The position numbers were made by a program, and so were the translations under genes. Shown piece by piece: positions 1 through 64,000 of a DNA stretch of 64,000 nt. The stretch covers positions 64,448,763-64,512,762 of the forward strand of contig CM075773.1 of NCBI GenBank assembly GCA_037974665.1, given 5' to 3'. This DNA is from Ehretia macrophylla (lineage: Eukaryota > Streptophyta > Magnoliopsida > Boraginales > Ehretiaceae). Within the stretch, counting starts at the first letter, position 1; each line of letters begins with the position of its first letter. A model generated the notes under the pieces. It made no database searches and was not told the origin of the DNA. It saw only the letters and a list, made by a program, of their open reading frames with translations.

Positions 1-119
1 TTATTCGAACATTCTTTTCTACTGGTCCAAAATAGTTAACTCAAGTTATCTTTTATACCCACAACATTCACTTATAAACCACTCACAAATACTATATTCC
101 ATCAATGTGAAATATTACA
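1..119. repeat. Left flank of tandem array, homologous to the right flank at about 920-1050
   Basis: This stretch (ACTGGTCCAAAATAG, then ACTCACAAATACTATATTC) is repeated in diverged form at about 940-1048 (ACTGGCCCAAAATGG, then the same ACTCACAAATACTATATTC). The tandem array therefore lies between two related copies of one sequence. The unit probably continues left of the window. No coding potential is seen. Confidence 0.55.
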
Positions 120-835
120 CTTACCCCGTTAAGGACCTGAGGTCCACCGATGTGGGATATTACACTCACCCCTGTTAAGGACCCGTGACGTCCACCAATG
201 TGGGATATTAGACTAAACCCCCATTAAGGACTTAACGTCCTCGTCAGTGCATAGCACTACTCACCCCCGTTAAGGACCTGTGACGTCTACCGATGTGGGA
301 TATTACACAAACTCCCGTTAAGGACCTGACGTCCACTAATGTGGGATATTACACTCACCCCTGTTAAGGACCTGTGACGTTCACCAATGTAGGATATTAG
401 ACTAAACCCCCGTTAAGGACTTAACGTCCTCGTCAGTGCATAGCACTACTCACCCCCGTTAAGGACCTGTGACGTCTACCGATGTGGGATATTACACAAA
501 CTCCCGTTAAGGACCTGACGTCCACTAATGTGGGATATTACACTCACCCCTGTTAAGGACCTGACGTCCTCTCGCCAGCGCATATCACTTAATTCAACAG
601 TTACTTATAAATCACTCACAAACACTATATCCCGCCGATGTGGGATATTATACTCACCCCCGTTATGGACCTGTGACGTCTACATATATGGGATAGTACA
701 CTAACCCTCGTTAAGGACCTGACGTTCTCGTCAGTATATAACACTACTCACCTCCATTAAGGACCTGTGACGTCCACCGATGTGAGAAATTACACTAACC
801 CCCGTTAAGGACCTAACGTCCTCGTAAGTGCATTT
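120..835. repeat. Tandem array, about 46-49 bp unit with 189 bp higher-order period
   Basis: About fourteen copies of a unit containing GTTAAGGACCTGACGTCC and GATGTGGGATATTACAC follow each other every 45-49 bp, with one gap near 600-660. A longer block starting CGTCAGTGCATAGCACTAC occurs at 242 and again at 431, giving a 189 bp period made of four basic units. The unit carries the palindrome GACGTC. There is no coding potential; it looks like a minisatellite or the internal tandem part of a transposable element. Confidence 0.8.
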
Positions 836-840
836 CTCAC

Positions 841-1807
841 ACCAGCTAGTGACCTACTCTGAATACCATTATGTTATATCCCGAACCCAGATCCCCAAGT
901 GAGCTAGTATTGGAGACATAAAAAATAACTACTTGGACCCTCTTTTTTACTGGCCCAAAATGGTTTATCCAAGTTATTCCTTTCATCCACAGCACCCACT
1001 CATAAATTACTCACAAATACTATATTCTATCGATGTGGGATATTACACGTTTAAATCTAAGGCTCTAATACCATATACGTGATCACTTATTTTAAAAGTT
1101 TAAACTGTTTGAGAGTACGTGTATATTCAAATTAAATTGATATTTGAAAAAAAAAAAAAAAAACTGGCACATACGTTCTCTAGGGTAGCATATACAGTCT
1201 CTAGAGATAACGCTTTTCAATACAACTGTCCCTTGTCTATCCACCATGGGGTGGCCTAAATTTATCTAGTGCCAGCTTTTTAAGCTTTTCTACATAGGAT
1301 TGTTTATAGTACAAACCACTGCAAACTGAATGGTCCTGATCAACAAAGAGTTAGGTCAACAGCTAAGGACCAAAAAAATATTCTCATTAATTATCAAAAA
1401 AAAAATATTCTCATTGCTGAGGGGACCATTTGTACTATTTCTGATGGTTTGATGATATTCTTTCTCCCATTGTCGGATAGTTTTTGTAATTGATGGAAGA
1501 CAAAAGATTTACTATTCGAAACACAAAGCTGCAAGTAAAGCTTATACAGAAGTGAAGGCATGCCTTTATGTTTTACTCTCACATTTTTTAAACTCTACTT
1601 TTTCACTTCATGTTACAAATGGTCCAAAGGTTTTACTTTAGTATAAGATAAATAACTTTCATGTTTACTGGTTTTTAAGTCTTCAAGGGTGTCGATTTTA
1701 ATAATTAAGTGTCATAACTTTAGATTTCGACAAATAAACTCCAAGTGTCGAACATTTTATGACAATCAACCAGGGCGTATGTATAATATTTTACCAATGA
1801 TGACTAA
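841..1807. other. Intergenic, no gene recognised
   Basis: Repeat-like AT-rich sequence. The right flank of the tandem array occupies about 920-1050, and a 19-nt A tract lies near 1147. Only short ORFs without recognisable domains or codon bias are present. Confidence 0.5.
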
Positions 1808-2278
1808 GGCTCCGTCTGTTTGCCGTAAAATAGCTTATTTGTGTAAAATATTTTCTGTAACTTATTTGTGTAAAATATTTTCTGTGGAAAATATTTTCCT
1901 AGAAAATAAAATATTTTACAGGGCTTCGTTTATTTGCCGTAAAATAACTTGTTGGGAGAAAATATTTTTTTAGAAAAATAGATTACTGGAAAATATTTTA
2001 TGGTGTTTAATGTATCGTGAATTCCGTAAAATATTTTCTTCTCTCAAAGGCCCGTAAAATATTTTATAAAATTTTGTACTAGCCGCAATTATTGATCGAA
2101 AAATATTTTACGGTGGACTAATTTTACGGTGTTACCAAACACCGTAAAATTTAGAAAAACAACCGCAATTTTTGACCGTAAAATATTTTACGGTTGACCA
2201 ATTTTTCAGTGTTACCAAACACCGTAAAATTCGAAAAATATTTTTCAGAAAAATATTTTACGGCAAACAAACGGAGCC
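1808..2278. mobile_element. MITE with GGCTCCGTTTGTTTGCCG terminal inverted repeats (copy 1)
   Basis: The element opens GGCTCCGTCTGTTTGCCGTA and closes with the inverse, TTACGGCAAACAAACGGAGC. The interior is saturated with the 10-mer AAAATATTTT in both orientations. Related copies lie at 44806-45125 and 46016-46460, and a 3'-end fragment at 35066-35099. I found no convincing target-site duplication, so the superfamily is open. It has no coding capacity. Confidence 0.8.
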
Positions 2279-2634
2279 CATGTAAGTGGGTTAGCGACAA
2301 AATTAGTGAATACTATGTGATTTTAAACATTAAAGATACCAAATATCATGAGATTTTAAACAACTTTGTGGTGTTGGTGAATGTTAACTGACTACTTTAT
2401 CTAAAATTTTAAATTGTTAGAGAGGGTTTTATTGTATTATTTATTATATTCAACACGCCCATGTAAGTGTCTTGTAGGCGGAGTTAGTTTTTGAATCTTG
2501 TACTTGAATAGTTTTATTATTTTAAATGGGTGGTGGTGAGTTTTGAACTCAGAACTTTTTGATACCTAGTCTCTCACACCATATTAAGTGACCACCTCAT
2601 TTAAAAATTTAAGATATTAGAAAAGGATTAATTG
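2279..2634. other. Intergenic, repeat-like, no gene
   Basis: Two diverged copies of a motif related to TTAAATTGTTAGAGAGG followed by TTGTATTATTTAT lie near 2410 and 2600, suggesting a worn dispersed repeat. No coding sequence is supported. Confidence 0.4.
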
Positions 2635-2643
2635 TATTATTTA

Positions 2644-2865
2644 TGATAAATAGCACCATAGCCATTTATATTTAACCGAAAGTGCACAACATCCCCCTAC
2701 GATTTTAAAAGTGCACCAGAACCCCCTATGGTTTGAAAAAGTAGCACACGTGTCCCCTCTATTATTTTTTTGTCAAGTTTCTTAATGGAAATTGCTAAAA
2801 GACGCAAATACCCTCAATTATTTTTCTTTTATCTTTTTTCCCCTTTTTCCTTTTGTTATATCCAG

Positions 2866-2911
<46 letters not shown>

Positions 2912-3591
2912 ATAAAACTAAAAAAAATAAAAATAATATATAATAGATAATATCATAAGTGTGTATATACATACATACATATATATATTATCCAGAAAAA
3001 CAAAAACAAAAATAATAATAATATATGATTTGGGGGGTAGGTGGAATCCGACGGGGCTGGGGGGAAAGGGGTTTGTCGGGGCAGGGCTGGGTTGGGTAGG
3101 GGAGGGGTTCCGACGGGGTTGGGGGGCACGAGAGGGTGTCCAACGGGGCTGGTGCTGGGGGTGGGGGTAGGGGTGGGAGGTGCAATAGGGCTTGGGGGTG
3201 GGGTAAGGGGGGGGGGGGGAGGGAGGGGAGGGGAAGGGGGTTGGGGGTGTTGGCTGGGTAAGGAAGATAATGGTTTTTTTTTCTATATTTTTTTTTTTGA
3301 AAATTAGATTGCGAGAAAAAGAAAAGAAAATAATATATATATATATATATATAAAATAATGGCATTTTTGTCCAATTATGTAACATTTTAAGCCAAAAAC
3401 CATGAACAATCGCACTTAGTGCGCGTGCAATGCACTCTCCGTTAAAAGTAACGATTTTTTTGATAAAGAGGATTGTGATGTTACGTTTTTAAAACCACAT
3501 GGAGTTTCGGTGTATTTTTAAAACAACAATCAACAGAGGGGTGTTATGTGTAATTTTGACTAACCATAGGAAGGTATGGTATTATTTATCA
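2644..3591. mobile_element. Foldback (Mutator-like) element with 9-bp TSD and G-rich core
   Basis: Flanked by perfect direct repeats TATTATTTA (2635-2643 and 3592-3600), the 9-bp duplication expected of Mutator-like transposition. The 5' arm begins TGATAAATAGCACCATA and the 3' arm ends in the inverse. The arms contain repeated motifs of the type AAAGTGCACCAGAACCCCC. The middle holds a TA microsatellite (about 2880-2910) and a strongly G-rich tract on the plus strand (about 3030-3260). Long ORFs across the G-rich tract on both strands are composition artefacts. Same family as 37544-38466 and 39984-41001. Confidence 0.88.
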
Positions 3592-3600
3592 TATTATTTA

Positions 3601-4956
3601 TTATATTCAACAGTGAAAGCTACCATCTACACAATTTATACTATAGATTTACCTTACAATCAACTCCTTGCTTTCAACTGCACTAGAAGTGTATGGCAAA
3701 TGAAGATGTGTGTTTTATGTGCGTCTGGGCGAGGGCAATAAAACAAAGAGCTCCATTTCTTTTCCTATTTCATAATTTTAATTTATTTATTGTTCTTTCT
3801 CTTTATTTTTTCTTGTTTTCGCTTTTCTTCTTCCTTTAACATCTCCTCCGCTTGACAGATATATTGACTTCACAATTAGCTTCTACTCGTTATGGGCTCT
3901 TTTAAATTGAAATTGTTCAACATTTAAATCAAACATTTCTTAATTTACATCAACTAACTCAAATATAGTCTAGAAAATTACTCAATTTGGGAATGTCTTT
4001 AAATTTGAGTCTCTTTCCAATAGATTCTAATTACATCTTTACAATTATTGCATGAAGATTAGTCCTTGTACTTTCGAATATGTATCACCTCTTGGTTATT
4101 GTATTTTTGTTTTCGTAAAAAGGTGATAAAATAGAGTTAAGAGTCAAACTATCTAATGGTATTTTAGTCATTTGGTCTAATTGTATGATTCTTATTTTAA
4201 GTGTGAGAAGTTTCGAGATCCGTTCTCAATTGTAATATTTTAAGTAATGTAAAATGACTTAAACCTTCCTTAAATCTTTTTTTTTTTTTAAAAATCTAAT
4301 GATATTTTTACCTAAACTACTTTCATGTTACGTCTCTTAAAGGCTAATTTAGATTTGAATATCCGCTATGGAGATTGCACGTATGATGCAATGATTACCG
4401 GAACTTCACTAGCAATGATTAGCATGCAGAATGGGTTGGATTGCCTCTTGATAGATATTAGATACCAAGACATAATTTGTGGCACATGAAACCTTCTACA
4501 AAGTATTGATGGTTTTCTTTTACCAAAACAAATATTAATTACTCCATCAATTAAAAGATTAAATTACTAGAAAATAATATATAAATAAAATTTATTATAT
4601 ATTTATTATTTTTAAACGCCTCCTTACGTGTAGGTAAAATTCATTTTGAACTTTACATGTGAATATTTATTTTATTTTTGTTTTTAAACGAGTGAAGCCA
4701 AGATCTACAAGATCTCTTTTAATAATTTGAACTTACTATACTAAATTACCACATTATTATATCTATTTTTTTTATCTCTCTTACAAAAAGTATTGAAGTT
4801 CGTGATCAACGGATGAAGTGATAGCCTACTTGCTACAGATTAGATTTTGAGGTTGAAAGATTCTACTTTAATTTTTCCTATGACTAACAGAGTGGGCCTT
4901 TGTGCTAGTTATATTTAGTTTTTACAATAAATAAATATAATTGTATTACTTATTTA
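3601..4956. other. Intergenic, no gene recognised
   Basis: AT-rich sequence with no ORF showing a domain, splice-consistent exon or RNA gene. A homopyrimidine stretch lies at about 3750-3850. Nothing else is supported. Confidence 0.4.
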
Positions 4957-4965
4957 TATGTTATA

Positions 4966-5467
4966 GGGTGAATAGTTCTAAATCTCCCTGTGGTCAAACG
5001 AAACTAGTTATAACTCTCTTGTGGTCCAAAAAATATAGTCGGATCCCACTATGGTCTACCCGTTGATGCACACTCCCTCCGTCAAATTTTCTGTCAAAAC
5101 TGACGAAAAGTGTACCACACGCGCGTAAAATGAGATTTTTATTGGTTTTTAACGTATTTAATAATAAAATAATATTAATAATTAAAAAATAATAATTTTT
5201 TTTCTTTTCATTTTCACCTATTTTTTTATTTATTACTAAATAAAAATATATATATATTATTTTATTACTAAATTTGTTAAAAACTAATAAAAATCGCATT
5301 TTACGTACGTGTGGTACACTTTCCGTCAGTTTTGACGGAAAATTTAACGGAGGGGAGTGGTGTGCATCAATGGGTAGACCACAAAGGGGTCCGACTATAT
5401 TTTTTAGACTACAGAAGGATTATAGTTAGTTTCGCTTGACTACAAGAGGATCCGGGCCTATTCACCC
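4966..5467. mobile_element. 502-bp foldback element with 9-bp TSD
   Basis: Perfect direct repeats TATGTTATA (4957-4965 and 5468-5476) bracket an almost completely palindromic element. It starts GGGTGAATAGTTCTAAATC and ends in the inverse CTATTCACCC. The arms (about 200 bp) carry the typical TGTGGTC/GACCACA units and the motif CGTCAAATTTTCTGTCAAAA, meeting at an AT-rich centre. There is no coding capacity. Mutator-like by TSD length. Confidence 0.88.
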
Positions 5468-5656
5468 TATGTTATATGGATTGTTCACTCTACAGCGAAT
5501 TATTATACATATAATTTCTTTCCCTTGAGATGCAAGGATATATAATTATTGACTCAAAATCTGGTTTTATCTATTAAATTAATATGTTAAACCTACACCA
5601 GTAGATATCGAAAAGAAATGTTTAAGCTCAAGGATTAAGCAGTAACAAAGTTCACG

Positions 5657-6166
5657 TACGTCTTCTTTTTTTTTTTTAATGCTCGTTTAGTCGAAGAATT
5701 TGGAGAAAGAGCATGAAAAAAATAAGAATCAATGTCATGGGCATTCTATGGGATCGAACTCTATTAGGCTGTAGCAGGATTGCAAAAAGAAATATTCTTC
5801 AAGCTTCATTAGTTAAGCTGTCATTCACATCTACCATTTACCACCTGTGGAATGAACAAAATGCCAGAATCTTCAAGAATGAGTTCGTCACGAAAGATCA
5901 AGTCAAGAAGAAAATCACGCATGATATTCGGTACAAGATGCTAACAGGCAAGAAATTTAGTGATAATAGACAAAATAGAGAACTTTGTAATATAAAGAAC
6001 TTTAATGAGATTTTTTTTTTTTTGCTCAGCAACCTTAATGAGCTTATTGTCTAGGGTTCGAGGATATATTTTTGATTATCATTATGTTTTAGCTTTTAAC
6101 TTGTAAAAGGCTTTGTCAATATTTTTTTGATAATGAAATGAAATTTCTCTTACTAACCAGAAAAAA
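5657..6166 (+). mobile_element. 5'-truncated LINE (L1-type) 3' end with A tail
   Basis: An ORF at 5713-6054 contains a segment (residues about 33-77, reading TSTIYHLWNEQNARIFKN) typical of the C-terminal region of plant L1 reverse transcriptase polyproteins, downstream of the RT domain. It is followed by a 3' UTR ending in an A run at 6161-6168. A possible short TSD, AAAGTTCAC, occurs at 5648-5656 and just after the tail. Endonuclease and RT are missing, so the copy is dead on arrival. The 5' boundary is uncertain by tens of bases. Confidence 0.65.
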
Positions 6167-6179
6167 AAGTTCACATCTT

Positions 6180-9100
6180 TTTTTTTTTCTTAATTCGTTG
6201 AGATAAACAACTTAACATTAATCAAGACAATGAAATTGCCTCCACTTTGCTTACACCAGAAGACTCAAAATAAAAAACAAGAAAACTCCAAAAAGAAGAT
6301 GCCACATTTATACTTGCAAAGGTGAGAAAGGAAAGTAAAAGTTGTTCATTCATGAATCAAAAGGTCAAGAAGATGTGCATATATTGGGACAAATAGCTGG
6401 ACACGAAATTCATAATTTTAAGTGAATCTAATGTGATTGTGTTGAATTTCTCTCTCTCCATGTAAAGACATATTTACAATCCAATCATCTTGAAGGTCAA
6501 AACAAGTAACAATCCAAAGTGCACATCACGTTAGGTCAAAAGGGACAGATTTTGAAGTGGGACTCAAATCAACCGGCCTTTGGCCACAATCTAAATTGTG
6601 GCCAACTTCTCTTTCTATGTTCTAATGATGATGCCTCATTTATAGTCTTTCTTCTTTCCCACTGTTTTTTCTGCTATTCCCTCTTCATAATGATAATTGT
6701 GACAAGAACCCTTTTTCTCTTTGCTCAATGAGAACTCATGGAGTTTACTTAATTAGAAGATTCCATTCTTAAAGATTAGTTTAAGCATATTAATGTAAGA
6801 AATGTTAAATACTACTCTATTTATGTCATTCATTTATTATTTTTTATTTAAAAGTTTAATTAGTATATTAAAATAATAAATTTTTTTCAATATATCAACT
6901 AAATATTCGCATACAAAATAATAAATAAATAATTAAAATAAAGTGATATTTAATAATTCTTGATATATAAACTAGCCGACATAAAGAGCAAACAGCTAAG
7001 ATTTTCTGGCATGGACGAGAATTTTTTTTTATCTCAAAAGATTCAACTCAATGATAGTACTTGGAGACCATGCATGCAAAAGGTTGTTTGCCTTCCCTCT
7101 TTTCCTACAAAAAGCTCTTTGTTCTCCTCAATATTTTGACAAGTAGTTCTTTGAATCAAGTGTAAGTGCGAAGCATCATATCTTCTATCACCCTTCTTTT
7201 AGTTCACTTTGTAGATTATGAAACAAACATTTTTAGACGACTGTTTCTTTCATTCAAGACAGCTGGTTTCGTCTTATGAGATCCATTGCAATCATGAGAA
7301 TTGGAATATGCAACACCAACCCACTTACATAATTTATCAAGTCCGAGACGAAGAGAATGAGCAACCAGAGCACTTGTTCGTGCAGTTTGACCGCATTTGT
7401 TGAATTGACATTTTGCAGGCATTTTACTTTAACACATCCCAATTCGTCTTTTTGTTCCGGTGACTAGGGGCTTCTTCATCTTCGAGATATCAAATTAATT
7501 GGTTTACATTATCTAATAAGTTAAAATTTTAGATTAAGTGGTCGTTTAAAATAGTATTAGAATTGGATCTTTAGTTTAATTATATTCATTTACGTATGAC
7601 TCATTTATTTTCGGTTCGCTCTCGTTGTGTGTCCCAATATCAACTCTCGATTCTCGATTCTCAATTCTCGTCTGGTTACACATGATGGGGTGTTGGAATA
7701 TATATTTCTCCTATATAAAAAATCATAAATTCTAAAATCATCTAATAAAATTTTAGACTACTCCACCTAGTACTAATTGATTTTAATGTACAACCACATG
7801 ATTTGTAACACGGGCCAGGTCATGGGTTCAAGTCTCGGTACTATCAAATCAAGTGGTCACCTAAGATCAACAACTCAGATATGAGGGACACAATAATATT
7901 CTTAACGTAATTTAACTTGCATCCATAATCTATCTCTGGGCCACTATATGAAATAATAATGATTACAACATTTTAATTACTTTATGTACATAGAAAGTTT
8001 AAATCTTTTTAATTTTATGTATAGAAAAGTCTAAACTTTAATCGACATTTTCTACAAACAACACAAATTTTATTACATAGCTATATTTTTTTTAACAGAT
8101 AAAAGACTATTAAATACACTATCTAGACGTTCACACCCACCCCATATGTGTGACATGGGACAATTAATTATAAGTTGGAAAGTTATGATTATAAAAAAAT
8201 TAGTGCTAATCCTACTTAATTATACAGGTATCTCTAGCCTTATTGGACTTGTATTATCTTCAACATGACTTGCGTTTGAAACTTGAGCAAAATCCAAATT
8301 TTTCATCCCAGTGGAAGCCCCGACGCTCATGCAATATAGGGTGGGAAAGGGAAAGAAATAATTTTCACAACTCGTTAATCTTTTGATAATTGAGATAAAA
8401 AGTAGGTGGTATAATAGATTGGTGAAATTATAATACGAGTATGGCTATTATCATCACTTACATCCTTTTAGTTTGCGTGCAGTATAGCTAGTGCATAGAA
8501 GATCTTTAAATGTCACATGAAATCCTTGAAGATGAAGAGTTTTTTGGATTTTCAGGCTGTTGATCTTGATCAGATTCAGAACCAATTATTTAGAAAGCTC
8601 GTTGTGAAAAGACAAAAATAGCTTTATCATAACGAAAAATACTACATCTCAGATTGGTACTCTTGTATAATTTAATGACACACTATGTCTAAAATTACAC
8701 TTTCTTTTTCTTTGATCATTTTCTAATTCAAACAAGAAATCATAAAAATCCCTTCGTTTTCTTCTATCCGTGGAGGGTACCTCATTTTCTTTTCATTCCT
8801 TTATTATTTTCAAACTCCCCTCCCTTTCATATCCCTCGCGATTCCATACATAGTGTTAGCCGTGGACAGTTAAAAAGTCCTTTGGCCACTCGAAGTGCAT
8901 CAGCTTGTTGATGATGAAAATAAGAGTAAAAGCGATGATTTACAAGGAGACAAGAAGCCAATTTAACAGTATGTGGATAAAACAATAGATGAATTATCAG
9001 GTGGAATTGGTGAGAGATAGTCTGCATTTCAACTGTTCAGAAGTCTAAGTGAACTAAGTGGAGATATCTCACTCAGTTCATCATCTTCGATAAAGTTAGA

Positions 9101-9988
9101 TAAGGAAATTGAAAGAAGTTGTTTACTAGAAAGCGATATGTCTAGCAATTTTTAGATCGAAGGGAACAAGAATAAAAGCGTTTGTGAAGTTTCATTTTCA
9201 GTGTCATTTTCATGTAAATACTGATATGGGTGGAATTGGGATTGAGATATTATGGGCAAGACTTCGACCCGACTCGATAATTAGAGAAAGCTCCGACATT
9301 GTAGATATCATGACAACCGAGATATCGGGGTGATTAACGCAACGCCATGATGACCGGCATGGTGGGATACTCTCGATCGAGCACGGCAACGTTAAATCTG
9401 TCATAAGATTAACGAAAATCACAGATATTTCATCGCGCGCAATCTTACCTATACAACTTGCATCTAGTACACTGCAAAGGAGGTACGACATCCCATGAGA
9501 CACACCGTCTAATCCAAGAAAATAGAAATGGCTGTCAAGTCTATGTAAGTACTCGTTCACTAAAGCGAGTGAAGGTAACTCATGCTCCATACACTCTCAC
9601 TTATATTATCTCTCTTGCTAAAATCTCCGACTCACATCCATTGAGCTTCGAATTATTACTATACAATCACTAACTTGGTTATCGGACCCTATCTGATGAA
9701 ATTTAGTTGTATCTCCTTTTACAAGTCAACTAAATACACACTTCATCTAGATACCAAACTTTTACCTTATCAGATCGGCGCAATCTATTAAAAAAGTTTT
9801 CTCATCCCATTGAGATTCTACAATGGAAAGTACTAAAAGCCAGAAGTTTGAGAGAGTTCATCTGTTCATGGCTAAGCAAGAAAATGAGTAAGAAAAAGCT
9901 TCATAATTTTAGTGAATTATTCTCTAAAATGCACAGTATATTACTTTTCCTATTTATAATAGGAATCCATATATTTTGCAATTGCACA
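6180..9988. other. Long intergenic region, no gene supported
   Basis: I see no homologous ORF, splice-consistent exon series or RNA gene here. Several stretches read like worn LTR debris, for example the AAGTGGTCACCTAAGATC-type motif near 7850. A more GC-balanced block at about 9220-9700 is unlike its surroundings but carries only short ORFs (a 126-residue one on the minus strand at 9210-9590 with no recognisable domain). Confidence 0.4.
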
Positions 9989-10276
9989 TGTGCTAATTAG
10001 CGGTGGCATTTGGGCTGGGCCAACACAGGCCCAGCTCAGCCCAGCACACGAAAATTTGGACTCAACCCAGCTCAATTTATAGTGGGCTCAACTCGGTCCA
10101 GCCCACAACATATATGTGGGCCGAGTTGAGTCATATAATTTTTAACCCAGCCCATTTAAACCCATACCCATTTGAGCTCAGGCCCAGCTCGAGCCCAAAT
10201 AAGGCCCATCTCGAACCCAACTCAAGCCCAACACAATTTGAGCTCACTTGTTAAAAAAAAATTGAAATATTATATT

Positions 10277-13200
10277 GGGAAAATATCACATAACCCCCCT
10301 GTGATTTGTGAAACTATTACCCTACCCCCCTGTGTTTCTAAAACTTCAAGAATGCCCTCTGTGTTATTAGAAAGTTATCACACTACCCCTTCATGTCTTT
10401 TTTAAGTTATTAAATGTCAGTTTTGCCTTTTTATAATACATATTTTTTTTCTTTTTTTTCTTTCATTTTATTTATTTACCACTAAATAAAAAAATTTAAA
10501 AAAAAATTCATCTTCCCCCCCTCACCCCACGCCCACCCCACACACCACTCCCCTCCCCCCCACCCCTGCTGCTCCGAGCAGCAGATCGTTGGAGCAACAG
10601 CAGCAGCCCCCGACAAGTAGCAGTAGGGGTGGGGAGGGGGGGTGGGAGGGGGGAGGGCGTAGGGTAGTGTCACGCCCCAACTCGACCCCACCTACGATCA
10701 ATCAGGACGCAACGAAATTTCGGCAGTATAACGACAGTAAATAGGATACCGAGGCTCTAAACCAACCTCAATAGACATCATACATCAACTCCACAAACCA
10801 TACAACAAACAACTGCTCAATAAAATAACAACATACATCATAACCATATTATACAATAAATATTCCTCATTATACGCCTCCGTTCCAACATAATACATGA
10901 ACCTTAATATACATTACAAAAATATATTGAGCCAATCTAGCAACCTAATTATAAACAAAAGAAAGGCTACTAAGACAACATCAACTAATTCATTATCTTT
11001 TCAACATCTTTTACATTATGAACTACAAAGCATATAAAAGTCTACTAAGTTAATTACAGGATAGTAAAACAATACAACATCAAGGATAAGACTCCGGAAC
11101 ATAAGACTCATCCACGTAAGGCACATTTTCCACTTCAGGATGCACGTACCCATAATCTTGCGAAAGTACACCTGTAAGCATGCAATAATAGAGAGTGAGC
11201 TTATATAAAATAAGCCCAGTGAGGATCTGATAGATCTTGAGCAAGGTTTACTAAGCTCGTTGGAAATAATCCTTTGAGCAAGTAAATACACAATAACAAC
11301 AATAAAACTATCATCACATAACTATAATGACCAATCAATAAAGGATACACTAGTTGCTGTAGCTCCAAACACCATCACGATCACAACAGCCTTCTTGTGA
11401 CTCCCATAAACTCACGCACCCGAGGTACCCCAATAACCATTCCCTCCATGACACCTCCGTCATGCGAGTTTTAGGCAGTCTCTGGTAGTCATGCCGTTAT
11501 CAACCCGACAGCCCGATGCTGCCCGAGAGGTGGCATACACATACCAAAGATTCAGCAATAATAATAAACATCAATCATTCATAGGAGGACAGTCTAGCAG
11601 AACTACCTACCTCCCGGCATCAATCATCAATCAATAATCATCAATAATCATATTATCATCATAATAACATCAATAATCAATTTAACGACAAATAACTAAG
11701 TTAGATGACAAAGTAGGCCATCTAACCGAACATGCATTAAACACACAATCAAATCCTAGTTTACCCATCAACAACTCAAAATTCAATCACTCAAACCACA
11801 CCCAATCAACTAAGGCTCAATCTAACATTTTAAAGAAAGACAACCTAAACTTCAAATAATCATATCTTACATTCTACTAATCCAAACAACTCCAAATCAG
11901 TTTCAAACACTTACCCATTCAATCAACTACATTAGCCCCCTCGGAACCAACCAAAACACATCCAAATCATGCTCAATAACCCTAAAACCCTAGTGTGTCA
12001 TGGCTGAAATTTCCGGATTTTGGCACGGACATCACAATCGAAAATTCGGCACTACAACGGCGCTACCACGTAATTAACAAACTTTTAGAAATCGACGGCA
12101 ATCGATTCCGATCAATACAACTCAAAATAATCAACATTTAGCATATTAAACAACTTTAAATACCCGAAAAATAATAATTATGCTACAACCGTTCAAATCT
12201 CGTAGGATTACATATAAATGATCCCTAGCATGCATGGAACAATAATCTAACATCATATTAACATTCTAACGGTTCGATATTCAATTCTACGCAAAAATAC
12301 AAAAGATGAGTTTTGAGATCTAGAATTTTTCTCTCACCTTTGATGCAATAAAATCCTAGGAATGCGTGCAATGCGTGCCCAACAAATGGAATCCAACTCG
12401 GCACGAAATTCTACGGACAAAAACTAGCTTTTTCTTTGAAATTTTGCTTTGAAAACCTTGAAAACTCTTTGGCTTATTCTCTCATGAAACTCTCGGCCAT
12501 GTGTGTGAAATAGAAGGTGTTTTTGTGCTTTTGCAATGTGTGTTGGTGATATAAGCTTAAAAGTCAACATTTTAAATGAAGTCAAAGTTGAATTAACTTA
12601 GTATTTTTGTGTTTTCTTGACTTTAAATGCATTTTCTTGATCACCAAAGTTCAAAACAATTATTCAACACCCAAGATAGCTCAAGTAGGTTATTTTTAGG
12701 TGACAAGAAGTTTTACAACCAAACAATTTCACACGAGTCGGCTTAAAACTCAATTTTCGCAAAAGTCGGTGTAAAAACCCTAATAAATTTCTAAGCCGAT
12801 TTTAAAACTGTTAATATCAAACACAGGTCTATTAAAGTCCATGGACTAGGTCTAGAAGGGTTAAAAAGACCAGTTTCAAAATTTTAGCAGACGTGTTTCG
12901 AAAATACTATTCACTGAAAATCGACGATAAAATTTCTGACTCCGTTTTTTATGAAAATTTCATGAATGCACATTTAGCATGTTCTAGGAGTATTGATACT
13001 AAAATTACCACATTCTAAGTCACATAGCACATAGACAGGTTAATTCACGCAAAACGAGATAAAGCACACAAAACGAGATAAGATAGAAAAGTGGGGTTTC
13101 ACAGGTAGGGTGGGGAAGATGAATATTTTTTTATTTTTTTATTTTTTTATTTAGTTGTAAATAATTAAAAAAGAAGGAAAAAAAAGAAAAAAATATATAT

Positions 13201-13364
13201 GTATTATAAAAGGGCAAAACTGACATTTAATAACTTAAAAAAAACATGAAGGGGGTAGTGTAATGACTTTCTAATAACACAGAGGGCATTCTTGAAGTTT
13301 TAGAAACACAAGGGAGTAGGGTGATAGTTTTACATATCACAGGGGGGTTATGTGATATTTTTCC
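10277..13364. mobile_element. Foldback (Mutator-like) element split by a solo LTR
   Basis: The left arm starts GGGAAAATATCACATAACC and the right arm ends in the inverse. The inverted arms extend about 230 bp and match closely, including phrases such as TTCAAGAATGCCCTCTGTG. The flanks are TATTATATT (10268-10276) and TATTATACT (13365-13373), a 9-bp TSD with one mismatch. Between the arms is a C-rich/G-rich core (about 10510-10660) interrupted by the LTR at 10668. With the LTR removed the element is about 650 bp. Confidence 0.85.
10668..13103 (-). mobile_element. Solo LTR of about 2.4 kb, probably Ty3/Gypsy
   Basis: It begins TGTCACGCCCCAACTCGACC and ends GGGGTTTCACA, so both ends obey TG...CA. 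The 5-bp direct repeats GGTAG flank it exactly (10663-10667 and 13104-13108). No internal gag-pol is present, so it is a solo LTR left by recombination between LTRs. I place it on the minus strand because a GGGGCGTGACA 3' end is common in plant Gypsy LTRs; orientation and family are inferences. Confidence 0.8.
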
Positions 13365-13763
13365 TATTATACTTTATTCATTTAATGTAAGTTATAGTAA
13401 CTATTTTTTAAAAAACAAACTAGTAAGTCGTAGTAATTATTTTTTTTTGTTTTAACAAACTAATAATAAGAAGTAGTAAATTTCTTAAGTTGATATTAAA
13501 TGACTTGTTATCAAATCTATTTTATGATATTGCAAGTTTGCAACTTGCAACTTTAAATCCCTTCATATTATTTTTTAAAAAGTTTTTAGATACAATTTTT
13601 TTTATAATTTTTATAATCGTACATATAATTCTTCCTATAAATACTTAATAAAAAAGTGTTTTAGTCACTTAGTATATTCAACTTTATTTTACTACAAGTC
13701 AACAACATTATATATAACTATGTCCATGGAGAAGAAAATCTTTCACGACAATTACATTCGTTA

Positions 13764-13922
13764 AAGGTTTGGAATCATTTTACATACTTTGAAGAACAGG
13801 GGTATGTAATTTGTAACTATTGTCAACGTCAATTTATATTTATACGTAAATTTAAAACTAGGATGCTTGTAAAACACCTTGTATCTCAACCACCAAATGT
13901 CACAAACTATCTTAATCCTTAA
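13764..13922 (+). pseudogene. hAT transposase N-terminal BED zinc-finger remnant
   Basis: The frame reads KVWNHFTYFEEQGYVICNYC and, after about 17 residues, RMLVKHL, then stops at 13920. This matches the BED-finger layout in plant hAT transposases: the aromatic VWxHF start, a CxxC pair, and a late histidine. The dimerisation and catalytic regions are absent. It lies inside the 9998-14489 hAT element, which it helps to classify. Short and without upstream continuity, it is a relic. Confidence 0.7.
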
Positions 13923-14903
13923 GTGGTTATTCAACAATAGCCACCGCCAAGCCCACTACTACTACCAACAGGCCTAACACCCGTAGAAGGAGCATAAAAA
14001 AATAGAAAACTTTTGCACTAACTTTCCTCAAATGTTTATGTAATGTTTTATTTTTATGTTTATATTATTAATATACTCATCTCACTAACTTGTAGTATGT
14101 AGTGTTTTATTATTTATGTTAATTGTAATATTATCAATCAACTTGCATATTGTCTCGTGAATAATTAAATTAAATTTTCTTTAAAAAATTAAGTTTAAAT
14201 TTTATTTTTTTATTATTGATATATATATTAGTGTTTGTATATGTATATGTGTTTGTATATTACTATATATATATATATATATTCATAATACACTAATCAC
14301 AAAAAAATGGGTTGGCCCAACCCAACTCGCGACTCGTGGTAATAGGCTCGTGGGCCAAGTTAGATCATATATTCTGATAAATGAGTCTAACCCAACTCAA
14401 CCCATTAAACATCTGTGCCGAGTCGGGCTCAATTTTCTCAACCCATAATTCGGCCGGGTCGAGTCGGGTTGGCCCAAAGGCCACCTCTATGTGCTATTAT
14501 CCGTCAACCGTTGGCTATGTTAAAAAATTTATTGGATCTAATATCAAAAAATAAAATATTGTTATAATCGATGTATCAAATTAATAACTCTGAGGAGTAC
14601 CTTGATTGAAGCCATTGATAATATCTTATGTGATAATCTTGCGAGAAACCTTGAGCAGCGTATTATGATAGGCATGCCTAAACTAGGTATTTCATCTCCC
14701 TCTCCTAATTATGTATGGTGGCTAGGGATGGAAACGGGTACCTGTTCTATCCAAAACTAACAGGTAACCACCCGATAAAAATTCGATAACAAAAACCTGT
14801 GAGGAATCCGTTAGAGTTTGGGTTTGATAAAGGGAAACCGACGGGTAAACCGATAGGTTTTGATTTTTTACGCTAAAAAAAACCAAAACTCGAAACTTGA
14901 TTA

Positions 14904-14964
<61 letters not shown>

Positions 14965-15059
14965 ATAATATCATGTTTAAATTTGATCAAAATATATAAT
15001 ATAACCCAATACTACTATTCTAAAAGTAATAACTAATAAAAAGTCCAATACTTTTTAAT

Positions 15060-15178
15060 TAACATAAGCCCAATTCTTACTTCTCAAAAAAGGAAATAGT
15101 TTCATTCTATTTTACCTTTTAACACCAAAAGCCCAATATACAAATAGTCTTAAAACCCTAACATCTCTTATTCTTTTA
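15060..15178 (+). promoter_or_regulatory. Captured promoter-like segment with site II and telo-box motifs
   Basis: Two AAGCCCAA motifs (about 15066 and 15129; reverse of TGGGCTT, the site II class) and one telo-box AAACCCTAA (15153-15161) precede an ORF at 15711. This combination characterises plant ribosomal-protein and translation-related promoters. It lies inside the hAT element and is separated from the ORF by a MITE. Activity is unknown. Confidence 0.5.
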
Positions 15179-15644
15179 GGGTGTGTTTGGATTGACGGGG
15201 AGGAGATTTAGTAGAGGAGAGGAAGTGAGAGTATTATAAAGGAAATGAGTGAAGAGGGTCAAATCATGTTTGGATTGAAAAAATTTATAAAGGAGAGTAT
15301 CATAAAGGATTATGAGTATCTTTTGTTTGGATTAGAAAGAAAATGGAATGGAGGGATAAATTTTATGTATATAATGACTTTTATACCCTTTTTATTTTAT
15401 ATTAAATTTTCATGATTTGATGAGAAAAAATAGGGCAAAAATGTCATTATAACAAATAGTATTTTCTCCTCCCCTCATTTTCCCCCAAATTAGAAGGACC
15501 ATATTCTAAGGATATGGAGGGGTGAGCCTCATCCCCTCTATACCCCTTCCCCTCATTTCTTCCTAAACCAAACTAGGTAAGGACTCAACCCCTCCTCTTA
15601 CTAACCCTCCCTTTCCTCTCATTTCCCCCAATCTAAACACACTG
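15179..15644. mobile_element. Tourist-like (PIF/Harbinger) MITE with TTA TSD
   Basis: It starts GGGTGTGTTTGGATTGACGG and ends in the inverse CCCCAATCTAAACACACTG. It is flanked by TTA at 15176-15178 and 15645-15647, the classical PIF/Harbinger target. The 466-bp interior is purine-rich at the left and pyrimidine-rich at the right, as in a long imperfect inverted repeat. It sits between the promoter-like block and the 5' leader of the 15711 ORF, so it entered the captured segment. Confidence 0.85.
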
Positions 15645-15710
15645 TTAAGTTTAACCGCAGCTAACCTAATAGTAAAAGCAGAGCAACATTGCTGCAGAGG
15701 AGAGGCAAAA

Positions 15711-15860
15711 ATGGTGAAGTTTCAGAAGCCAAACAAGAAGGTCACTGCTTGTAAGGAGACCATGGCTAGCTTCGAGGAACGCTTCAAGACTGGTAAAAGT
15801 AGCTGGTTCTTTACCAAGCTCAGAAAATGTGATGGCATTTTCGTAATTTCACTTATGTAA
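15711..15860 (+). pseudogene. Short gene fragment (49 codons) inside hAT element
   Basis: An ATG after a leader GGAGAGGCAAAA opens a frame beginning [20 protein letters not shown] and ending at TAA 15858. Upstream site II and telo-box motifs suggest a translation-related source gene. The first residues resemble the MVKFxKPNK start of ribosomal protein L27, but similarity fails after about ten residues, so I do not assign it. A GT splice-donor-like site (GGTAAAAGTAG) lies at about codon 28, so the real exon may end there. Most likely a captured 5' fragment; possibly a tiny expressed gene. Confidence 0.35.
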
Positions 15861-16559
15861 TTTTAAAAATTTTAATCAATGCTAGCAGTACAACCCACAA
15901 AACTAGGGTCTCAAGCAATGTTGCTTTTGTGGTTGTTTTATTAACAAACAAATCCCTTTTGCTATTATTGTTGTTGTTTACACAGTGGAATTTGGTGTCA
16001 AGTCGGGTTGGATTCTTGGAAGAATAATTGTTGTTGTTGTAGTTGTAGTAGTAGTTTGTCGTGGTAGATAGAAATGGTGATGTGAATGTGGTCATTATGG
16101 TGGTGGTGGTAGTTTGTAGAAGCATTTCTTACTTATTTGGTTTGGATTTTTAGAGCGGCATAGACTACACTGAAGAAAGTTCTTCTATGGTTGTTTAATC
16201 ATGGAAGTCAACACACTAAGTAGGAAAGGCAGCATGCCAATCAACAAATGATGTCCTTTGGGATAATCAAGAACTGATCTATTTTTTTTCTTTTCTTGTT
16301 TTCTTTCATATTGTTTATGTTGTTGGTTTAAATTAATTTTGTTTTGAATTATTGTTATCGGTTTCTGTTATCCGCGATTTTTTTATCACTTTCGGTTTCG
16401 ATTTTGGATAGTGGTTTTTAAAATCGTCGGGTTTTGGTTTTGGTTTTGGTTTCAGTTTTAGGTTAACGGTTTCGGTTTTGATTTTTTAAATTTTTGTGGT
16501 TAACCGAACCGCTGCCATTTCTAATGGTGGCTCTCAATGAGGTAAGCTAATTGCATTTC

Positions 16560-16965
16560 AAAGGGAAGGGGAATTTGTTGTCAATTTCTAGATCACTGAC
16601 TAGTATCTTGGTCAAGTAAGAAACAAAATAGTGTTACACTTTCAATGGCCGAAGCCAAATATGTAGCTGTAGGTAATTGTCGAGCTCAAATTTTGTGGAT
16701 GAAGCAAACACTACATGATTTTCGTTTGCATTTTGATCATGTGTCTATTATGTGTGACAATACTAGTGTCGTTAATCTCTCCAAGAATCCAATTTAATAT
16801 TCTAGGATTAAACATATGAGATTAAGCAACATTTCATTAGAGGTCATGTGCAAAAAGGTGATATTGTGATTGAATTCGATGATTTTTTGTATCAATTAGC
16901 GTATATTTTTAAAACCTTTGCATGAGGATCAATTTTGCACAATTAGAAAAGAGATAAGAATGCAA
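16560..16965 (+). pseudogene. Degenerate Ty1-copia RNase H region (older element)
   Basis: The frame reads LVSWSSKKQNSV, MAEAKYVAVGN, ILWMKQTL, CDNTSVVNLSKNP and RIKH, the conserved blocks at the C-terminus of Ty1-copia polyproteins. A further broken segment, DFLYQLAYIF, then PLHEDQF, follows to about 16950. Stops occur at the TGA before LVSW and the TAA after NPI, and the frame shifts beyond it. The family differs from the intact element at 17446 (AEAKYVAVG versus AEYRAIAFT). Confidence 0.75.
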
Positions 16966-17445
16966 AAACTTTGTTGAAAATGATTTTTTGGCATTCTACA
17001 CAAGTCGGGTGAGGCTAGCAGGGTGAAACCCTCATCCACCCTCTTCAACCGCAATGAAAATTGTTTCAGACTCTGCAAAAATCGGACAAAGCAAGTTGGA
17101 TAAAGTCATCTTTCGGCTACATCAACCGACATTGAGCTTGAACAATCTATAAAAGTTGGTTGAGGCCCCCAACCGGCTTCCTCGATCAACTTCAATGGGA
17201 TTTGAAAAGATAAAGGGTTTTGTCTCTCTTCTTAAACACAATTTTTCAAACCCTAAACCCCCAAATTCAATTTTTTCTAAAACCTTTCAATTTTTCACCA
17301 AATTCACTCAAAATTGGTCTGATAAAAAGCTTACCCACTTTGCATAGACCAATATACTTGCATTTTTTCGTAGTTTTCTATCGTGGTTAATACAAGATTG
17401 AGACGTTCAAGATCCTACAATCATGGAAATGGGAAGGACTATGGT
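16966..17445. other. Probable remainder of the older copia element
   Basis: Between the RNase H relic and the younger element lies sequence with a 63-residue ORF at 17156-17347 (low complexity, no recognised domain). It probably continues the degenerate element into its 3' region, but no LTR is identified. Confidence 0.3.
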
Positions 17446-17623
17446 TGATAACGTAGCTATCTGATTGGATTAGTATTAGATTTGGGTTGTATTTTGAATT
17501 TGTTTGAATTTGTTCTGTTGTAATCTTATCGTTAGGTAGTTCAGATATTGTGCTCATCTTGGTGTATTATAAATACTTTACATGCAGCTCATTGTGTAAT
17601 ATAAAAAACATTTTTCTCCTTCA
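17446..17623 (+). repeat. 5' LTR of copia element
   Basis: Starts TGATAACGTAGCTATCTGAT and ends TTCTCCTTCA, following TG...CA. It contains a TATA-like TATTATAAATAC at about 17566, a plausible element promoter. It differs from the 3' LTR at four positions: two G/A, one C/T, one T/G. Confidence 0.95.
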
Positions 17624-17634
17624 TGGTATCAGAT
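17624..17634 (+). other. Primer binding site (initiator Met-tRNA)
   Basis: TGGTATCAGA directly abuts the end of the 5' LTR. It is complementary to the 3' end of plant initiator methionine tRNA, the usual copia primer. Pairing weakens after ten bases, where the canonical GC is replaced by TT. Confidence 0.9.
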
Positions 17635-17836
17635 TCTAGGTATATCACGATCCTCTTTTTCTCAACCACAGCAAACAAATTCTGATTCTACCTTCAAACA
17701 GCACGATAGCTTAGGCAATTACCTTTTCCTATCTATTCATTTCAAACTCTGTTTTCCAGATTCCTTTCTTTTTCCTGTCCCACTCTCTGTCCTTTTCTCT
17801 GTCACCTCTTTTTTTTTCTCTTTCTTCTCCAACGTC

Positions 17837-20800
17837 ATGTCATCCAAAGAGTCTTCCCCTTCTCAGTTTTCCCTTCCTGCAACTCACGTTTGACTTTATG
17901 TCACTGTTACTCTTAACAACACAAACTATCTTACCTGGAAAAATCAAATGCTCAATTTCTTCACGTTCAACTCTCTTCTCAGATATATTGATGGATCCAT
18001 CCCCTCTCCCAAAAAGGCCAAGGACGACTCTGCTCCGGCTTCATCCTCCTCCATCACACTTGATGACTGGACGAAATATAATAGCTATGTCACTGCATGT
18101 ATCACTGCAACACTTTCTAACTCCTTAGTGCACCAAGCTTTGGGTTTTACTACTGCCCATGAGCTTTGGGTGTCTCTTAAGGAGTCTTTTCTTCAACAGT
18201 CAGTGGCTCGCAAATCACTTCTTCGTGCACAGCTTCTTTCTCTGAAGAAGGGCTCATCCTCCATCTCTGATTACATGAATCACATCCGTGCTCTCTCCAC
18301 ATCTCTTGCTTCCATTGGCGATCCGCTCAGTGATATTGACTTGGTAGTAGTGGCTTTAAATGGTCTTCCGACTCAATACAGACCTTTTGTGACATCAATT
18401 GAGAATTTTCCCTTACCACCCTCCTTCAATAAACTTCGTGCGAAACTTCTCACCTATGAACAACGTTTGGTTCTTGAGGGTGAAGATCCTGTCTCTACTG
18501 ATGGCTCCTCTTTACATGCCTTAACAACTCAATTGCAGTCCACATCTCTCAACAATCAAGCCTTGGTCACTACTACTAGTTTCAAACCTTTATTGTCTAC
18601 CTCTCAAAATTCCTCTTCCAAAAATTATGGCACTGGCGCTTCTAATTCCTCCTACAAAGGGAAGTGTCAGATCTGTAAGAAATTTGGTCATTCAGCTCAA
18701 CGTTGTCGCTATCGGTATGCCCAGTCCAAATCTCACTCATCCTCCTCACAGTTTGCTGGTCTTCATTATCAGCCGTGTGCGCTTCCTCCTCTTTTGCCCA
18801 CTCCTTCGTCTCATTCTTGGCTTCCAAACTCAGGGGCTACCTCCCATATGACAAACGACCCCTCTGTCTTGCAGCAACTTTAGCCATATAATGGAGCCGA
18901 TCACGTGCTAGTTGGTGATGGTAAGCCTCTTGTTATTACTCATATTGGTCAATCCTCTATTCCTAGCTCATCTCACTCCTTAACTCTTTCCAATATACTG
19001 CATGTTCTGCGTCTTATGCATAGCTTATTATCTATTTCTCAGTTTACTAAGGATAATGATGTGTCTGTTGAATTTTTCCCTTCTCACTGTGTTGTCAAGG
19101 ATCTTCGCACGGGAACACAACTTCTCACCGGTCCAGTTAATTCCAGTCTCTACACTCTTCTAGTGTCCACTTCTTCATCTGCTTCATCGCCTCAAGTGTT
19201 CACTACCTCTTCTGCTGACGTGTCTCTCTGGCATAGTAGATTGGGTCATCCCTCGCAGCCTGTTCTTTCTCAACTACGGAAGCAAGCTTTTATTCAGTTT
19301 AAAGATTTTTTAGTTGCAAATAAATTGTATAATGCCTGTATGCAAGGAAAAAGTCACAAGCTTCCCTTTCTCCCTTCTAGTCATAGATCATCTGTTCCTT
19401 TAGAGTTGGTGCATTGTGATGTCTGGGGCCCTGCTCCAGTGGCATCATTTTCTGGCTATCGATTCTTTGTAATCTTTGTTGACAATTTTAGTCGTTTCAC
19501 TTGGATTTATCCATTGCGCAATAAAAGTGATGTTGCTTCCTGTTTTATTCAATTTCAAACTCTATCTGAATCCCTCTATTCTACAAAAATCAAATTTTTT
19601 CAGTGTGACGAGGCTCCTGAATTAACTAAAGGTGCTCTTCATGCTCATTTTACAAAATGTGGAATTGCTTATCGCATTTCTTGTCCCCATACCCCAGAAC
19701 AGAATGGATTGGCTGAACGTAAAATTCGACACATTACTGAAATGGGCACTACAATTCTGTTCCATGCTTCTATGCCTAAACAATTTTGGTATGAGGCGTT
19801 TAACACTGCAGTATATCTCATTAATCGTTTGCCTACTCCCTTGTTAAGCAATCACTCTCCCTTTCGTAGACTTCATAATTCTGATCCTGATTATTCTTTT
19901 TTCAGAGTTTTCGGATGTTTATGTTATCCATATCTGGAGGCATACAAACCCGATAAGTTGAGTCCCAAGTCACTACCTTGTGTGTTTCTCGGTTATAGTG
20001 ATCAACATCGTGGGTACCGTTGTTTTCATATATCCACTAGTAGAGTCTATATTTCTCGCCATGTCTGTTTTGATGAGACTGTTTATCCGTTTGCATCCAG
20101 TAACATGTCTTGCTCCTCTCAGCTTTCTTTGCTTTCAAAATCACAATTTTCGTCCAAAACTATGCCAACCTCTCATGATATTCCTTCGTTACTTTACTCA
20201 TCCATCCCATCCCCTGTTCACGAGCCACTCAATACACCAGTTTTGTGTCCCATTCTACCAGCTTCTCACAGAGTTTTAGATACATTGTCGAGCTCACCTT
20301 CCTCTATTTCTTTAGTCACCAATTCCACTCCTCTAGCTCAGCAGCGTGTGTCGCATGTGTCGTTAGCTCACTTGCCTTCAGCTACTTCGAGTCCAACTCC
20401 CACGTTGCCTCCACCCTGTGTACAATTGTCTTCTCATTCAAGTAAAACACCTCCCTATGTTGTGTCCTCAAATTCGACATCACCCGCCTTCCCCATCACA
20501 TATCCTCAAGTTTTCCAGCCGACACGTAACCTATCCCCTAGCATTGACTCGCCTACTCCAGACAATAACTCTCCATTGACTTCTTCTTTGCCTTCTCTCA
20601 ACTTGGACCTCTTCCCATCAGGTGACATACATGCAATTCATCCAGACTCTTCTAGTCTACATCATGTTCAACACATCCTCTCTGATCTCTCACGTCCTAC
20701 TCCTCCTTCAACTCCTTCCCACGTTGTTGACAATACTCATCCGATGGTCACTAGATCGAAAGACAATACACGCACAATTAAATCACACCCAGATTTTGTT

Positions 20801-22395
20801 ACCTATACTGTTTCCACTACTTCACCATCTTCTGCTGATCTAAATATAACTGAACCTTCTACCTTCCTTCAAGCTCAAAAACAGAAACACTGGCGTGACG
20901 CCATGGAATTGGAATTCAATGCACTTCAGAAAAATAGCACTTGGACTCTCGTTCCAAAACCTCTCATGGGCAACATTGTGGGTTGTAAATGGGTGTATCG
21001 TGTGAAACGTAAACAGGATGGTTCGATTGAGCGTTTTAAAGCACGGTTAGTCGCCAAGGGTTACAGTCAAGAAGAGGGTATCGATTTTAATGAGACTTTC
21101 AGTCCGGTTGTCAAGCCTACAACAATTCGCATTATTCTCTGTATTGTTGTTTCAAAGAACTGGTCTATACGTCAATTGGACGTAAACAATGCTTTTCTTC
21201 ATGGATTGTTACAGGAAGAAGTTTATATGTCTCAGCCGCCAGGATTCACTCATTCAAGTTATCCTGATCATGTCTGCAAGCTTAACAAAGCGATTTATGG
21301 GCTCAAGCAGGCACCATGGGCCTGGTTTTCTCATTTAAGCTCTTATCTTTTATCTCTTGGTTTTATGTCGTCGACAGCTGATTCTTCATTATTTATTCGT
21401 GCCACTTCGCAGGATATCACATTATTATTGGTCTATGTTGATGACATCATACTCACTGGGAGTGATTCTACTACCGTTACCAAGCTCATTGAATCTTTGC
21501 ATACGCAGTTCTCTCTAAAAGATCTTGGCAGTTTATCTTTCTTTCTTGGCATACAGGTCTGTTCTACTTCCACAGGATTGCTTCTTCATCAACAAAAATA
21601 TGCTCACGATGTTCTCATTCGTGCAAACATGGCTAACGCAAAGGCTGTTGCTACTATTATCTCCCCAAATCACCAGCTTTCTCGTGACTCTGGGGATCCA
21701 TTTTTTGATCCAAAACTTTATCGGAGTACAGTAGGTGCCCTCCAGTACCTGACCATCATACGACCTGATATTGCTTTTGCAGTCAATAAAATCTGCCAAT
21801 TTATGCACGATCCAACGGATATTCACTGGGCAGCAGTAAAACGCATACTTAGGTACATTAAGATACATCCAGTCATGGTATTCACATAAAATCATCTCTA
21901 GATTTCTCTTTGCATGCATATTCTGATAGTGATTGGGCTAGTTGTGTGGATGATCGTCGGAGCACTCATGGCTATTGCATTTTCTTGGGTCCCAATTTTA
22001 TTTCTTGGGCAGCAAAGAAGCAATCTACTATTTCGAGATCAAGCACAGAAGCAGAATACAGAGCAATTGCATTCACTACTACTGAGTTGTGTTGGTTAAA
22101 ATCTTTGTTGTCTGAACTTAATCTTATTCTTATCTATTCTCTTATGCTCTAGTGTGATAACATCGGCGCAACCTATCTCACCGCCAATCCGGTACATCAT
22201 GCGCGCACAAAGCATATAGAGATTGACATTCATTTTGTTTGTGAAAAGGTGGCGTCCAATGAGCTTCAGGTTCGTTATATCTCAACGCTTGATCAATTAG
22301 CGGACATTATGACCAAAGGTCTAACTATTGCTCGTTTTCAACTCCTAAGGTCCAAGCTCACCATCCACGACACGGCTTCGCTTGAGGGGGCATGA
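17837..22395 (+). pseudogene. Gag-Pol polyprotein, multiply broken
   Basis: One reading frame carries, in order, Gag with a CCHC knuckle (18665-18706), protease, integrase with the LWHSRLGHP block, reverse transcriptase with YVDD (21434-21445) and RNase H ending at a TGA that overlaps the 3' LTR (22393-22395). It begins at ATG 17837. Lesions: TGA at 17891, TAG at 18881, a one-base loss near 21862, and TAG at 22150. Key residues are also altered: protease DSGA is NSGA (18827), and the first cysteine of the integrase zinc pair is tyrosine (19328). The copy cannot make a working polyprotein. Ancestral residues are inferred from family consensus. Confidence 0.95.
22382..22390 (+). other. Polypurine tract
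   Basis: TTGAGGGGG lies just upstream of the 3' LTR, separated by CA, as expected for plus-strand priming in copia elements. Confidence 0.75.
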
Positions 22396-22570
22396 TAACG
22401 TAGCTATCTAATTGGATTAGTATTAGATTTGGGTTGTATTTTGAATTTGTTTGAATTTGTTCTATTGTAATCTTATCGTTAGGTAGTTCAGATATTGTGC
22501 TCATCTTGGTGTATTATAAATATTGTACATGCAGCTCATTGTGTAATATAAAAAACATTTTTCTCCTTCA
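22393..22570 (+). repeat. 3' LTR of copia element
   Basis: 178 bp, 174 matching the 5' LTR. Same TG...CA ends. Its first three bases provide the polyprotein stop codon. Confidence 0.95.
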
Positions 22571-22575
22571 ATGGT

Positions 22576-23021
22576 TTTCAACAGACAACAACGATGGCTT
22601 GGCTTTCCTACAATCATGGAGGCTATGACATTTGCTTTGGTGTGGTGGTGAAATCATGTGATCCTTCCAACTATGATCATTTTCTTTCTCGGCAACAGGT
22701 GCTCCTCAACACAATAGCACAATCACTTGTGTGATCTCATCACATCCAACACGTGAGATCCATTCGGTAGAGATGAACACGTGAGACCCCATACGCTAGA
22801 GAAGGCATGCTTGTCATCATAAGAGATCTTGCAAGGCATGAACTATAACAAAGCCTAAATATTTTATATGATCAAAAAGCGAGAGTATAGTGCATAATAA
22901 GCTAAAAAAGAACCCCAAAGCCTTGCAGATTGGCTAAGTATAGAGAGGCAAGGGGTGGACTTATAAAGTTCAAGAGTAATCTTTTCATATGTTGTTATGT
23001 TGAATCCTAAATGATTCTCGT
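22576..23021 (-). other. 3' flank and probable 3' UTR of HD-Zip III gene
   Basis: This 446-bp stretch lies between the HD-Zip III stop codon and the copia TSD. HD-Zip III 3' UTRs are typically a few hundred bases, so most or all may be transcribed. I see no perfect AATAAA on the minus strand, so the polyadenylation site cannot be placed. If the UTR is longer it would run into the retrotransposon LTR. Confidence 0.4.
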
Positions 23022-26000
23022 TCATACAAAAGACCAGTTAATGAACATGAAGCATATGCAATGAGCATCTTCCTCCTCGTTCAACACTTTCCAAGCTACT
23101 GCTTTCTCGTATGAAATCGGCCGCCTCATGCTCGACAAACAGATACCACCTTGAAGACAAGCAAAACCCTGCATGCCGAAATGCAAGAATTTTAACTTAT
23201 GCAGTGAAGAAAATTAGTCGGGAAGATAAAATAAAGCTTTTAGAGCATAGTTTTGAATCCCAGTGAATCGACCGCATCGTAAGTGGTGATGAGAGCATAC
23301 AAGATACATTCTTAAAACACCAGAAACTACAATAACATGATGTAGTTTCGAACCAGGAAACCTCGGCTAATGCAACAATGAAAATGAGAAATTTTAGGTT
23401 GTTCCAGAGCCTAAAGAAGTTAACTAAATAAAATTTAACACTACTTTCGACTAACCATGCTAAATATGTGAGATAAGAAGTTCTTTAACCCACACTGTTA
23501 ATGGTCCATTTGACCACCTTCAAAGTTTTGAGCATGAAAATTTTAGGTTGAGGTCAGAACTTAAAAAGTAAAGTCAGTTGAGCCTCTGAAACAAGACGCA
23601 AAGCTTTCCTTCTCAAAGTTTGAAAAGTTTCAGAAGGAATTTGCTGGTCAAAATAGAGAAGGGAAAAGAAGCAACGTGCAAATATTGAAAATAGAACTGA
23701 GAATACCGTAGAAGCCCGACAGAACTTTCTGAATTGTCTATTGTTATTTTTCATATTTCATGTCGAACGGGAAGGAACAGGCTAAATTGTTCGGTTTAAT
23801 ATCTAAATAATTACAACTTATTCTCGCTACATAGTTCTAGGGATTTACTATATTGTTTCATTCAGTTAGAAATACAACTTATTCTCTTTACATAGTTCTA
23901 GGGATTTACTATATTGTTTCATTAAATTAGAAGTTTACTTCTATTAAGTTATTTCCTATTTAAAACTCTTTGTAAAAATCTATATAAAGAGGCTAAGCTA
24001 GAGTCCTTGGCTTCCTTTGATGAATTGAAATTGAGAACACCTTTGAGAGTTTTTTTTTCCCCTATTTTCTTTCTTTTAATTACTTCTCTTTTTCTTACCA
24101 GTCCTACATCAATATCTGAAGGAACGTACCTGTTGCATAATTTGTGGAAGTTCAGCAAACAGTGTCTTTCTTCCGTTGTCATCAAAGATCTTCTCCAGAG
24201 TAACGTCTTGGAGGGCAACTAAGGTAGTCTCGAGCATATCAAGTCCAGCCTGATTCGCAAATGTGAAAACTGGCAATGCCTGCATACATCATGTAAAGAA
24301 TATCATTACAAATTTTGCAACACAACGACCAAGATATATCTCAACTTGTGAAAGAAACTTTGCAAGTACAAATCCATCAGACGAAAAGCACGGTAGGTGA
24401 AACAATGTCACCTTCAGCAATGATGATAATCAATATGAATGATACCCGTACACCTCAGCAAAGATTAACTTATTGCAAAATCTAAAACCATTGAGAGACT
24501 GACCAATAGATTCAGATAAATGTACGAGACCCTATTAAAACAATTTAGGTCGTTGACCCAGATCTATCACCGCAAAATGTTCCATTCAATTGAAAATCAT
24601 ACATCGACTGCTGAGTCATGGATCTTTCAGAAGGTTACCCAAAATCTTCTCCTTTTTCTTTCAAGAATTTATATTATCAAGTTACCTCTGAATATGCCCA
24701 AGATTCATACATTTGTAAAAAAATTTACTTGTTTATTGAACCAATATTAGTTGAAACTAACGAAAGATCAGAGTCCTACCTTCAGAGAGCAACACAATAA
24801 AGCATCTGAGTGGTGCCAAAGTGTCTTGAGGATAGATTCACTTCCTTCACTAACAGGTTTGAGAAGCTCCATCCCTAAAAAGAACCTGCAATGGCAGATC
24901 AAGAACAAATCTAAATCAATAGAAAGTTCATGCAATGTGTGGGAGAGAAGGGAAACATAGGAGTTCCAAAATGTAAAACCGCTGTAACATTTCTAGCTTG
25001 GTTTGTACAAGTCAGAACTAAAAGTGAAACTAGTTCCTGAGATTACATATGGTGCTTTTTCCGCTGTTGGTTAGTGAGTAGAATGCACTACCTTCCCAAT
25101 GGTGCTCAAATAGTGTCTACTAAAGACAATATAAATGCTGATAAAATTCAAGTTATGCCGGGCAAGGTTGGAATATAGCGGGTGAGTATACTGGAAAGAG
25201 GAGTCAAATGTCACACCTGTAGCTCTGACAAATCCAACGAGCAAGGGTCTGTGCTTCAGGTGTGCCAGGCGGTGGTCGCAAAGTTCCAGGAGAACCAAGA
25301 AGAGATGGGGAGAGTGCCAATGCCACCCTTTGAACAGACGATATGATACTCCGAACATATTGCCGAGCCATGGCTGCTACACTTTCTTGAAGGTGGAGCT
25401 CAAATGCAAATTGAAATGCTATTGTCATGACTGATTTCGCACAACCAGAATGCCTAGAATAATCACTAGATGATCTGTTTGCAGTCGGTCCGACTTCAAG
25501 CGTAGAGGCAAGATCAAGTGTACGATTTGGACTTGAAGGGTCCTAAACCAATTTGTCAATGTATCAGCACAAGCCTGGGATGATGTAAACAGATACATAT
25601 TTCTGACTTAGATCATAGAAGATAACCACTCACCACTCTAGAATCAAGAGGAATGATACGGAATCCAGATGGAAGAAGAGGTGCATCATCAGAGAAGGAG
25701 GCATCTATTGGGGCAAAGATGAGTTCGGAGCAGGTGCCAATGGCATTCTCATCCACTCCGCTACAAAGCTGAGAATCCAGTATTAAAAGGATTCAGTGAC
25801 TTTCAAGATGTTGATGATAAATATATTTTAAAGCATACCACTCACTCAGTCTAAAGAGATCAGTTATGATGGTACAATTAACCGTTCGAAGCTATACATT
25901 TCCCATTAAGACATATATTAAAAAGAAGTGTGAAAGTTCCAGTAATTGTAAGAAAGTCAGAAGTTTTAGTGACAAGCAACTACTTTGGGTCGGTTAGACT

Positions 26001-29000
26001 TGCACAATCTTAAAGAGAATAGTGTAAGACTTACTTGCAAGAGAAAGATATCAGTCGGCATGATCATGTCTTCTCTGTAGCAGCCAATGTTCTCCAGCTT
26101 GATCACCTCCATGAACTGATTTTAAAGATGATTAGCAACAATTAATGCAAGAAAGTAATTTGCAATAAGCCATATTTGATGCTATATTATATTAGAATAA
26201 ATGACTGCAGACTATCAAGTTAGAAATAGTAAGAACTCCTTACCTCTTCATGCTCAATAGTCTGAGCCAGTGGAAGAATAACCTGCCCACCGTAAGTCCC
26301 AGCTCGAGACATTGGTAAACTACATGGACCAGCTTTCACAGCAGCAGCTGAGTAAGCATCAATACCACTATCTGCCCACTCTGATCTGTGTTCCCGCAGA
26401 AATCTTAATAGAATAGCAGGAGGCACATTCTGCAAGAATAGGGAGGAAACACATTAATGAAAAACACTTATGAAAATATGGAAGATAATCATGAGACTTC
26501 TATAATGAGGAAACAGATAATAAAAGAGGGTTGGATTTAGCAATAATGAAGAACTTAAAATCAATTATTTCTTAAAATAGATTAGACTCAAATGAAATAA
26601 TACCAAAAAGGATCTTAATGAGATATTGCTTTGAAGATCTTCATATTTATAGCTGTTACCCTCATTAGAGGAATGATTCCAGTCCTCATTAGAGGAATGA
26701 CTCCAGTCACCGACCATCATTGTGTACCACTGCCTACTACCTGATTGTGAAGTATGTCCACTCAAAGCATAAAATTATCTCTACCACTAAGATCTTACAA
26801 GTTCTTGCGATTTTGTAAATACAATTTCAGATGCATGGCATTCCTATCAATAGAGGGGAAAAAAGCATAGCACCGGCCATTCAACAGTCAAATTGCAGAC
26901 TGTATATAGATTGGAAGAATTCAAGCTTCAAAACCCAACAAAAGTGTATATTCTTTTGCATACAAGCATATGTGATATGCAAAGCATTATATCACAACTG
27001 CAGAGAAATGTGCCTCCTTGATTCTTAAATCTCCAATGATAATTCTAAGCAAATGAACTATAAGTCTTCTAATTACTTACTTGTAACAGCATGGATGCCT
27101 TCACACATAGCACTGCATTGTTCACAGCTGGAAACCCATTGGCGTAAGCAAAGTTTGTGCCCATCAACTTCCCAGGGGATAAATTCACTTGAACAGTTAC
27201 ATCATCTATACCATCACTATCCATGATAGACCATCCCTCATCTGTGAAACTATTTACAGCCTCATTGAAACCCCTGCAGAAAGAAGTAAACTTTTCATTT
27301 ATTCACAGAAAGAAAATTACGCAGGGAATTATATCAAGAACTAAACTACCAACCTGCTCATTCTTTGACCGAGTGCACGTAAAGCTGCAGGTCTTCTCCC
27401 CCAACTGGTCATGATAGGCTGAGAAACTTCTTGGGAAATTTGCCTCAGTTGTCGCAAAGCCTAAAAAGATAATGTTTAAAATCACTAAAAGACAATAATG
27501 GACTCGCTTCGAAAATATGTATATATGTACATCGATATATATTTATCCTGGTTCAGAGACGAATCTACAATTCTGTAATAAGAAATAGTAGTCTTACCGC
27601 CATTGTCGTTCTTTGAGAAAGAAGAATTGATGACTCATAAAGCGAGCGTAACACTTCAGGCACGCTCCAAGGCTGGTTAATACAGTAAGCCTTCGTCAAT
27701 TAATGAGGATAGCAAGCATAATTTGCAAGAAAATAACTAATTGTCTAACTCACCTCTAAATCCATATGGTCAACTATATGAATTATGGATCCACCTCCTT
27801 CACAGGGTCTTATCAGATAACCACTGGGTAGCATTTCAGCTCTAACGAAATGCTGCACTGATGGCATACTAGGACCATTCTGGGTGTTGTTCAAAGATCT
27901 CTCACAGATCTACAATGCAAAAGCAATTGATCTACTGTGACGAATTGTATAAAGGAAAAGGTATCCTATTTCAAGTTTTTATTATTTCCTTTTCTCTAGG
28001 TATGTATACTGTTTGTAGTACTCTAATCAGACTCATACCACAAGGCTGCCATCCTCCATAACAGATGTGTAGCGCAGCAACCAGAAGTCACGAGCTGGTG
28101 CCAAAGTAGTAGGCGCGTAAAGCTGTTCAAGCAACCAAAACAATGTTCAATAGCCATTGACCCCAAAAGTTCGACAACAACAATAAATACAGAGCAACAT
28201 ATTCCAACCTGCATGTAAAGTAGTTCAATGGTTCCACCATTGCCAGTGGATAATGCATTGATAACATCCACAGCTCTGCAGTCACGATACCACGAAGTTC
28301 GATCTTTGAGGATTTCAGCAACCTGGATCAAATGATACCCATAATTAATTTCTCCTCTCCCACTAAAAGAAAATTTACTGCTACCACGGGATTTTAGCAA
28401 AGGCTTACTCTTGTAGGTTCTAGTCCCACAAGGCCGCATGCACGTGATGCTATACCAGTGCAACCATGAGAAATAGCAATGATTCCAATGGAATCCGGAC
28501 CAGGCTGCAACAAAAATATGAGATTTTCATTTTCTTGCAGCACCACAGTAACGTATTTGTATGAATATGAGGCAGAAAGCAGAGATTCCAAAGGTGAAGA
28601 AAAGATTCAATAACAACATGCCTGGAGAACCTATTATTGCATAATAAGGAATATAACAATTCTGAAGCACAGGAAGTAAGCTTGAGTGCTTGACTACCAC
28701 TATTCTTTTCTCCTTACACTGGAAAATGCAATGATCAACAACTGATATTTTATGCTGAAAATTTTTACACTGTAATTGCTGAGAGGATCTCATTTTCAAC
28801 AAAAGCAGATAGATCCCAAAAGTATAGAAGTAATGCAACTGGGCTCTGTTTTTAAAATAAACTGATCATAAGGAAAACATAAAATGGAATGACAGAATAA
28901 ATTTTGTTCAAGGAAATAAAAGTTACTAGCCGAAGTACCAAACAGTGACTAAAACGAATGATTTCCAAGCTTATTAAAAACAACGTCAAATTCTTGATCA

Positions 29001-30239
29001 AGCATAGCTCAGAATGATCTCAAGATCTATCATACACTATGAAAAGCTGGCACAAATGCAAATAACAAATAAATATTTATAACATGAAACAAGCTTGTAA
29101 CCTTCATCCCAGGCATTTGGACCCACTCCACGGCAGTTCCAGTGGCCTTTGATAGAAACTCTGTTAAAGTCTCCTCTGCAATGGACAAGAGTCTAGGAAA
29201 ATAAAAGCACACTTGCGTAAGCAATATGGAACAATTTCAAAGAAGAAATGAAAGATTGACACAGAGAAAAATAGACATCCTCCACTAACCCTGCAGGGCT
29301 TGCATCTCTTGGAGGATGCTGAGGAGTCAAGTGATTCTGACCACTCGTCACCACTGATTCGCAACTATTATCTGTGGTGGCAAGGGTTGCCTGCAAGACG
29401 TAAGAAAAAGGTGTCACTCAAGGTTACACAGGCTTAATTTAGCTCTCCTTAATTCACAGAAGAAAACGAGGACAAGAGAAGCTTGTACGAAGTCTAACTC
29501 TATTATTTGATAATTTTGTCAAAACACTAAATGTTCATATTAAAATTTATGCAACATTTCAGCGTTCTAAATTTTAGAAGCTTCATGTTTGACATTCTTT
29601 GTCCACTTATGCCAACCAAAAAGTACATATAACCTACTGGGAAGAACCATAAGGCTATGAAGCAAAGCGATATCCTTCTTCCGAGAGCTCAAGAAGAGAG
29701 TAAAATAAAGAATTGACGACATAGAAAATAAAATAAAAAAGCAAGTGTTTACATTCTGGGTCTGTTGGCGGAAAAAACTATTCTCATACACCAACTGAGA
29801 AACTTGCTTCTGCAATCTATCATTCTCCTCCATCAAGAGCTTATTCATTGCTGTCAACTTCCTGTTCACAGCTTGGAGGCGAGACGCCTCTTTCCGCTGC
29901 TTCTCTCTACATCTGTACCGGTGAAAAAAATATGTAAAACACACACACCCCGATTGATAAACTAAAGTATTTGAATTCTCAAGAAATTCAACAAATATCA
30001 AATTTATTAGCCGCATTATACCTTCTATTCTGAAACCATACTTTGATCTGCTTAGGCTCGATGTTGGCAAGGATCGGACATTCCCGAATCAGCTGCTGCC
30101 GACGAAGCGAACTAGGCTTTGGACATTCATGGTACAACCTTTCCAGAGCCTCTACCTGCTCCGGCGTGTACCTCACATACTTCCCGTTATCCAACCCCAT
30201 TTTGCTGCTGTCTTTGCAGGCCGAGGTCACCGCCATCAT
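23022..30239 (-). CDS. HB8-like: Class III HD-Zip transcription factor, ATHB-8/ATHB-15 clade
   Basis: Eighteen exons join in phase to about 840 residues: 30239-30022, 29912-29753, 29390-29290, 29192-29102, 28504-28409, 28322-28209, 28122-28039, 27909-27754, 27672-27598, 27460-27354, 27273-27081, 26429-26244, 26115-26035, 25768-25634, 25542-25217, 24885-24780, 24279-24130, 23168-23022. Order: homeodomain (residues 16-78; PKQIKVWFQNRR), leucine zipper (80-120), START (about 155-375), conserved middle, MEKHLA (about 690-840) ending FINWSFV. Such nuclear factors specify procambium, xylem and adaxial fate. Phrases such as PWSVPEVLRSLYESS and SGVDENA lean to ATHB-8. Tandem ATGs at 30239 and 30236; the second matches the family MAVTSACKD start. 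Oddity: SSMRRP where relatives have SSMGRP. Confidence 0.97.
23813..23934. repeat. 61-bp tandem duplication in HD-Zip III intron 17
   Basis: ACAACTTATTCTC begins a 61-bp unit at 23813 that repeats at 23874 with a few differences, including the shared phrase TAGTTCTAGGGATTTACTAT. It lies within the 961-bp intron 17. Confidence 0.85.
26661..26707. repeat. 22-23 bp tandem duplication in HD-Zip III intron 11
   Basis: CTCATTAGAGGAATGATTCC is followed at once by a second copy with one difference (GACTCC). Intron 11 spans 27080-26430. Confidence 0.75.
28495..28504 (-). promoter_or_regulatory. miR165/166 target site, 3' half (start of exon 5)
   Basis: Exon 5 begins CCTGGTCCGG, completing the 21-nt site with the end of exon 4 across a 597-bp intron (29101-28505). 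The match to the conserved family site is complete, so this allele should be sensitive to the microRNA. Confidence 0.93.
29102..29112 (-). promoter_or_regulatory. miR165/166 target site, 5' half (end of exon 4)
   Basis: Exon 4 ends CTGGGATGAAG, the first eleven bases of the miR165/166 complementary site, encoding part of the START-domain peptide PGMKPGP. The donor GT follows at once. The site is assembled only in spliced mRNA. Confidence 0.93.
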
Positions 30240-31700
30240 CACTTCAAGATCAAAATTCACGAGAACTTCAAATGGCAAAAAACAAAAATAAAAACAAAAA
30301 CAAGAAGAAAACCCCTTCTTTTTCGTCTAACAAATTAAACAACTCCTGAAAAGAAATAAAGATTCCAGCATCATCTAAACCCGAAACTGCGATGTGCTAT
30401 CCCCAATATGAATTTCAGAAATTATATTGATTCCCAAACATCCCCTCTTGCAAAAGTCACAAAAGCCTATATATTCTTCTGTATTCAAATTTTGAGAAAT
30501 TCTCTTCTTTTTTTTCACTTTTCCCAAGAAAGAAAACAAGGTAAAGAAACAAATTTCCTTCCTTTTTCAAAGATTCATGCACTTTTCAACTGAAAGAAAC
30601 TTAACACTTTTGACTCAACCTGAAATTTCCAGATCAACTTAAAGAAATTCTCTTTCTTTTTTCACTAAATAAACTCTAGAACAATCCTATCACATAAAGT
30701 TGATGAATTTAAACCCTCCTCATCACTTAAGTAGCTCTGATGTGCTTTTCTATGTCCAGTGTGTGTGTGTGTGTCAACATATACACACACCAACACATAT
30801 ATAAAACAATCCACATGGATAAATGTTTCAACAAAACTATTATTTTAAAGACTTGCATGTCTGAATCTATAGTTAAACTATGTGATGAAACTTGTGTCTG
30901 AAGCATTGAAAGTGTCAAACTCTTCAAATTCAAGAAATGTAAAGAGAAAACACAACCCACCACCAACAAGATATTTGTTATGTATTTTTATCTATCTTTT
31001 CATTGCATATTTTGTACATAGATGAGGAGACATGGTTTACCTAGTGTTTTATGAAGCAGTAAAAACGGTGTCGTATTCTTCCTCTTCCTTCCTCCTTCAC
31101 AACCACGCAGTGTCAAGCACGAAACATAGATCTTCCATCATAGGATAGCGCGCGTTAACAGTTAATGGGAAACCAAAAAAAAAGAAAACGATGTCGTTTT
31201 CTATCCTTCTTCCACACTCCTTGTTCAAAATCAATATATATTTTTCACCATGCACACGTCTGGATGGTTTTCAAAACACAACAACACAAAACCATTCAAA
31301 ATCTTGCAAAAAAAAAAACTAACTTATATAAATGTAAGCATATAATAAACACACACCCTTTTAAGAATATGTTAAGAGTTGTGTGTTATTTATATGTATG
31401 CATGTAGATAGAAATGATGTGAAGACTTATAATAATATGTTACTTGTAAGAGAGAAAGTTGAAAAGAGGAGTCACAAGTGGAGACCATTTTCTAGGATAT
31501 ATATCATTCTACTCTTGCTGTTTTTTTCTTTTTCTTTTTCTTTTTCTTTTTCTTTTTATGGTTTTGCTTTCTTACAGAAGCACTATTTCACTGTGTGTTG
31601 TATGTGTGTTTTAGTTTTGGAAGTATGGGAGTTAAAGAAATAGTGAGTTTGGACAGGTTTGTCTGTAAAAGTGCAGAATAAAATAGTGGCAGAGTAAACA
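30240..31700 (-). promoter_or_regulatory. 5' leader and promoter region of HD-Zip III gene
   Basis: Upstream of the start codon the DNA is pyrimidine/purine biased. It carries a GT repeat near 30763, two related motifs AACGGTGTCGTATTC (31065) and AACGATGTCGTTTTC (31185), and a TTTTTC repeat at 31526-31557. HD-Zip III leaders are usually long and often contain upstream ORFs, so transcription probably starts several hundred bases upstream. I cannot place a TATA box or start site with confidence. Confidence 0.4.
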
Positions 31701-33008
31701 GTTATTTAGTCTATTGATATATAATTTATTATATATATAAAAAATTATAAATTTAAATTTAACTAATTGCATTTTACTGTAATAGATTTCTCCTTAAAAA
31801 AAAACAGTCTCTCTCCAATCTGTTTGTGCTGTCTTCACATCAGAGTGGGGACACAACACCCAGAAAAAGCAAAATCCCACTTAGGTTTGTAGCGGTGTTT
31901 TGCAAGCCTGCTAATGTCCTTTTAGCAAGACAAGGTTGCTCTTTAGGTATGTCATGTCAGAGTTTAAATCTGTGGATAGATTCTAGGAGATATAAAACAC
32001 CAAAATGTTTTTTGCATAATGAGAATTAACTATACTAATTACTTTTAGTATGAGAGTTTATGATTCTTAATATATTATTATAATTAAATTTTGCTTTAGT
32101 CTTTTTTTTTTTTTTTATGTGCGATCAATCGTTCATGTGTATTTTATTCACATGTTATCAATTTTAAATCAAGTTACATATGAAAGAAAATACTAAAATA
32201 TACATTGAGAATCAATTTTTTAATAATATTTTGTTTGATGTAAAAAATAATTTGTATATAGTTAAACGATTTAGAAATAGAAATCTTAACAGATGTATAT
32301 GTAGAATATGAAAGGTTGATACAAGTATTTTGGTCTAAATTGTGAGACTATCAAATGATTTTAGGGTAAAATCCCATATATTTTAATAGATGACAATGGG
32401 TTTACCAAGGGTTTAGAGCATTCCTCTCTTGTATAATTTTGTGGAAGAAATAAAGCTCAAGCAATAAGATGAATGGCATGAGAGTAAAAATAATTGACAT
32501 GAGGAGACCATTTGCGTAAAGGGCAAATGCCACACCCACATATGTCATGCGCACGCGAAAATTGAGGAAAAAGAAAAAACAATCGATCGCTGAGTTGATA
32601 AAGAGAAAGAGAAAGCGACTGGATGTAATAGTATATAACTCGTTAAATATGTGATAAATTATGAGTTTGAGTCTGTTATATTGTAAGCTTTAAGTTTTTC
32701 TTGAATTTTTTTTTAAAAAAAGAGAAAGCGACTGAAAGAGGAAGAGTTTGTTTAGAGCGAATTCGAGTCTTGCTGATTACGTTGTACAATTTTAAACTTC
32801 TCATAGATAAAATTAAAAAAAAAAAAGAGAAATAGAAAGAAAAGAAGACAAAATAATGAGGTGCTCCGCATGCGCCTCGATTTATCTCGACACCACATTT
32901 CCTATATCTACACCATCATCATCATATCATCAACATCAAGCTTCCAATTGTATGTCACGCCATGACATATTCAGATGACACATATGATATAAAATGCTAT
33001 CTTTTTTT
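31700..33008. other. Intergenic upstream of HD-Zip III, no gene
   Basis: AT-rich, with small ORFs lacking domains. A few GAAAGAGAAAGCGACTG repeats occur near 32605 and 32720. No coding or RNA gene is supported. Confidence 0.4.
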
Positions 33009-33017
33009 CTTTTTTTT

Positions 33018-33410
33018 TAATAAATATCCAATTTGGTCTTTTATTTTTAGGGTTTGTGTCATTTTAGTTTTATTTTTTAAAATGTACTATTTTAGTCATG
33101 TATCTTTATCATTTGTCTCAACTTAGTCATTATCTTTCAAAATGTATCATTTTAGTCTCGTATCTTTATTATTTATCTTAACTTAATCTATATTTTTGTC
33201 ATTGTGGTCTATATTTATCATTCACCATTTTGAAAGATAAGGATTAAGTTGGGATAAATAGTAAAGATATGATTAAAATAATACATTTTGATAGATAAAA
33301 ACTAAGTAGAGACAAATGATAAAGATATAAGACTAAAATGGTACATTTTGAAAGATAAGAACTAAAATGGTACAAACTCTAAAGATAAGGGACTAAATTA
33401 AATATTTACC
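33018..33410. mobile_element. Foldback MITE, about 390 bp
   Basis: The two halves are inverse copies. The left arm has CATTTTAGT, CAAAATGTATCATTTTAG and TATCTTTATCATTTGTCTC; the right arm carries their complements in reverse order. Possible 9-bp TSD CTTTTTTTT (33009-33017 and 33411-33419), but in a T-rich setting this is weak evidence. Within each arm a roughly 55-bp motif is itself repeated. No coding capacity. Confidence 0.75.
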
Positions 33411-33689
33411 CTTTTTTTTATGGGATTCTTCTTTTTCTATTTTAGTGAGCAAGCTTTTTTTTATTATATTTTTGTTCCCCATTTTAGAGGGAGACATGTA
33501 TTTTCATCTCGTATGATGACATTTCAACAATCCTCTTATTGTAGAAACGCTTGTTTCATACAAGTTACGAACAAGTACGTCTCAATTTGAGACTATAATA
33601 GCACTATATATACTATGAAAAATTTATTAAGAACAATGATTTCGCAGTATAACAATACTATATACAACATAAAAACGATAGAGAAGAAT

Positions 33690-35060
33690 AATATATGGGA
33701 TGACAAGTGCATGGCAATTTCAACTTTTTGTAATTGTTATTGTTTTCTATAATTTTTTGATTTAGTTTTTTAGGACTTTATCAAGTTATTTTAACAAGAC
33801 TTTTAGTTGTTCATTTTAGGTCTTATTAGCTAGGTAGCTAATATTTAGTTCTAAGGTCTTTTAAAAAGGTTATTTTTAGCATATTCAGTTTAATTTCTAA
33901 CAACTATATATACCCTAAAGGTTTTTAAAAACAATTTACTTAGCAAATATATATATATATATATATATATAGCATGTAGTGCACCGATGAGAATAATAAA
34001 AAAGATTATTCATTATTCCCATCTTTGTGGATTCAAGGGTTCTCCAAGTAGATTCTTATGGTTGAGGTTTGGAAACATTTAGAGGACTCTAAATATTTTA
34101 ATTATGAGATAATTTTAGAAGTAAATTACTGGTGTTGAAGAATTTTCTCTTCAAGAGCAATGTGAAGATCTTGAAAAAGAAGTAAATTAAAGAAATTAAT
34201 GTATGATCTAATCACGATGATGCTGGAGTTTATATGGTCAATTCCGAAGTTTTGGTAGCTTTCGGACATGATGACCACGTTGAATGCAAGCACATGTAGA
34301 GGATTTTCATCGTACTATTTCGAACGCGTCATACAAATTGAGATATATAAATTTTGAAAAGTCCGTGTCTAAAAATTGAACGAAATAGTAAAGTAATAGC
34401 TCATCTTGAAGAAAAATTCTAAATTGAAAATTGAATTAGTATTCCCTTATCGCCTTTAATTTGACTAATCGGTGCATGACTGAGACATTATCGTTACATC
34501 ACATAACTTTCAGTTTAGGTGGATGGACTCGTTTAAAATGGTCTCATTATGAAGAAAGATGATTTTGATTTGAAAAGACGAGTTGAACCTCTTTTACATA
34601 TTGATAGTAAGAGATTGGAAATAGTTTTTTTTTTTTTTTTTTTTGGGGTAAATTCAAATACTTGAACATGTTGATTTTATAGGGATAACAATTGAAGGTG
34701 AGAACCACAAGATTTTGAAAAAGTCATCAAGATTTATTCAAAGTACGCATTTTCCTGGAATGGGTAATTGATACATGTGGAAATCAACACAAGAATTGCG
34801 CCTCAACTTCAGTTATTTGCTTTATCATGAGATTAATTTTCTTATTCTAGCCTTTTAGGATTTTATTTAGTTTAGCATGAATTTAAACGTTTCAATAAAT
34901 AACCTTAGTTCCTATTAGACAGCTATATTAGTTCAAACAAAACAAAAAAAATAAAAAGATAGCTATACTGTTTAGAAAAGTTCATAGATTATTTTCGAGC
35001 AACTATATGGGTTTTTTTTTTTTTTTCTTGTCTAGGTTATTTCACAAAGATTTGCCCGAG
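33690..35060. other. Possible degenerate LTR-type element
   Basis: Two diverged segments (about 33760-33900 and 34850-34935) share phrases such as TTTTAGGACTTTAT/TTTTAGGATTTTAT and TAGACAGCTATATTAGTTC-like text. They could be worn LTRs around about 1 kb with no recognisable coding sequence. A TA repeat lies at 33948-33971. Weak. Confidence 0.25.
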
Positions 35061-35065
35061 TAAGA

Positions 35066-35099
35066 AGAAAAAATATTTTACAGCAAACAAACGGAGCCT
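35066..35099. mobile_element. 3'-end fragment of the GGCTCCG MITE family
   Basis: AAAATATTTTACAGCAAAC followed by AAACGGAGCC matches the right terminus of the 1808-2278 MITE. The rest of the element is missing. Confidence 0.7.
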
Positions 35100-37534
35100 A
35101 GATGAATAAGTAACTTAATTATTTAATGGGTTGCTTTTTTTTATTGTTCGGAATATGTTAAATAATCATTGCACCCAAAAATTTATCAATTAATAATCAA
35201 ATTTCACCAACTAAATTCTCATATTATCACTAAAAAAAAATGTTAAATGGGAAAAGGAAACTACCTCCAAGATTCTAACTGAAGCTATCTTGACGTACTT
35301 GATGTCATTACCAGGTCAATGCCAATTTTTCCCCATCTCTTGCTGGTGGAAGTGGACTATATTTTTATGAAATAATCTATGATGGCATCATTGCATGAAA
35401 AGGAACTTAATTTACTATAGTAGCAGTACCTATGACTCTCATTTCTCATTTTTCCTTCTTTTTAATTTGTTTGCCTTTATATTTTTAAACTCTTGCACAT
35501 TAAAAGCCAAAAAGATTCTACAGTTTAGCAAACGAGTGCTAGAAGGTTGGAACATAACCAAGTAACTAATTAAATCCTTTTAAATCCGACCATATTTTTT
35601 TAAGTATCGGAACTATCCTCTGAAATAAATTATGTTTTATTTTCTTCTTCAATTATAAGTTTTATTACCAAAGAGATAAGTCAGACAAATTTTACCTTAA
35701 CAGTAACGAAATAGAATATATATATATATATATAAGATACAATGTACTACTATTTCATGAGATTTGTTATCTCAAAATAAATTTAATGCGATCTTGCATG
35801 AAGTGACTTCCTAATTATCAAAAAATAAAACAGAAAAATGAAAGTACCCTAGAAATTAAAAAGTAAGTTTTAAATCTATTGGATTTCGCCAAGGGCTTGC
35901 AAACTAGGTGCCATGGTCAAGTACTCACACACAAATGTAAAAGAAAAGAAAATTAGAGTAATGTAACTGCTTTCAAAATTAATTCAGGGGCGGATGAAAC
36001 TTAGAGCAAGTAAGAGCAGCCTTCACCAATTTTATAGAATTTTTTAAATATCTATATATTTCCAATTCGAAAACTTAATTAATCTTTATTAAGATTATAT
36101 ATATTTATATAATTATTAAATCATGTATTATAACTCTCATTATAAATAATTCTAAATCGGCCTCTCTTCAAAAAGACTCACAAAAAGACATAACGTAAGG
36201 GTTTTTTTTTTTTTTTTTTTTTTTTTTACGATGAGGAACTGACTTTAGACATGTTCATTATGGTTCTATCCCAATGCTATAATTCCCATAGTATAGCAGC
36301 ACATCCCAGTGCATCCTCTTGATCAAAGGCCAAAGTCGATCCACATACATGTCTTGCTTTTACTGTTATATCTGATGTTACTCTACGTACTGCTTGACAA
36401 GATAATATTTGTAACTAAGGAAAGTGTTTAAGTTCAAATTTAAAATCTTTGATTACAATAAGTCTAATAAATCAGTCACCTGATCACTTTACGCATCCAC
36501 CCTTTGGAACAAAATGGGGTCATTTTGTTCCTCCAAATATTCCATCCCGTGATGACTAAGTCATCGCCTGGTCGTTTTTGGTGATCTCCATTTCAATATT
36601 ACTCAGCTGATGTTCTTCACAACAGCCATCAAAGCTTTGAAGTCTTAGCCATATATGGCTTTAGTTTGAGGAAATTTGGTTAAAAAACCAGTAATGGCAG
36701 ACCAATCTTAGTCGGCATTTGATTTTTAACATTTCTATGTAGTCAAATATAGCACAAAAACCGCGTGTTTTCAACTGCACACTTCCACTACTTCTATAAT
36801 GCACTAAATTTTCATATGTAGGTCATAGTGCGTATTAAAATTCTTCTAATCATACTTTGACCATCTACAGTCTAATAGTATATATTACTGATCTTTTTTC
36901 TTTTTATAACAGAGACGATTCTGAAAAAATCTTTGTAACTGATATTTGAGTTCACACAAGAAGTACGATTTAAGTTAATTAAATATAAAATTTATTAAAA
37001 TTAATTTATTCAAACTCAAGACGTGAACAAATTTTCGGTTCAAACTCTAAATTAATGTATACTATCTTCTTTGATGGATAACCTCTCTCAATCTGAAAAA
37101 AGTGATTTCCACTGACCAAAGTTCCATTAAAATGTCCCACATAATATATGGTGCAACTATTGATACATGGTGCATAATACGCGATAATATAGATGCGTTT
37201 TGCATTTCTAATTTCACACTACTTTCTTTAAGATAGTGAAGTACTTTTAAAAGTAAAAATATAAGCACTTTTTTTCTTCTTCATTTTATTTTATTTTATT
37301 GGTGAAATAGTTATGGGCATGCTCATTGATATCAACCCTTGGTGGATGGATACTATGTTCTAGACCAAGAAAGTTGTGAGTTGATCTCTTTGTTGGAAAA
37401 AATGAAGTCAAAAGCCAATAGAATCTTGAATATGGAGCTTAGCAGGTCAGGGATTAGTGGGAGACCAGCATTCCTTTTGCCTTCCCAGCTAGCCAGCTAA
37501 ACACGTCGAATTACATGATATCTTCAACCTCAAG
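35100..37534. other. Intergenic, no gene recognised
   Basis: AT-rich with TA and T tracts (35718-35733, 36200-36227). Part of about 36950-37050 resembles 54540-54660 (shared AAAATTTATTAAAATTAAT), suggesting an old dispersed repeat. No coding sequence is supported. Confidence 0.4.
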
Positions 37535-37543
37535 ATGAATAAA

Positions 37544-38466
37544 GGATAAATAGCAACACAACCCCTATATTTTATTAAAAGTGTACAGAACTTTTTTGTA
37601 GTTTTAAAAGTGTATTAGAAGTCCTCGTAATTTTAAAAATGTAGCACCACAGTCCGCTCCTTTAAAAAAACTGTTACTTTTAATGGAGAGTGCGTTATAC
37701 ACGCGTTTGGTGTGATTTTTCATATTTTTAGGCTTAAATTATTACTTAATTGGACAAAAAATGCCCTTATATATAATTTTTTTTTCTTTTCTTTTTCTCC
37801 CAGTGCAATTTTTACAAAATAAAATAAAATAAAAAATAAAAATACATCTTCTTCCTCAAACCACCGTCCCCCCACCCCTCCCCCCCTCACCCACACCCAT
37901 CGTAACCCCCTACCCCACCGTCACACCAACCACCTACCCCGTCAACCCCTCTATCCCCGTCACCCCACCGTTACCACCCCCCTCCCCTCCCACCCACCCC
38001 CACCCCTACCCCAAAACTTGCAAATTTTATTTTTATATATATATATATATATAAACATGTATAAATTATAAATATCCATGGGTATATATATGTACACACG
38101 TGTGTGTATATTATATATATATATATGTGTGTGTGTGTGTATGTGTGTGTGTTTGTGTGTGTCAGTGTGTGTCTCTGTGTGTGTGTGTGTGTGTGTCTAT
38201 GTGTATGTGTGTGTGTGTGTGTCTGTAAACAAAAAAGAAAAGGAAAAGAGAAAAAAATAAAAATTGAAGGACATTTAAGTCTTTTTATATAATTCAGTTA
38301 AATTTGTTGACGGAAAATTAGAGAGGGGTGAGTGTGCACGGTTTTAAGACCACAGGGGGTTCCGGTGCACTTTTAAAAGCACAGGGGGTTCCGGTGCACT
38401 TTTGAAACCACAGGGGGGTCCTATGCATTTTTGCTAAAATATAGGGGGTTGTGGTGCTAGTTACCC
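37544..38466. mobile_element. Foldback (Mutator-like) element with 9-bp TSD and C-rich core
   Basis: Perfect direct repeats ATGAATAAA (37535-37543 and 38467-38475). It opens GGATAAATAGCAACACAACC and closes with the inverse, CTAGTTACCC. The right arm shows the arm-building unit twice in tandem (CAGGGGGTTCCGGTGCACTT at about 38354 and 38382). The core is a C-rich tract (about 37862-38015) followed by TA and a long TG repeat (about 38128-38222). ORFs across the TG repeat are artefacts. Confidence 0.92.
38128..38222. repeat. TG dinucleotide microsatellite
   Basis: Interrupted TG repeat inside the foldback element; likely length-polymorphic. Confidence 0.9.
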
Positions 38467-38475
38467 ATGAATAAA

Positions 38476-39082
38476 TAAACAAGGAGAGGGATAACCATAT
38501 AAATTGTCTTTAAATATTGGATAAAATGATCGTTTAATGACTTTTTATAACTAAAAGTTTTAATTTTAAAGTTATGTTATCTAATCATACATATTGTTTT
38601 GTCCTTGATTATTTTGAAGCGTGGGTTTAGAGCGAACGCTTATTGTATTATGGGGTTTATAGTCTTACAATGAATTTAATGACAAAATCTGCCTTTAGGA
38701 TAAGTCGAATTCTAATCTTACAGATCCTCTATCAATGTTTGAAGAAACGAAAATAGAGCAAAATGCCTTTATTTGTATACTTCATAAGAAAATGCCAAGA
38801 TTCGAGTACTTGTTTCTGCATAATACAAATATATATACCAGAATATTTTATTTGTAAAGATGGAGAAAGAGAAGTTAAAAGTTTTCGATTTAAGGAAAAC
38901 GAATTAGATTCAAGACCCATTTATAGGCATAAAACACCTCTCATAATAGTTGCAAGTCTTATACAATCCTATGAAAATGTACCTATCCAATTAAACACGT
39001 ATGTCTAGCTTGATCGGTATGTTGGTTACTCGAAGGGAAATGTTGCACATACCATTAGAAGTGGTCCAAAACATTTCACAAA
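38476..39082. other. Intergenic, no gene
   Basis: About 600 bp between two foldback elements. Contains ORFs of about 60-80 residues on both strands without domains. Confidence 0.4.
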
Positions 39083-39092
39083 GTTTAATTTA

Positions 39093-39490
39093 GGGAAAAA
39101 ATCATTTTAGTCCTTAAGTAATATATTAAATCCTAAATAGGTCCTTGTGTATTTGAAAAACTCTTCACAAGTCCTTTACATTTAAAAAACTCTTCACAAT
39201 TCCATTTTTGCCCTTAGTGGATGCTGACATGGACAAGCATGGCTTTATTTTTCTTGCCTCTTGCAAGAATATGGCTGGAACTTAAAGAAAAAATAAAAAA
39301 TATTGATAAACATTATATATATATATTTTTTGGTTATGCTGAATTTTTATTGCTTTAACGAGATTCCATTTTTTTCGACCAAAAAAAAAAAAAAAAAAAA
39401 AACGAGATTTCAGTTTTGTTAGTTTTGAAATGCTGAATTTTTATTGCCTCATGCAACGATATAATGGGAATTGGGTATTTGTTAAACCAA

Positions 39491-39524
<34 letters not shown>

Positions 39525-39973
39525 ATGGTTTTTTTCCAGGCATTTTTTTGGTTAAAAAATATTTTTTGCAAATAAATTTTTTAACCAAAAAATATTTTTT
39601 AACCAAAAAAAAAGCCTGGGAAAAAAACCAATATATCGTTGCATGAGGCAATAAAAATTCAGCATTTCAAAACTAACAAAACTGGGATCTCGTTTTTTTT
39701 TTTTTTTTTTTTTGGTAAAAAAAAATGGAATCTCGTTGAAGTAATAAAAATTCAGCATGACCAAAAAAAATATATATATAATGTTTATCAATATTTTTTA
39801 TTTTTTTCTTTAAGTTCCTGTCATATTCTTGCAAGAGGCAAGAATAATATAGTCATGCTTGTCCATGTCAGCATCCACTAAGGGCAAAAATGGAATTGTG
39901 AAGGGTTTTTTAAATACACAATGACCTATTTGGGACTTAATATATTACTCAAGGACTAAAATGGTTTTTTCCC
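39093..39973. mobile_element. Near-perfect 881-bp foldback (giant hairpin)
   Basis: The element starts GGGAAAAAATCATTTTAGTC and ends in the inverse. Arms of about 420 bp are almost identical along their length (for example GCCTCTTGCAAGAATATG in both) and meet in an AT-rich centre. The flanks are GTTTAATTTA (39083-39092 and 39974-39983), a perfect 10-bp duplication. Transcription through it would give a long double-stranded RNA. Arm identity suggests a recent origin or gene conversion. No coding capacity. Confidence 0.9.
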
Positions 39974-39983
39974 GTTTAATTTA

Positions 39984-41001
39984 GGATAAATAGTACCATA
40001 ACTCCCTATAATTTTTTAAAAGTTTACAAGACCTCCCTATGTTTTCAAAAGTGTACCGGATTTCCTATGATTTAAAAAACATAACACTACAATCCTCTCC
40101 GTTAAAAAAAATCGTTACTTTTAATGCAATTGTTCATATTTTTTGACTTAAATTATTACTTGTTTTAACAAAAATGACCCTATATTATATACATGTTTTT
40201 TACTTTCATTTTCCTTTTCTTTTCACCAAAAAGAAGATTAAAGAAAATTTTTAAAAAATATTCATCTTCCTCACCCATCCCCTCACCTTACCCACCCCTA
40301 ACCCCATACCTACCCCCATCAGCCCATTTTAATCTCCGCTCCCCCCCTGCGCCCCCCTCCCTCCCTCCCTCCCTCAACCTCTACCCCCCATCAGCCCCTC
40401 TACGCCCCTACCTCTACCCACCCGTCAGCCCCCACTACCCCTACCACCCCCACCCATGATCAACCCCTTACCCCTCATCCCCACCCCTACCCTCATCTAC
40501 CCCCACCTCGTTAGCCCCCTATCTAACCCCACCCAACCCCTGTCAACCCCTACCCTTCCTTCCCCCTCCCCCTCCCCCCCCCCTCCCACCCTCACCTCTA
40601 TTAGCCCTCCACCCCCACCCGTCACCCCATCCCCCACCCCCACCCCCACCCCACCCCACCCCACCTTGTCAACAACCCCAACCCCACCCTTGCGATTTTT
40701 TTTTTGTGTATATAAATATGTATAAATAATAAATATACATGCATATATATACACGCGTGTGTGTATTTATATTGTGTATTTGTGTGTATGTGTATATATA
40801 AAAGGAGAAAAGAGAAAAAAAAGAGAGGGGTATTTAAGTCTTTTTTTATAATTTAGTTAACTTTGTTAATGGAAAGGTGGGAAGGGGGTGCATGCATGTG
40901 CTTATTTTTCATAAATACAGTGGGATTCAGTGCACTTTTAAAAATATATGGAGTTTTGTACACTTTTAATAAATTATAAGAGACTATAGTGTTATTTACC
41001 C
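39984..41001. mobile_element. Foldback (Mutator-like) element with 9-bp TSD and C-rich core
   Basis: Perfect 9-bp repeats TTTAATTTA (39975-39983 and 41002-41010). It starts GGATAAATAGTACCATAACT and ends GTTATTTACCC in inverse. A very C-rich core runs about 40262-40690, then a TA/TG repeat. Same family as 37544-38466 and 2644-3591. It inserted at the right-hand target duplication of the preceding foldback. Proline-rich ORFs here reflect the C tract, not a gene. Confidence 0.92.
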
Positions 41002-41010
41002 TTTAATTTA

Positions 41011-44000
41011 CTTGCATGGTTTGGGCTTATGAAGTGGTAATCAGCAAATCTGCCACTGTTATTATAGTTATACAAAAAAATGTTCATAAAGTTGTCGACA
41101 TATAGTAGTTTAATAAGGAAATTTTTTGCATGATTTCAAGAACCGAAGGGAGCACAATTTATAATGATTTGTTATCGATCTTCATGTAATCTAGTGATCA
41201 CTTTTGCCCAAGCCACAAGATATCATTAAGTACTTGAACAAGAAAACGTAACAGCATTAAAGGAAATAGATAAAAACATAATTATAGTATGAACCTCCAT
41301 TAAAACAAACAGGAGAATGATTCTGTTTATCATTCTAAAATTTTCTCTTCAGTCAAATTAGAAAAGTAATTGAAAAATGCAAAGTAAGTATATCTTGAGG
41401 GTAAGTGTTTAAAACGGCCTACTCGTAAGTCTCACTCCAAAGTAAGCAACCATTTTGAAGGATTTTCGTTTTGAAGAAAATTTTAAATCTATTTTTTTTT
41501 TTAGTGCATTCAGTAATGCACATTTGGTTACTAAATTTTGATTTTATTTTCTTTTCAGTGCATTCAGTAATGCACATTTCGTTACTAATTTTTATGTTCT
41601 TTTCATTTTACTGCTTTTATATTCCACGTTTCATCATGTTGATCTTATATTTTTCTGAGAATATATTTTTGAATAATTCTACAATTGCCATTAATATTGT
41701 CAACTCAAAGAGTAAGGATGCTCTCATTGTATTATTATGTTATGAGCGAGATTTAATAATTAAAAATTATTAATATTATTTTATTATAATTACAACATCA
41801 ATTTACAATTATTAAATTTTTTTTATAACTTAATAACGTTATTAGTGTATGCATTCACCATCTTAAATATATTCAAAACTACACATAAACATTTCACATC
41901 TTCAGAAGGCTGGCTAATATCATGTCAATTATATCGACAACCAAACTTCACCCAAACTAAAAAGCAAATAACTATAAATAAACTAATTGAAAAAAAAAAT
42001 GGAAAAGGTATGAGATGAAATAAATAGGTAACTAATTTAGACCCCACCACTGGCTCTTGTCCCCTTAATACCAAGCAAATGAGCAACTTCTTTACTATTT
42101 TTTAAAATTTAATTTAACAAAGGTTAACAAGAATGAATTTTGAGATATTTTGCATATAAAGTGAGAACTGTACTATTAGATCAAATGACAGTAGTATTTA
42201 TTTTTTTTTTTGAATAATGTAGAAATTTAATTGGTGAAATTTGACCATCGAATTATTCAATAGAACTTTACCATTAACTAGTAAACTCTTGGATATAACG
42301 ATAAGACATGTATATATGCATTAGGTCAATTAATAACAAAATTTCAGAATAGTAAAGAGTTTTAAATATATAATCTTGTATGAATAATTTTACATCTACT
42401 ATCGCTGTGTCATGTTCTTAGGAAATTTTCTTTTTAAATGGCTTAAAAAATAAGCAGCTCGGCACGTGTCCCGGCACTATGTCTGGCGTGATCCAGACGC
42501 GAGCGGGACCGTATCTTTTAGCGTGGAGGGTGGTCCCATGGTTTTGGGCCCGCACGCGTGAAACTTTATTTCGTGCTCCACACCAGCCGCCGATGAAAGC
42601 TGTGTGTGTTCATATATGCGCCCATTTCTTTTTCGTATTTCACCAACCAAAAGGTAATCTTTTCAGGCACGCGCTTGTCGAATTTATCTTTTGACACAAC
42701 ACTGTTTAATTTTCTTTTTTGTCTATGGATTATTTTTGACACCGTACCGTTTTATTTTCTGTTTTTGTCTGAATTTTCTTTGACATACACACTGTTAATT
42801 TTACTTTTGTTCTTTGAATCTTGCTGTTTTGTTTTTTTCTTCTTTTGTGGATTTGCTGAAAAGATTTGCATTATTATTGGGTAAAATAATTTGTTATCAA
42901 ATACATTGTGGGTAATAATCTTTTTAAGAGAAAATTAGGCTGAGAAGTGTGCATTGATGATTATACTAAAAAGAATCGAGCCTTGCGGGAGCAGGAGGCA
43001 TATCCAAAATGAACAAGGAATGGATAGTGGGTTTCACTATCAATTTGGAGTAACGACAAGTAATAGAGTTGAACAAATTACTATGTGGAAGAACCTGTGT
43101 ATAGCTAAGGACATAGATATTGAGCACATCAAGGTGGAAAAGTATTCCAATTCATTGCAAACTTGTCAAAAATTGTTACTCCAAGCACTAGAAGAGTGTG
43201 TTTCACGCTATTTTGAATATCACGTGATTTATATTTACCAAGAGATTAATCGATATATAATTGGTTTGTAAACTATGGACTTTCTTACCTATTGGGGTGC
43301 CATAGTATTGTATATCATCCATTACAGCTACATGAATCGATTATAAAGAATAATAAAAGGTGTGAAATATCTCTGAAGATGATTTGTTCGTAAATACGAC
43401 TTGACATCATCCAACATCTTCTAGTAAAATAGTTGCACTAATATTTTGTTAGGAAAAATGTTACTGTGGTCAAAAGATATTTTGTTAAAAATTATGAGTA
43501 TTTATTTTAAAATTAATTGGTAATACATGGAGTAATTCATAATCTTATAATTTTAAATTTATATTTTTTTATGTGAGATAAATATATATTAGAAAAAGGG
43601 AGTGATAGATGACACACACAGAGATTAGCTCTCGTTAAGGTTGAATTCCTATAAAGAATTTTCACAAGCTAGTTAGTGTTCAATAAGCTTTACTAATTAG
43701 CTTTACTAATTAAGATAGGCTGAATAATTAGATGGACAAAGAGCCTCCTCGAGGATGTTAAGTTAAACATAAAAAAACTAAATATTCCTACTCGTTTAAC
43801 AATTCTTTGTTTCTGACTATCGCAATATCTCTTTACTATTTCATGGTCGTTTCAAGATTTTGCCTCTTGATCACAGGCAACCTGATTGGTAATTAGGAAT
43901 AGTAATGAAGATAGGTTTTACGAGTTCATGTTCCCATGCCATGCCAAATGAGGTGCTATTGGAGCAGGAAACTAAATAGGAAATGGATTGGCAGGTAGAG

Positions 44001-44042
44001 ATCGATTTTCAATCTTTGCCCATATACGGGGGTTTGGGATAA
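41011..44042. other. Intergenic, no gene recognised
   Basis: Mostly AT-rich. A GC-rich island at about 42460-42600 contains the start of a 71-residue ORF (42479-42694) of no known family. An ORF at 42954-43271 has weak similarity in feel, but not in motifs, to LINE RNase H sequence. Neither is supported as a gene. Confidence 0.4.
41504..41600. repeat. 54-bp tandem duplication with hairpin motif
   Basis: GTGCATTCAGTAATGCAC, a 7-bp stem with a 4-nt loop, occurs at 41504 and again at 41558 with similar following sequence (ATTTNGTTACTAA). Confidence 0.75.
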
Positions 44043-44051
44043 GCATTTTTA

Positions 44052-44507
44052 GGGTGAAGTGTACCAGACCCTCTTATACTTTAATGAAAGTGCACAACGT
44101 CTTTTTATAGTTCAAACACTACCTGAACTAGTCCCTATATTTTTTAAAAGTGCACAACACCCCCTACAGTTATAAAATCCGTCATATTTAACGGATTTTG
44201 TAAAAAAGACGTAAATACCCTTATTTTTTTCTCTCTTTTGCCATTTCCTCTTTTATTTAGGCAAAAAAAAAATGGTAATTTGGTCAATTCATATAATTAT
44301 TTAATGAATAAATTCGTTAAAAATCAAAAAAAATCTCACTTAATGCGTGTGAAGTACACTCTCCGTTAAATTTAACGGATTTTTTAACGGTAGAAGGGTG
44401 TTATGCACTTTTGAAAAACTATAAGGACTAACTCAAGGGGTTTTTAAACTATAGAGGGGTGTTGTGCACTTTCGCTAAAGTACAAGGGGGTCTAATGCAC
44501 TTCACCC
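44052..44507. mobile_element. 456-bp foldback element with 9-bp TSD
   Basis: Starts GGGTGAAGTGTACCAGACCC and ends in the inverse CACTTCACCC. The flanks are GCATTTTTA (44043-44051) and GTATTTTTA (44508-44516), a 9-bp TSD with one C/T difference. The arms contain the family units AAAGTGCACAACACCCCCTA and CCGTTAAATTTAACGG. No coding capacity. Confidence 0.87.
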
Positions 44508-44805
44508 GTATTTTTATATATCACAGCATAAATTTTCTTCCATGCGATGCGGCACTTTTGCCACAAATTGAAAAGACAAGTGTATCAGTCAAAACTAGAC
44601 ACATGTTGCATGGGATCCACAAGTTATTAATGAGCTGGTTCAAATAAATAACAAAAAGACCATAATATCCTTTATAATGAGATAAAATTTATTACAATAA
44701 AACTGTCACAAGTACAAAATGATGAAATTAGGCAAGTAAATAAAAACAAAATATATATATATATATAATGACTTAAAAAAGCAACTTAGTAAAAACAAAA
44801 GTCTT

Positions 44806-45125
44806 GGGTTCTGTTTGTTTGCCATAAAATATTTTTTTAATTTTTCGGTGTTTGGGAACATAGAAAAATTAGTCAATTGAAAAATATTTTTTAGTCAAAA
44901 ATGGTGGCTATATTTTTTCAATTTTCTAGTGTTTGGTAACACCGAAAAATTAGTTAACTGAAAAATATTTTCCAGTAAAATATTACAGCTAGTACAAAGT
45001 TTGAAAAAATATTTTCATCTCCTTGGGGAGATAAAAATATTTTTCATTTTCCAAACAACATAAAATATTTTTCTCTGAAAATATTTTCTACAAGCAAATT
45101 ATTCTACGACAAACAAGCAAAGCCC
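44806..45125. mobile_element. GGCTCCG-family MITE (copy 3, shortened)
   Basis: Starts GGGTTCTGTTTGTTTGCC and ends GACAAACAAGCAAAGCCC, with AAAATATTTT-rich interior. It is about 150 bp shorter than copies 1 and 2. Confidence 0.7.
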
Positions 45126-46015
45126 AAATACCAGAAAATATTATACACTTCATTTATTATGTATTTACTTTTAAGGGCACATTTGTACTTGTGCATAAAC
45201 TGACATTTATTAATTAATAGCATATGATTTCAATGTATAAACTAAAATTAATAGAAAATCTACAGCTCGGATTCATGGGGCTGCCAACGCATGGAAGACG
45301 AACCCATCACAGCATAGTTGTCCTGTATATTAACTGGGAATAAATTCATGCTTTGGCGGCTTTAAAAAATTAGAAGATGTTTTTCTTTCTTCACAAGTAA
45401 TTTTTAAGCTTAATTGCTATATATAGTTGGAACTTGTTTTAAATACTTAAACCTTCGTTATTGTAAGGGTATATATGCTTTTTAAAAGAAATATAAATCT
45501 TAATTTGTAGTTTTTGTATTTGATCTCTTTTAACATCTATACTTTTCACTCAATTTTTATAATTTTAGTTTATACATTGAAATCATATGCTATTAATTAA
45601 TCTCTCAAGGATGATAAATAACTAACGTAATCCTTTGGGTGAATTCCATCCCAATAGGGATCCCAGGCAGGTCATGTGGGGGATAGAAGGGAAGGAGGTA
45701 GGTGCAGGATGAAACTTGGGCGACCTGGCCTCTTGGACGACAAGGAAGGGATAGTTAAGAATAAGATTAATTAATTTTAAATAATAGGGACTATTTTAAA
45801 TTATTTTTATAAATATTAAGGAGCAATATAATTTTTTTTTAAAATATTAATGACCAATTTAAAAAAATAGATAAACAATAGGAATTATATGCATAATTCA
45901 CAATTGAATTGTATTAGAAGTAAAAGAAGTAACCCTAGTCCAAGTTAATAGTCAATTTGTTCAGGTGAGATATTTGACTTATGAGAAGTCAAGATCAACC
46001 ACCAAATGTAATGAA
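45126..46015. other. Intergenic, contains a worn inverted repeat
   Basis: Phrases near 45210-45260 (GACATTTATTAATTAATAG) and 45570-45600 (CTATTAATTAATC) are inverse to each other, so another eroded foldback may lie here. No gene. Confidence 0.35.
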
Positions 46016-46460
46016 GGCTCCGTTTGTTTGTCGTGAAATAATTTGTTTGTGTAAAATATTTTCTTTGGAAAATAGTTTTTTGAAAAATAAAATATTTTAT
46101 AATGTTCAGTTTGTTTGCCATAAAATAACTTGTTGGGAGAAAATATTTTTCCGAAAAATAGATTACTGAAAAATATTTTCTGGTGTTTGGATATATCGTG
46201 AATTCCGTAAAATGTTTTCTTCTCCCAAAGTCCCATAAAACATTTTACAAAATTTTGTACTAACCGCAATTGTTAACCGGAAAATATTTTATGGTTGACT
46301 AATTTTACGGTGTTATTAAACACCGTAAAATTAAGAAAAAGCAATCGTAATTTTTTATCGTAAAATATTTTACAGTTGATTAATTTTCTGATGTTACCAA
46401 ATACCATAAAATCCAAAAAAAAATTTCCGAGAAAATATTTTATGGCAAACAAACACAGCC
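46016..46460. mobile_element. GGCTCCG-family MITE (copy 2)
   Basis: Starts GGCTCCGTTTGTTTGTCG and ends TATGGCAAACAAACACAGCC. It aligns with the 1808 copy over its full length, sharing phrases such as GTTGGGAGAAAATATTTTT. Confidence 0.8.
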
Positions 46461-47310
46461 GAAATAACTTAAATAGACACGAGAATAGAAATAGCTAACC
46501 CACATTTGTTCATGGATTTAAATCCTCTAATAACACTACTTGTATAATAATATTATTAAAAAAAAATCTTAAATATTCATTTTAAATATTAAACAAAATC
46601 AACCCACAATCTTCTTCTACTAATTATGATTAGGTAAAAACTTTCCAACGGGTCACACAGTTGAGACTCTACGCGTTAGTGGCAACTATCATAATTAGGT
46701 ACAAAATTATCCAGGGGCCACCTTAACTAATGCTTTGCACTTTAGTGAAAAGCAATAGTAATTACTCTTAAGAGTAAATCAAAAGTTTACACCTCATTAC
46801 TAGTAATATTCTCTAATTCTTTTCTCCTATTTTTTTTTTAATTTTTAAATAAGCATCCCAACTATAGAAAACAATTTTTTTTTTTACTCACAAGTATATA
46901 AACATTTTGCTCCCATTTTCTTGAATAATATTTTTTTTCTTTGTCATGCTATATAATGTTTTAAGCTGATCATGTGAGTTTTAGGATCTATTTAAAGATC
47001 ATGTATGAAAATCAATCAAATGAACATTACAAGGGTAGTCTCTCAATATTTAGCTTGAAAAGATAGGTACGTTGCTTAAAGTTTAAATGTGATTTTATTT
47101 ATAACTTCCTTCTGGCTGAGGGTACAGTTATATTTGTGAGTTTAGTTGGACTCAACTAATTCAAGTTGTCTAGGTTCCTACCTCACTGTCCATGGGCCAC
47201 AACTTCTAGGTTCTTTCCCCGCTACTAGATCACTCTAGTACTTCCTATACATATCCATTTTGTTGTATATATATACTTACACACACCCTTTCATATATAT
47301 ATATATATAT
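46461..47310. other. Intergenic, no gene
   Basis: AT-rich, no coding support; TA repeat at its right end (47292-47310), which is the target of the next element. Confidence 0.4.
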
Positions 47311-49255
47311 AGGGAAAAGGACATTTTGCTCCCTCAACTTTGTGCAAAAGGCCATTTTGGTCTCTCATGTATGAAAAATACCGACTTTAATCCTTCATTT
47401 TAACTCTTGTTAGTCTAATGTTAAAGGTCAAACCTTTGACCTTGTTAAAAGACAGTATTACCCTTGTACATTTTGGACATGAAAGAGAGAGAGACAAAAA
47501 AAAATATATATATATAGTGTAATAGTCGTTGGGTTAAGCCGTTGAAACCCAATGGCTATTTTGGCATGGCTGGGTATAAATTCTTTTATACCCAGCCATG
47601 CCTAGGTCTTGATCTCATTTCTTTTTATTTTATTTTAATTTTATTTTCCATATCTTTTCCTTCAATTCTGCTTGTTGCATCATAAAAATTAAAAAAAAAA
47701 TCTTGGAGGCCAAAAGTCACAAAAATATATTCGAAAAATTTGCTCAAATGTCTAAAATATAATCATTATTATCAATTGTTAGGGAATATGTAAACGGCAA
47801 TTTGATTAAATTCAAAAACAAAAGATGTTGTTATACAAAACTAGTGTTTGTATCAGAATCTTGCGACAATCTATTTAAACTATATTTATTTTTTGCTCGA
47901 GATCAAAATGCTCATTTTATAGATTTTGGCTACCCGATTATCTATTCAAACGACAATTGACATAATTCTCTAGAGACATTGATGACAACCAGACCCGGCC
48001 CAAGCTATGGGCAGCTTGGGCCGGTGCCCAAGGCCACCTTAGATTGGGGGCCCCAAGTTAAAAAAAAAAAAATACTAACTTAGTAAAAAAATGTTAAACG
48101 GTTAGCACTTAATCGATTTTTGAACTATTGAAGGCCAGTACTTAAACGATTTTTGTTTATTGTGATATTAATTTTGCATATAATATAAGAAAGCAGGGTT
48201 GGCCCAAGAAAAAAAGCATAGAGGTATACATTCAACTCTTCTTTTTATTTTTTTATGTGATAAATTTTGATATTGTTTACATACTTATATATATCTTAAC
48301 TTGAAATAATTAATTTTTTTACTTATATTCATTTTTTTAATTAATTTTTGTTATATGCAATAGACTTAATAAATCTTAATTATTAAGGCCCAAGAAATAT
48401 GCTGAAGAAAGACTTAATAAAGAGAAAGAACATTGGAGAAATTTCCTTTTATTTGTAGTGATTATTTTAGTAGAAAATTTAGAGTTTTTTTTATTGAGAA
48501 AAAACTTAATTATTAAGACCCATATTTAGATGATCGCTCAAGGTCCCCAAATTGTTTGAGATGGCCCTGAAGACAACAACACATAACAGTCGAGCAACAA
48601 AATAGAAAATATAAATTACAAATTTCTCAAGTTTAACATCATACTCTTTGAAATAGTACTAGTTATGATGCTGATAAACATGAAAATATAATGTAACTTC
48701 CAAATGTAATTCATTTAATATGTAGTATTTATCGTTTACAAAAGGTGCATGTATAAGAACTGACAAGGCTACTAATATAATTGCTCATATGCAAAATGCA
48801 AAATGCAAAAAGATATTTGTAGATCTCAAAGTTTTGAAAAATTAAACTACAACTAGAATAGCATCCTATAGATATAGTTTGTAGTTTAATCCTTCAATAT
48901 ATATTGCAAAGAGTTTTTGCTTTGCTTGTCTGTGTGTGTTAAGCTCCTATCGTGTTTTGTCTAAAGGTGATGGATGACAAAAAGCAAAATGTCATGTCAC
49001 CTAAAAAAAAATTAAGCAACAAAGTTGAGTTCAGTTTGTCGGCAAAAAAAAGGGAGTACTATTGTGGCACTTCCCTGGCCATCCATTTCGAACCAGTTTC
49101 TTGGGTTTTTTTTTTGCTAAAAGACTTATTTACCCTTATCAAAGTTAAGTTTAACGAAAGAAATTTAACAGAAGGACTAAAGTGGGCTTTTCCCATACGT
49201 GAGGGACCAAAATGGCCTTTTGCACGGAGTTGAGGGAGCAAAATGTCATTTTCCC

Positions 49256-49256
<1 letters not shown>
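47311..49256. mobile_element. 1.9-kb element with long inverted repeats in a TA microsatellite
   Basis: Starts AGGGAAAAGGACATTTTGCT and ends AAAATGTCATTTTCCCT, the inverse. Arms of about 150 bp include CATTTTGGTCTCTCA / GAGGGACCAAAATG and are structurally like the other foldbacks. It lies in TATATA repeats, so a 9-bp TSD is possible but not provable. About 580 bp of the interior is a later hAT insertion. The remaining interior has no recognisable transposase. Confidence 0.8.
47990..48569. mobile_element. hAT-like non-autonomous element nested in the foldback
   Basis: Starts CAGACCCGGCCCAAGC and ends GATGGCCCTG. The flanks are ATGACAAC (47982-47989) and AAGACAAC (48570-48577), an 8-bp TSD with one mismatch. 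CAGGGCCGGCCC-type ends are common in plant hAT elements. No ORF of note. Confidence 0.7.

Positions 49257-49311
<55 letters not shown>
49257..49311. repeat. TA microsatellite
   Basis: Nearly pure TA repeat with two TG interruptions. Confidence 0.9.
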
Positions 49312-49317
<6 letters not shown>

Positions 49318-49318
<1 letters not shown>

Positions 49319-50290
49319 TTAGTCTTTATTGTTTTCTAAAAGATTTTAATTTAATCCCTACCATCAAAAAGTTAGTCAAATCTAACGAAACAATGGTAAA
49401 ACGAGCACCATTGTTTGCGGCCAAAGTTGAAAAGTTATTTTATGTTCAATTTAGTTCCTAATGTTTTCATATAAAATTTAAATTAGTACTCAATGTTTAA
49501 AAAAAATTCATAATAGTCTCCAAAATTTTACATATAATATCAATTTTGTCCCTATTGTTTGTCAACATTTTCAGTGTAGTCCCTTTTACCAAAATAGTTA
49601 AAAAAACCTCTTGAATATTTGTCTGTACTGCAAAAAAATGACTTCTTTCCATCCTCAATCCAAATAAACGCATAAGAATAATATAAAACAAAGTCATCAA
49701 AATGCATATAAATATAAAATAAAATCATAATCATAAGCATACAATCAATAACAATATCAATGAAGCAATGATGGTGCACTAATCCATGGTGGAGATTGTA
49801 ACTTTTTGAATTTTCCCATTTATCACTCTATTTTTGATATTTTATTAACTTGGACTTGTTTGCTCTTGTGTGTATGGACATGTGTTTGTGTGTGTGTGGT
49901 TGTGTGCATGAATATGTGTGTTTTTGCAATAGAGACTAATTTGAATATTTTGTGAAATAAAATGGACTAATGTGAATATTTTGTGAAATAATAGGGATGA
50001 ATATGATATATATTCAAAGGATATGTTGGTAATTTTTTAATTATATAAGAACAATTTAGGCATTTAACATAATTTTCATCAGATTTGACTAACTTTTTTA
50101 CGGCATGGACTAAATTGAAATCCTTTTTGAAAATAATAAAGATTAAATTGGCTAATTTTAAGCAATATGGATGAATTTAATTATTATTTTTAAATAATAG
50201 GGGTTAAATTGACTAATATTGAATAATAGAGATGAATTTGAAATTTTGGACAAATTAACAATAAGAACCATTTATGCAATTTTTCCTATA
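49318..50290. mobile_element. Worn foldback element
   Basis: TAGTCTTTATTGTTTTC, then GTTAGTCAAATCTAACGAAA (49320-49390), reappears inverted at about 50070-50160 (ATCAGATTTGACTAAC, then AAAATAATAAAGATTAAA). The outer left part seems to be missing, so the left boundary and TSD are not defined. Confidence 0.55.
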
Positions 50291-50590
50291 TTATATGTAA
50301 CAAAGATGAAGAATTACATATACTCTGATCTAATATATTTGATGTTTCCATTTCTTTGTTAATGATAGGGTGACAATTATAATTTTTTTAATAAAATTAT
50401 TTATACTCATGTTATAAATAACTTTGGAACATTTTTGTTCATATCTAGCTTCAAACACGGGGTGCACGTAAGTTTACCTTTTTCTATGACACTATATTAA
50501 CCTTAAACAAAACAATTTAAACTTAAACTAGGAAAAGGGAGTTGATACATCTATTTATCAGAGACGTTTTTAAAAAATTAATGGGTTTTA

Positions 50591-52089
50591 TGTCTAAAAC
50601 TTATATTTTAATGATAACAAATTTTAGTTAGCTGTGATTAAAAGGTGTGATTGTGCCTATCTATCATATACGTTTAAATTCATAGTTTTATGTCTCTTGA
50701 GCTTAATGTACGATTCACTTGAGACAAATGAGATTGCTTGTATGATTAGTGGAAAACGAAAAGTTTTGCATGAAGAAGAAAGTTGTCTTGATCGAGTGAT
50801 GATGCAAGAGGAAAGAAGAAAATGAACAAAGATACATCGTAAGCTCATGAGGACTTGAAGAAAAGAAAAGACTCAAAGACGATGTAGTCTCATAAAGATA
50901 AGAAGGGTCAAACAAGGGTGGCGGCTGCCTATTTATGTCGTTTGCCATATATAGATTTCTTGTTTCAAGTTCTTAGTGTTATTTTCTTTCAATTGTTTCA
51001 AAAATCTTTTCACAAAAGGTTTGAAATGTTTTTAGGTGGTTAAATGATCTCAAGTGTTAAAATGGTTTTAAAGAGTGTTTTCAAAATCATTATGCTGAAA
51101 TAGTGTAGCACAACTACCTTTACTAGAAATTGGTATCGAATGATAACTCAACAACACAGTCAACCGGCAAAGATAGAATTGTCTAGGTTTTCCCAGAAGA
51201 CTTTCTGATCAATCGACAGTCAACCAATATAGTTAGTTTGTCTAGCAAGCTTTTTGGATGACCAACCGGTCGATCGACAAGCTCGACCAACAAAGTCAAT
51301 TACTTTGTCTCTCTGTCAAATAAGCTAGCGGTCAATCGACAACCTTAACTACTAGTGTCATATTTTTTGAAAAACTAATTGTTTTAAATCCATTGAAATA
51401 GTTCTTTAAATACCCAACCACGTCCATCTTGCAAAACTACCTCTTCCAACTACAAGCATTCAAACTCTAAGCTTTCAAAGGTTTTATGGTTCACTTATCA
51501 CATCAATCTTGAACTAACAATTGCAAATCTTTGAGCATTCAAGATAATTTATTTGTATTATCCACTCATTTGGGAGTTGTATCTTTGTACCCAAATTTTA
51601 TACTCGATATTTGTGTTTGTATATATTCTTGTGCTCTAGTATAGGATTGAGATAATCCATTATAGAAAAAAGAGTATAGAAAATTCTAATAGTGTTGGGA
51701 TTGCACTATACGGTCCTTTGTTGGGTCAAAGGGTTGTAAAGAGTAGGTTTGTGCTTCACCTACAATACTTAAATGAGCATTGAAGTTTCCAATGAAGACT
51801 TTGGAAAATCCTAAGGACATTGGGTGGTAGACTAAGATTTCAGAAGTTCGAACCACTTGAAAATCTTGTATTTAGTCATTCATCTCCCTACTCTTTTCAA
51901 AATTAATATATATTGCATGCATATATTGTGCTTGATAAATTTGCTAAGTCAATATATTGTTTAATTGAGAATTTTAAATTACTGATTTGTTCTCATAATC
52001 ATAATTCACACCCCTTCACCCCCTCCCCCTCCCCCTCCCCCTCCACCTCCACTCCCCTTCTCCCAACCTCCTAGATACTTGTGCCAACA
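50591..52089 (+). mobile_element. Probable Sirevirus-type copia LTR (solo or truncated)
   Basis: The sequence opens TGTCTAAAACTTATATTTTA followed by ATGATAACAAATTT. It contains CGACAATCGAC-like direct repeats around 51150-51340, a TATA-like TTTAAATACCC at 51411, and late blocks such as GCATGCATATATTGTGCTTG. It ends in a C-rich tract and GTGCCAACA. This order resembles Sirevirus LTRs. No TSD or internal coding region is found, so boundaries are approximate. Confidence 0.5.
52018..52052. repeat. CCCCCT microsatellite
   Basis: Tandem CCCCCT units near the end of the LTR-like region. Confidence 0.85.
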
Positions 52090-52854
52090 AAAACTTATCT
52101 CCTACTTCATTCATATAATTAACAAAAGAAAGGAGGTTAGAATTGAGCTATGATCCAGAGCTCTTTTAGACAAAAAAAAAAAAAGAAAAAAGAAAGAAAG
52201 AAAAAAAAAAAGGGGGCTCACAAGACGGTCAAATTATCCTATTAGCAATCTTTGAAAATTGGTTATAACTTCTTAAAAAATAATATTTCTCAAAGCAATA
52301 GTTCCGTTTGTTGTAGATACAAACAACACTATTTAGAAGGCTGAATAGATTTGAAATTTGGCTTTAAAAATAGTTATTGCTTAAATGAGATGTTGCATAA
52401 AACTAAAAATTGAAGACAATTTTATATCCTTGATCCTTTTTCTAAAAGTTGTTAGTTGTCATATTACATGTAAGAGAAGCAATTTTGTCTCGTTGAACAA
52501 ATAGAAAATTAATCAGGATTTCCTAAAGCTATAAGTAGAATGCTAAACACAATCCTAATCATTGTTCATATGATAAAGGTTTGGAAAATCAAATACTAGC
52601 TAGATACATATGATAAAGTTGGCAACAACTATAAAGTAATGAAACAGATCATTGCAAAAGTTCTATACTAATCTTGACTTAACGACAACAAAAACATCAT
52701 GCATTACTCAGGATGTTTTTGCCTAATATGATTATTCACTGTAAAGAGTCTTCATAACACAATAGTTGGTGCAACAACAACAACAACAACAACAAAAAAA
52801 AAAAACTTAATCTTGACAGATACGTACTTTTTTTTCGTTTGAATAATTATACTT

Positions 52855-52992
52855 TATGTCTCCTCTTCACCCTTTCACCCTTTCACCATTCCTTTGTATG
52901 GTAAAAAATCATATATTAAAATGGTGAATCTCTCTTGTATATGCTAAAAAAATTATTATACAAAAAAGATAAAAGGGTAAAGAGGTAATATA
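52855..52992. mobile_element. Possible small MITE
   Basis: CCTCTTCACCCTTTCACC at the left and AAAAGGGTAAAGAGG at the right form a terminal inverted repeat about 135 bp apart. No TSD was resolved. Confidence 0.35.
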
Positions 52993-53538
52993 TAAGAATG
53001 TGTTTTTTTTTCTTCTTATTTTTCTTCTTTAGGAGTCGCTTAATTTGTCAACCAATGATTCAATTATTGATGAAATCTATTTTTGCTTTCCTTGTTCCCT
53101 CCCCCAACTATTGCGTTCTTCTCTAGAATTTGAAGGTTAGGATTCAAGCGTCTAAGATGTCTCACATGTTTTGAAGACATTCTCTAATTTATTTTTATAG
53201 CAATGATTGCTATATATTATTATCTTTTTGAGTTGATTTTGTTTTCGACGATAGATTTATATCTAGCTTTTATATGTGTGGAGGTTACATGCATAGTCAT
53301 ACCTAAGACAAGAATTTTGATCTTTTTAATGAAACAAGAAATTTCTGAAAATGCTTTTATCTTGCTACGGTTCAACTATACCAGACGCTTTGGCTGCATA
53401 TGATTATGCGAGACGGTCCAACTAAAGTATAACTATGCCAAACTATCCAATTGAAAAAAGTAGATCTCATATGTACGTAGAACACACATAAAACTATATA
53501 TATGTGAGTCAGATAATACGACTATGGGAAGGAAGTCC
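52993..53538. other. Intergenic, no gene
   Basis: A 66-residue ORF (53203-53403) is hydrophobic at its start but has no recognisable family or context. Nothing else is supported. Confidence 0.4.
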
Positions 53539-53546
53539 CACCCTTC

Positions 53547-53871
53547 CACTGGCGGAGGCATGATAAAAATATTAAAATTTCTATGTATTTTTTAAAAAAA
53601 ATTAGATATTTATGTATTTTTAGTTTTAAAAAAAATTAATTAGCCCCCACTGAAAAATAAAAGTACTCGTATAGTTCAAAAATTATAGATTTTAGCCCCC
53701 ATTGACCCATAAAAACGTTAAAATTTTTATATATATATTTTTTAAAAATTAGATATTTATGTCTTTTTAGTTAAAAAAATTAATTAGCCCCCACTAAAAA
53801 AAAGATATTCGTATAATTCAAAAATTATAAATTTTAACCTCACTAATAAAAATTTCTGACTCCGCCCCTAC
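53547..53871. mobile_element. hAT MITE with 8-bp TSD and internal tandem repeats (copy A)
   Basis: Perfect 8-bp repeats CACCCTTC (53539-53546 and 53872-53879). The termini are CACTGGCGGAGGC and CTCCGCCCCTA. The interior is built of about 150-bp tandem units with the phrase TTAATTAGCCCCCACT. Opposite in orientation to the copy at 54793. Confidence 0.88.
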
Positions 53872-53879
53872 ACCCTTCC

Positions 53880-54784
53880 TTTAAAATAATGTCATTCTTG
53901 CACTATTCTTGATATCATGTGAGTAGTTACGCATTTCAGGTAATGCAAGAAACTCTAAGAAGTGCATGCATTCTCATTTACATTCAGGGAAGCAGTCGAG
54001 GACGTGGAATTTGAAGGCTATGTTATCCCTTTAGGGTTGGGAAGGTTCTTCCTCTTTTTAGAAGCATTCATCATTCCGAAGATTTCTTCCCTCATCCCGA
54101 AAAATTCGATCCTTCAAGATTTGAGGTAATTGTTCAAGTTACTTGTCGTCTACTGCTCAAGACTGATCAGAAATGGGCTTTTTATTTTAAAGGTTAGTTT
54201 AAAAACGTCATGAGTTTTACATTTTTTATTTTTAGTACGTGAGGTGAGACTCACATCATATAGAAAGACATTTTTAAAACCAAACGTTTTGAAGTTATTT
54301 CCGTCGTGGAAATATAAGTTTGTCAATTTTTAGATTACCTTTGGTTGGGTCATTTCCAAATAATTATATGAATCTTCCTCCAACTTTTGACAAACAAGAT
54401 TGTGAAATCTTGGAAAGAAACAGGATATCAACTACCGTAGTCCATTTGATCTCATGTCCTTTTCTTTTTCAATGGCCATGAATTTTTTTTGAAAATGTTT
54501 TACGAACTCATATAAGTGGTCTTAGACCTCAGGATGTATAAAAAGTATGATCTAAAGTTAGTCAGATATAAAATTTATTAAAATTAATCTGAAAAAAATA
54601 ACTTTTCGAACTGATTCAAATTCCATGCATGAGCAAATTTACTGTTCAAACCCCAAATGCTCCACTAGACTAATTCCGTGATGCTCCTGTATGTTTCATG
54701 CTACTAATGTTGAACGATGAATATATTACCCCAAAAGAAACTAAGAAAACATGAACATTCACTTATTCTCTAATTCACATACAT
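53880..54784. other. Intergenic between two hAT MITEs, no gene
   Basis: No coding support. About 54540-54660 resembles 36950-37050. Confidence 0.4.
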
Positions 54785-54792
54785 GATATAGT

Positions 54793-55284
54793 CAGGGGCG
54801 GAGTTAGAAATTATTATCAGTAGGGGTTAAAATTCATAATTTTTGAATTATATGAGTATTTTTTTTCTTCAGTGGGGTTAATTAATTTTTTTAATTAAAA
54901 ATACATAGATATTTAATTTTTTTTCAAAAAATACATATAAATTTTAACGTTTTTATGAGTCGGTGAGGGCTAAAATTCATAATTTTTGAACTATATGAGT
55001 ACTTTTATTTTTCAGTGGGGGCTAATTAATTTTTTTTAACTAAAAATACATAGATATCTAATTTTTTTTCAAAAAATACATAGAAATTTAAACATTTTTA
55101 TGAGTCAGTGGGGGCTAAAATTCACAATTTTTGAACTATACGAGTATTTTTATTTTTCAGTGGAGACTAATTAATTTTTTTAACTAAAAATACATAAATA
55201 TATAATTTTTTTAAAAAAAATACATAAAAATTTTAATAATTTTTATGTGCAGCCCCCACTCGCCCTACTGTGCTTCTGCCAGTG
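54793..55284. mobile_element. hAT MITE with 8-bp TSD and internal tandem repeats (copy B)
   Basis: Perfect 8-bp repeats GATATAGT (54785-54792 and 55285-55292). The termini are CAGGGGCGGAGTTAG and CTTCTGCCAGTG. Three roughly 150-bp tandem units (phrase GGGGGCTAATTAATTTTTTT) fill the interior, one more than in copy A, which explains the length difference. Confidence 0.9.
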
Positions 55285-55292
55285 GATATAGT

Positions 55293-56009
55293 AATATGTT
55301 GCATGGAATGTGTAAGTATATTTTCATAATATTAATATGTTACGAGTTGAATTTAATAGTTATAAATTAATTATATTCTATTACAACGTATTAATATTTT
55401 ATAGAAGGTTAATCTTGTTCGTAACGTTACGAGGAGGACTAAAGTGCACGCGGAGAGTAGTGCGTGGGGAAGCATGAAAGAAATGGTGTAAGTTGGGGCG
55501 GCCAGGGCGTGAGCCGACAGGGATTAGTGGTGGCCTACACAACGGCGCTAAAGTTGAAGACCATGACTCGTTGCAGCTCTTCATTGGTTACTTTCGAGAA
55601 AAACAAAAAAGAATATTCCACGCCGGTTTTGCTCTTTTTTTTTTTATATATTTTTATATATATTTTTTTATTATTTATTTATTTTTACCCATGACGCAAA
55701 TCTCGGACCTTTTCTAAATTATATTAAGATGATGGATTTTGTTTTGGTGGTGGGTCATGCAACAAAATATTTTGAGAGTTCGAGGTCGTATTCGACTGAT
55801 GTTTTTTTGATCTTGAAGAAAAACAAAAGTATTGGGTTGTCTAATCCTGACAAAAGAAAAAGTGATACCATGAAGAGTAAATGGTTGAGGTTATCATTAG
55901 TTTTTTTACCCCTTAAGAAAGTAAAACTTTCATTAGGATTAGAAAATTACAAATAGATAGATTTGGCTCCACTATAATTAAATTCTTTACAATTTTATAT
56001 AATTATTAT
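55293..56009. other. Intergenic, no gene recognised
   Basis: A more GC-balanced block at 55440-55600 yields overlapping short ORFs without domains, followed by T-rich sequence. Confidence 0.4.
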
Positions 56010-57031
56010 TCTGATTAATGTTACATGTCATTAAATATCATCAACGGATTATATTAGTCTGGCTAAATTATCTTTCTAACTATGATTAGAAAGCATTAAA
56101 TACCAAATCTAAACTATTATATTTAATTAGTAAAACAAATATGGAAGCCATATTTAGCTTTTGAAGCCATAGTTTTTTTTTTCCTCCAAAAAATATTACA
56201 TGAGCATTTTTTATGGCAAGTGGTTTATGGTTTTTAAACTCTTGAGAAAAAAGATATTTTTTGCTTTAATTATAGGCTCAGTCAAGAATGCACAAAGTGT
56301 TTAGTGTGAAAAATAAACGATCTTTAAAATTTGGAGAAATATCTATAGAAGTTGGACAAAAAAAATTTAAGCCATTAGATTTTTGCTCCAAGAAGTCATA
56401 TGATTTATTTTTTTAAATAAAAATGAAAAATAAAAGAAGCCATATAATATTTGCTCCAACTTGTCTAGTGAAGCTTAAAAAGCCTTACGATTCTGGTTCA
56501 TCATTTAAAGAGAAAGTAAGAAAGACGAAAAAGGCTTTAAAATTATATGTGTGTATATATATATAAAATGAGAGTAGGTAGCATTTCTTATTGTTACAAT
56601 TGAAGCAATTATAGCCAAACAACTTTAAACAAATTTCATTTACATAATTTTAGAGATACCCATTATTATTATTATTTTACTTAGATCACATTTAAACACT
56701 GCAAAACAATTATTTTTTCGTGCTTCTCTAACTTGTTCTTTATAAAGCTTCAAACCTTTTGTTTATTGCTTTTGTTTTTTATTTGAGCTGACTTGTGTTG
56801 ATAGTAAAGTTAATAACTTTATTTGTGATTATCTTAAATTTTAGTGAATCGTTATTCTTGGGCATGAATGGATTTTTTTTTAGAATCATATGTTTCCATA
56901 TTTATTTTGCTAATTAAATATGGTAGTTAAGATTTTGGAATTTAATGGTTTCTAACCATGGTTGAAAAATTAGTTTAATAAGATTAATATAGTCCGTAGA
57001 TGATATTTAGTGACACTTGACATTTATCGGG
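56010..57031. mobile_element. About 1-kb element with 140-bp inverted repeats
   Basis: The left arm (56010-56160) includes TCATTAAATATCATCAACGG and CTAACTATGATTAGAAAGC; the right arm (56880-57031) carries diverged complements in reverse order. The flanks ATAATTATT (55999-56007) and ATAACTATT (57032-57040) may be a 9-bp TSD with one mismatch, offset by two bases on the left. No transposase is recognised. Confidence 0.65.
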
Positions 57032-57040
57032 ATAACTATT

Positions 57041-59416
57041 GCTTAGAATTGTAGAAAAATAAATTGTAGAGGAACTAAGTCCCAAATAGTTGACCTCAAG
57101 TCAATTGGGCTCATAGGAGAAAAGAACAAATGATAGTGTGACAAAGGCTGAAACAAAGATAAAGAAAAACTGGAAACATGATGGTCCAGAAAAAAAAAAA
57201 AAAAAATTACGATTAATGGGCCAAGCCCAAGACAAAACACAGGACCGGGAAGTCCAAACACAAGAACCGAAATAGTTGCCCTACCAGAAGAAACCCCTCT
57301 TGGTTTTTGCTAAGACAAAGTGGCCTCAGTATTTTGCATCGCAACTTTACCGTTTATACAGATCATCATATAGCCTAAAGAATTTAGTAGATCAAAAAAT
57401 TCAGACTGGGCATCAGAAATGACTCACTAGACATTGATACGGGTAAAATTAGATTTTATATAAATAGACGAAATTAACTTTAAAACTATCGTAATAAATA
57501 AACTCAAGAATATCTCAAAAAGTTGGAACCATCACGGGACATGTGACGGCCCCTAGACACTTGAGATTTTCTATAAATATGTGAGTCCTCTTACAAAGGA
57601 CGGTAATTCATTTTTAGGACAGATGCACCCTAAAATGCTTTCTTTCTCTTTCATCTCTCTAGATGGCTTTATTCTCATGAGCAATATTGCATGATTCTAT
57701 TAATTTTGTAGATTTGCTACCTTCATCCAGTAACAATTTTATTTTCAATAAGGTGCTCCACTCTTGACTCTAGCTAATCTAAACGACCTATTTCAATATT
57801 GAAAGCGGAGTGACAAAGTATTACCTTCATGAGCCTTGATGTCTATCATCCTTTGATTCCTTTCTCCTTCAATCTTTCTAGTATAACAGAATTTTATCAC
57901 ATATACGAGAGACGAATGAGTAAAGAGATAAAAAAGTGACGATTTTTATGCATTGCACGGGTTTTCTGCATATGAAGTTTGGCATATAATAATAGAATAT
58001 GAGGACATAATCAGCGATAAGTGATGATTGAGGTGGTCTAATGCACTTGTTGGGTAAGTCTTATGTCCGGAACTCGTTTATTCGGTCAGAACTAAAAATG
58101 TGAACCCCACAATATTGAGTTCACCTCTTTTATACCAAAAGCAAACTTTTTCACTACCTGCTTCCTTGAACAGGTGAGGACATTATAGGCAGTCCTTATA
58201 ATTGGTTCGCTCCATTTTCACCTAACCTTTACCACCATTTCTGCTTTCTTGCTTTCATCCCATGACGAATTGCTTAGGTAACAAACTAAAACTGAAATCG
58301 TCGCAATTGCACGAGTTGATGGCCGGATTAACTATCAGTAACTCTTATAAAAATCAAATTTTAACAGATACATTATAAACTTCGTAATCGACTTATAATC
58401 AAATCAAATACTTGTCAACTTCGGTTTAAACTTTATATGCAATATCATAATAAAGAACCATCGTTTCTTAATCAAGTTTATAATTGTATATGATGTCCTT
58501 TAACTTTAATTTAAATCCTACCCGCTATCATCCTAAAAAAAACCTCGTATTATCTTCTTAGTTCCAAAAAACTGATACATTTGTTTTGTGCGCCACTCAT
58601 ATCTCTTTTTGTTTGAATCAAGGGGTCAAAAAGTCATTATCTGCCGGCATATTTGTAGTGGAGCACCTTCACTTGCAAGAGAAGATTAGGCTAAACTGTA
58701 GAGTAACTTTTAACTTTCTTATTCTATAACTTGCAAACTGCTTAAATTGTAGTGCAAATTTCTTCTTTAGCTGAAATATCATCATATATTCTACAAAAGT
58801 GCAACGAGTAAGACATCTTTTTTACTCACAAAGTGCAGCCGGATGTCCCAATACATGCACCACGTCAATTAAGGGAGAGACTCAAACTTGAAACCTTAAA
58901 TTCAAGAGTCAACACCTTTACCGTTTGTTTTTCACCCTTGCCAATGAGTAAGAAAGCCATAAATCTTATACATTGAAGTAGAGGTTCAAAATGGAGCAAG
59001 ACTTGCCAACTCCGTGGCAAATATCATCTCCCCTTCATCTAATGAATCAAGAAAGAAGTTAAAACCTCTTACTAAAATAAAAGCTAAAAGGGAAAAAACC
59101 TCACTTCCCCCAGACGCTAAATCTTAACTAGGTGTACATGACACAGTTGAACGCCTTTGCACGGCCGATTTCAGAGACACATACTGCTACACCAGTCATA
59201 TTCTGCGGTTTGTAAAGTCAAGCGATATGTGAAATATCTCGATACACTGCGGCCTACATAGTCATATTGGCCATTTACAGAACATTGGCGAAGGAAAAGA
59301 AGAAGAAGAAGATGAATAGCAAAAAAAGGAAAAGACAAGAAAAATGGAAAGATTACAAGACTTTTAAGTAAAGCTCAATACTAATACAAGAGAAAACTGA
59401 AGAGAGGTATTCTTAC
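57041..59416. other. Intergenic, possible LTR remnant, downstream of TMX2-like gene
   Basis: About 57480-57780 has a TATA-like CTATAAATATG at 57571 followed by a pyrimidine-rich leader, reminiscent of a plant LTR promoter, but no termini are found. No coding gene. The right end (about 58900-59416) may hold further 3' UTR of the minus-strand TMX2-like gene. Confidence 0.3.
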
Positions 59417-59464
59417 CATTCTTGGCAAAGTAATGTCTTAAAGAGTATGTTCATCACCTTGAAG
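59417..59464 (-). other. Possible 3' UTR exon of the TMX2-like gene
   Basis: On the minus strand a 48-bp block is bounded by TTCTGCAG before and GTAAGAAT after, good acceptor and donor sites. It lies 643 bp past the stop codon. It could be a spliced 3' UTR exon or an alternative terminal exon. Confidence 0.3.
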
Positions 59465-60106
59465 CTGCAGAACGAAAAGTCTAATTATCACCGTGATAAT
59501 AAATTATATCACTGACATGAATTTGAAATGATTTTGCAGAAAATTGTTCCCTTTGATTTAAAGCATGACAAGCATATGATATTAAGATAAAGCAGTTATA
59601 GAGTGGCTGCACTAGAATTTCCAATAATGTCAGAGATACACCTTAAAACACATTCTTCTCGATTTCGAGCATATAATCGATTTCTTGCAAATTCTTCAGT
59701 CCCATGATTTAATATTTTAATTAAAGAATCTGCAATCATTTTTCGTAAAGAAATGAAGTTGTTTTTTCCTTCTTAAATCTAGGTCAACATCAGCACCTAG
59801 AAATTGATTTGATAGTCTTATTTGCGATTTGTCAAAATCCAAAGGTACCCCAAAAGTTAATGTTTAGCTTTTCTAGTGGTTACCCCTAGCATTGACCTTA
59901 TTGTGGAAAAGTATTTCAGGCTCCAAACTATAGAAAACTGACGGTGAAAGCTTCAGGCAACAGCACGTACAAAATGCTTTAAAGGAAAATGTGCGCAAAT
60001 GCAAAGCGCTTTAGATAGCAGTTTAAGAAACAAATATGGAATAGTAGCAATTCTAATTCAATCAGTAAAAGTTCTCCGACAAAAGATATCAGTTTCCCAA
60101 TATTAC

Positions 60107-63100
60107 CTATTTATCATTTACATAGTCAAGGAGAAGCTTATCCAGCTCAAAATGGCGGCAAAGAAGTTTCTGCAATCCATAATGCAGGGGTGTTAAAGTC
60201 ACAAAAAGAATCAATCTAAAAGAAACAATGGGAGGATGCTGATTGACATTGCTTCTTTCAAGTGACAGGATGCCAAGTCAAAAATACTAAGATCCCAAGT
60301 AAGATTGTCAATGGATACAGATAGCACAAGAACGAGATTACGTCGTAGATCAAACCTGGTAGGGATCCAAACATAAATATCTCCTTACATGGAACAAAGA
60401 GACAGCTAGGTTTATTTCCAATGTACCCAATAATTACTGTTGAAGAGAATAAATAATATAACAAGTCCTTATCTAACAGCTTAAGCTTTTGGATGAGATG
60501 GTAATTCAATATGGTATTAGAACCTAGCACATGGGTTCATGTCTCATCACAATCCAATTTAAAACATTAAAATTGTCCACGTGCAAGGCTAAAAAACAAA
60601 CCCCTCCTGCACGTGCAAGGACATGTTGAAGACTATAAATACTATAACAAACCCCTCTCTAACAGTTTGAACTTTTAGATGAGGTGGTAATTGAATAATT
60701 ACCATTAGCTGCACAATGCCTCACAAGTGGAGAACATAGTCAATAAAATGCTTGAATTCAGAAATAAATGATCATACTATCAGAAATTTACACTATTGCT
60801 ATTGTATATTGACTAAAACATTGCACAATTTGGACACGGAGGCCAAGAAGCTGGAATCAGGAGAAATATTTTGGTTAGCTACATCCATCATCTTTGAGCT
60901 GTAAACTCTACCTTGTCAATCAGAATATCATGCAGACCTTCAGACATCCATTTCTGGGCACTTGAAACAAGTGATTATTCAGGACTACCATGTTTCTATT
61001 CAAATTATTAGAGATTGGCCTATGATGAGAAATTTATTATATCCAAATCTCTGAAGTACTGTAGGATTAGTGCGTTACCAATAAAAATCAAAATGTTATG
61101 TATCAAAGTAATGGTACAACTCGTTCAAAGCTCCAGGTGAATCTTTCAATTTGGATGAATCTCGCACTTGGCAATTTCCCCTAGTTGTTTCTTCTTGTAG
61201 TAATATATTTAAAAGTATTTTCTAAAGGGAATGAGGGAGGAATGCTACTTCTAGCCAAAACTTCAAACCAGCTACTTGATCCACATACAATTCTAATGAA
61301 ATTGATAAATCACTAGCCTGAATGGAACTATGTATTCTGCCTTCAGATTGCTGGCAATTAGTTCATGCAAACATAGTGAGATATGGCTAGACATGGAAAT
61401 CCACATTTTGCATATGAAAATTTAGCATGAAGAATAGTCAACAAATATTTTTATAAATAGCTCTTTTCCCAAAAAGCATCTTTGCGACTGAGCAATGTTG
61501 AAGCATTTGCACCAAGTATTTGTTAATAGAGTACCTTTGTTATGGGAGGATCAAAAGCTTTCCTCTCAAAATCCAGTTCAGGATATCGTTTGACCTCCAC
61601 GGCTCTCTCAAATAAGATATATGTTGGCAATTGGCTTATGCTCACTACACATGTTTTGAAAATTAATCAGTTAGTGACTGAAATTACCATTGCCCATTTC
61701 ATTAATTATTTGAAAATTCAGACAATATAAACTTCATATGAAGCTAAAAGAAGCTAAAATAGTAATAAGACAGGTACCCACCAAGAGATATTCCAAACTT
61801 CTCTGCAGCATTAGGAAAGAGTCCAAGATCAACTGTCCCGAAAGATAAATTTTTGTTTGAATATCTGTTAAGAAGTATAAGTAATGACAATGTTAAATTC
61901 AAGCAAGATTTGTAGAAATGGAGAAATCGTGAATTAAGGACAAACTAAATATTTTATAGAATGACACGGAGGCTGTCTAGCAGCAAAGTATGTCAGTCTC
62001 TCAGAGGAAGTATTGGTGCATGGCAAGGCCACTAACATAATTGAGAGTTCACGGAAGAATGAACTGGTGCATATGCAAGTAGATGTTGACAAAGCACGAA
62101 ATTCCACCTGCCAAAATTAGTCCTAGATTAAACCAGAGGTACAAAAGGAAGGAAAACGAAAAGGAAAACATATTCAAAAGAGTCAAAATAACATTGCACA
62201 ATCTACAGGAGCTATCAACCATGTTGATTTCATATAAATGGTCACCTTATAACCAACTTCCTTGCACTCATGAAGCATAAGTAAGTTGGAAAAATAAAAG
62301 AATTCTATTCAGTAATTTTCTTATATTACAAAATGAGTGTCTTGAGTCTCCCATAGAATGCAATGTTAAACAGGCACTTCAATTTCAATACAGTAATAAT
62401 GAATACATGCATCACCATCTACTCCAACAACACAAGTATACTTCCTATCACGTCTTCTAAAGAGTTTCATTTTCCTGATAGGCATGAAGAAGGTATACAC
62501 CAATAGTACGTCAGTAGGTTACTTTTTCATCAAGTTAACACCAGTAGGATAAGCAGTGAACAAGGCAAGTTTTCCAATTGACTCAAGTTATGTACACTAC
62601 CACCGCCACTAGACGCAAGCAAAAATGAAGATGCATGGAACATTGCCCATAGGATGTATTAGGGAGAGATGTATGCTAATTTGAAACTAACTGGCAGCAT
62701 TATCCATATTGATATAATCATAATCAGATGCACACCTTGGGCTAGCAGATTAATTCATTGTCATTCTGACTTTGAAGATGACAAATTGCCAAAACTGGTT
62801 TGATGCGATGCCTTTCTTCATGCAAACCGAATATCATTTTATTGTATGTGATTGTGTTTAACTAGAATTTCATTTCAATTCTCTCAAATAAATACTGTCT
62901 AGTATATAGTGCGCTACTTCACAGAAAAAAATAGTATATAGTGCACTAAGGGGAGATAATGTTTGCTCTCCATGCAACACATGTTTTGGCATGATTGACT
63001 ACAATTACAGTGACATGTAAAATCATCACGACTATAAAAAATAGATGAAAAAGGAAAGTAACTTATGCTTCTGAAGGACATCTCATTATATAGATGCTAC

Positions 63101-63327
63101 CAAGAATGTGATCGTTGGGAGAATTGGATCGAAATTCTAGTTACAATTAACTTAAAATTTCTTGCATGTTCCCTAAGTATACTAGACATTTAAGTTTAGC
63201 ACAAAGCAACATTGAATTACACAGACGTAAAAGTACGAGCCTATGTAACCAACCAGCCAAAATCTTGATGTGTTCCCTTCAGTAAGCAAAGCCTCCAACT
63301 GCAATGGTGTTAAGTGATTTGAGGTAC
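60107..63327 (-). CDS. TMX2: TMX2-like thioredoxin-fold membrane protein, 3' part
   Basis: Five exons join in phase: 63327-63254, 62107-62037, 61864-61782, 61644-61535, 60169-60107. They give TSNHLTPLQLEALLTEGNTS, VEFRALSTSTCICTS, IYSNKNLSFGTVDLGLFP, QLPTYILFERAVEV and a C-terminus HFELDKLLLDYVNDK. This order matches the lumenal thioredoxin-like domain of TMX2-type proteins, ER-membrane members of the PDI family. Where active thioredoxins have CxxC, this has STSTC, one cysteine, as is usual for TMX2, so a role other than classical disulfide exchange is likely. The first listed exon begins in mid-codon; upstream exons with the membrane spans must lie beyond the window. A TRIM element sits in the last intron. 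Confidence 0.88.
60438..60697 (+). mobile_element. TRIM retrotransposon, 260 bp, in last intron of TMX2-like gene
   Basis: Two 74-bp terminal direct repeats (60438-60511 and 60624-60697), both starting TGTTGAAGA and ending GGTAATTNAATA, are flanked by the perfect 5-bp TSD ATTAC (60433-60437 and 60698-60702). Immediately after the left repeat, TGGTATTAGAACC is a mutated initiator Met-tRNA primer site. About 110 bp of noncoding DNA separates the repeats. It lies antisense to the host gene within intron 61534-60170. Confidence 0.9.
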
Positions 63328-64000
63328 CTAGTCAAGTAAAGCATAAAAAAGAACTGGAACATCAACCAAAGAAATAATAGGAAACAAAACTGTTTGTATT
63401 TCTTGAACTAGTATTTTAAACCCACCAAACTTTGTCCAGTATCACCCAGTAAACTTTTTTCCATTCCAAATCACTCGCTCAACTTTCACTTGGTTCCAGC
63501 CATTCTGTCCATTTTCGAACTAACGTAATCAGTGCGTGATGAGTCACACAGCTCCTAAAACTAACAGCACTAAACACCTCAGATGCATCAGTACCAACCA
63601 CCTTCACCCACCCTCCTAGTCTCATAAACCAGAGCCACCCATCCTCTCTGGATCTCTCTTTTAGAGATAGAAAAGCTTGGTTTAGGTTCTACTAGCTTCA
63701 TTTCAATTCAGAGGATTGAAACTAGTGCCTAAAAGCCACAATACAAGAATAAACCCTGAGTCATCATTGTTCCCCTCGAGCCACCATTATTTGAACCGCA
63801 ATAATTGTCTAATGGTTTTCATTTAAGTTTGCTTTAATTTAATCCTTTTAGACATCCAAAAACATAGTGGAATCAGATAAATAAGGGAAAATCAACTGGC
63901 ATCAATTGCCAATTTGTAGTATAGATGGACAAATTATCAAAGAAAGGGATAATTGGGGTTCAATATTGAAAACAAGGACCAAATTAAAATAATTCTCGAA
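63328..64000. other. Intron of TMX2-like gene, no upstream exon found
   Basis: The next upstream exon must end in phase with the first two bases at 63327-63326, but I could not recognise it here. The sequence from about 63420 reads like a dispersed repeat (ACTTTCACTTGGTTCCAGCC), so the intron probably continues past the window. Confidence 0.4.

What the first reader, a model, noticed from the sequence alone, without database searches (positions are those of the whole stretch)
2644..41001. A family of foldback elements with 9-bp TSDs and strand-biased poly-C/poly-G cores
The copies at 2644-3591, 37544-38466 and 39984-41001 have perfect 9-bp duplications (TATTATTTA, ATGAATAAA, TTTAATTTA). They share the end GGATAAATAGCACCA. 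Each has a 150-430 bp tract that is C-rich on one strand, beside a TA/TG microsatellite. A fourth, 10277-13364, has the same plan. TSD length points to Mutator-like mobilisation. The G-rich strand has many G3-G5 runs and could form quadruplexes; why a transposon would keep such a core is unclear. As a family this may be undescribed.
Basis: partly seen in the sequence, partly recalled or inferred. Interest (0 to 1): 0.8.

Follow-up and report, generated by a model that had tools for sequence, protein, structure and literature searches.

The report
Mutator-like transposons with C-rich cores
These are small defective copies of a plant jumping gene of the Mutator type that carry along a stretch very rich in C; the four larger copies with enzyme sequence that were examined, and about a hundred short descendants, lack that stretch, so it looks like a passenger rather than a working part.

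Summary
The three main elements are real, with exact coordinates and perfect 9-bp duplications. The window lies in a 1.58-Gb genome that can be searched. Of 43 loci examined (40 of 74 genome elements plus 3 in the window), 41 had a candidate far end; 31 of these had a 9-bp duplication with at most one mismatch, against 1.3 expected. Four 6.2-6.4-kb elements with the same ends and 9-bp duplications carry MuDR-type transposase sequence; one has an unbroken 1026-aa frame with MULE, DBD_Tnp_Mut and SWIM domains. This is a non-autonomous MULE family. The C-rich core is one inherited segment in one orientation, a fast-changing degenerate minisatellite. It is dispensable: none of the four transposase-bearing elements has it, and a 424-bp derivative without it has 108 junction matches. 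C content falls with distance from the arm consensus. Corrections: none of the three has the exact 15-base left end; inverted repeats are only about 105 bp, so they are not long foldbacks; the fourth belongs to another MULE-like family with a palindromic C/G core and a nested LTR-like insertion.

The parts
2644..3591 (-). Element W1: non-autonomous MULE, 948 bp, C-rich strand is the minus strand
   Evidence: TSD and ends; core; orientation
2635..2643 (.). Left 9-bp TSD of W1, TATTATTTA
3592..3600 (.). Right 9-bp TSD of W1, TATTATTTA
3032..3258 (-). C-rich core of W1 (227 nt, 63% C on the minus strand; 6 G4 motifs on the plus strand)
37544..38466 (+). Element W2: non-autonomous MULE, 923 bp
   Evidence: core
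37535..37543 (.). Left 9-bp TSD of W2, ATGAATAAA
38467..38475 (.). Right 9-bp TSD of W2, ATGAATAAA
37861..38012 (+). C-rich core of W2 (152 nt, 66% C; 4 G4 motifs on the minus strand)
38126..38226 (+). TG microsatellite beside the W2 core
38342..38432 (+). 29-bp subterminal repeats (3.1 copies) in and next to the right inverted repeat of W2
39984..41001 (+). Element W3: non-autonomous MULE, 1018 bp
   Evidence: core
39975..39983 (.). Left 9-bp TSD of W3, TTTAATTTA
41002..41010 (.). Right 9-bp TSD of W3, TTTAATTTA
40269..40689 (+). C-rich core of W3 (421 nt, 63% C; 8 G4 motifs on the minus strand)
   Evidence: tandem units
10277..13364 (.). Fourth element: a different non-autonomous MULE-like family (ends GGGAAAATATCACAT), palindromic C-rich/G-rich core, TSD TATTATATT/TATTATACT
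10668..13103 (.). LTR-like insertion (TG...CA, TSD GGTAG) nested in the fourth element
   Evidence: read by eye; no coding sequence or second LTR tested

Best explanation
The three elements belong to a plant family of non-autonomous Mutator-like elements, mobilised in trans by a MuDR-type MULE transposase that binds ends of the type GGG/GGATAAATAGCACCA and makes 9-bp target duplications. An ancestral element lost its transposase gene and came to hold a C-rich segment between its left and right arms. That segment, probably a captured C-rich fragment or a small tract that grew by slippage, became a degenerate minisatellite. It was copied with the element in one fixed orientation and changes faster than the arms. 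It is a passenger, not needed for transposition, and its C runs decay in copies further from the consensus. Shown: ends, TSDs, transposase-bearing relatives, single origin and orientation of the core, dispensability of the core, rapid core turnover. Inferred: trans-mobilisation by this transposase, how the core arose, and absence of any function.
For: TSDs: of 41 loci with a candidate far end (43 examined), 20 perfect and 11 with one mismatch; shuffled pairing gives 0.57 perfect and 1.34 with at most one mismatch; perfect repeats at other lengths from 6 to 12 number at most 2. Transposase-bearing elements with the same ends: 6351 bp (TSD 8 of 9), 6152 bp (TSD TAAACTTTT), 6406 bp (TSD TAAAAGAAA, unbroken 1026-aa ORF) and 6209 bp (TSD CATAGATTA). 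PF10551, PF03108 and PF04434 above their cut-offs in the 1026-aa protein; PF10551 in the 6351- and 6152-bp elements; an 83% match to this transposase in the 6209-bp element. Inner arms of the 6406-bp element match the left and right inner arms of 24 core-bearing copies in the same orientation (0.62 vs 0.51, and 0.60 vs 0.50; shuffled about 0.47), as do those of the 6351-bp element (0.61 vs 0.51, 0.62 vs 0.51). Core on the same strand relative to the arms in 24 of 24 copies. Left- and right-junction words, where both were found within 2 kb, are in the same order and strand in 22 of 22 genome places. Core lost in one deletion derivative with 108 junction matches, control 0. No C-rich tract in any of the four transposase-bearing elements. 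Core identity 0.50 vs 0.49 shuffled, arm tips 0.74 vs 0.46. C fraction vs arm distance from consensus, Spearman -0.66, n=24.
Against: Only 40 of 74 genome elements were read, and they were chosen by one exact end. Arm tips of W1-W3 match the 6406-bp element at only 0.67-0.79, so it may not be the enzyme that moved these old copies. The 6152-bp element fits less well: its tips match at 0.58-0.61, its left inner arm shows no preference (0.50 vs 0.50) and its right one a weak one (0.58 vs 0.51); the arms of the 6209-bp element were not compared. Core-bearing copies with nearly identical arms exist (L016, L017, L020, L026, left tips 0.93-0.96), so the core was carried through transposition and was not lost at once; in the 54 pairs with left tips above 0.8, core identity (0.57) is above the shuffled value (0.52), so some core sequence is shared among close copies. 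The C-content trend could reflect different subfamilies rather than decay.
Confidence: 0.86

Rival explanations
1. The core is functional: its G-rich strand forms quadruplexes (or the C-rich strand i-motifs) that stall replication or open the DNA and so help excision or transposition of the non-autonomous element.
For: 26 of 26 analysed cores have at least one G4 motif on the G strand and none on the C strand. Composition and strand are kept although sequence mostly is not. The longest C runs, up to 22, are in copies close to the consensus.
Against: All four transposase-bearing elements examined lack the core. The core-less 424-bp derivative has 108 junction matches, 66 exact. C content falls with distance from consensus.
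Confidence: 0.06
2. The core is an old Pack-MULE capture: a C-rich fragment of a host gene taken up between the arms and then expanded. This is a variant of the best explanation, about the origin of the core.
For: Two of the 40 fetched copies carry different gene fragments between the arms: a protein kinase piece in L048 and a PADRE piece in L019. Conserved words flank the core on both sides. Pack-MULEs of rice and maize prefer GC-rich sequence (passage in PMC3310237).
Against: No source gene was identified, and the core now looks like a minisatellite (GTCA words 42 vs 6.9 shuffled, 12 of 24 spacings between 14 and 19 nt), so its origin may be erased.
Confidence: 0.4
3. The elements belong to another 9-bp superfamily or are moved by an unrelated transposase, and the matching ends are coincidence.
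For: Other superfamilies with nearby TSD lengths exist (recalled).
Against: A 15-base end, subterminal arms and orientation-specific inner arms are shared with elements encoding MULE transposase and having the same 9-bp TSD.
Confidence: 0.03

Closest known systems
MuDR-type Mutator-like elements (MULEs) of plants
   Same: 9-bp TSD, inverted repeats of 100-120 bp, transposase with MULE, DBD_Tnp_Mut and SWIM domains
   Different: W1-W3 have no transposase and hold a C-rich minisatellite core
Pack-MULEs
   Same: Two of the 40 fetched genome copies with the same ends hold fragments of host genes (protein kinase, PADRE)
   Different: W1-W3 hold a low-complexity C-rich tract with no recognised gene
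MuTAnT of Medicago (PMC4486113; passages seen)
   Same: Non-autonomous MULE family with an autonomous partner and 9-nt TSDs
   Different: MuTAnT is a foldback built of TIR modules and targets TA microsatellites; here the TSDs are AT-rich (92%), the microsatellite is inside the element and most of the element is not folded back
Rehavkus, and aphid Phantom MULEs with minisatellites (table passage in PMC6446971)
   Same: Minisatellite inside a MULE
   Different: Animal hosts; minisatellite listed with transposase-bearing elements; its base composition is not stated in the passage seen
G4-bearing plant transposons, e.g. in barley (PMC8041835; passages seen)
   Same: Transposons carry many of the G4 motifs
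   Different: There mainly LTR retrotransposons, with CACTA at 13%; 'Mutator' does not occur in the main text (its supplement was not seen)

Membership tests
Mutator-like elements (MULE), non-autonomous | 9-11 bp target site duplication (definition in PMC3310237) | tested here: met
   31 of 41 loci with at most one mismatch at 9 bp, 20 perfect; shuffled 1.34 and 0.57
Mutator-like elements (MULE), non-autonomous | Long terminal inverted repeats (typically 100-500 bp) | tested here: met
   About 105-120 bp; 69-75% identity in W1-W3, 88-91% in three of the four transposase-bearing copies, the fourth not measured
Mutator-like elements (MULE), non-autonomous | Ends shared with an element encoding MULE transposase | tested here: met
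   Four elements of 6.2-6.4 kb; PF10551 in three, and in the fourth (L055) an 83% match to that transposase with stops
Mutator-like elements (MULE), non-autonomous | Mobility in trans by that transposase | not testable with these tools
   Needs a transposition assay
Long foldback elements (FARE/MuTAnT type) | Element mostly made of two long inverted arms | tested here: not met
   Inner arms not inverted copies of each other: L vs R about 0.48; long inverted arms are seen in the different family at 10277-13364
Pack-MULE | Contains a fragment of a host gene | tested here: inconclusive
   Two sister copies do; the C-rich cores of W1-W3 were not searched against a gene set

The most novel reading that the evidence does not exclude
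A strand-fixed C-rich/G-quadruplex segment older than the split of two MULE families acts in cis, for example as a replication-pausing element, to help the spread of long non-autonomous copies, and is kept pure in the active lineage by selection or conversion while inserted copies decay.
Probability: 0.06. Interest if true: 0.65.

Novelty: new member of a known kind. Interest (0 to 1): 0.3.

Why it matters
One MULE family has spread G-quadruplex motifs over the genome: the word just after the core has 95 matches, on every one of the 20 contigs except C9. In this window 21 of 23 such motifs lie in four MULE-like elements. It is a natural comparison of a transposon with and without a structure-prone core, and here the core proves dispensable. 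Anyone mapping quadruplexes or minisatellites in plant genomes should screen for such families.

Tried and rejected
Rejected: L027 (4633 bp) as an autonomous element; its length comes from a copia-like insertion in the left arm. Rejected: the core as chance, since junction words recur genome-wide with reversed-pattern controls of 0. Rejected: 10277-13364 as the same family (different ends, palindromic core). The tip-similarity table for the first two transposase-bearing elements used free end gaps and gave false identities of 1.0; it is not used, and replace it. The script stopped with an error after two of four copies; one search completed the duplications but not the core scan. A first search for duplications at 4966 and 44052 found nothing because it asked for too long a matching tip; one search relaxed it. 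A similar CATCTTCC-type word at the left core edge of both families was seen by eye and not tested. No PDB chain matched the transposase by sequence. Literature: searches listed no paper whose title or abstract start names a C-rich-core MULE; one search listed 15 of 325 papers, and subscription journals are not held. I saw the outline and abstract of PMC3310237 and passages of PMC3310237, PMC8041835, PMC4486113 and PMC6446971.
Full report
Setting. The window lies in a genome of 1.58 Gb in 20 contigs (window = C10:64448763-64512762). Plant origin is inferred from the kinds of mobile elements and gene fragments (for example PADRE, which I recall as a plant domain).

Observation. W1 (2644-3591), W2 (37544-38466) and W3 (39984-41001) have perfect 9-bp duplications. 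A scan of the window for GG-starting inverted tips with perfect 9-bp duplications, 300-1500 bp apart, found W2, W3 and 4966-5467, and none in the reversed window. Each left end is one base away from GGATAAATAGCACCA, and no place in the window is among the 75 exact genome matches. Inverted similarity is limited to about 105-117 bp at 69-75%. The cores are 227, 152 and 421 nt.

Genome copies. The exact 15-mer occurs 75 times (reversed control 1), which I count as 74 elements because one element has it at both ends. A 26-base degenerate end with up to 2 mismatches occurs 1052 times (525 and 527 on the two strands, control 0, which lists only the first 100). With W1-W3, 43 loci were examined for duplications. 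Of these, 41 had a candidate far end; 20 had a perfect 9-bp TSD and 11 had one mismatch. Shuffled pairing gives 0.57 perfect and 1.34 with at most one mismatch, and perfect repeats at 6-8 or 10-12 bp number 2 or fewer. Two more (L019, L038) are perfect if the boundary moves by one base. L044 and L045 share one TSD and L033-L037 share one flank, so they look like duplicated loci, not independent insertions. The misses include copies with no convincing far end.

Transposase. Two of the 40 copies (L021, L024) extended beyond the first 6 kb and held frames with MULE transposase domains. Their far ends give elements of 6351 bp (TSD 8 of 9) and 6152 bp (TSD perfect). A protein search found close relatives of the L021 transposase elsewhere, five of them at 94-95% identity over at least 434 of 435 residues without internal stops. 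Two further places were fetched. L054 is a 6406-bp element with exact 15-base ends, TSD TAAAAGAAA and an unbroken 1026-aa frame. L055 is a 6209-bp element with TSD CATAGATTA and broken frames. The 1026-aa protein has PF10551, PF03108 and PF04434. None of the four has a C-rich or G-rich tract by the same scoring, and the last two have no G4 motif. Inner arms of the 6351- and 6406-bp elements match the left and right inner arms of the core-bearing copies in the same orientation. The 6152-bp element is more distant: its left inner arm shows no preference and its right one a weak one; the arms of L055 were not compared. The small elements thus read as internal replacements of an element of the 6351/6406-bp kind. 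This supports mobilisation by MULE transposase but does not demonstrate it.

Core. Of the 37 elements measured, 27 carry the family core (26 analysed, plus L027, which is interrupted by a copia-like insertion). The other ten: L019 and L048 hold captured gene fragments (PADRE and protein kinase), with a short C-rich piece each; L028, L029, L031 and L043 have no core; L021, measured there with a wrong far end, is the 6351-bp element; L034-L036, with no reliable far end, show only short G-rich stretches. Six fetched loci were not measured (L011, L024, L033, L037, L040, L046); of these L040 has a C-rich tract of 259 nt but a doubtful far end, and L046 a weak one. Core length in the 26 is 62-421 nt, median 143; all 26 have G4 motifs on the G strand and none on the C strand. 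Orientation relative to the inner arms is the same in 24 of 24 copies; L018, L019, L045 and L048 were left out as truncated, gene-bearing or duplicate. Genome-wide there are 61 left-junction words and 95 post-core words (controls 0); 22 pairs lie within 2 kb, all in the same order and strand, and 39 left-junction words had no such partner. The core is therefore one inherited segment. Inside it GTCA occurs 42 times against 6.9 in shuffles, and 12 of 24 spacings are 14-19 nt: a degenerate minisatellite. Aligned identity between cores over 276 pairs (0.50) is about that of shuffled cores (0.49), while arm tips stand at 0.74 against 0.46; in the 54 closest pairs the core reaches 0.57 against 0.52. 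Composition and strand persist; sequence is lost quickly.

Is the core needed? A 424-bp derivative (L029, L031, L043; 96.5-96.7% alike) lacks the core. Its left arm matches the core-bearing L020 at 94% over 228 bp. Its deletion junction occurs 108 times, 66 exactly, control 0. With the core-free transposase-bearing elements, this shows that the core is not required for movement. C fraction (Spearman -0.66) and longest C run (-0.51) fall with arm distance from consensus in 24 copies, T (0.42) and G (0.46) rise, A and core length show no clear trend. That fits decay of a passenger, with the caution that distance may partly reflect subfamily.

The fourth element (10277-13364) belongs to a family with ends GGGAAAATATCACAT (162 matches to a 27-base end with up to 2 mismatches, control 0). 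In all four copies examined a far end with a 9-bp TSD of at most one mismatch was found, two of them perfect; that search asked for such a TSD, so it is not an unbiased count. The core is C-rich on the left and G-rich on the right around a GCAGCAG-containing hinge in the two genome copies scanned (L051, L052) and in the window copy; L053 was not scanned. Its transposase was not sought.

Verdict. The core is best read as a passenger minisatellite rather than a kept working part. New member of a known kind; whether the family has a name was not testable here.

Noticed in passing
39093-39973: Another foldback (GGGAAAAAAT...ATTTTTTCCC) with a 10-bp duplication GTTTAATTTA; W3 sits directly in its right duplication, so TTTAATTTA occurs three times, as if two insertions used one target. 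Read by eye.
   Followed up: partly
4966-5467: Foldback with ends GGGTGAATAG and perfect TSD TATGTTATA, no C-rich core.
   Followed up: partly
44052-44507: Foldback with ends GGGTGAAGTG and TSD GCATTTTTA/GTATTTTTA.
   Followed up: partly
17446-22570: Copia-like element (named by eye) with 178-bp terminal repeats 98% alike and frames of 329 and 1001 aa.
   Followed up: no
98-830: Tandem arrays with periods 46-48, 94-95 and 189 bp, whose units contain CCCCCGTTAAGGACCTGACGTCC or close variants.
   Followed up: no
52007-52071: CCCCCT-rich tract outside any of the elements, with one G4 motif.
   Followed up: no
L019 and L048: Copies with the same ends that carry a PADRE-domain and a protein-kinase fragment: Pack-MULEs of this family.
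   Followed up: partly
C10:64524909-64525880, about 12 kb right of the window: Transposase fragment 92% identical to that of the 6351-bp element, with one stop.
   Followed up: no
C1:100586105-100586344 and C1:100764296-100764535: End pairs only 240 bp apart, perhaps an even shorter derivative.
   Followed up: no
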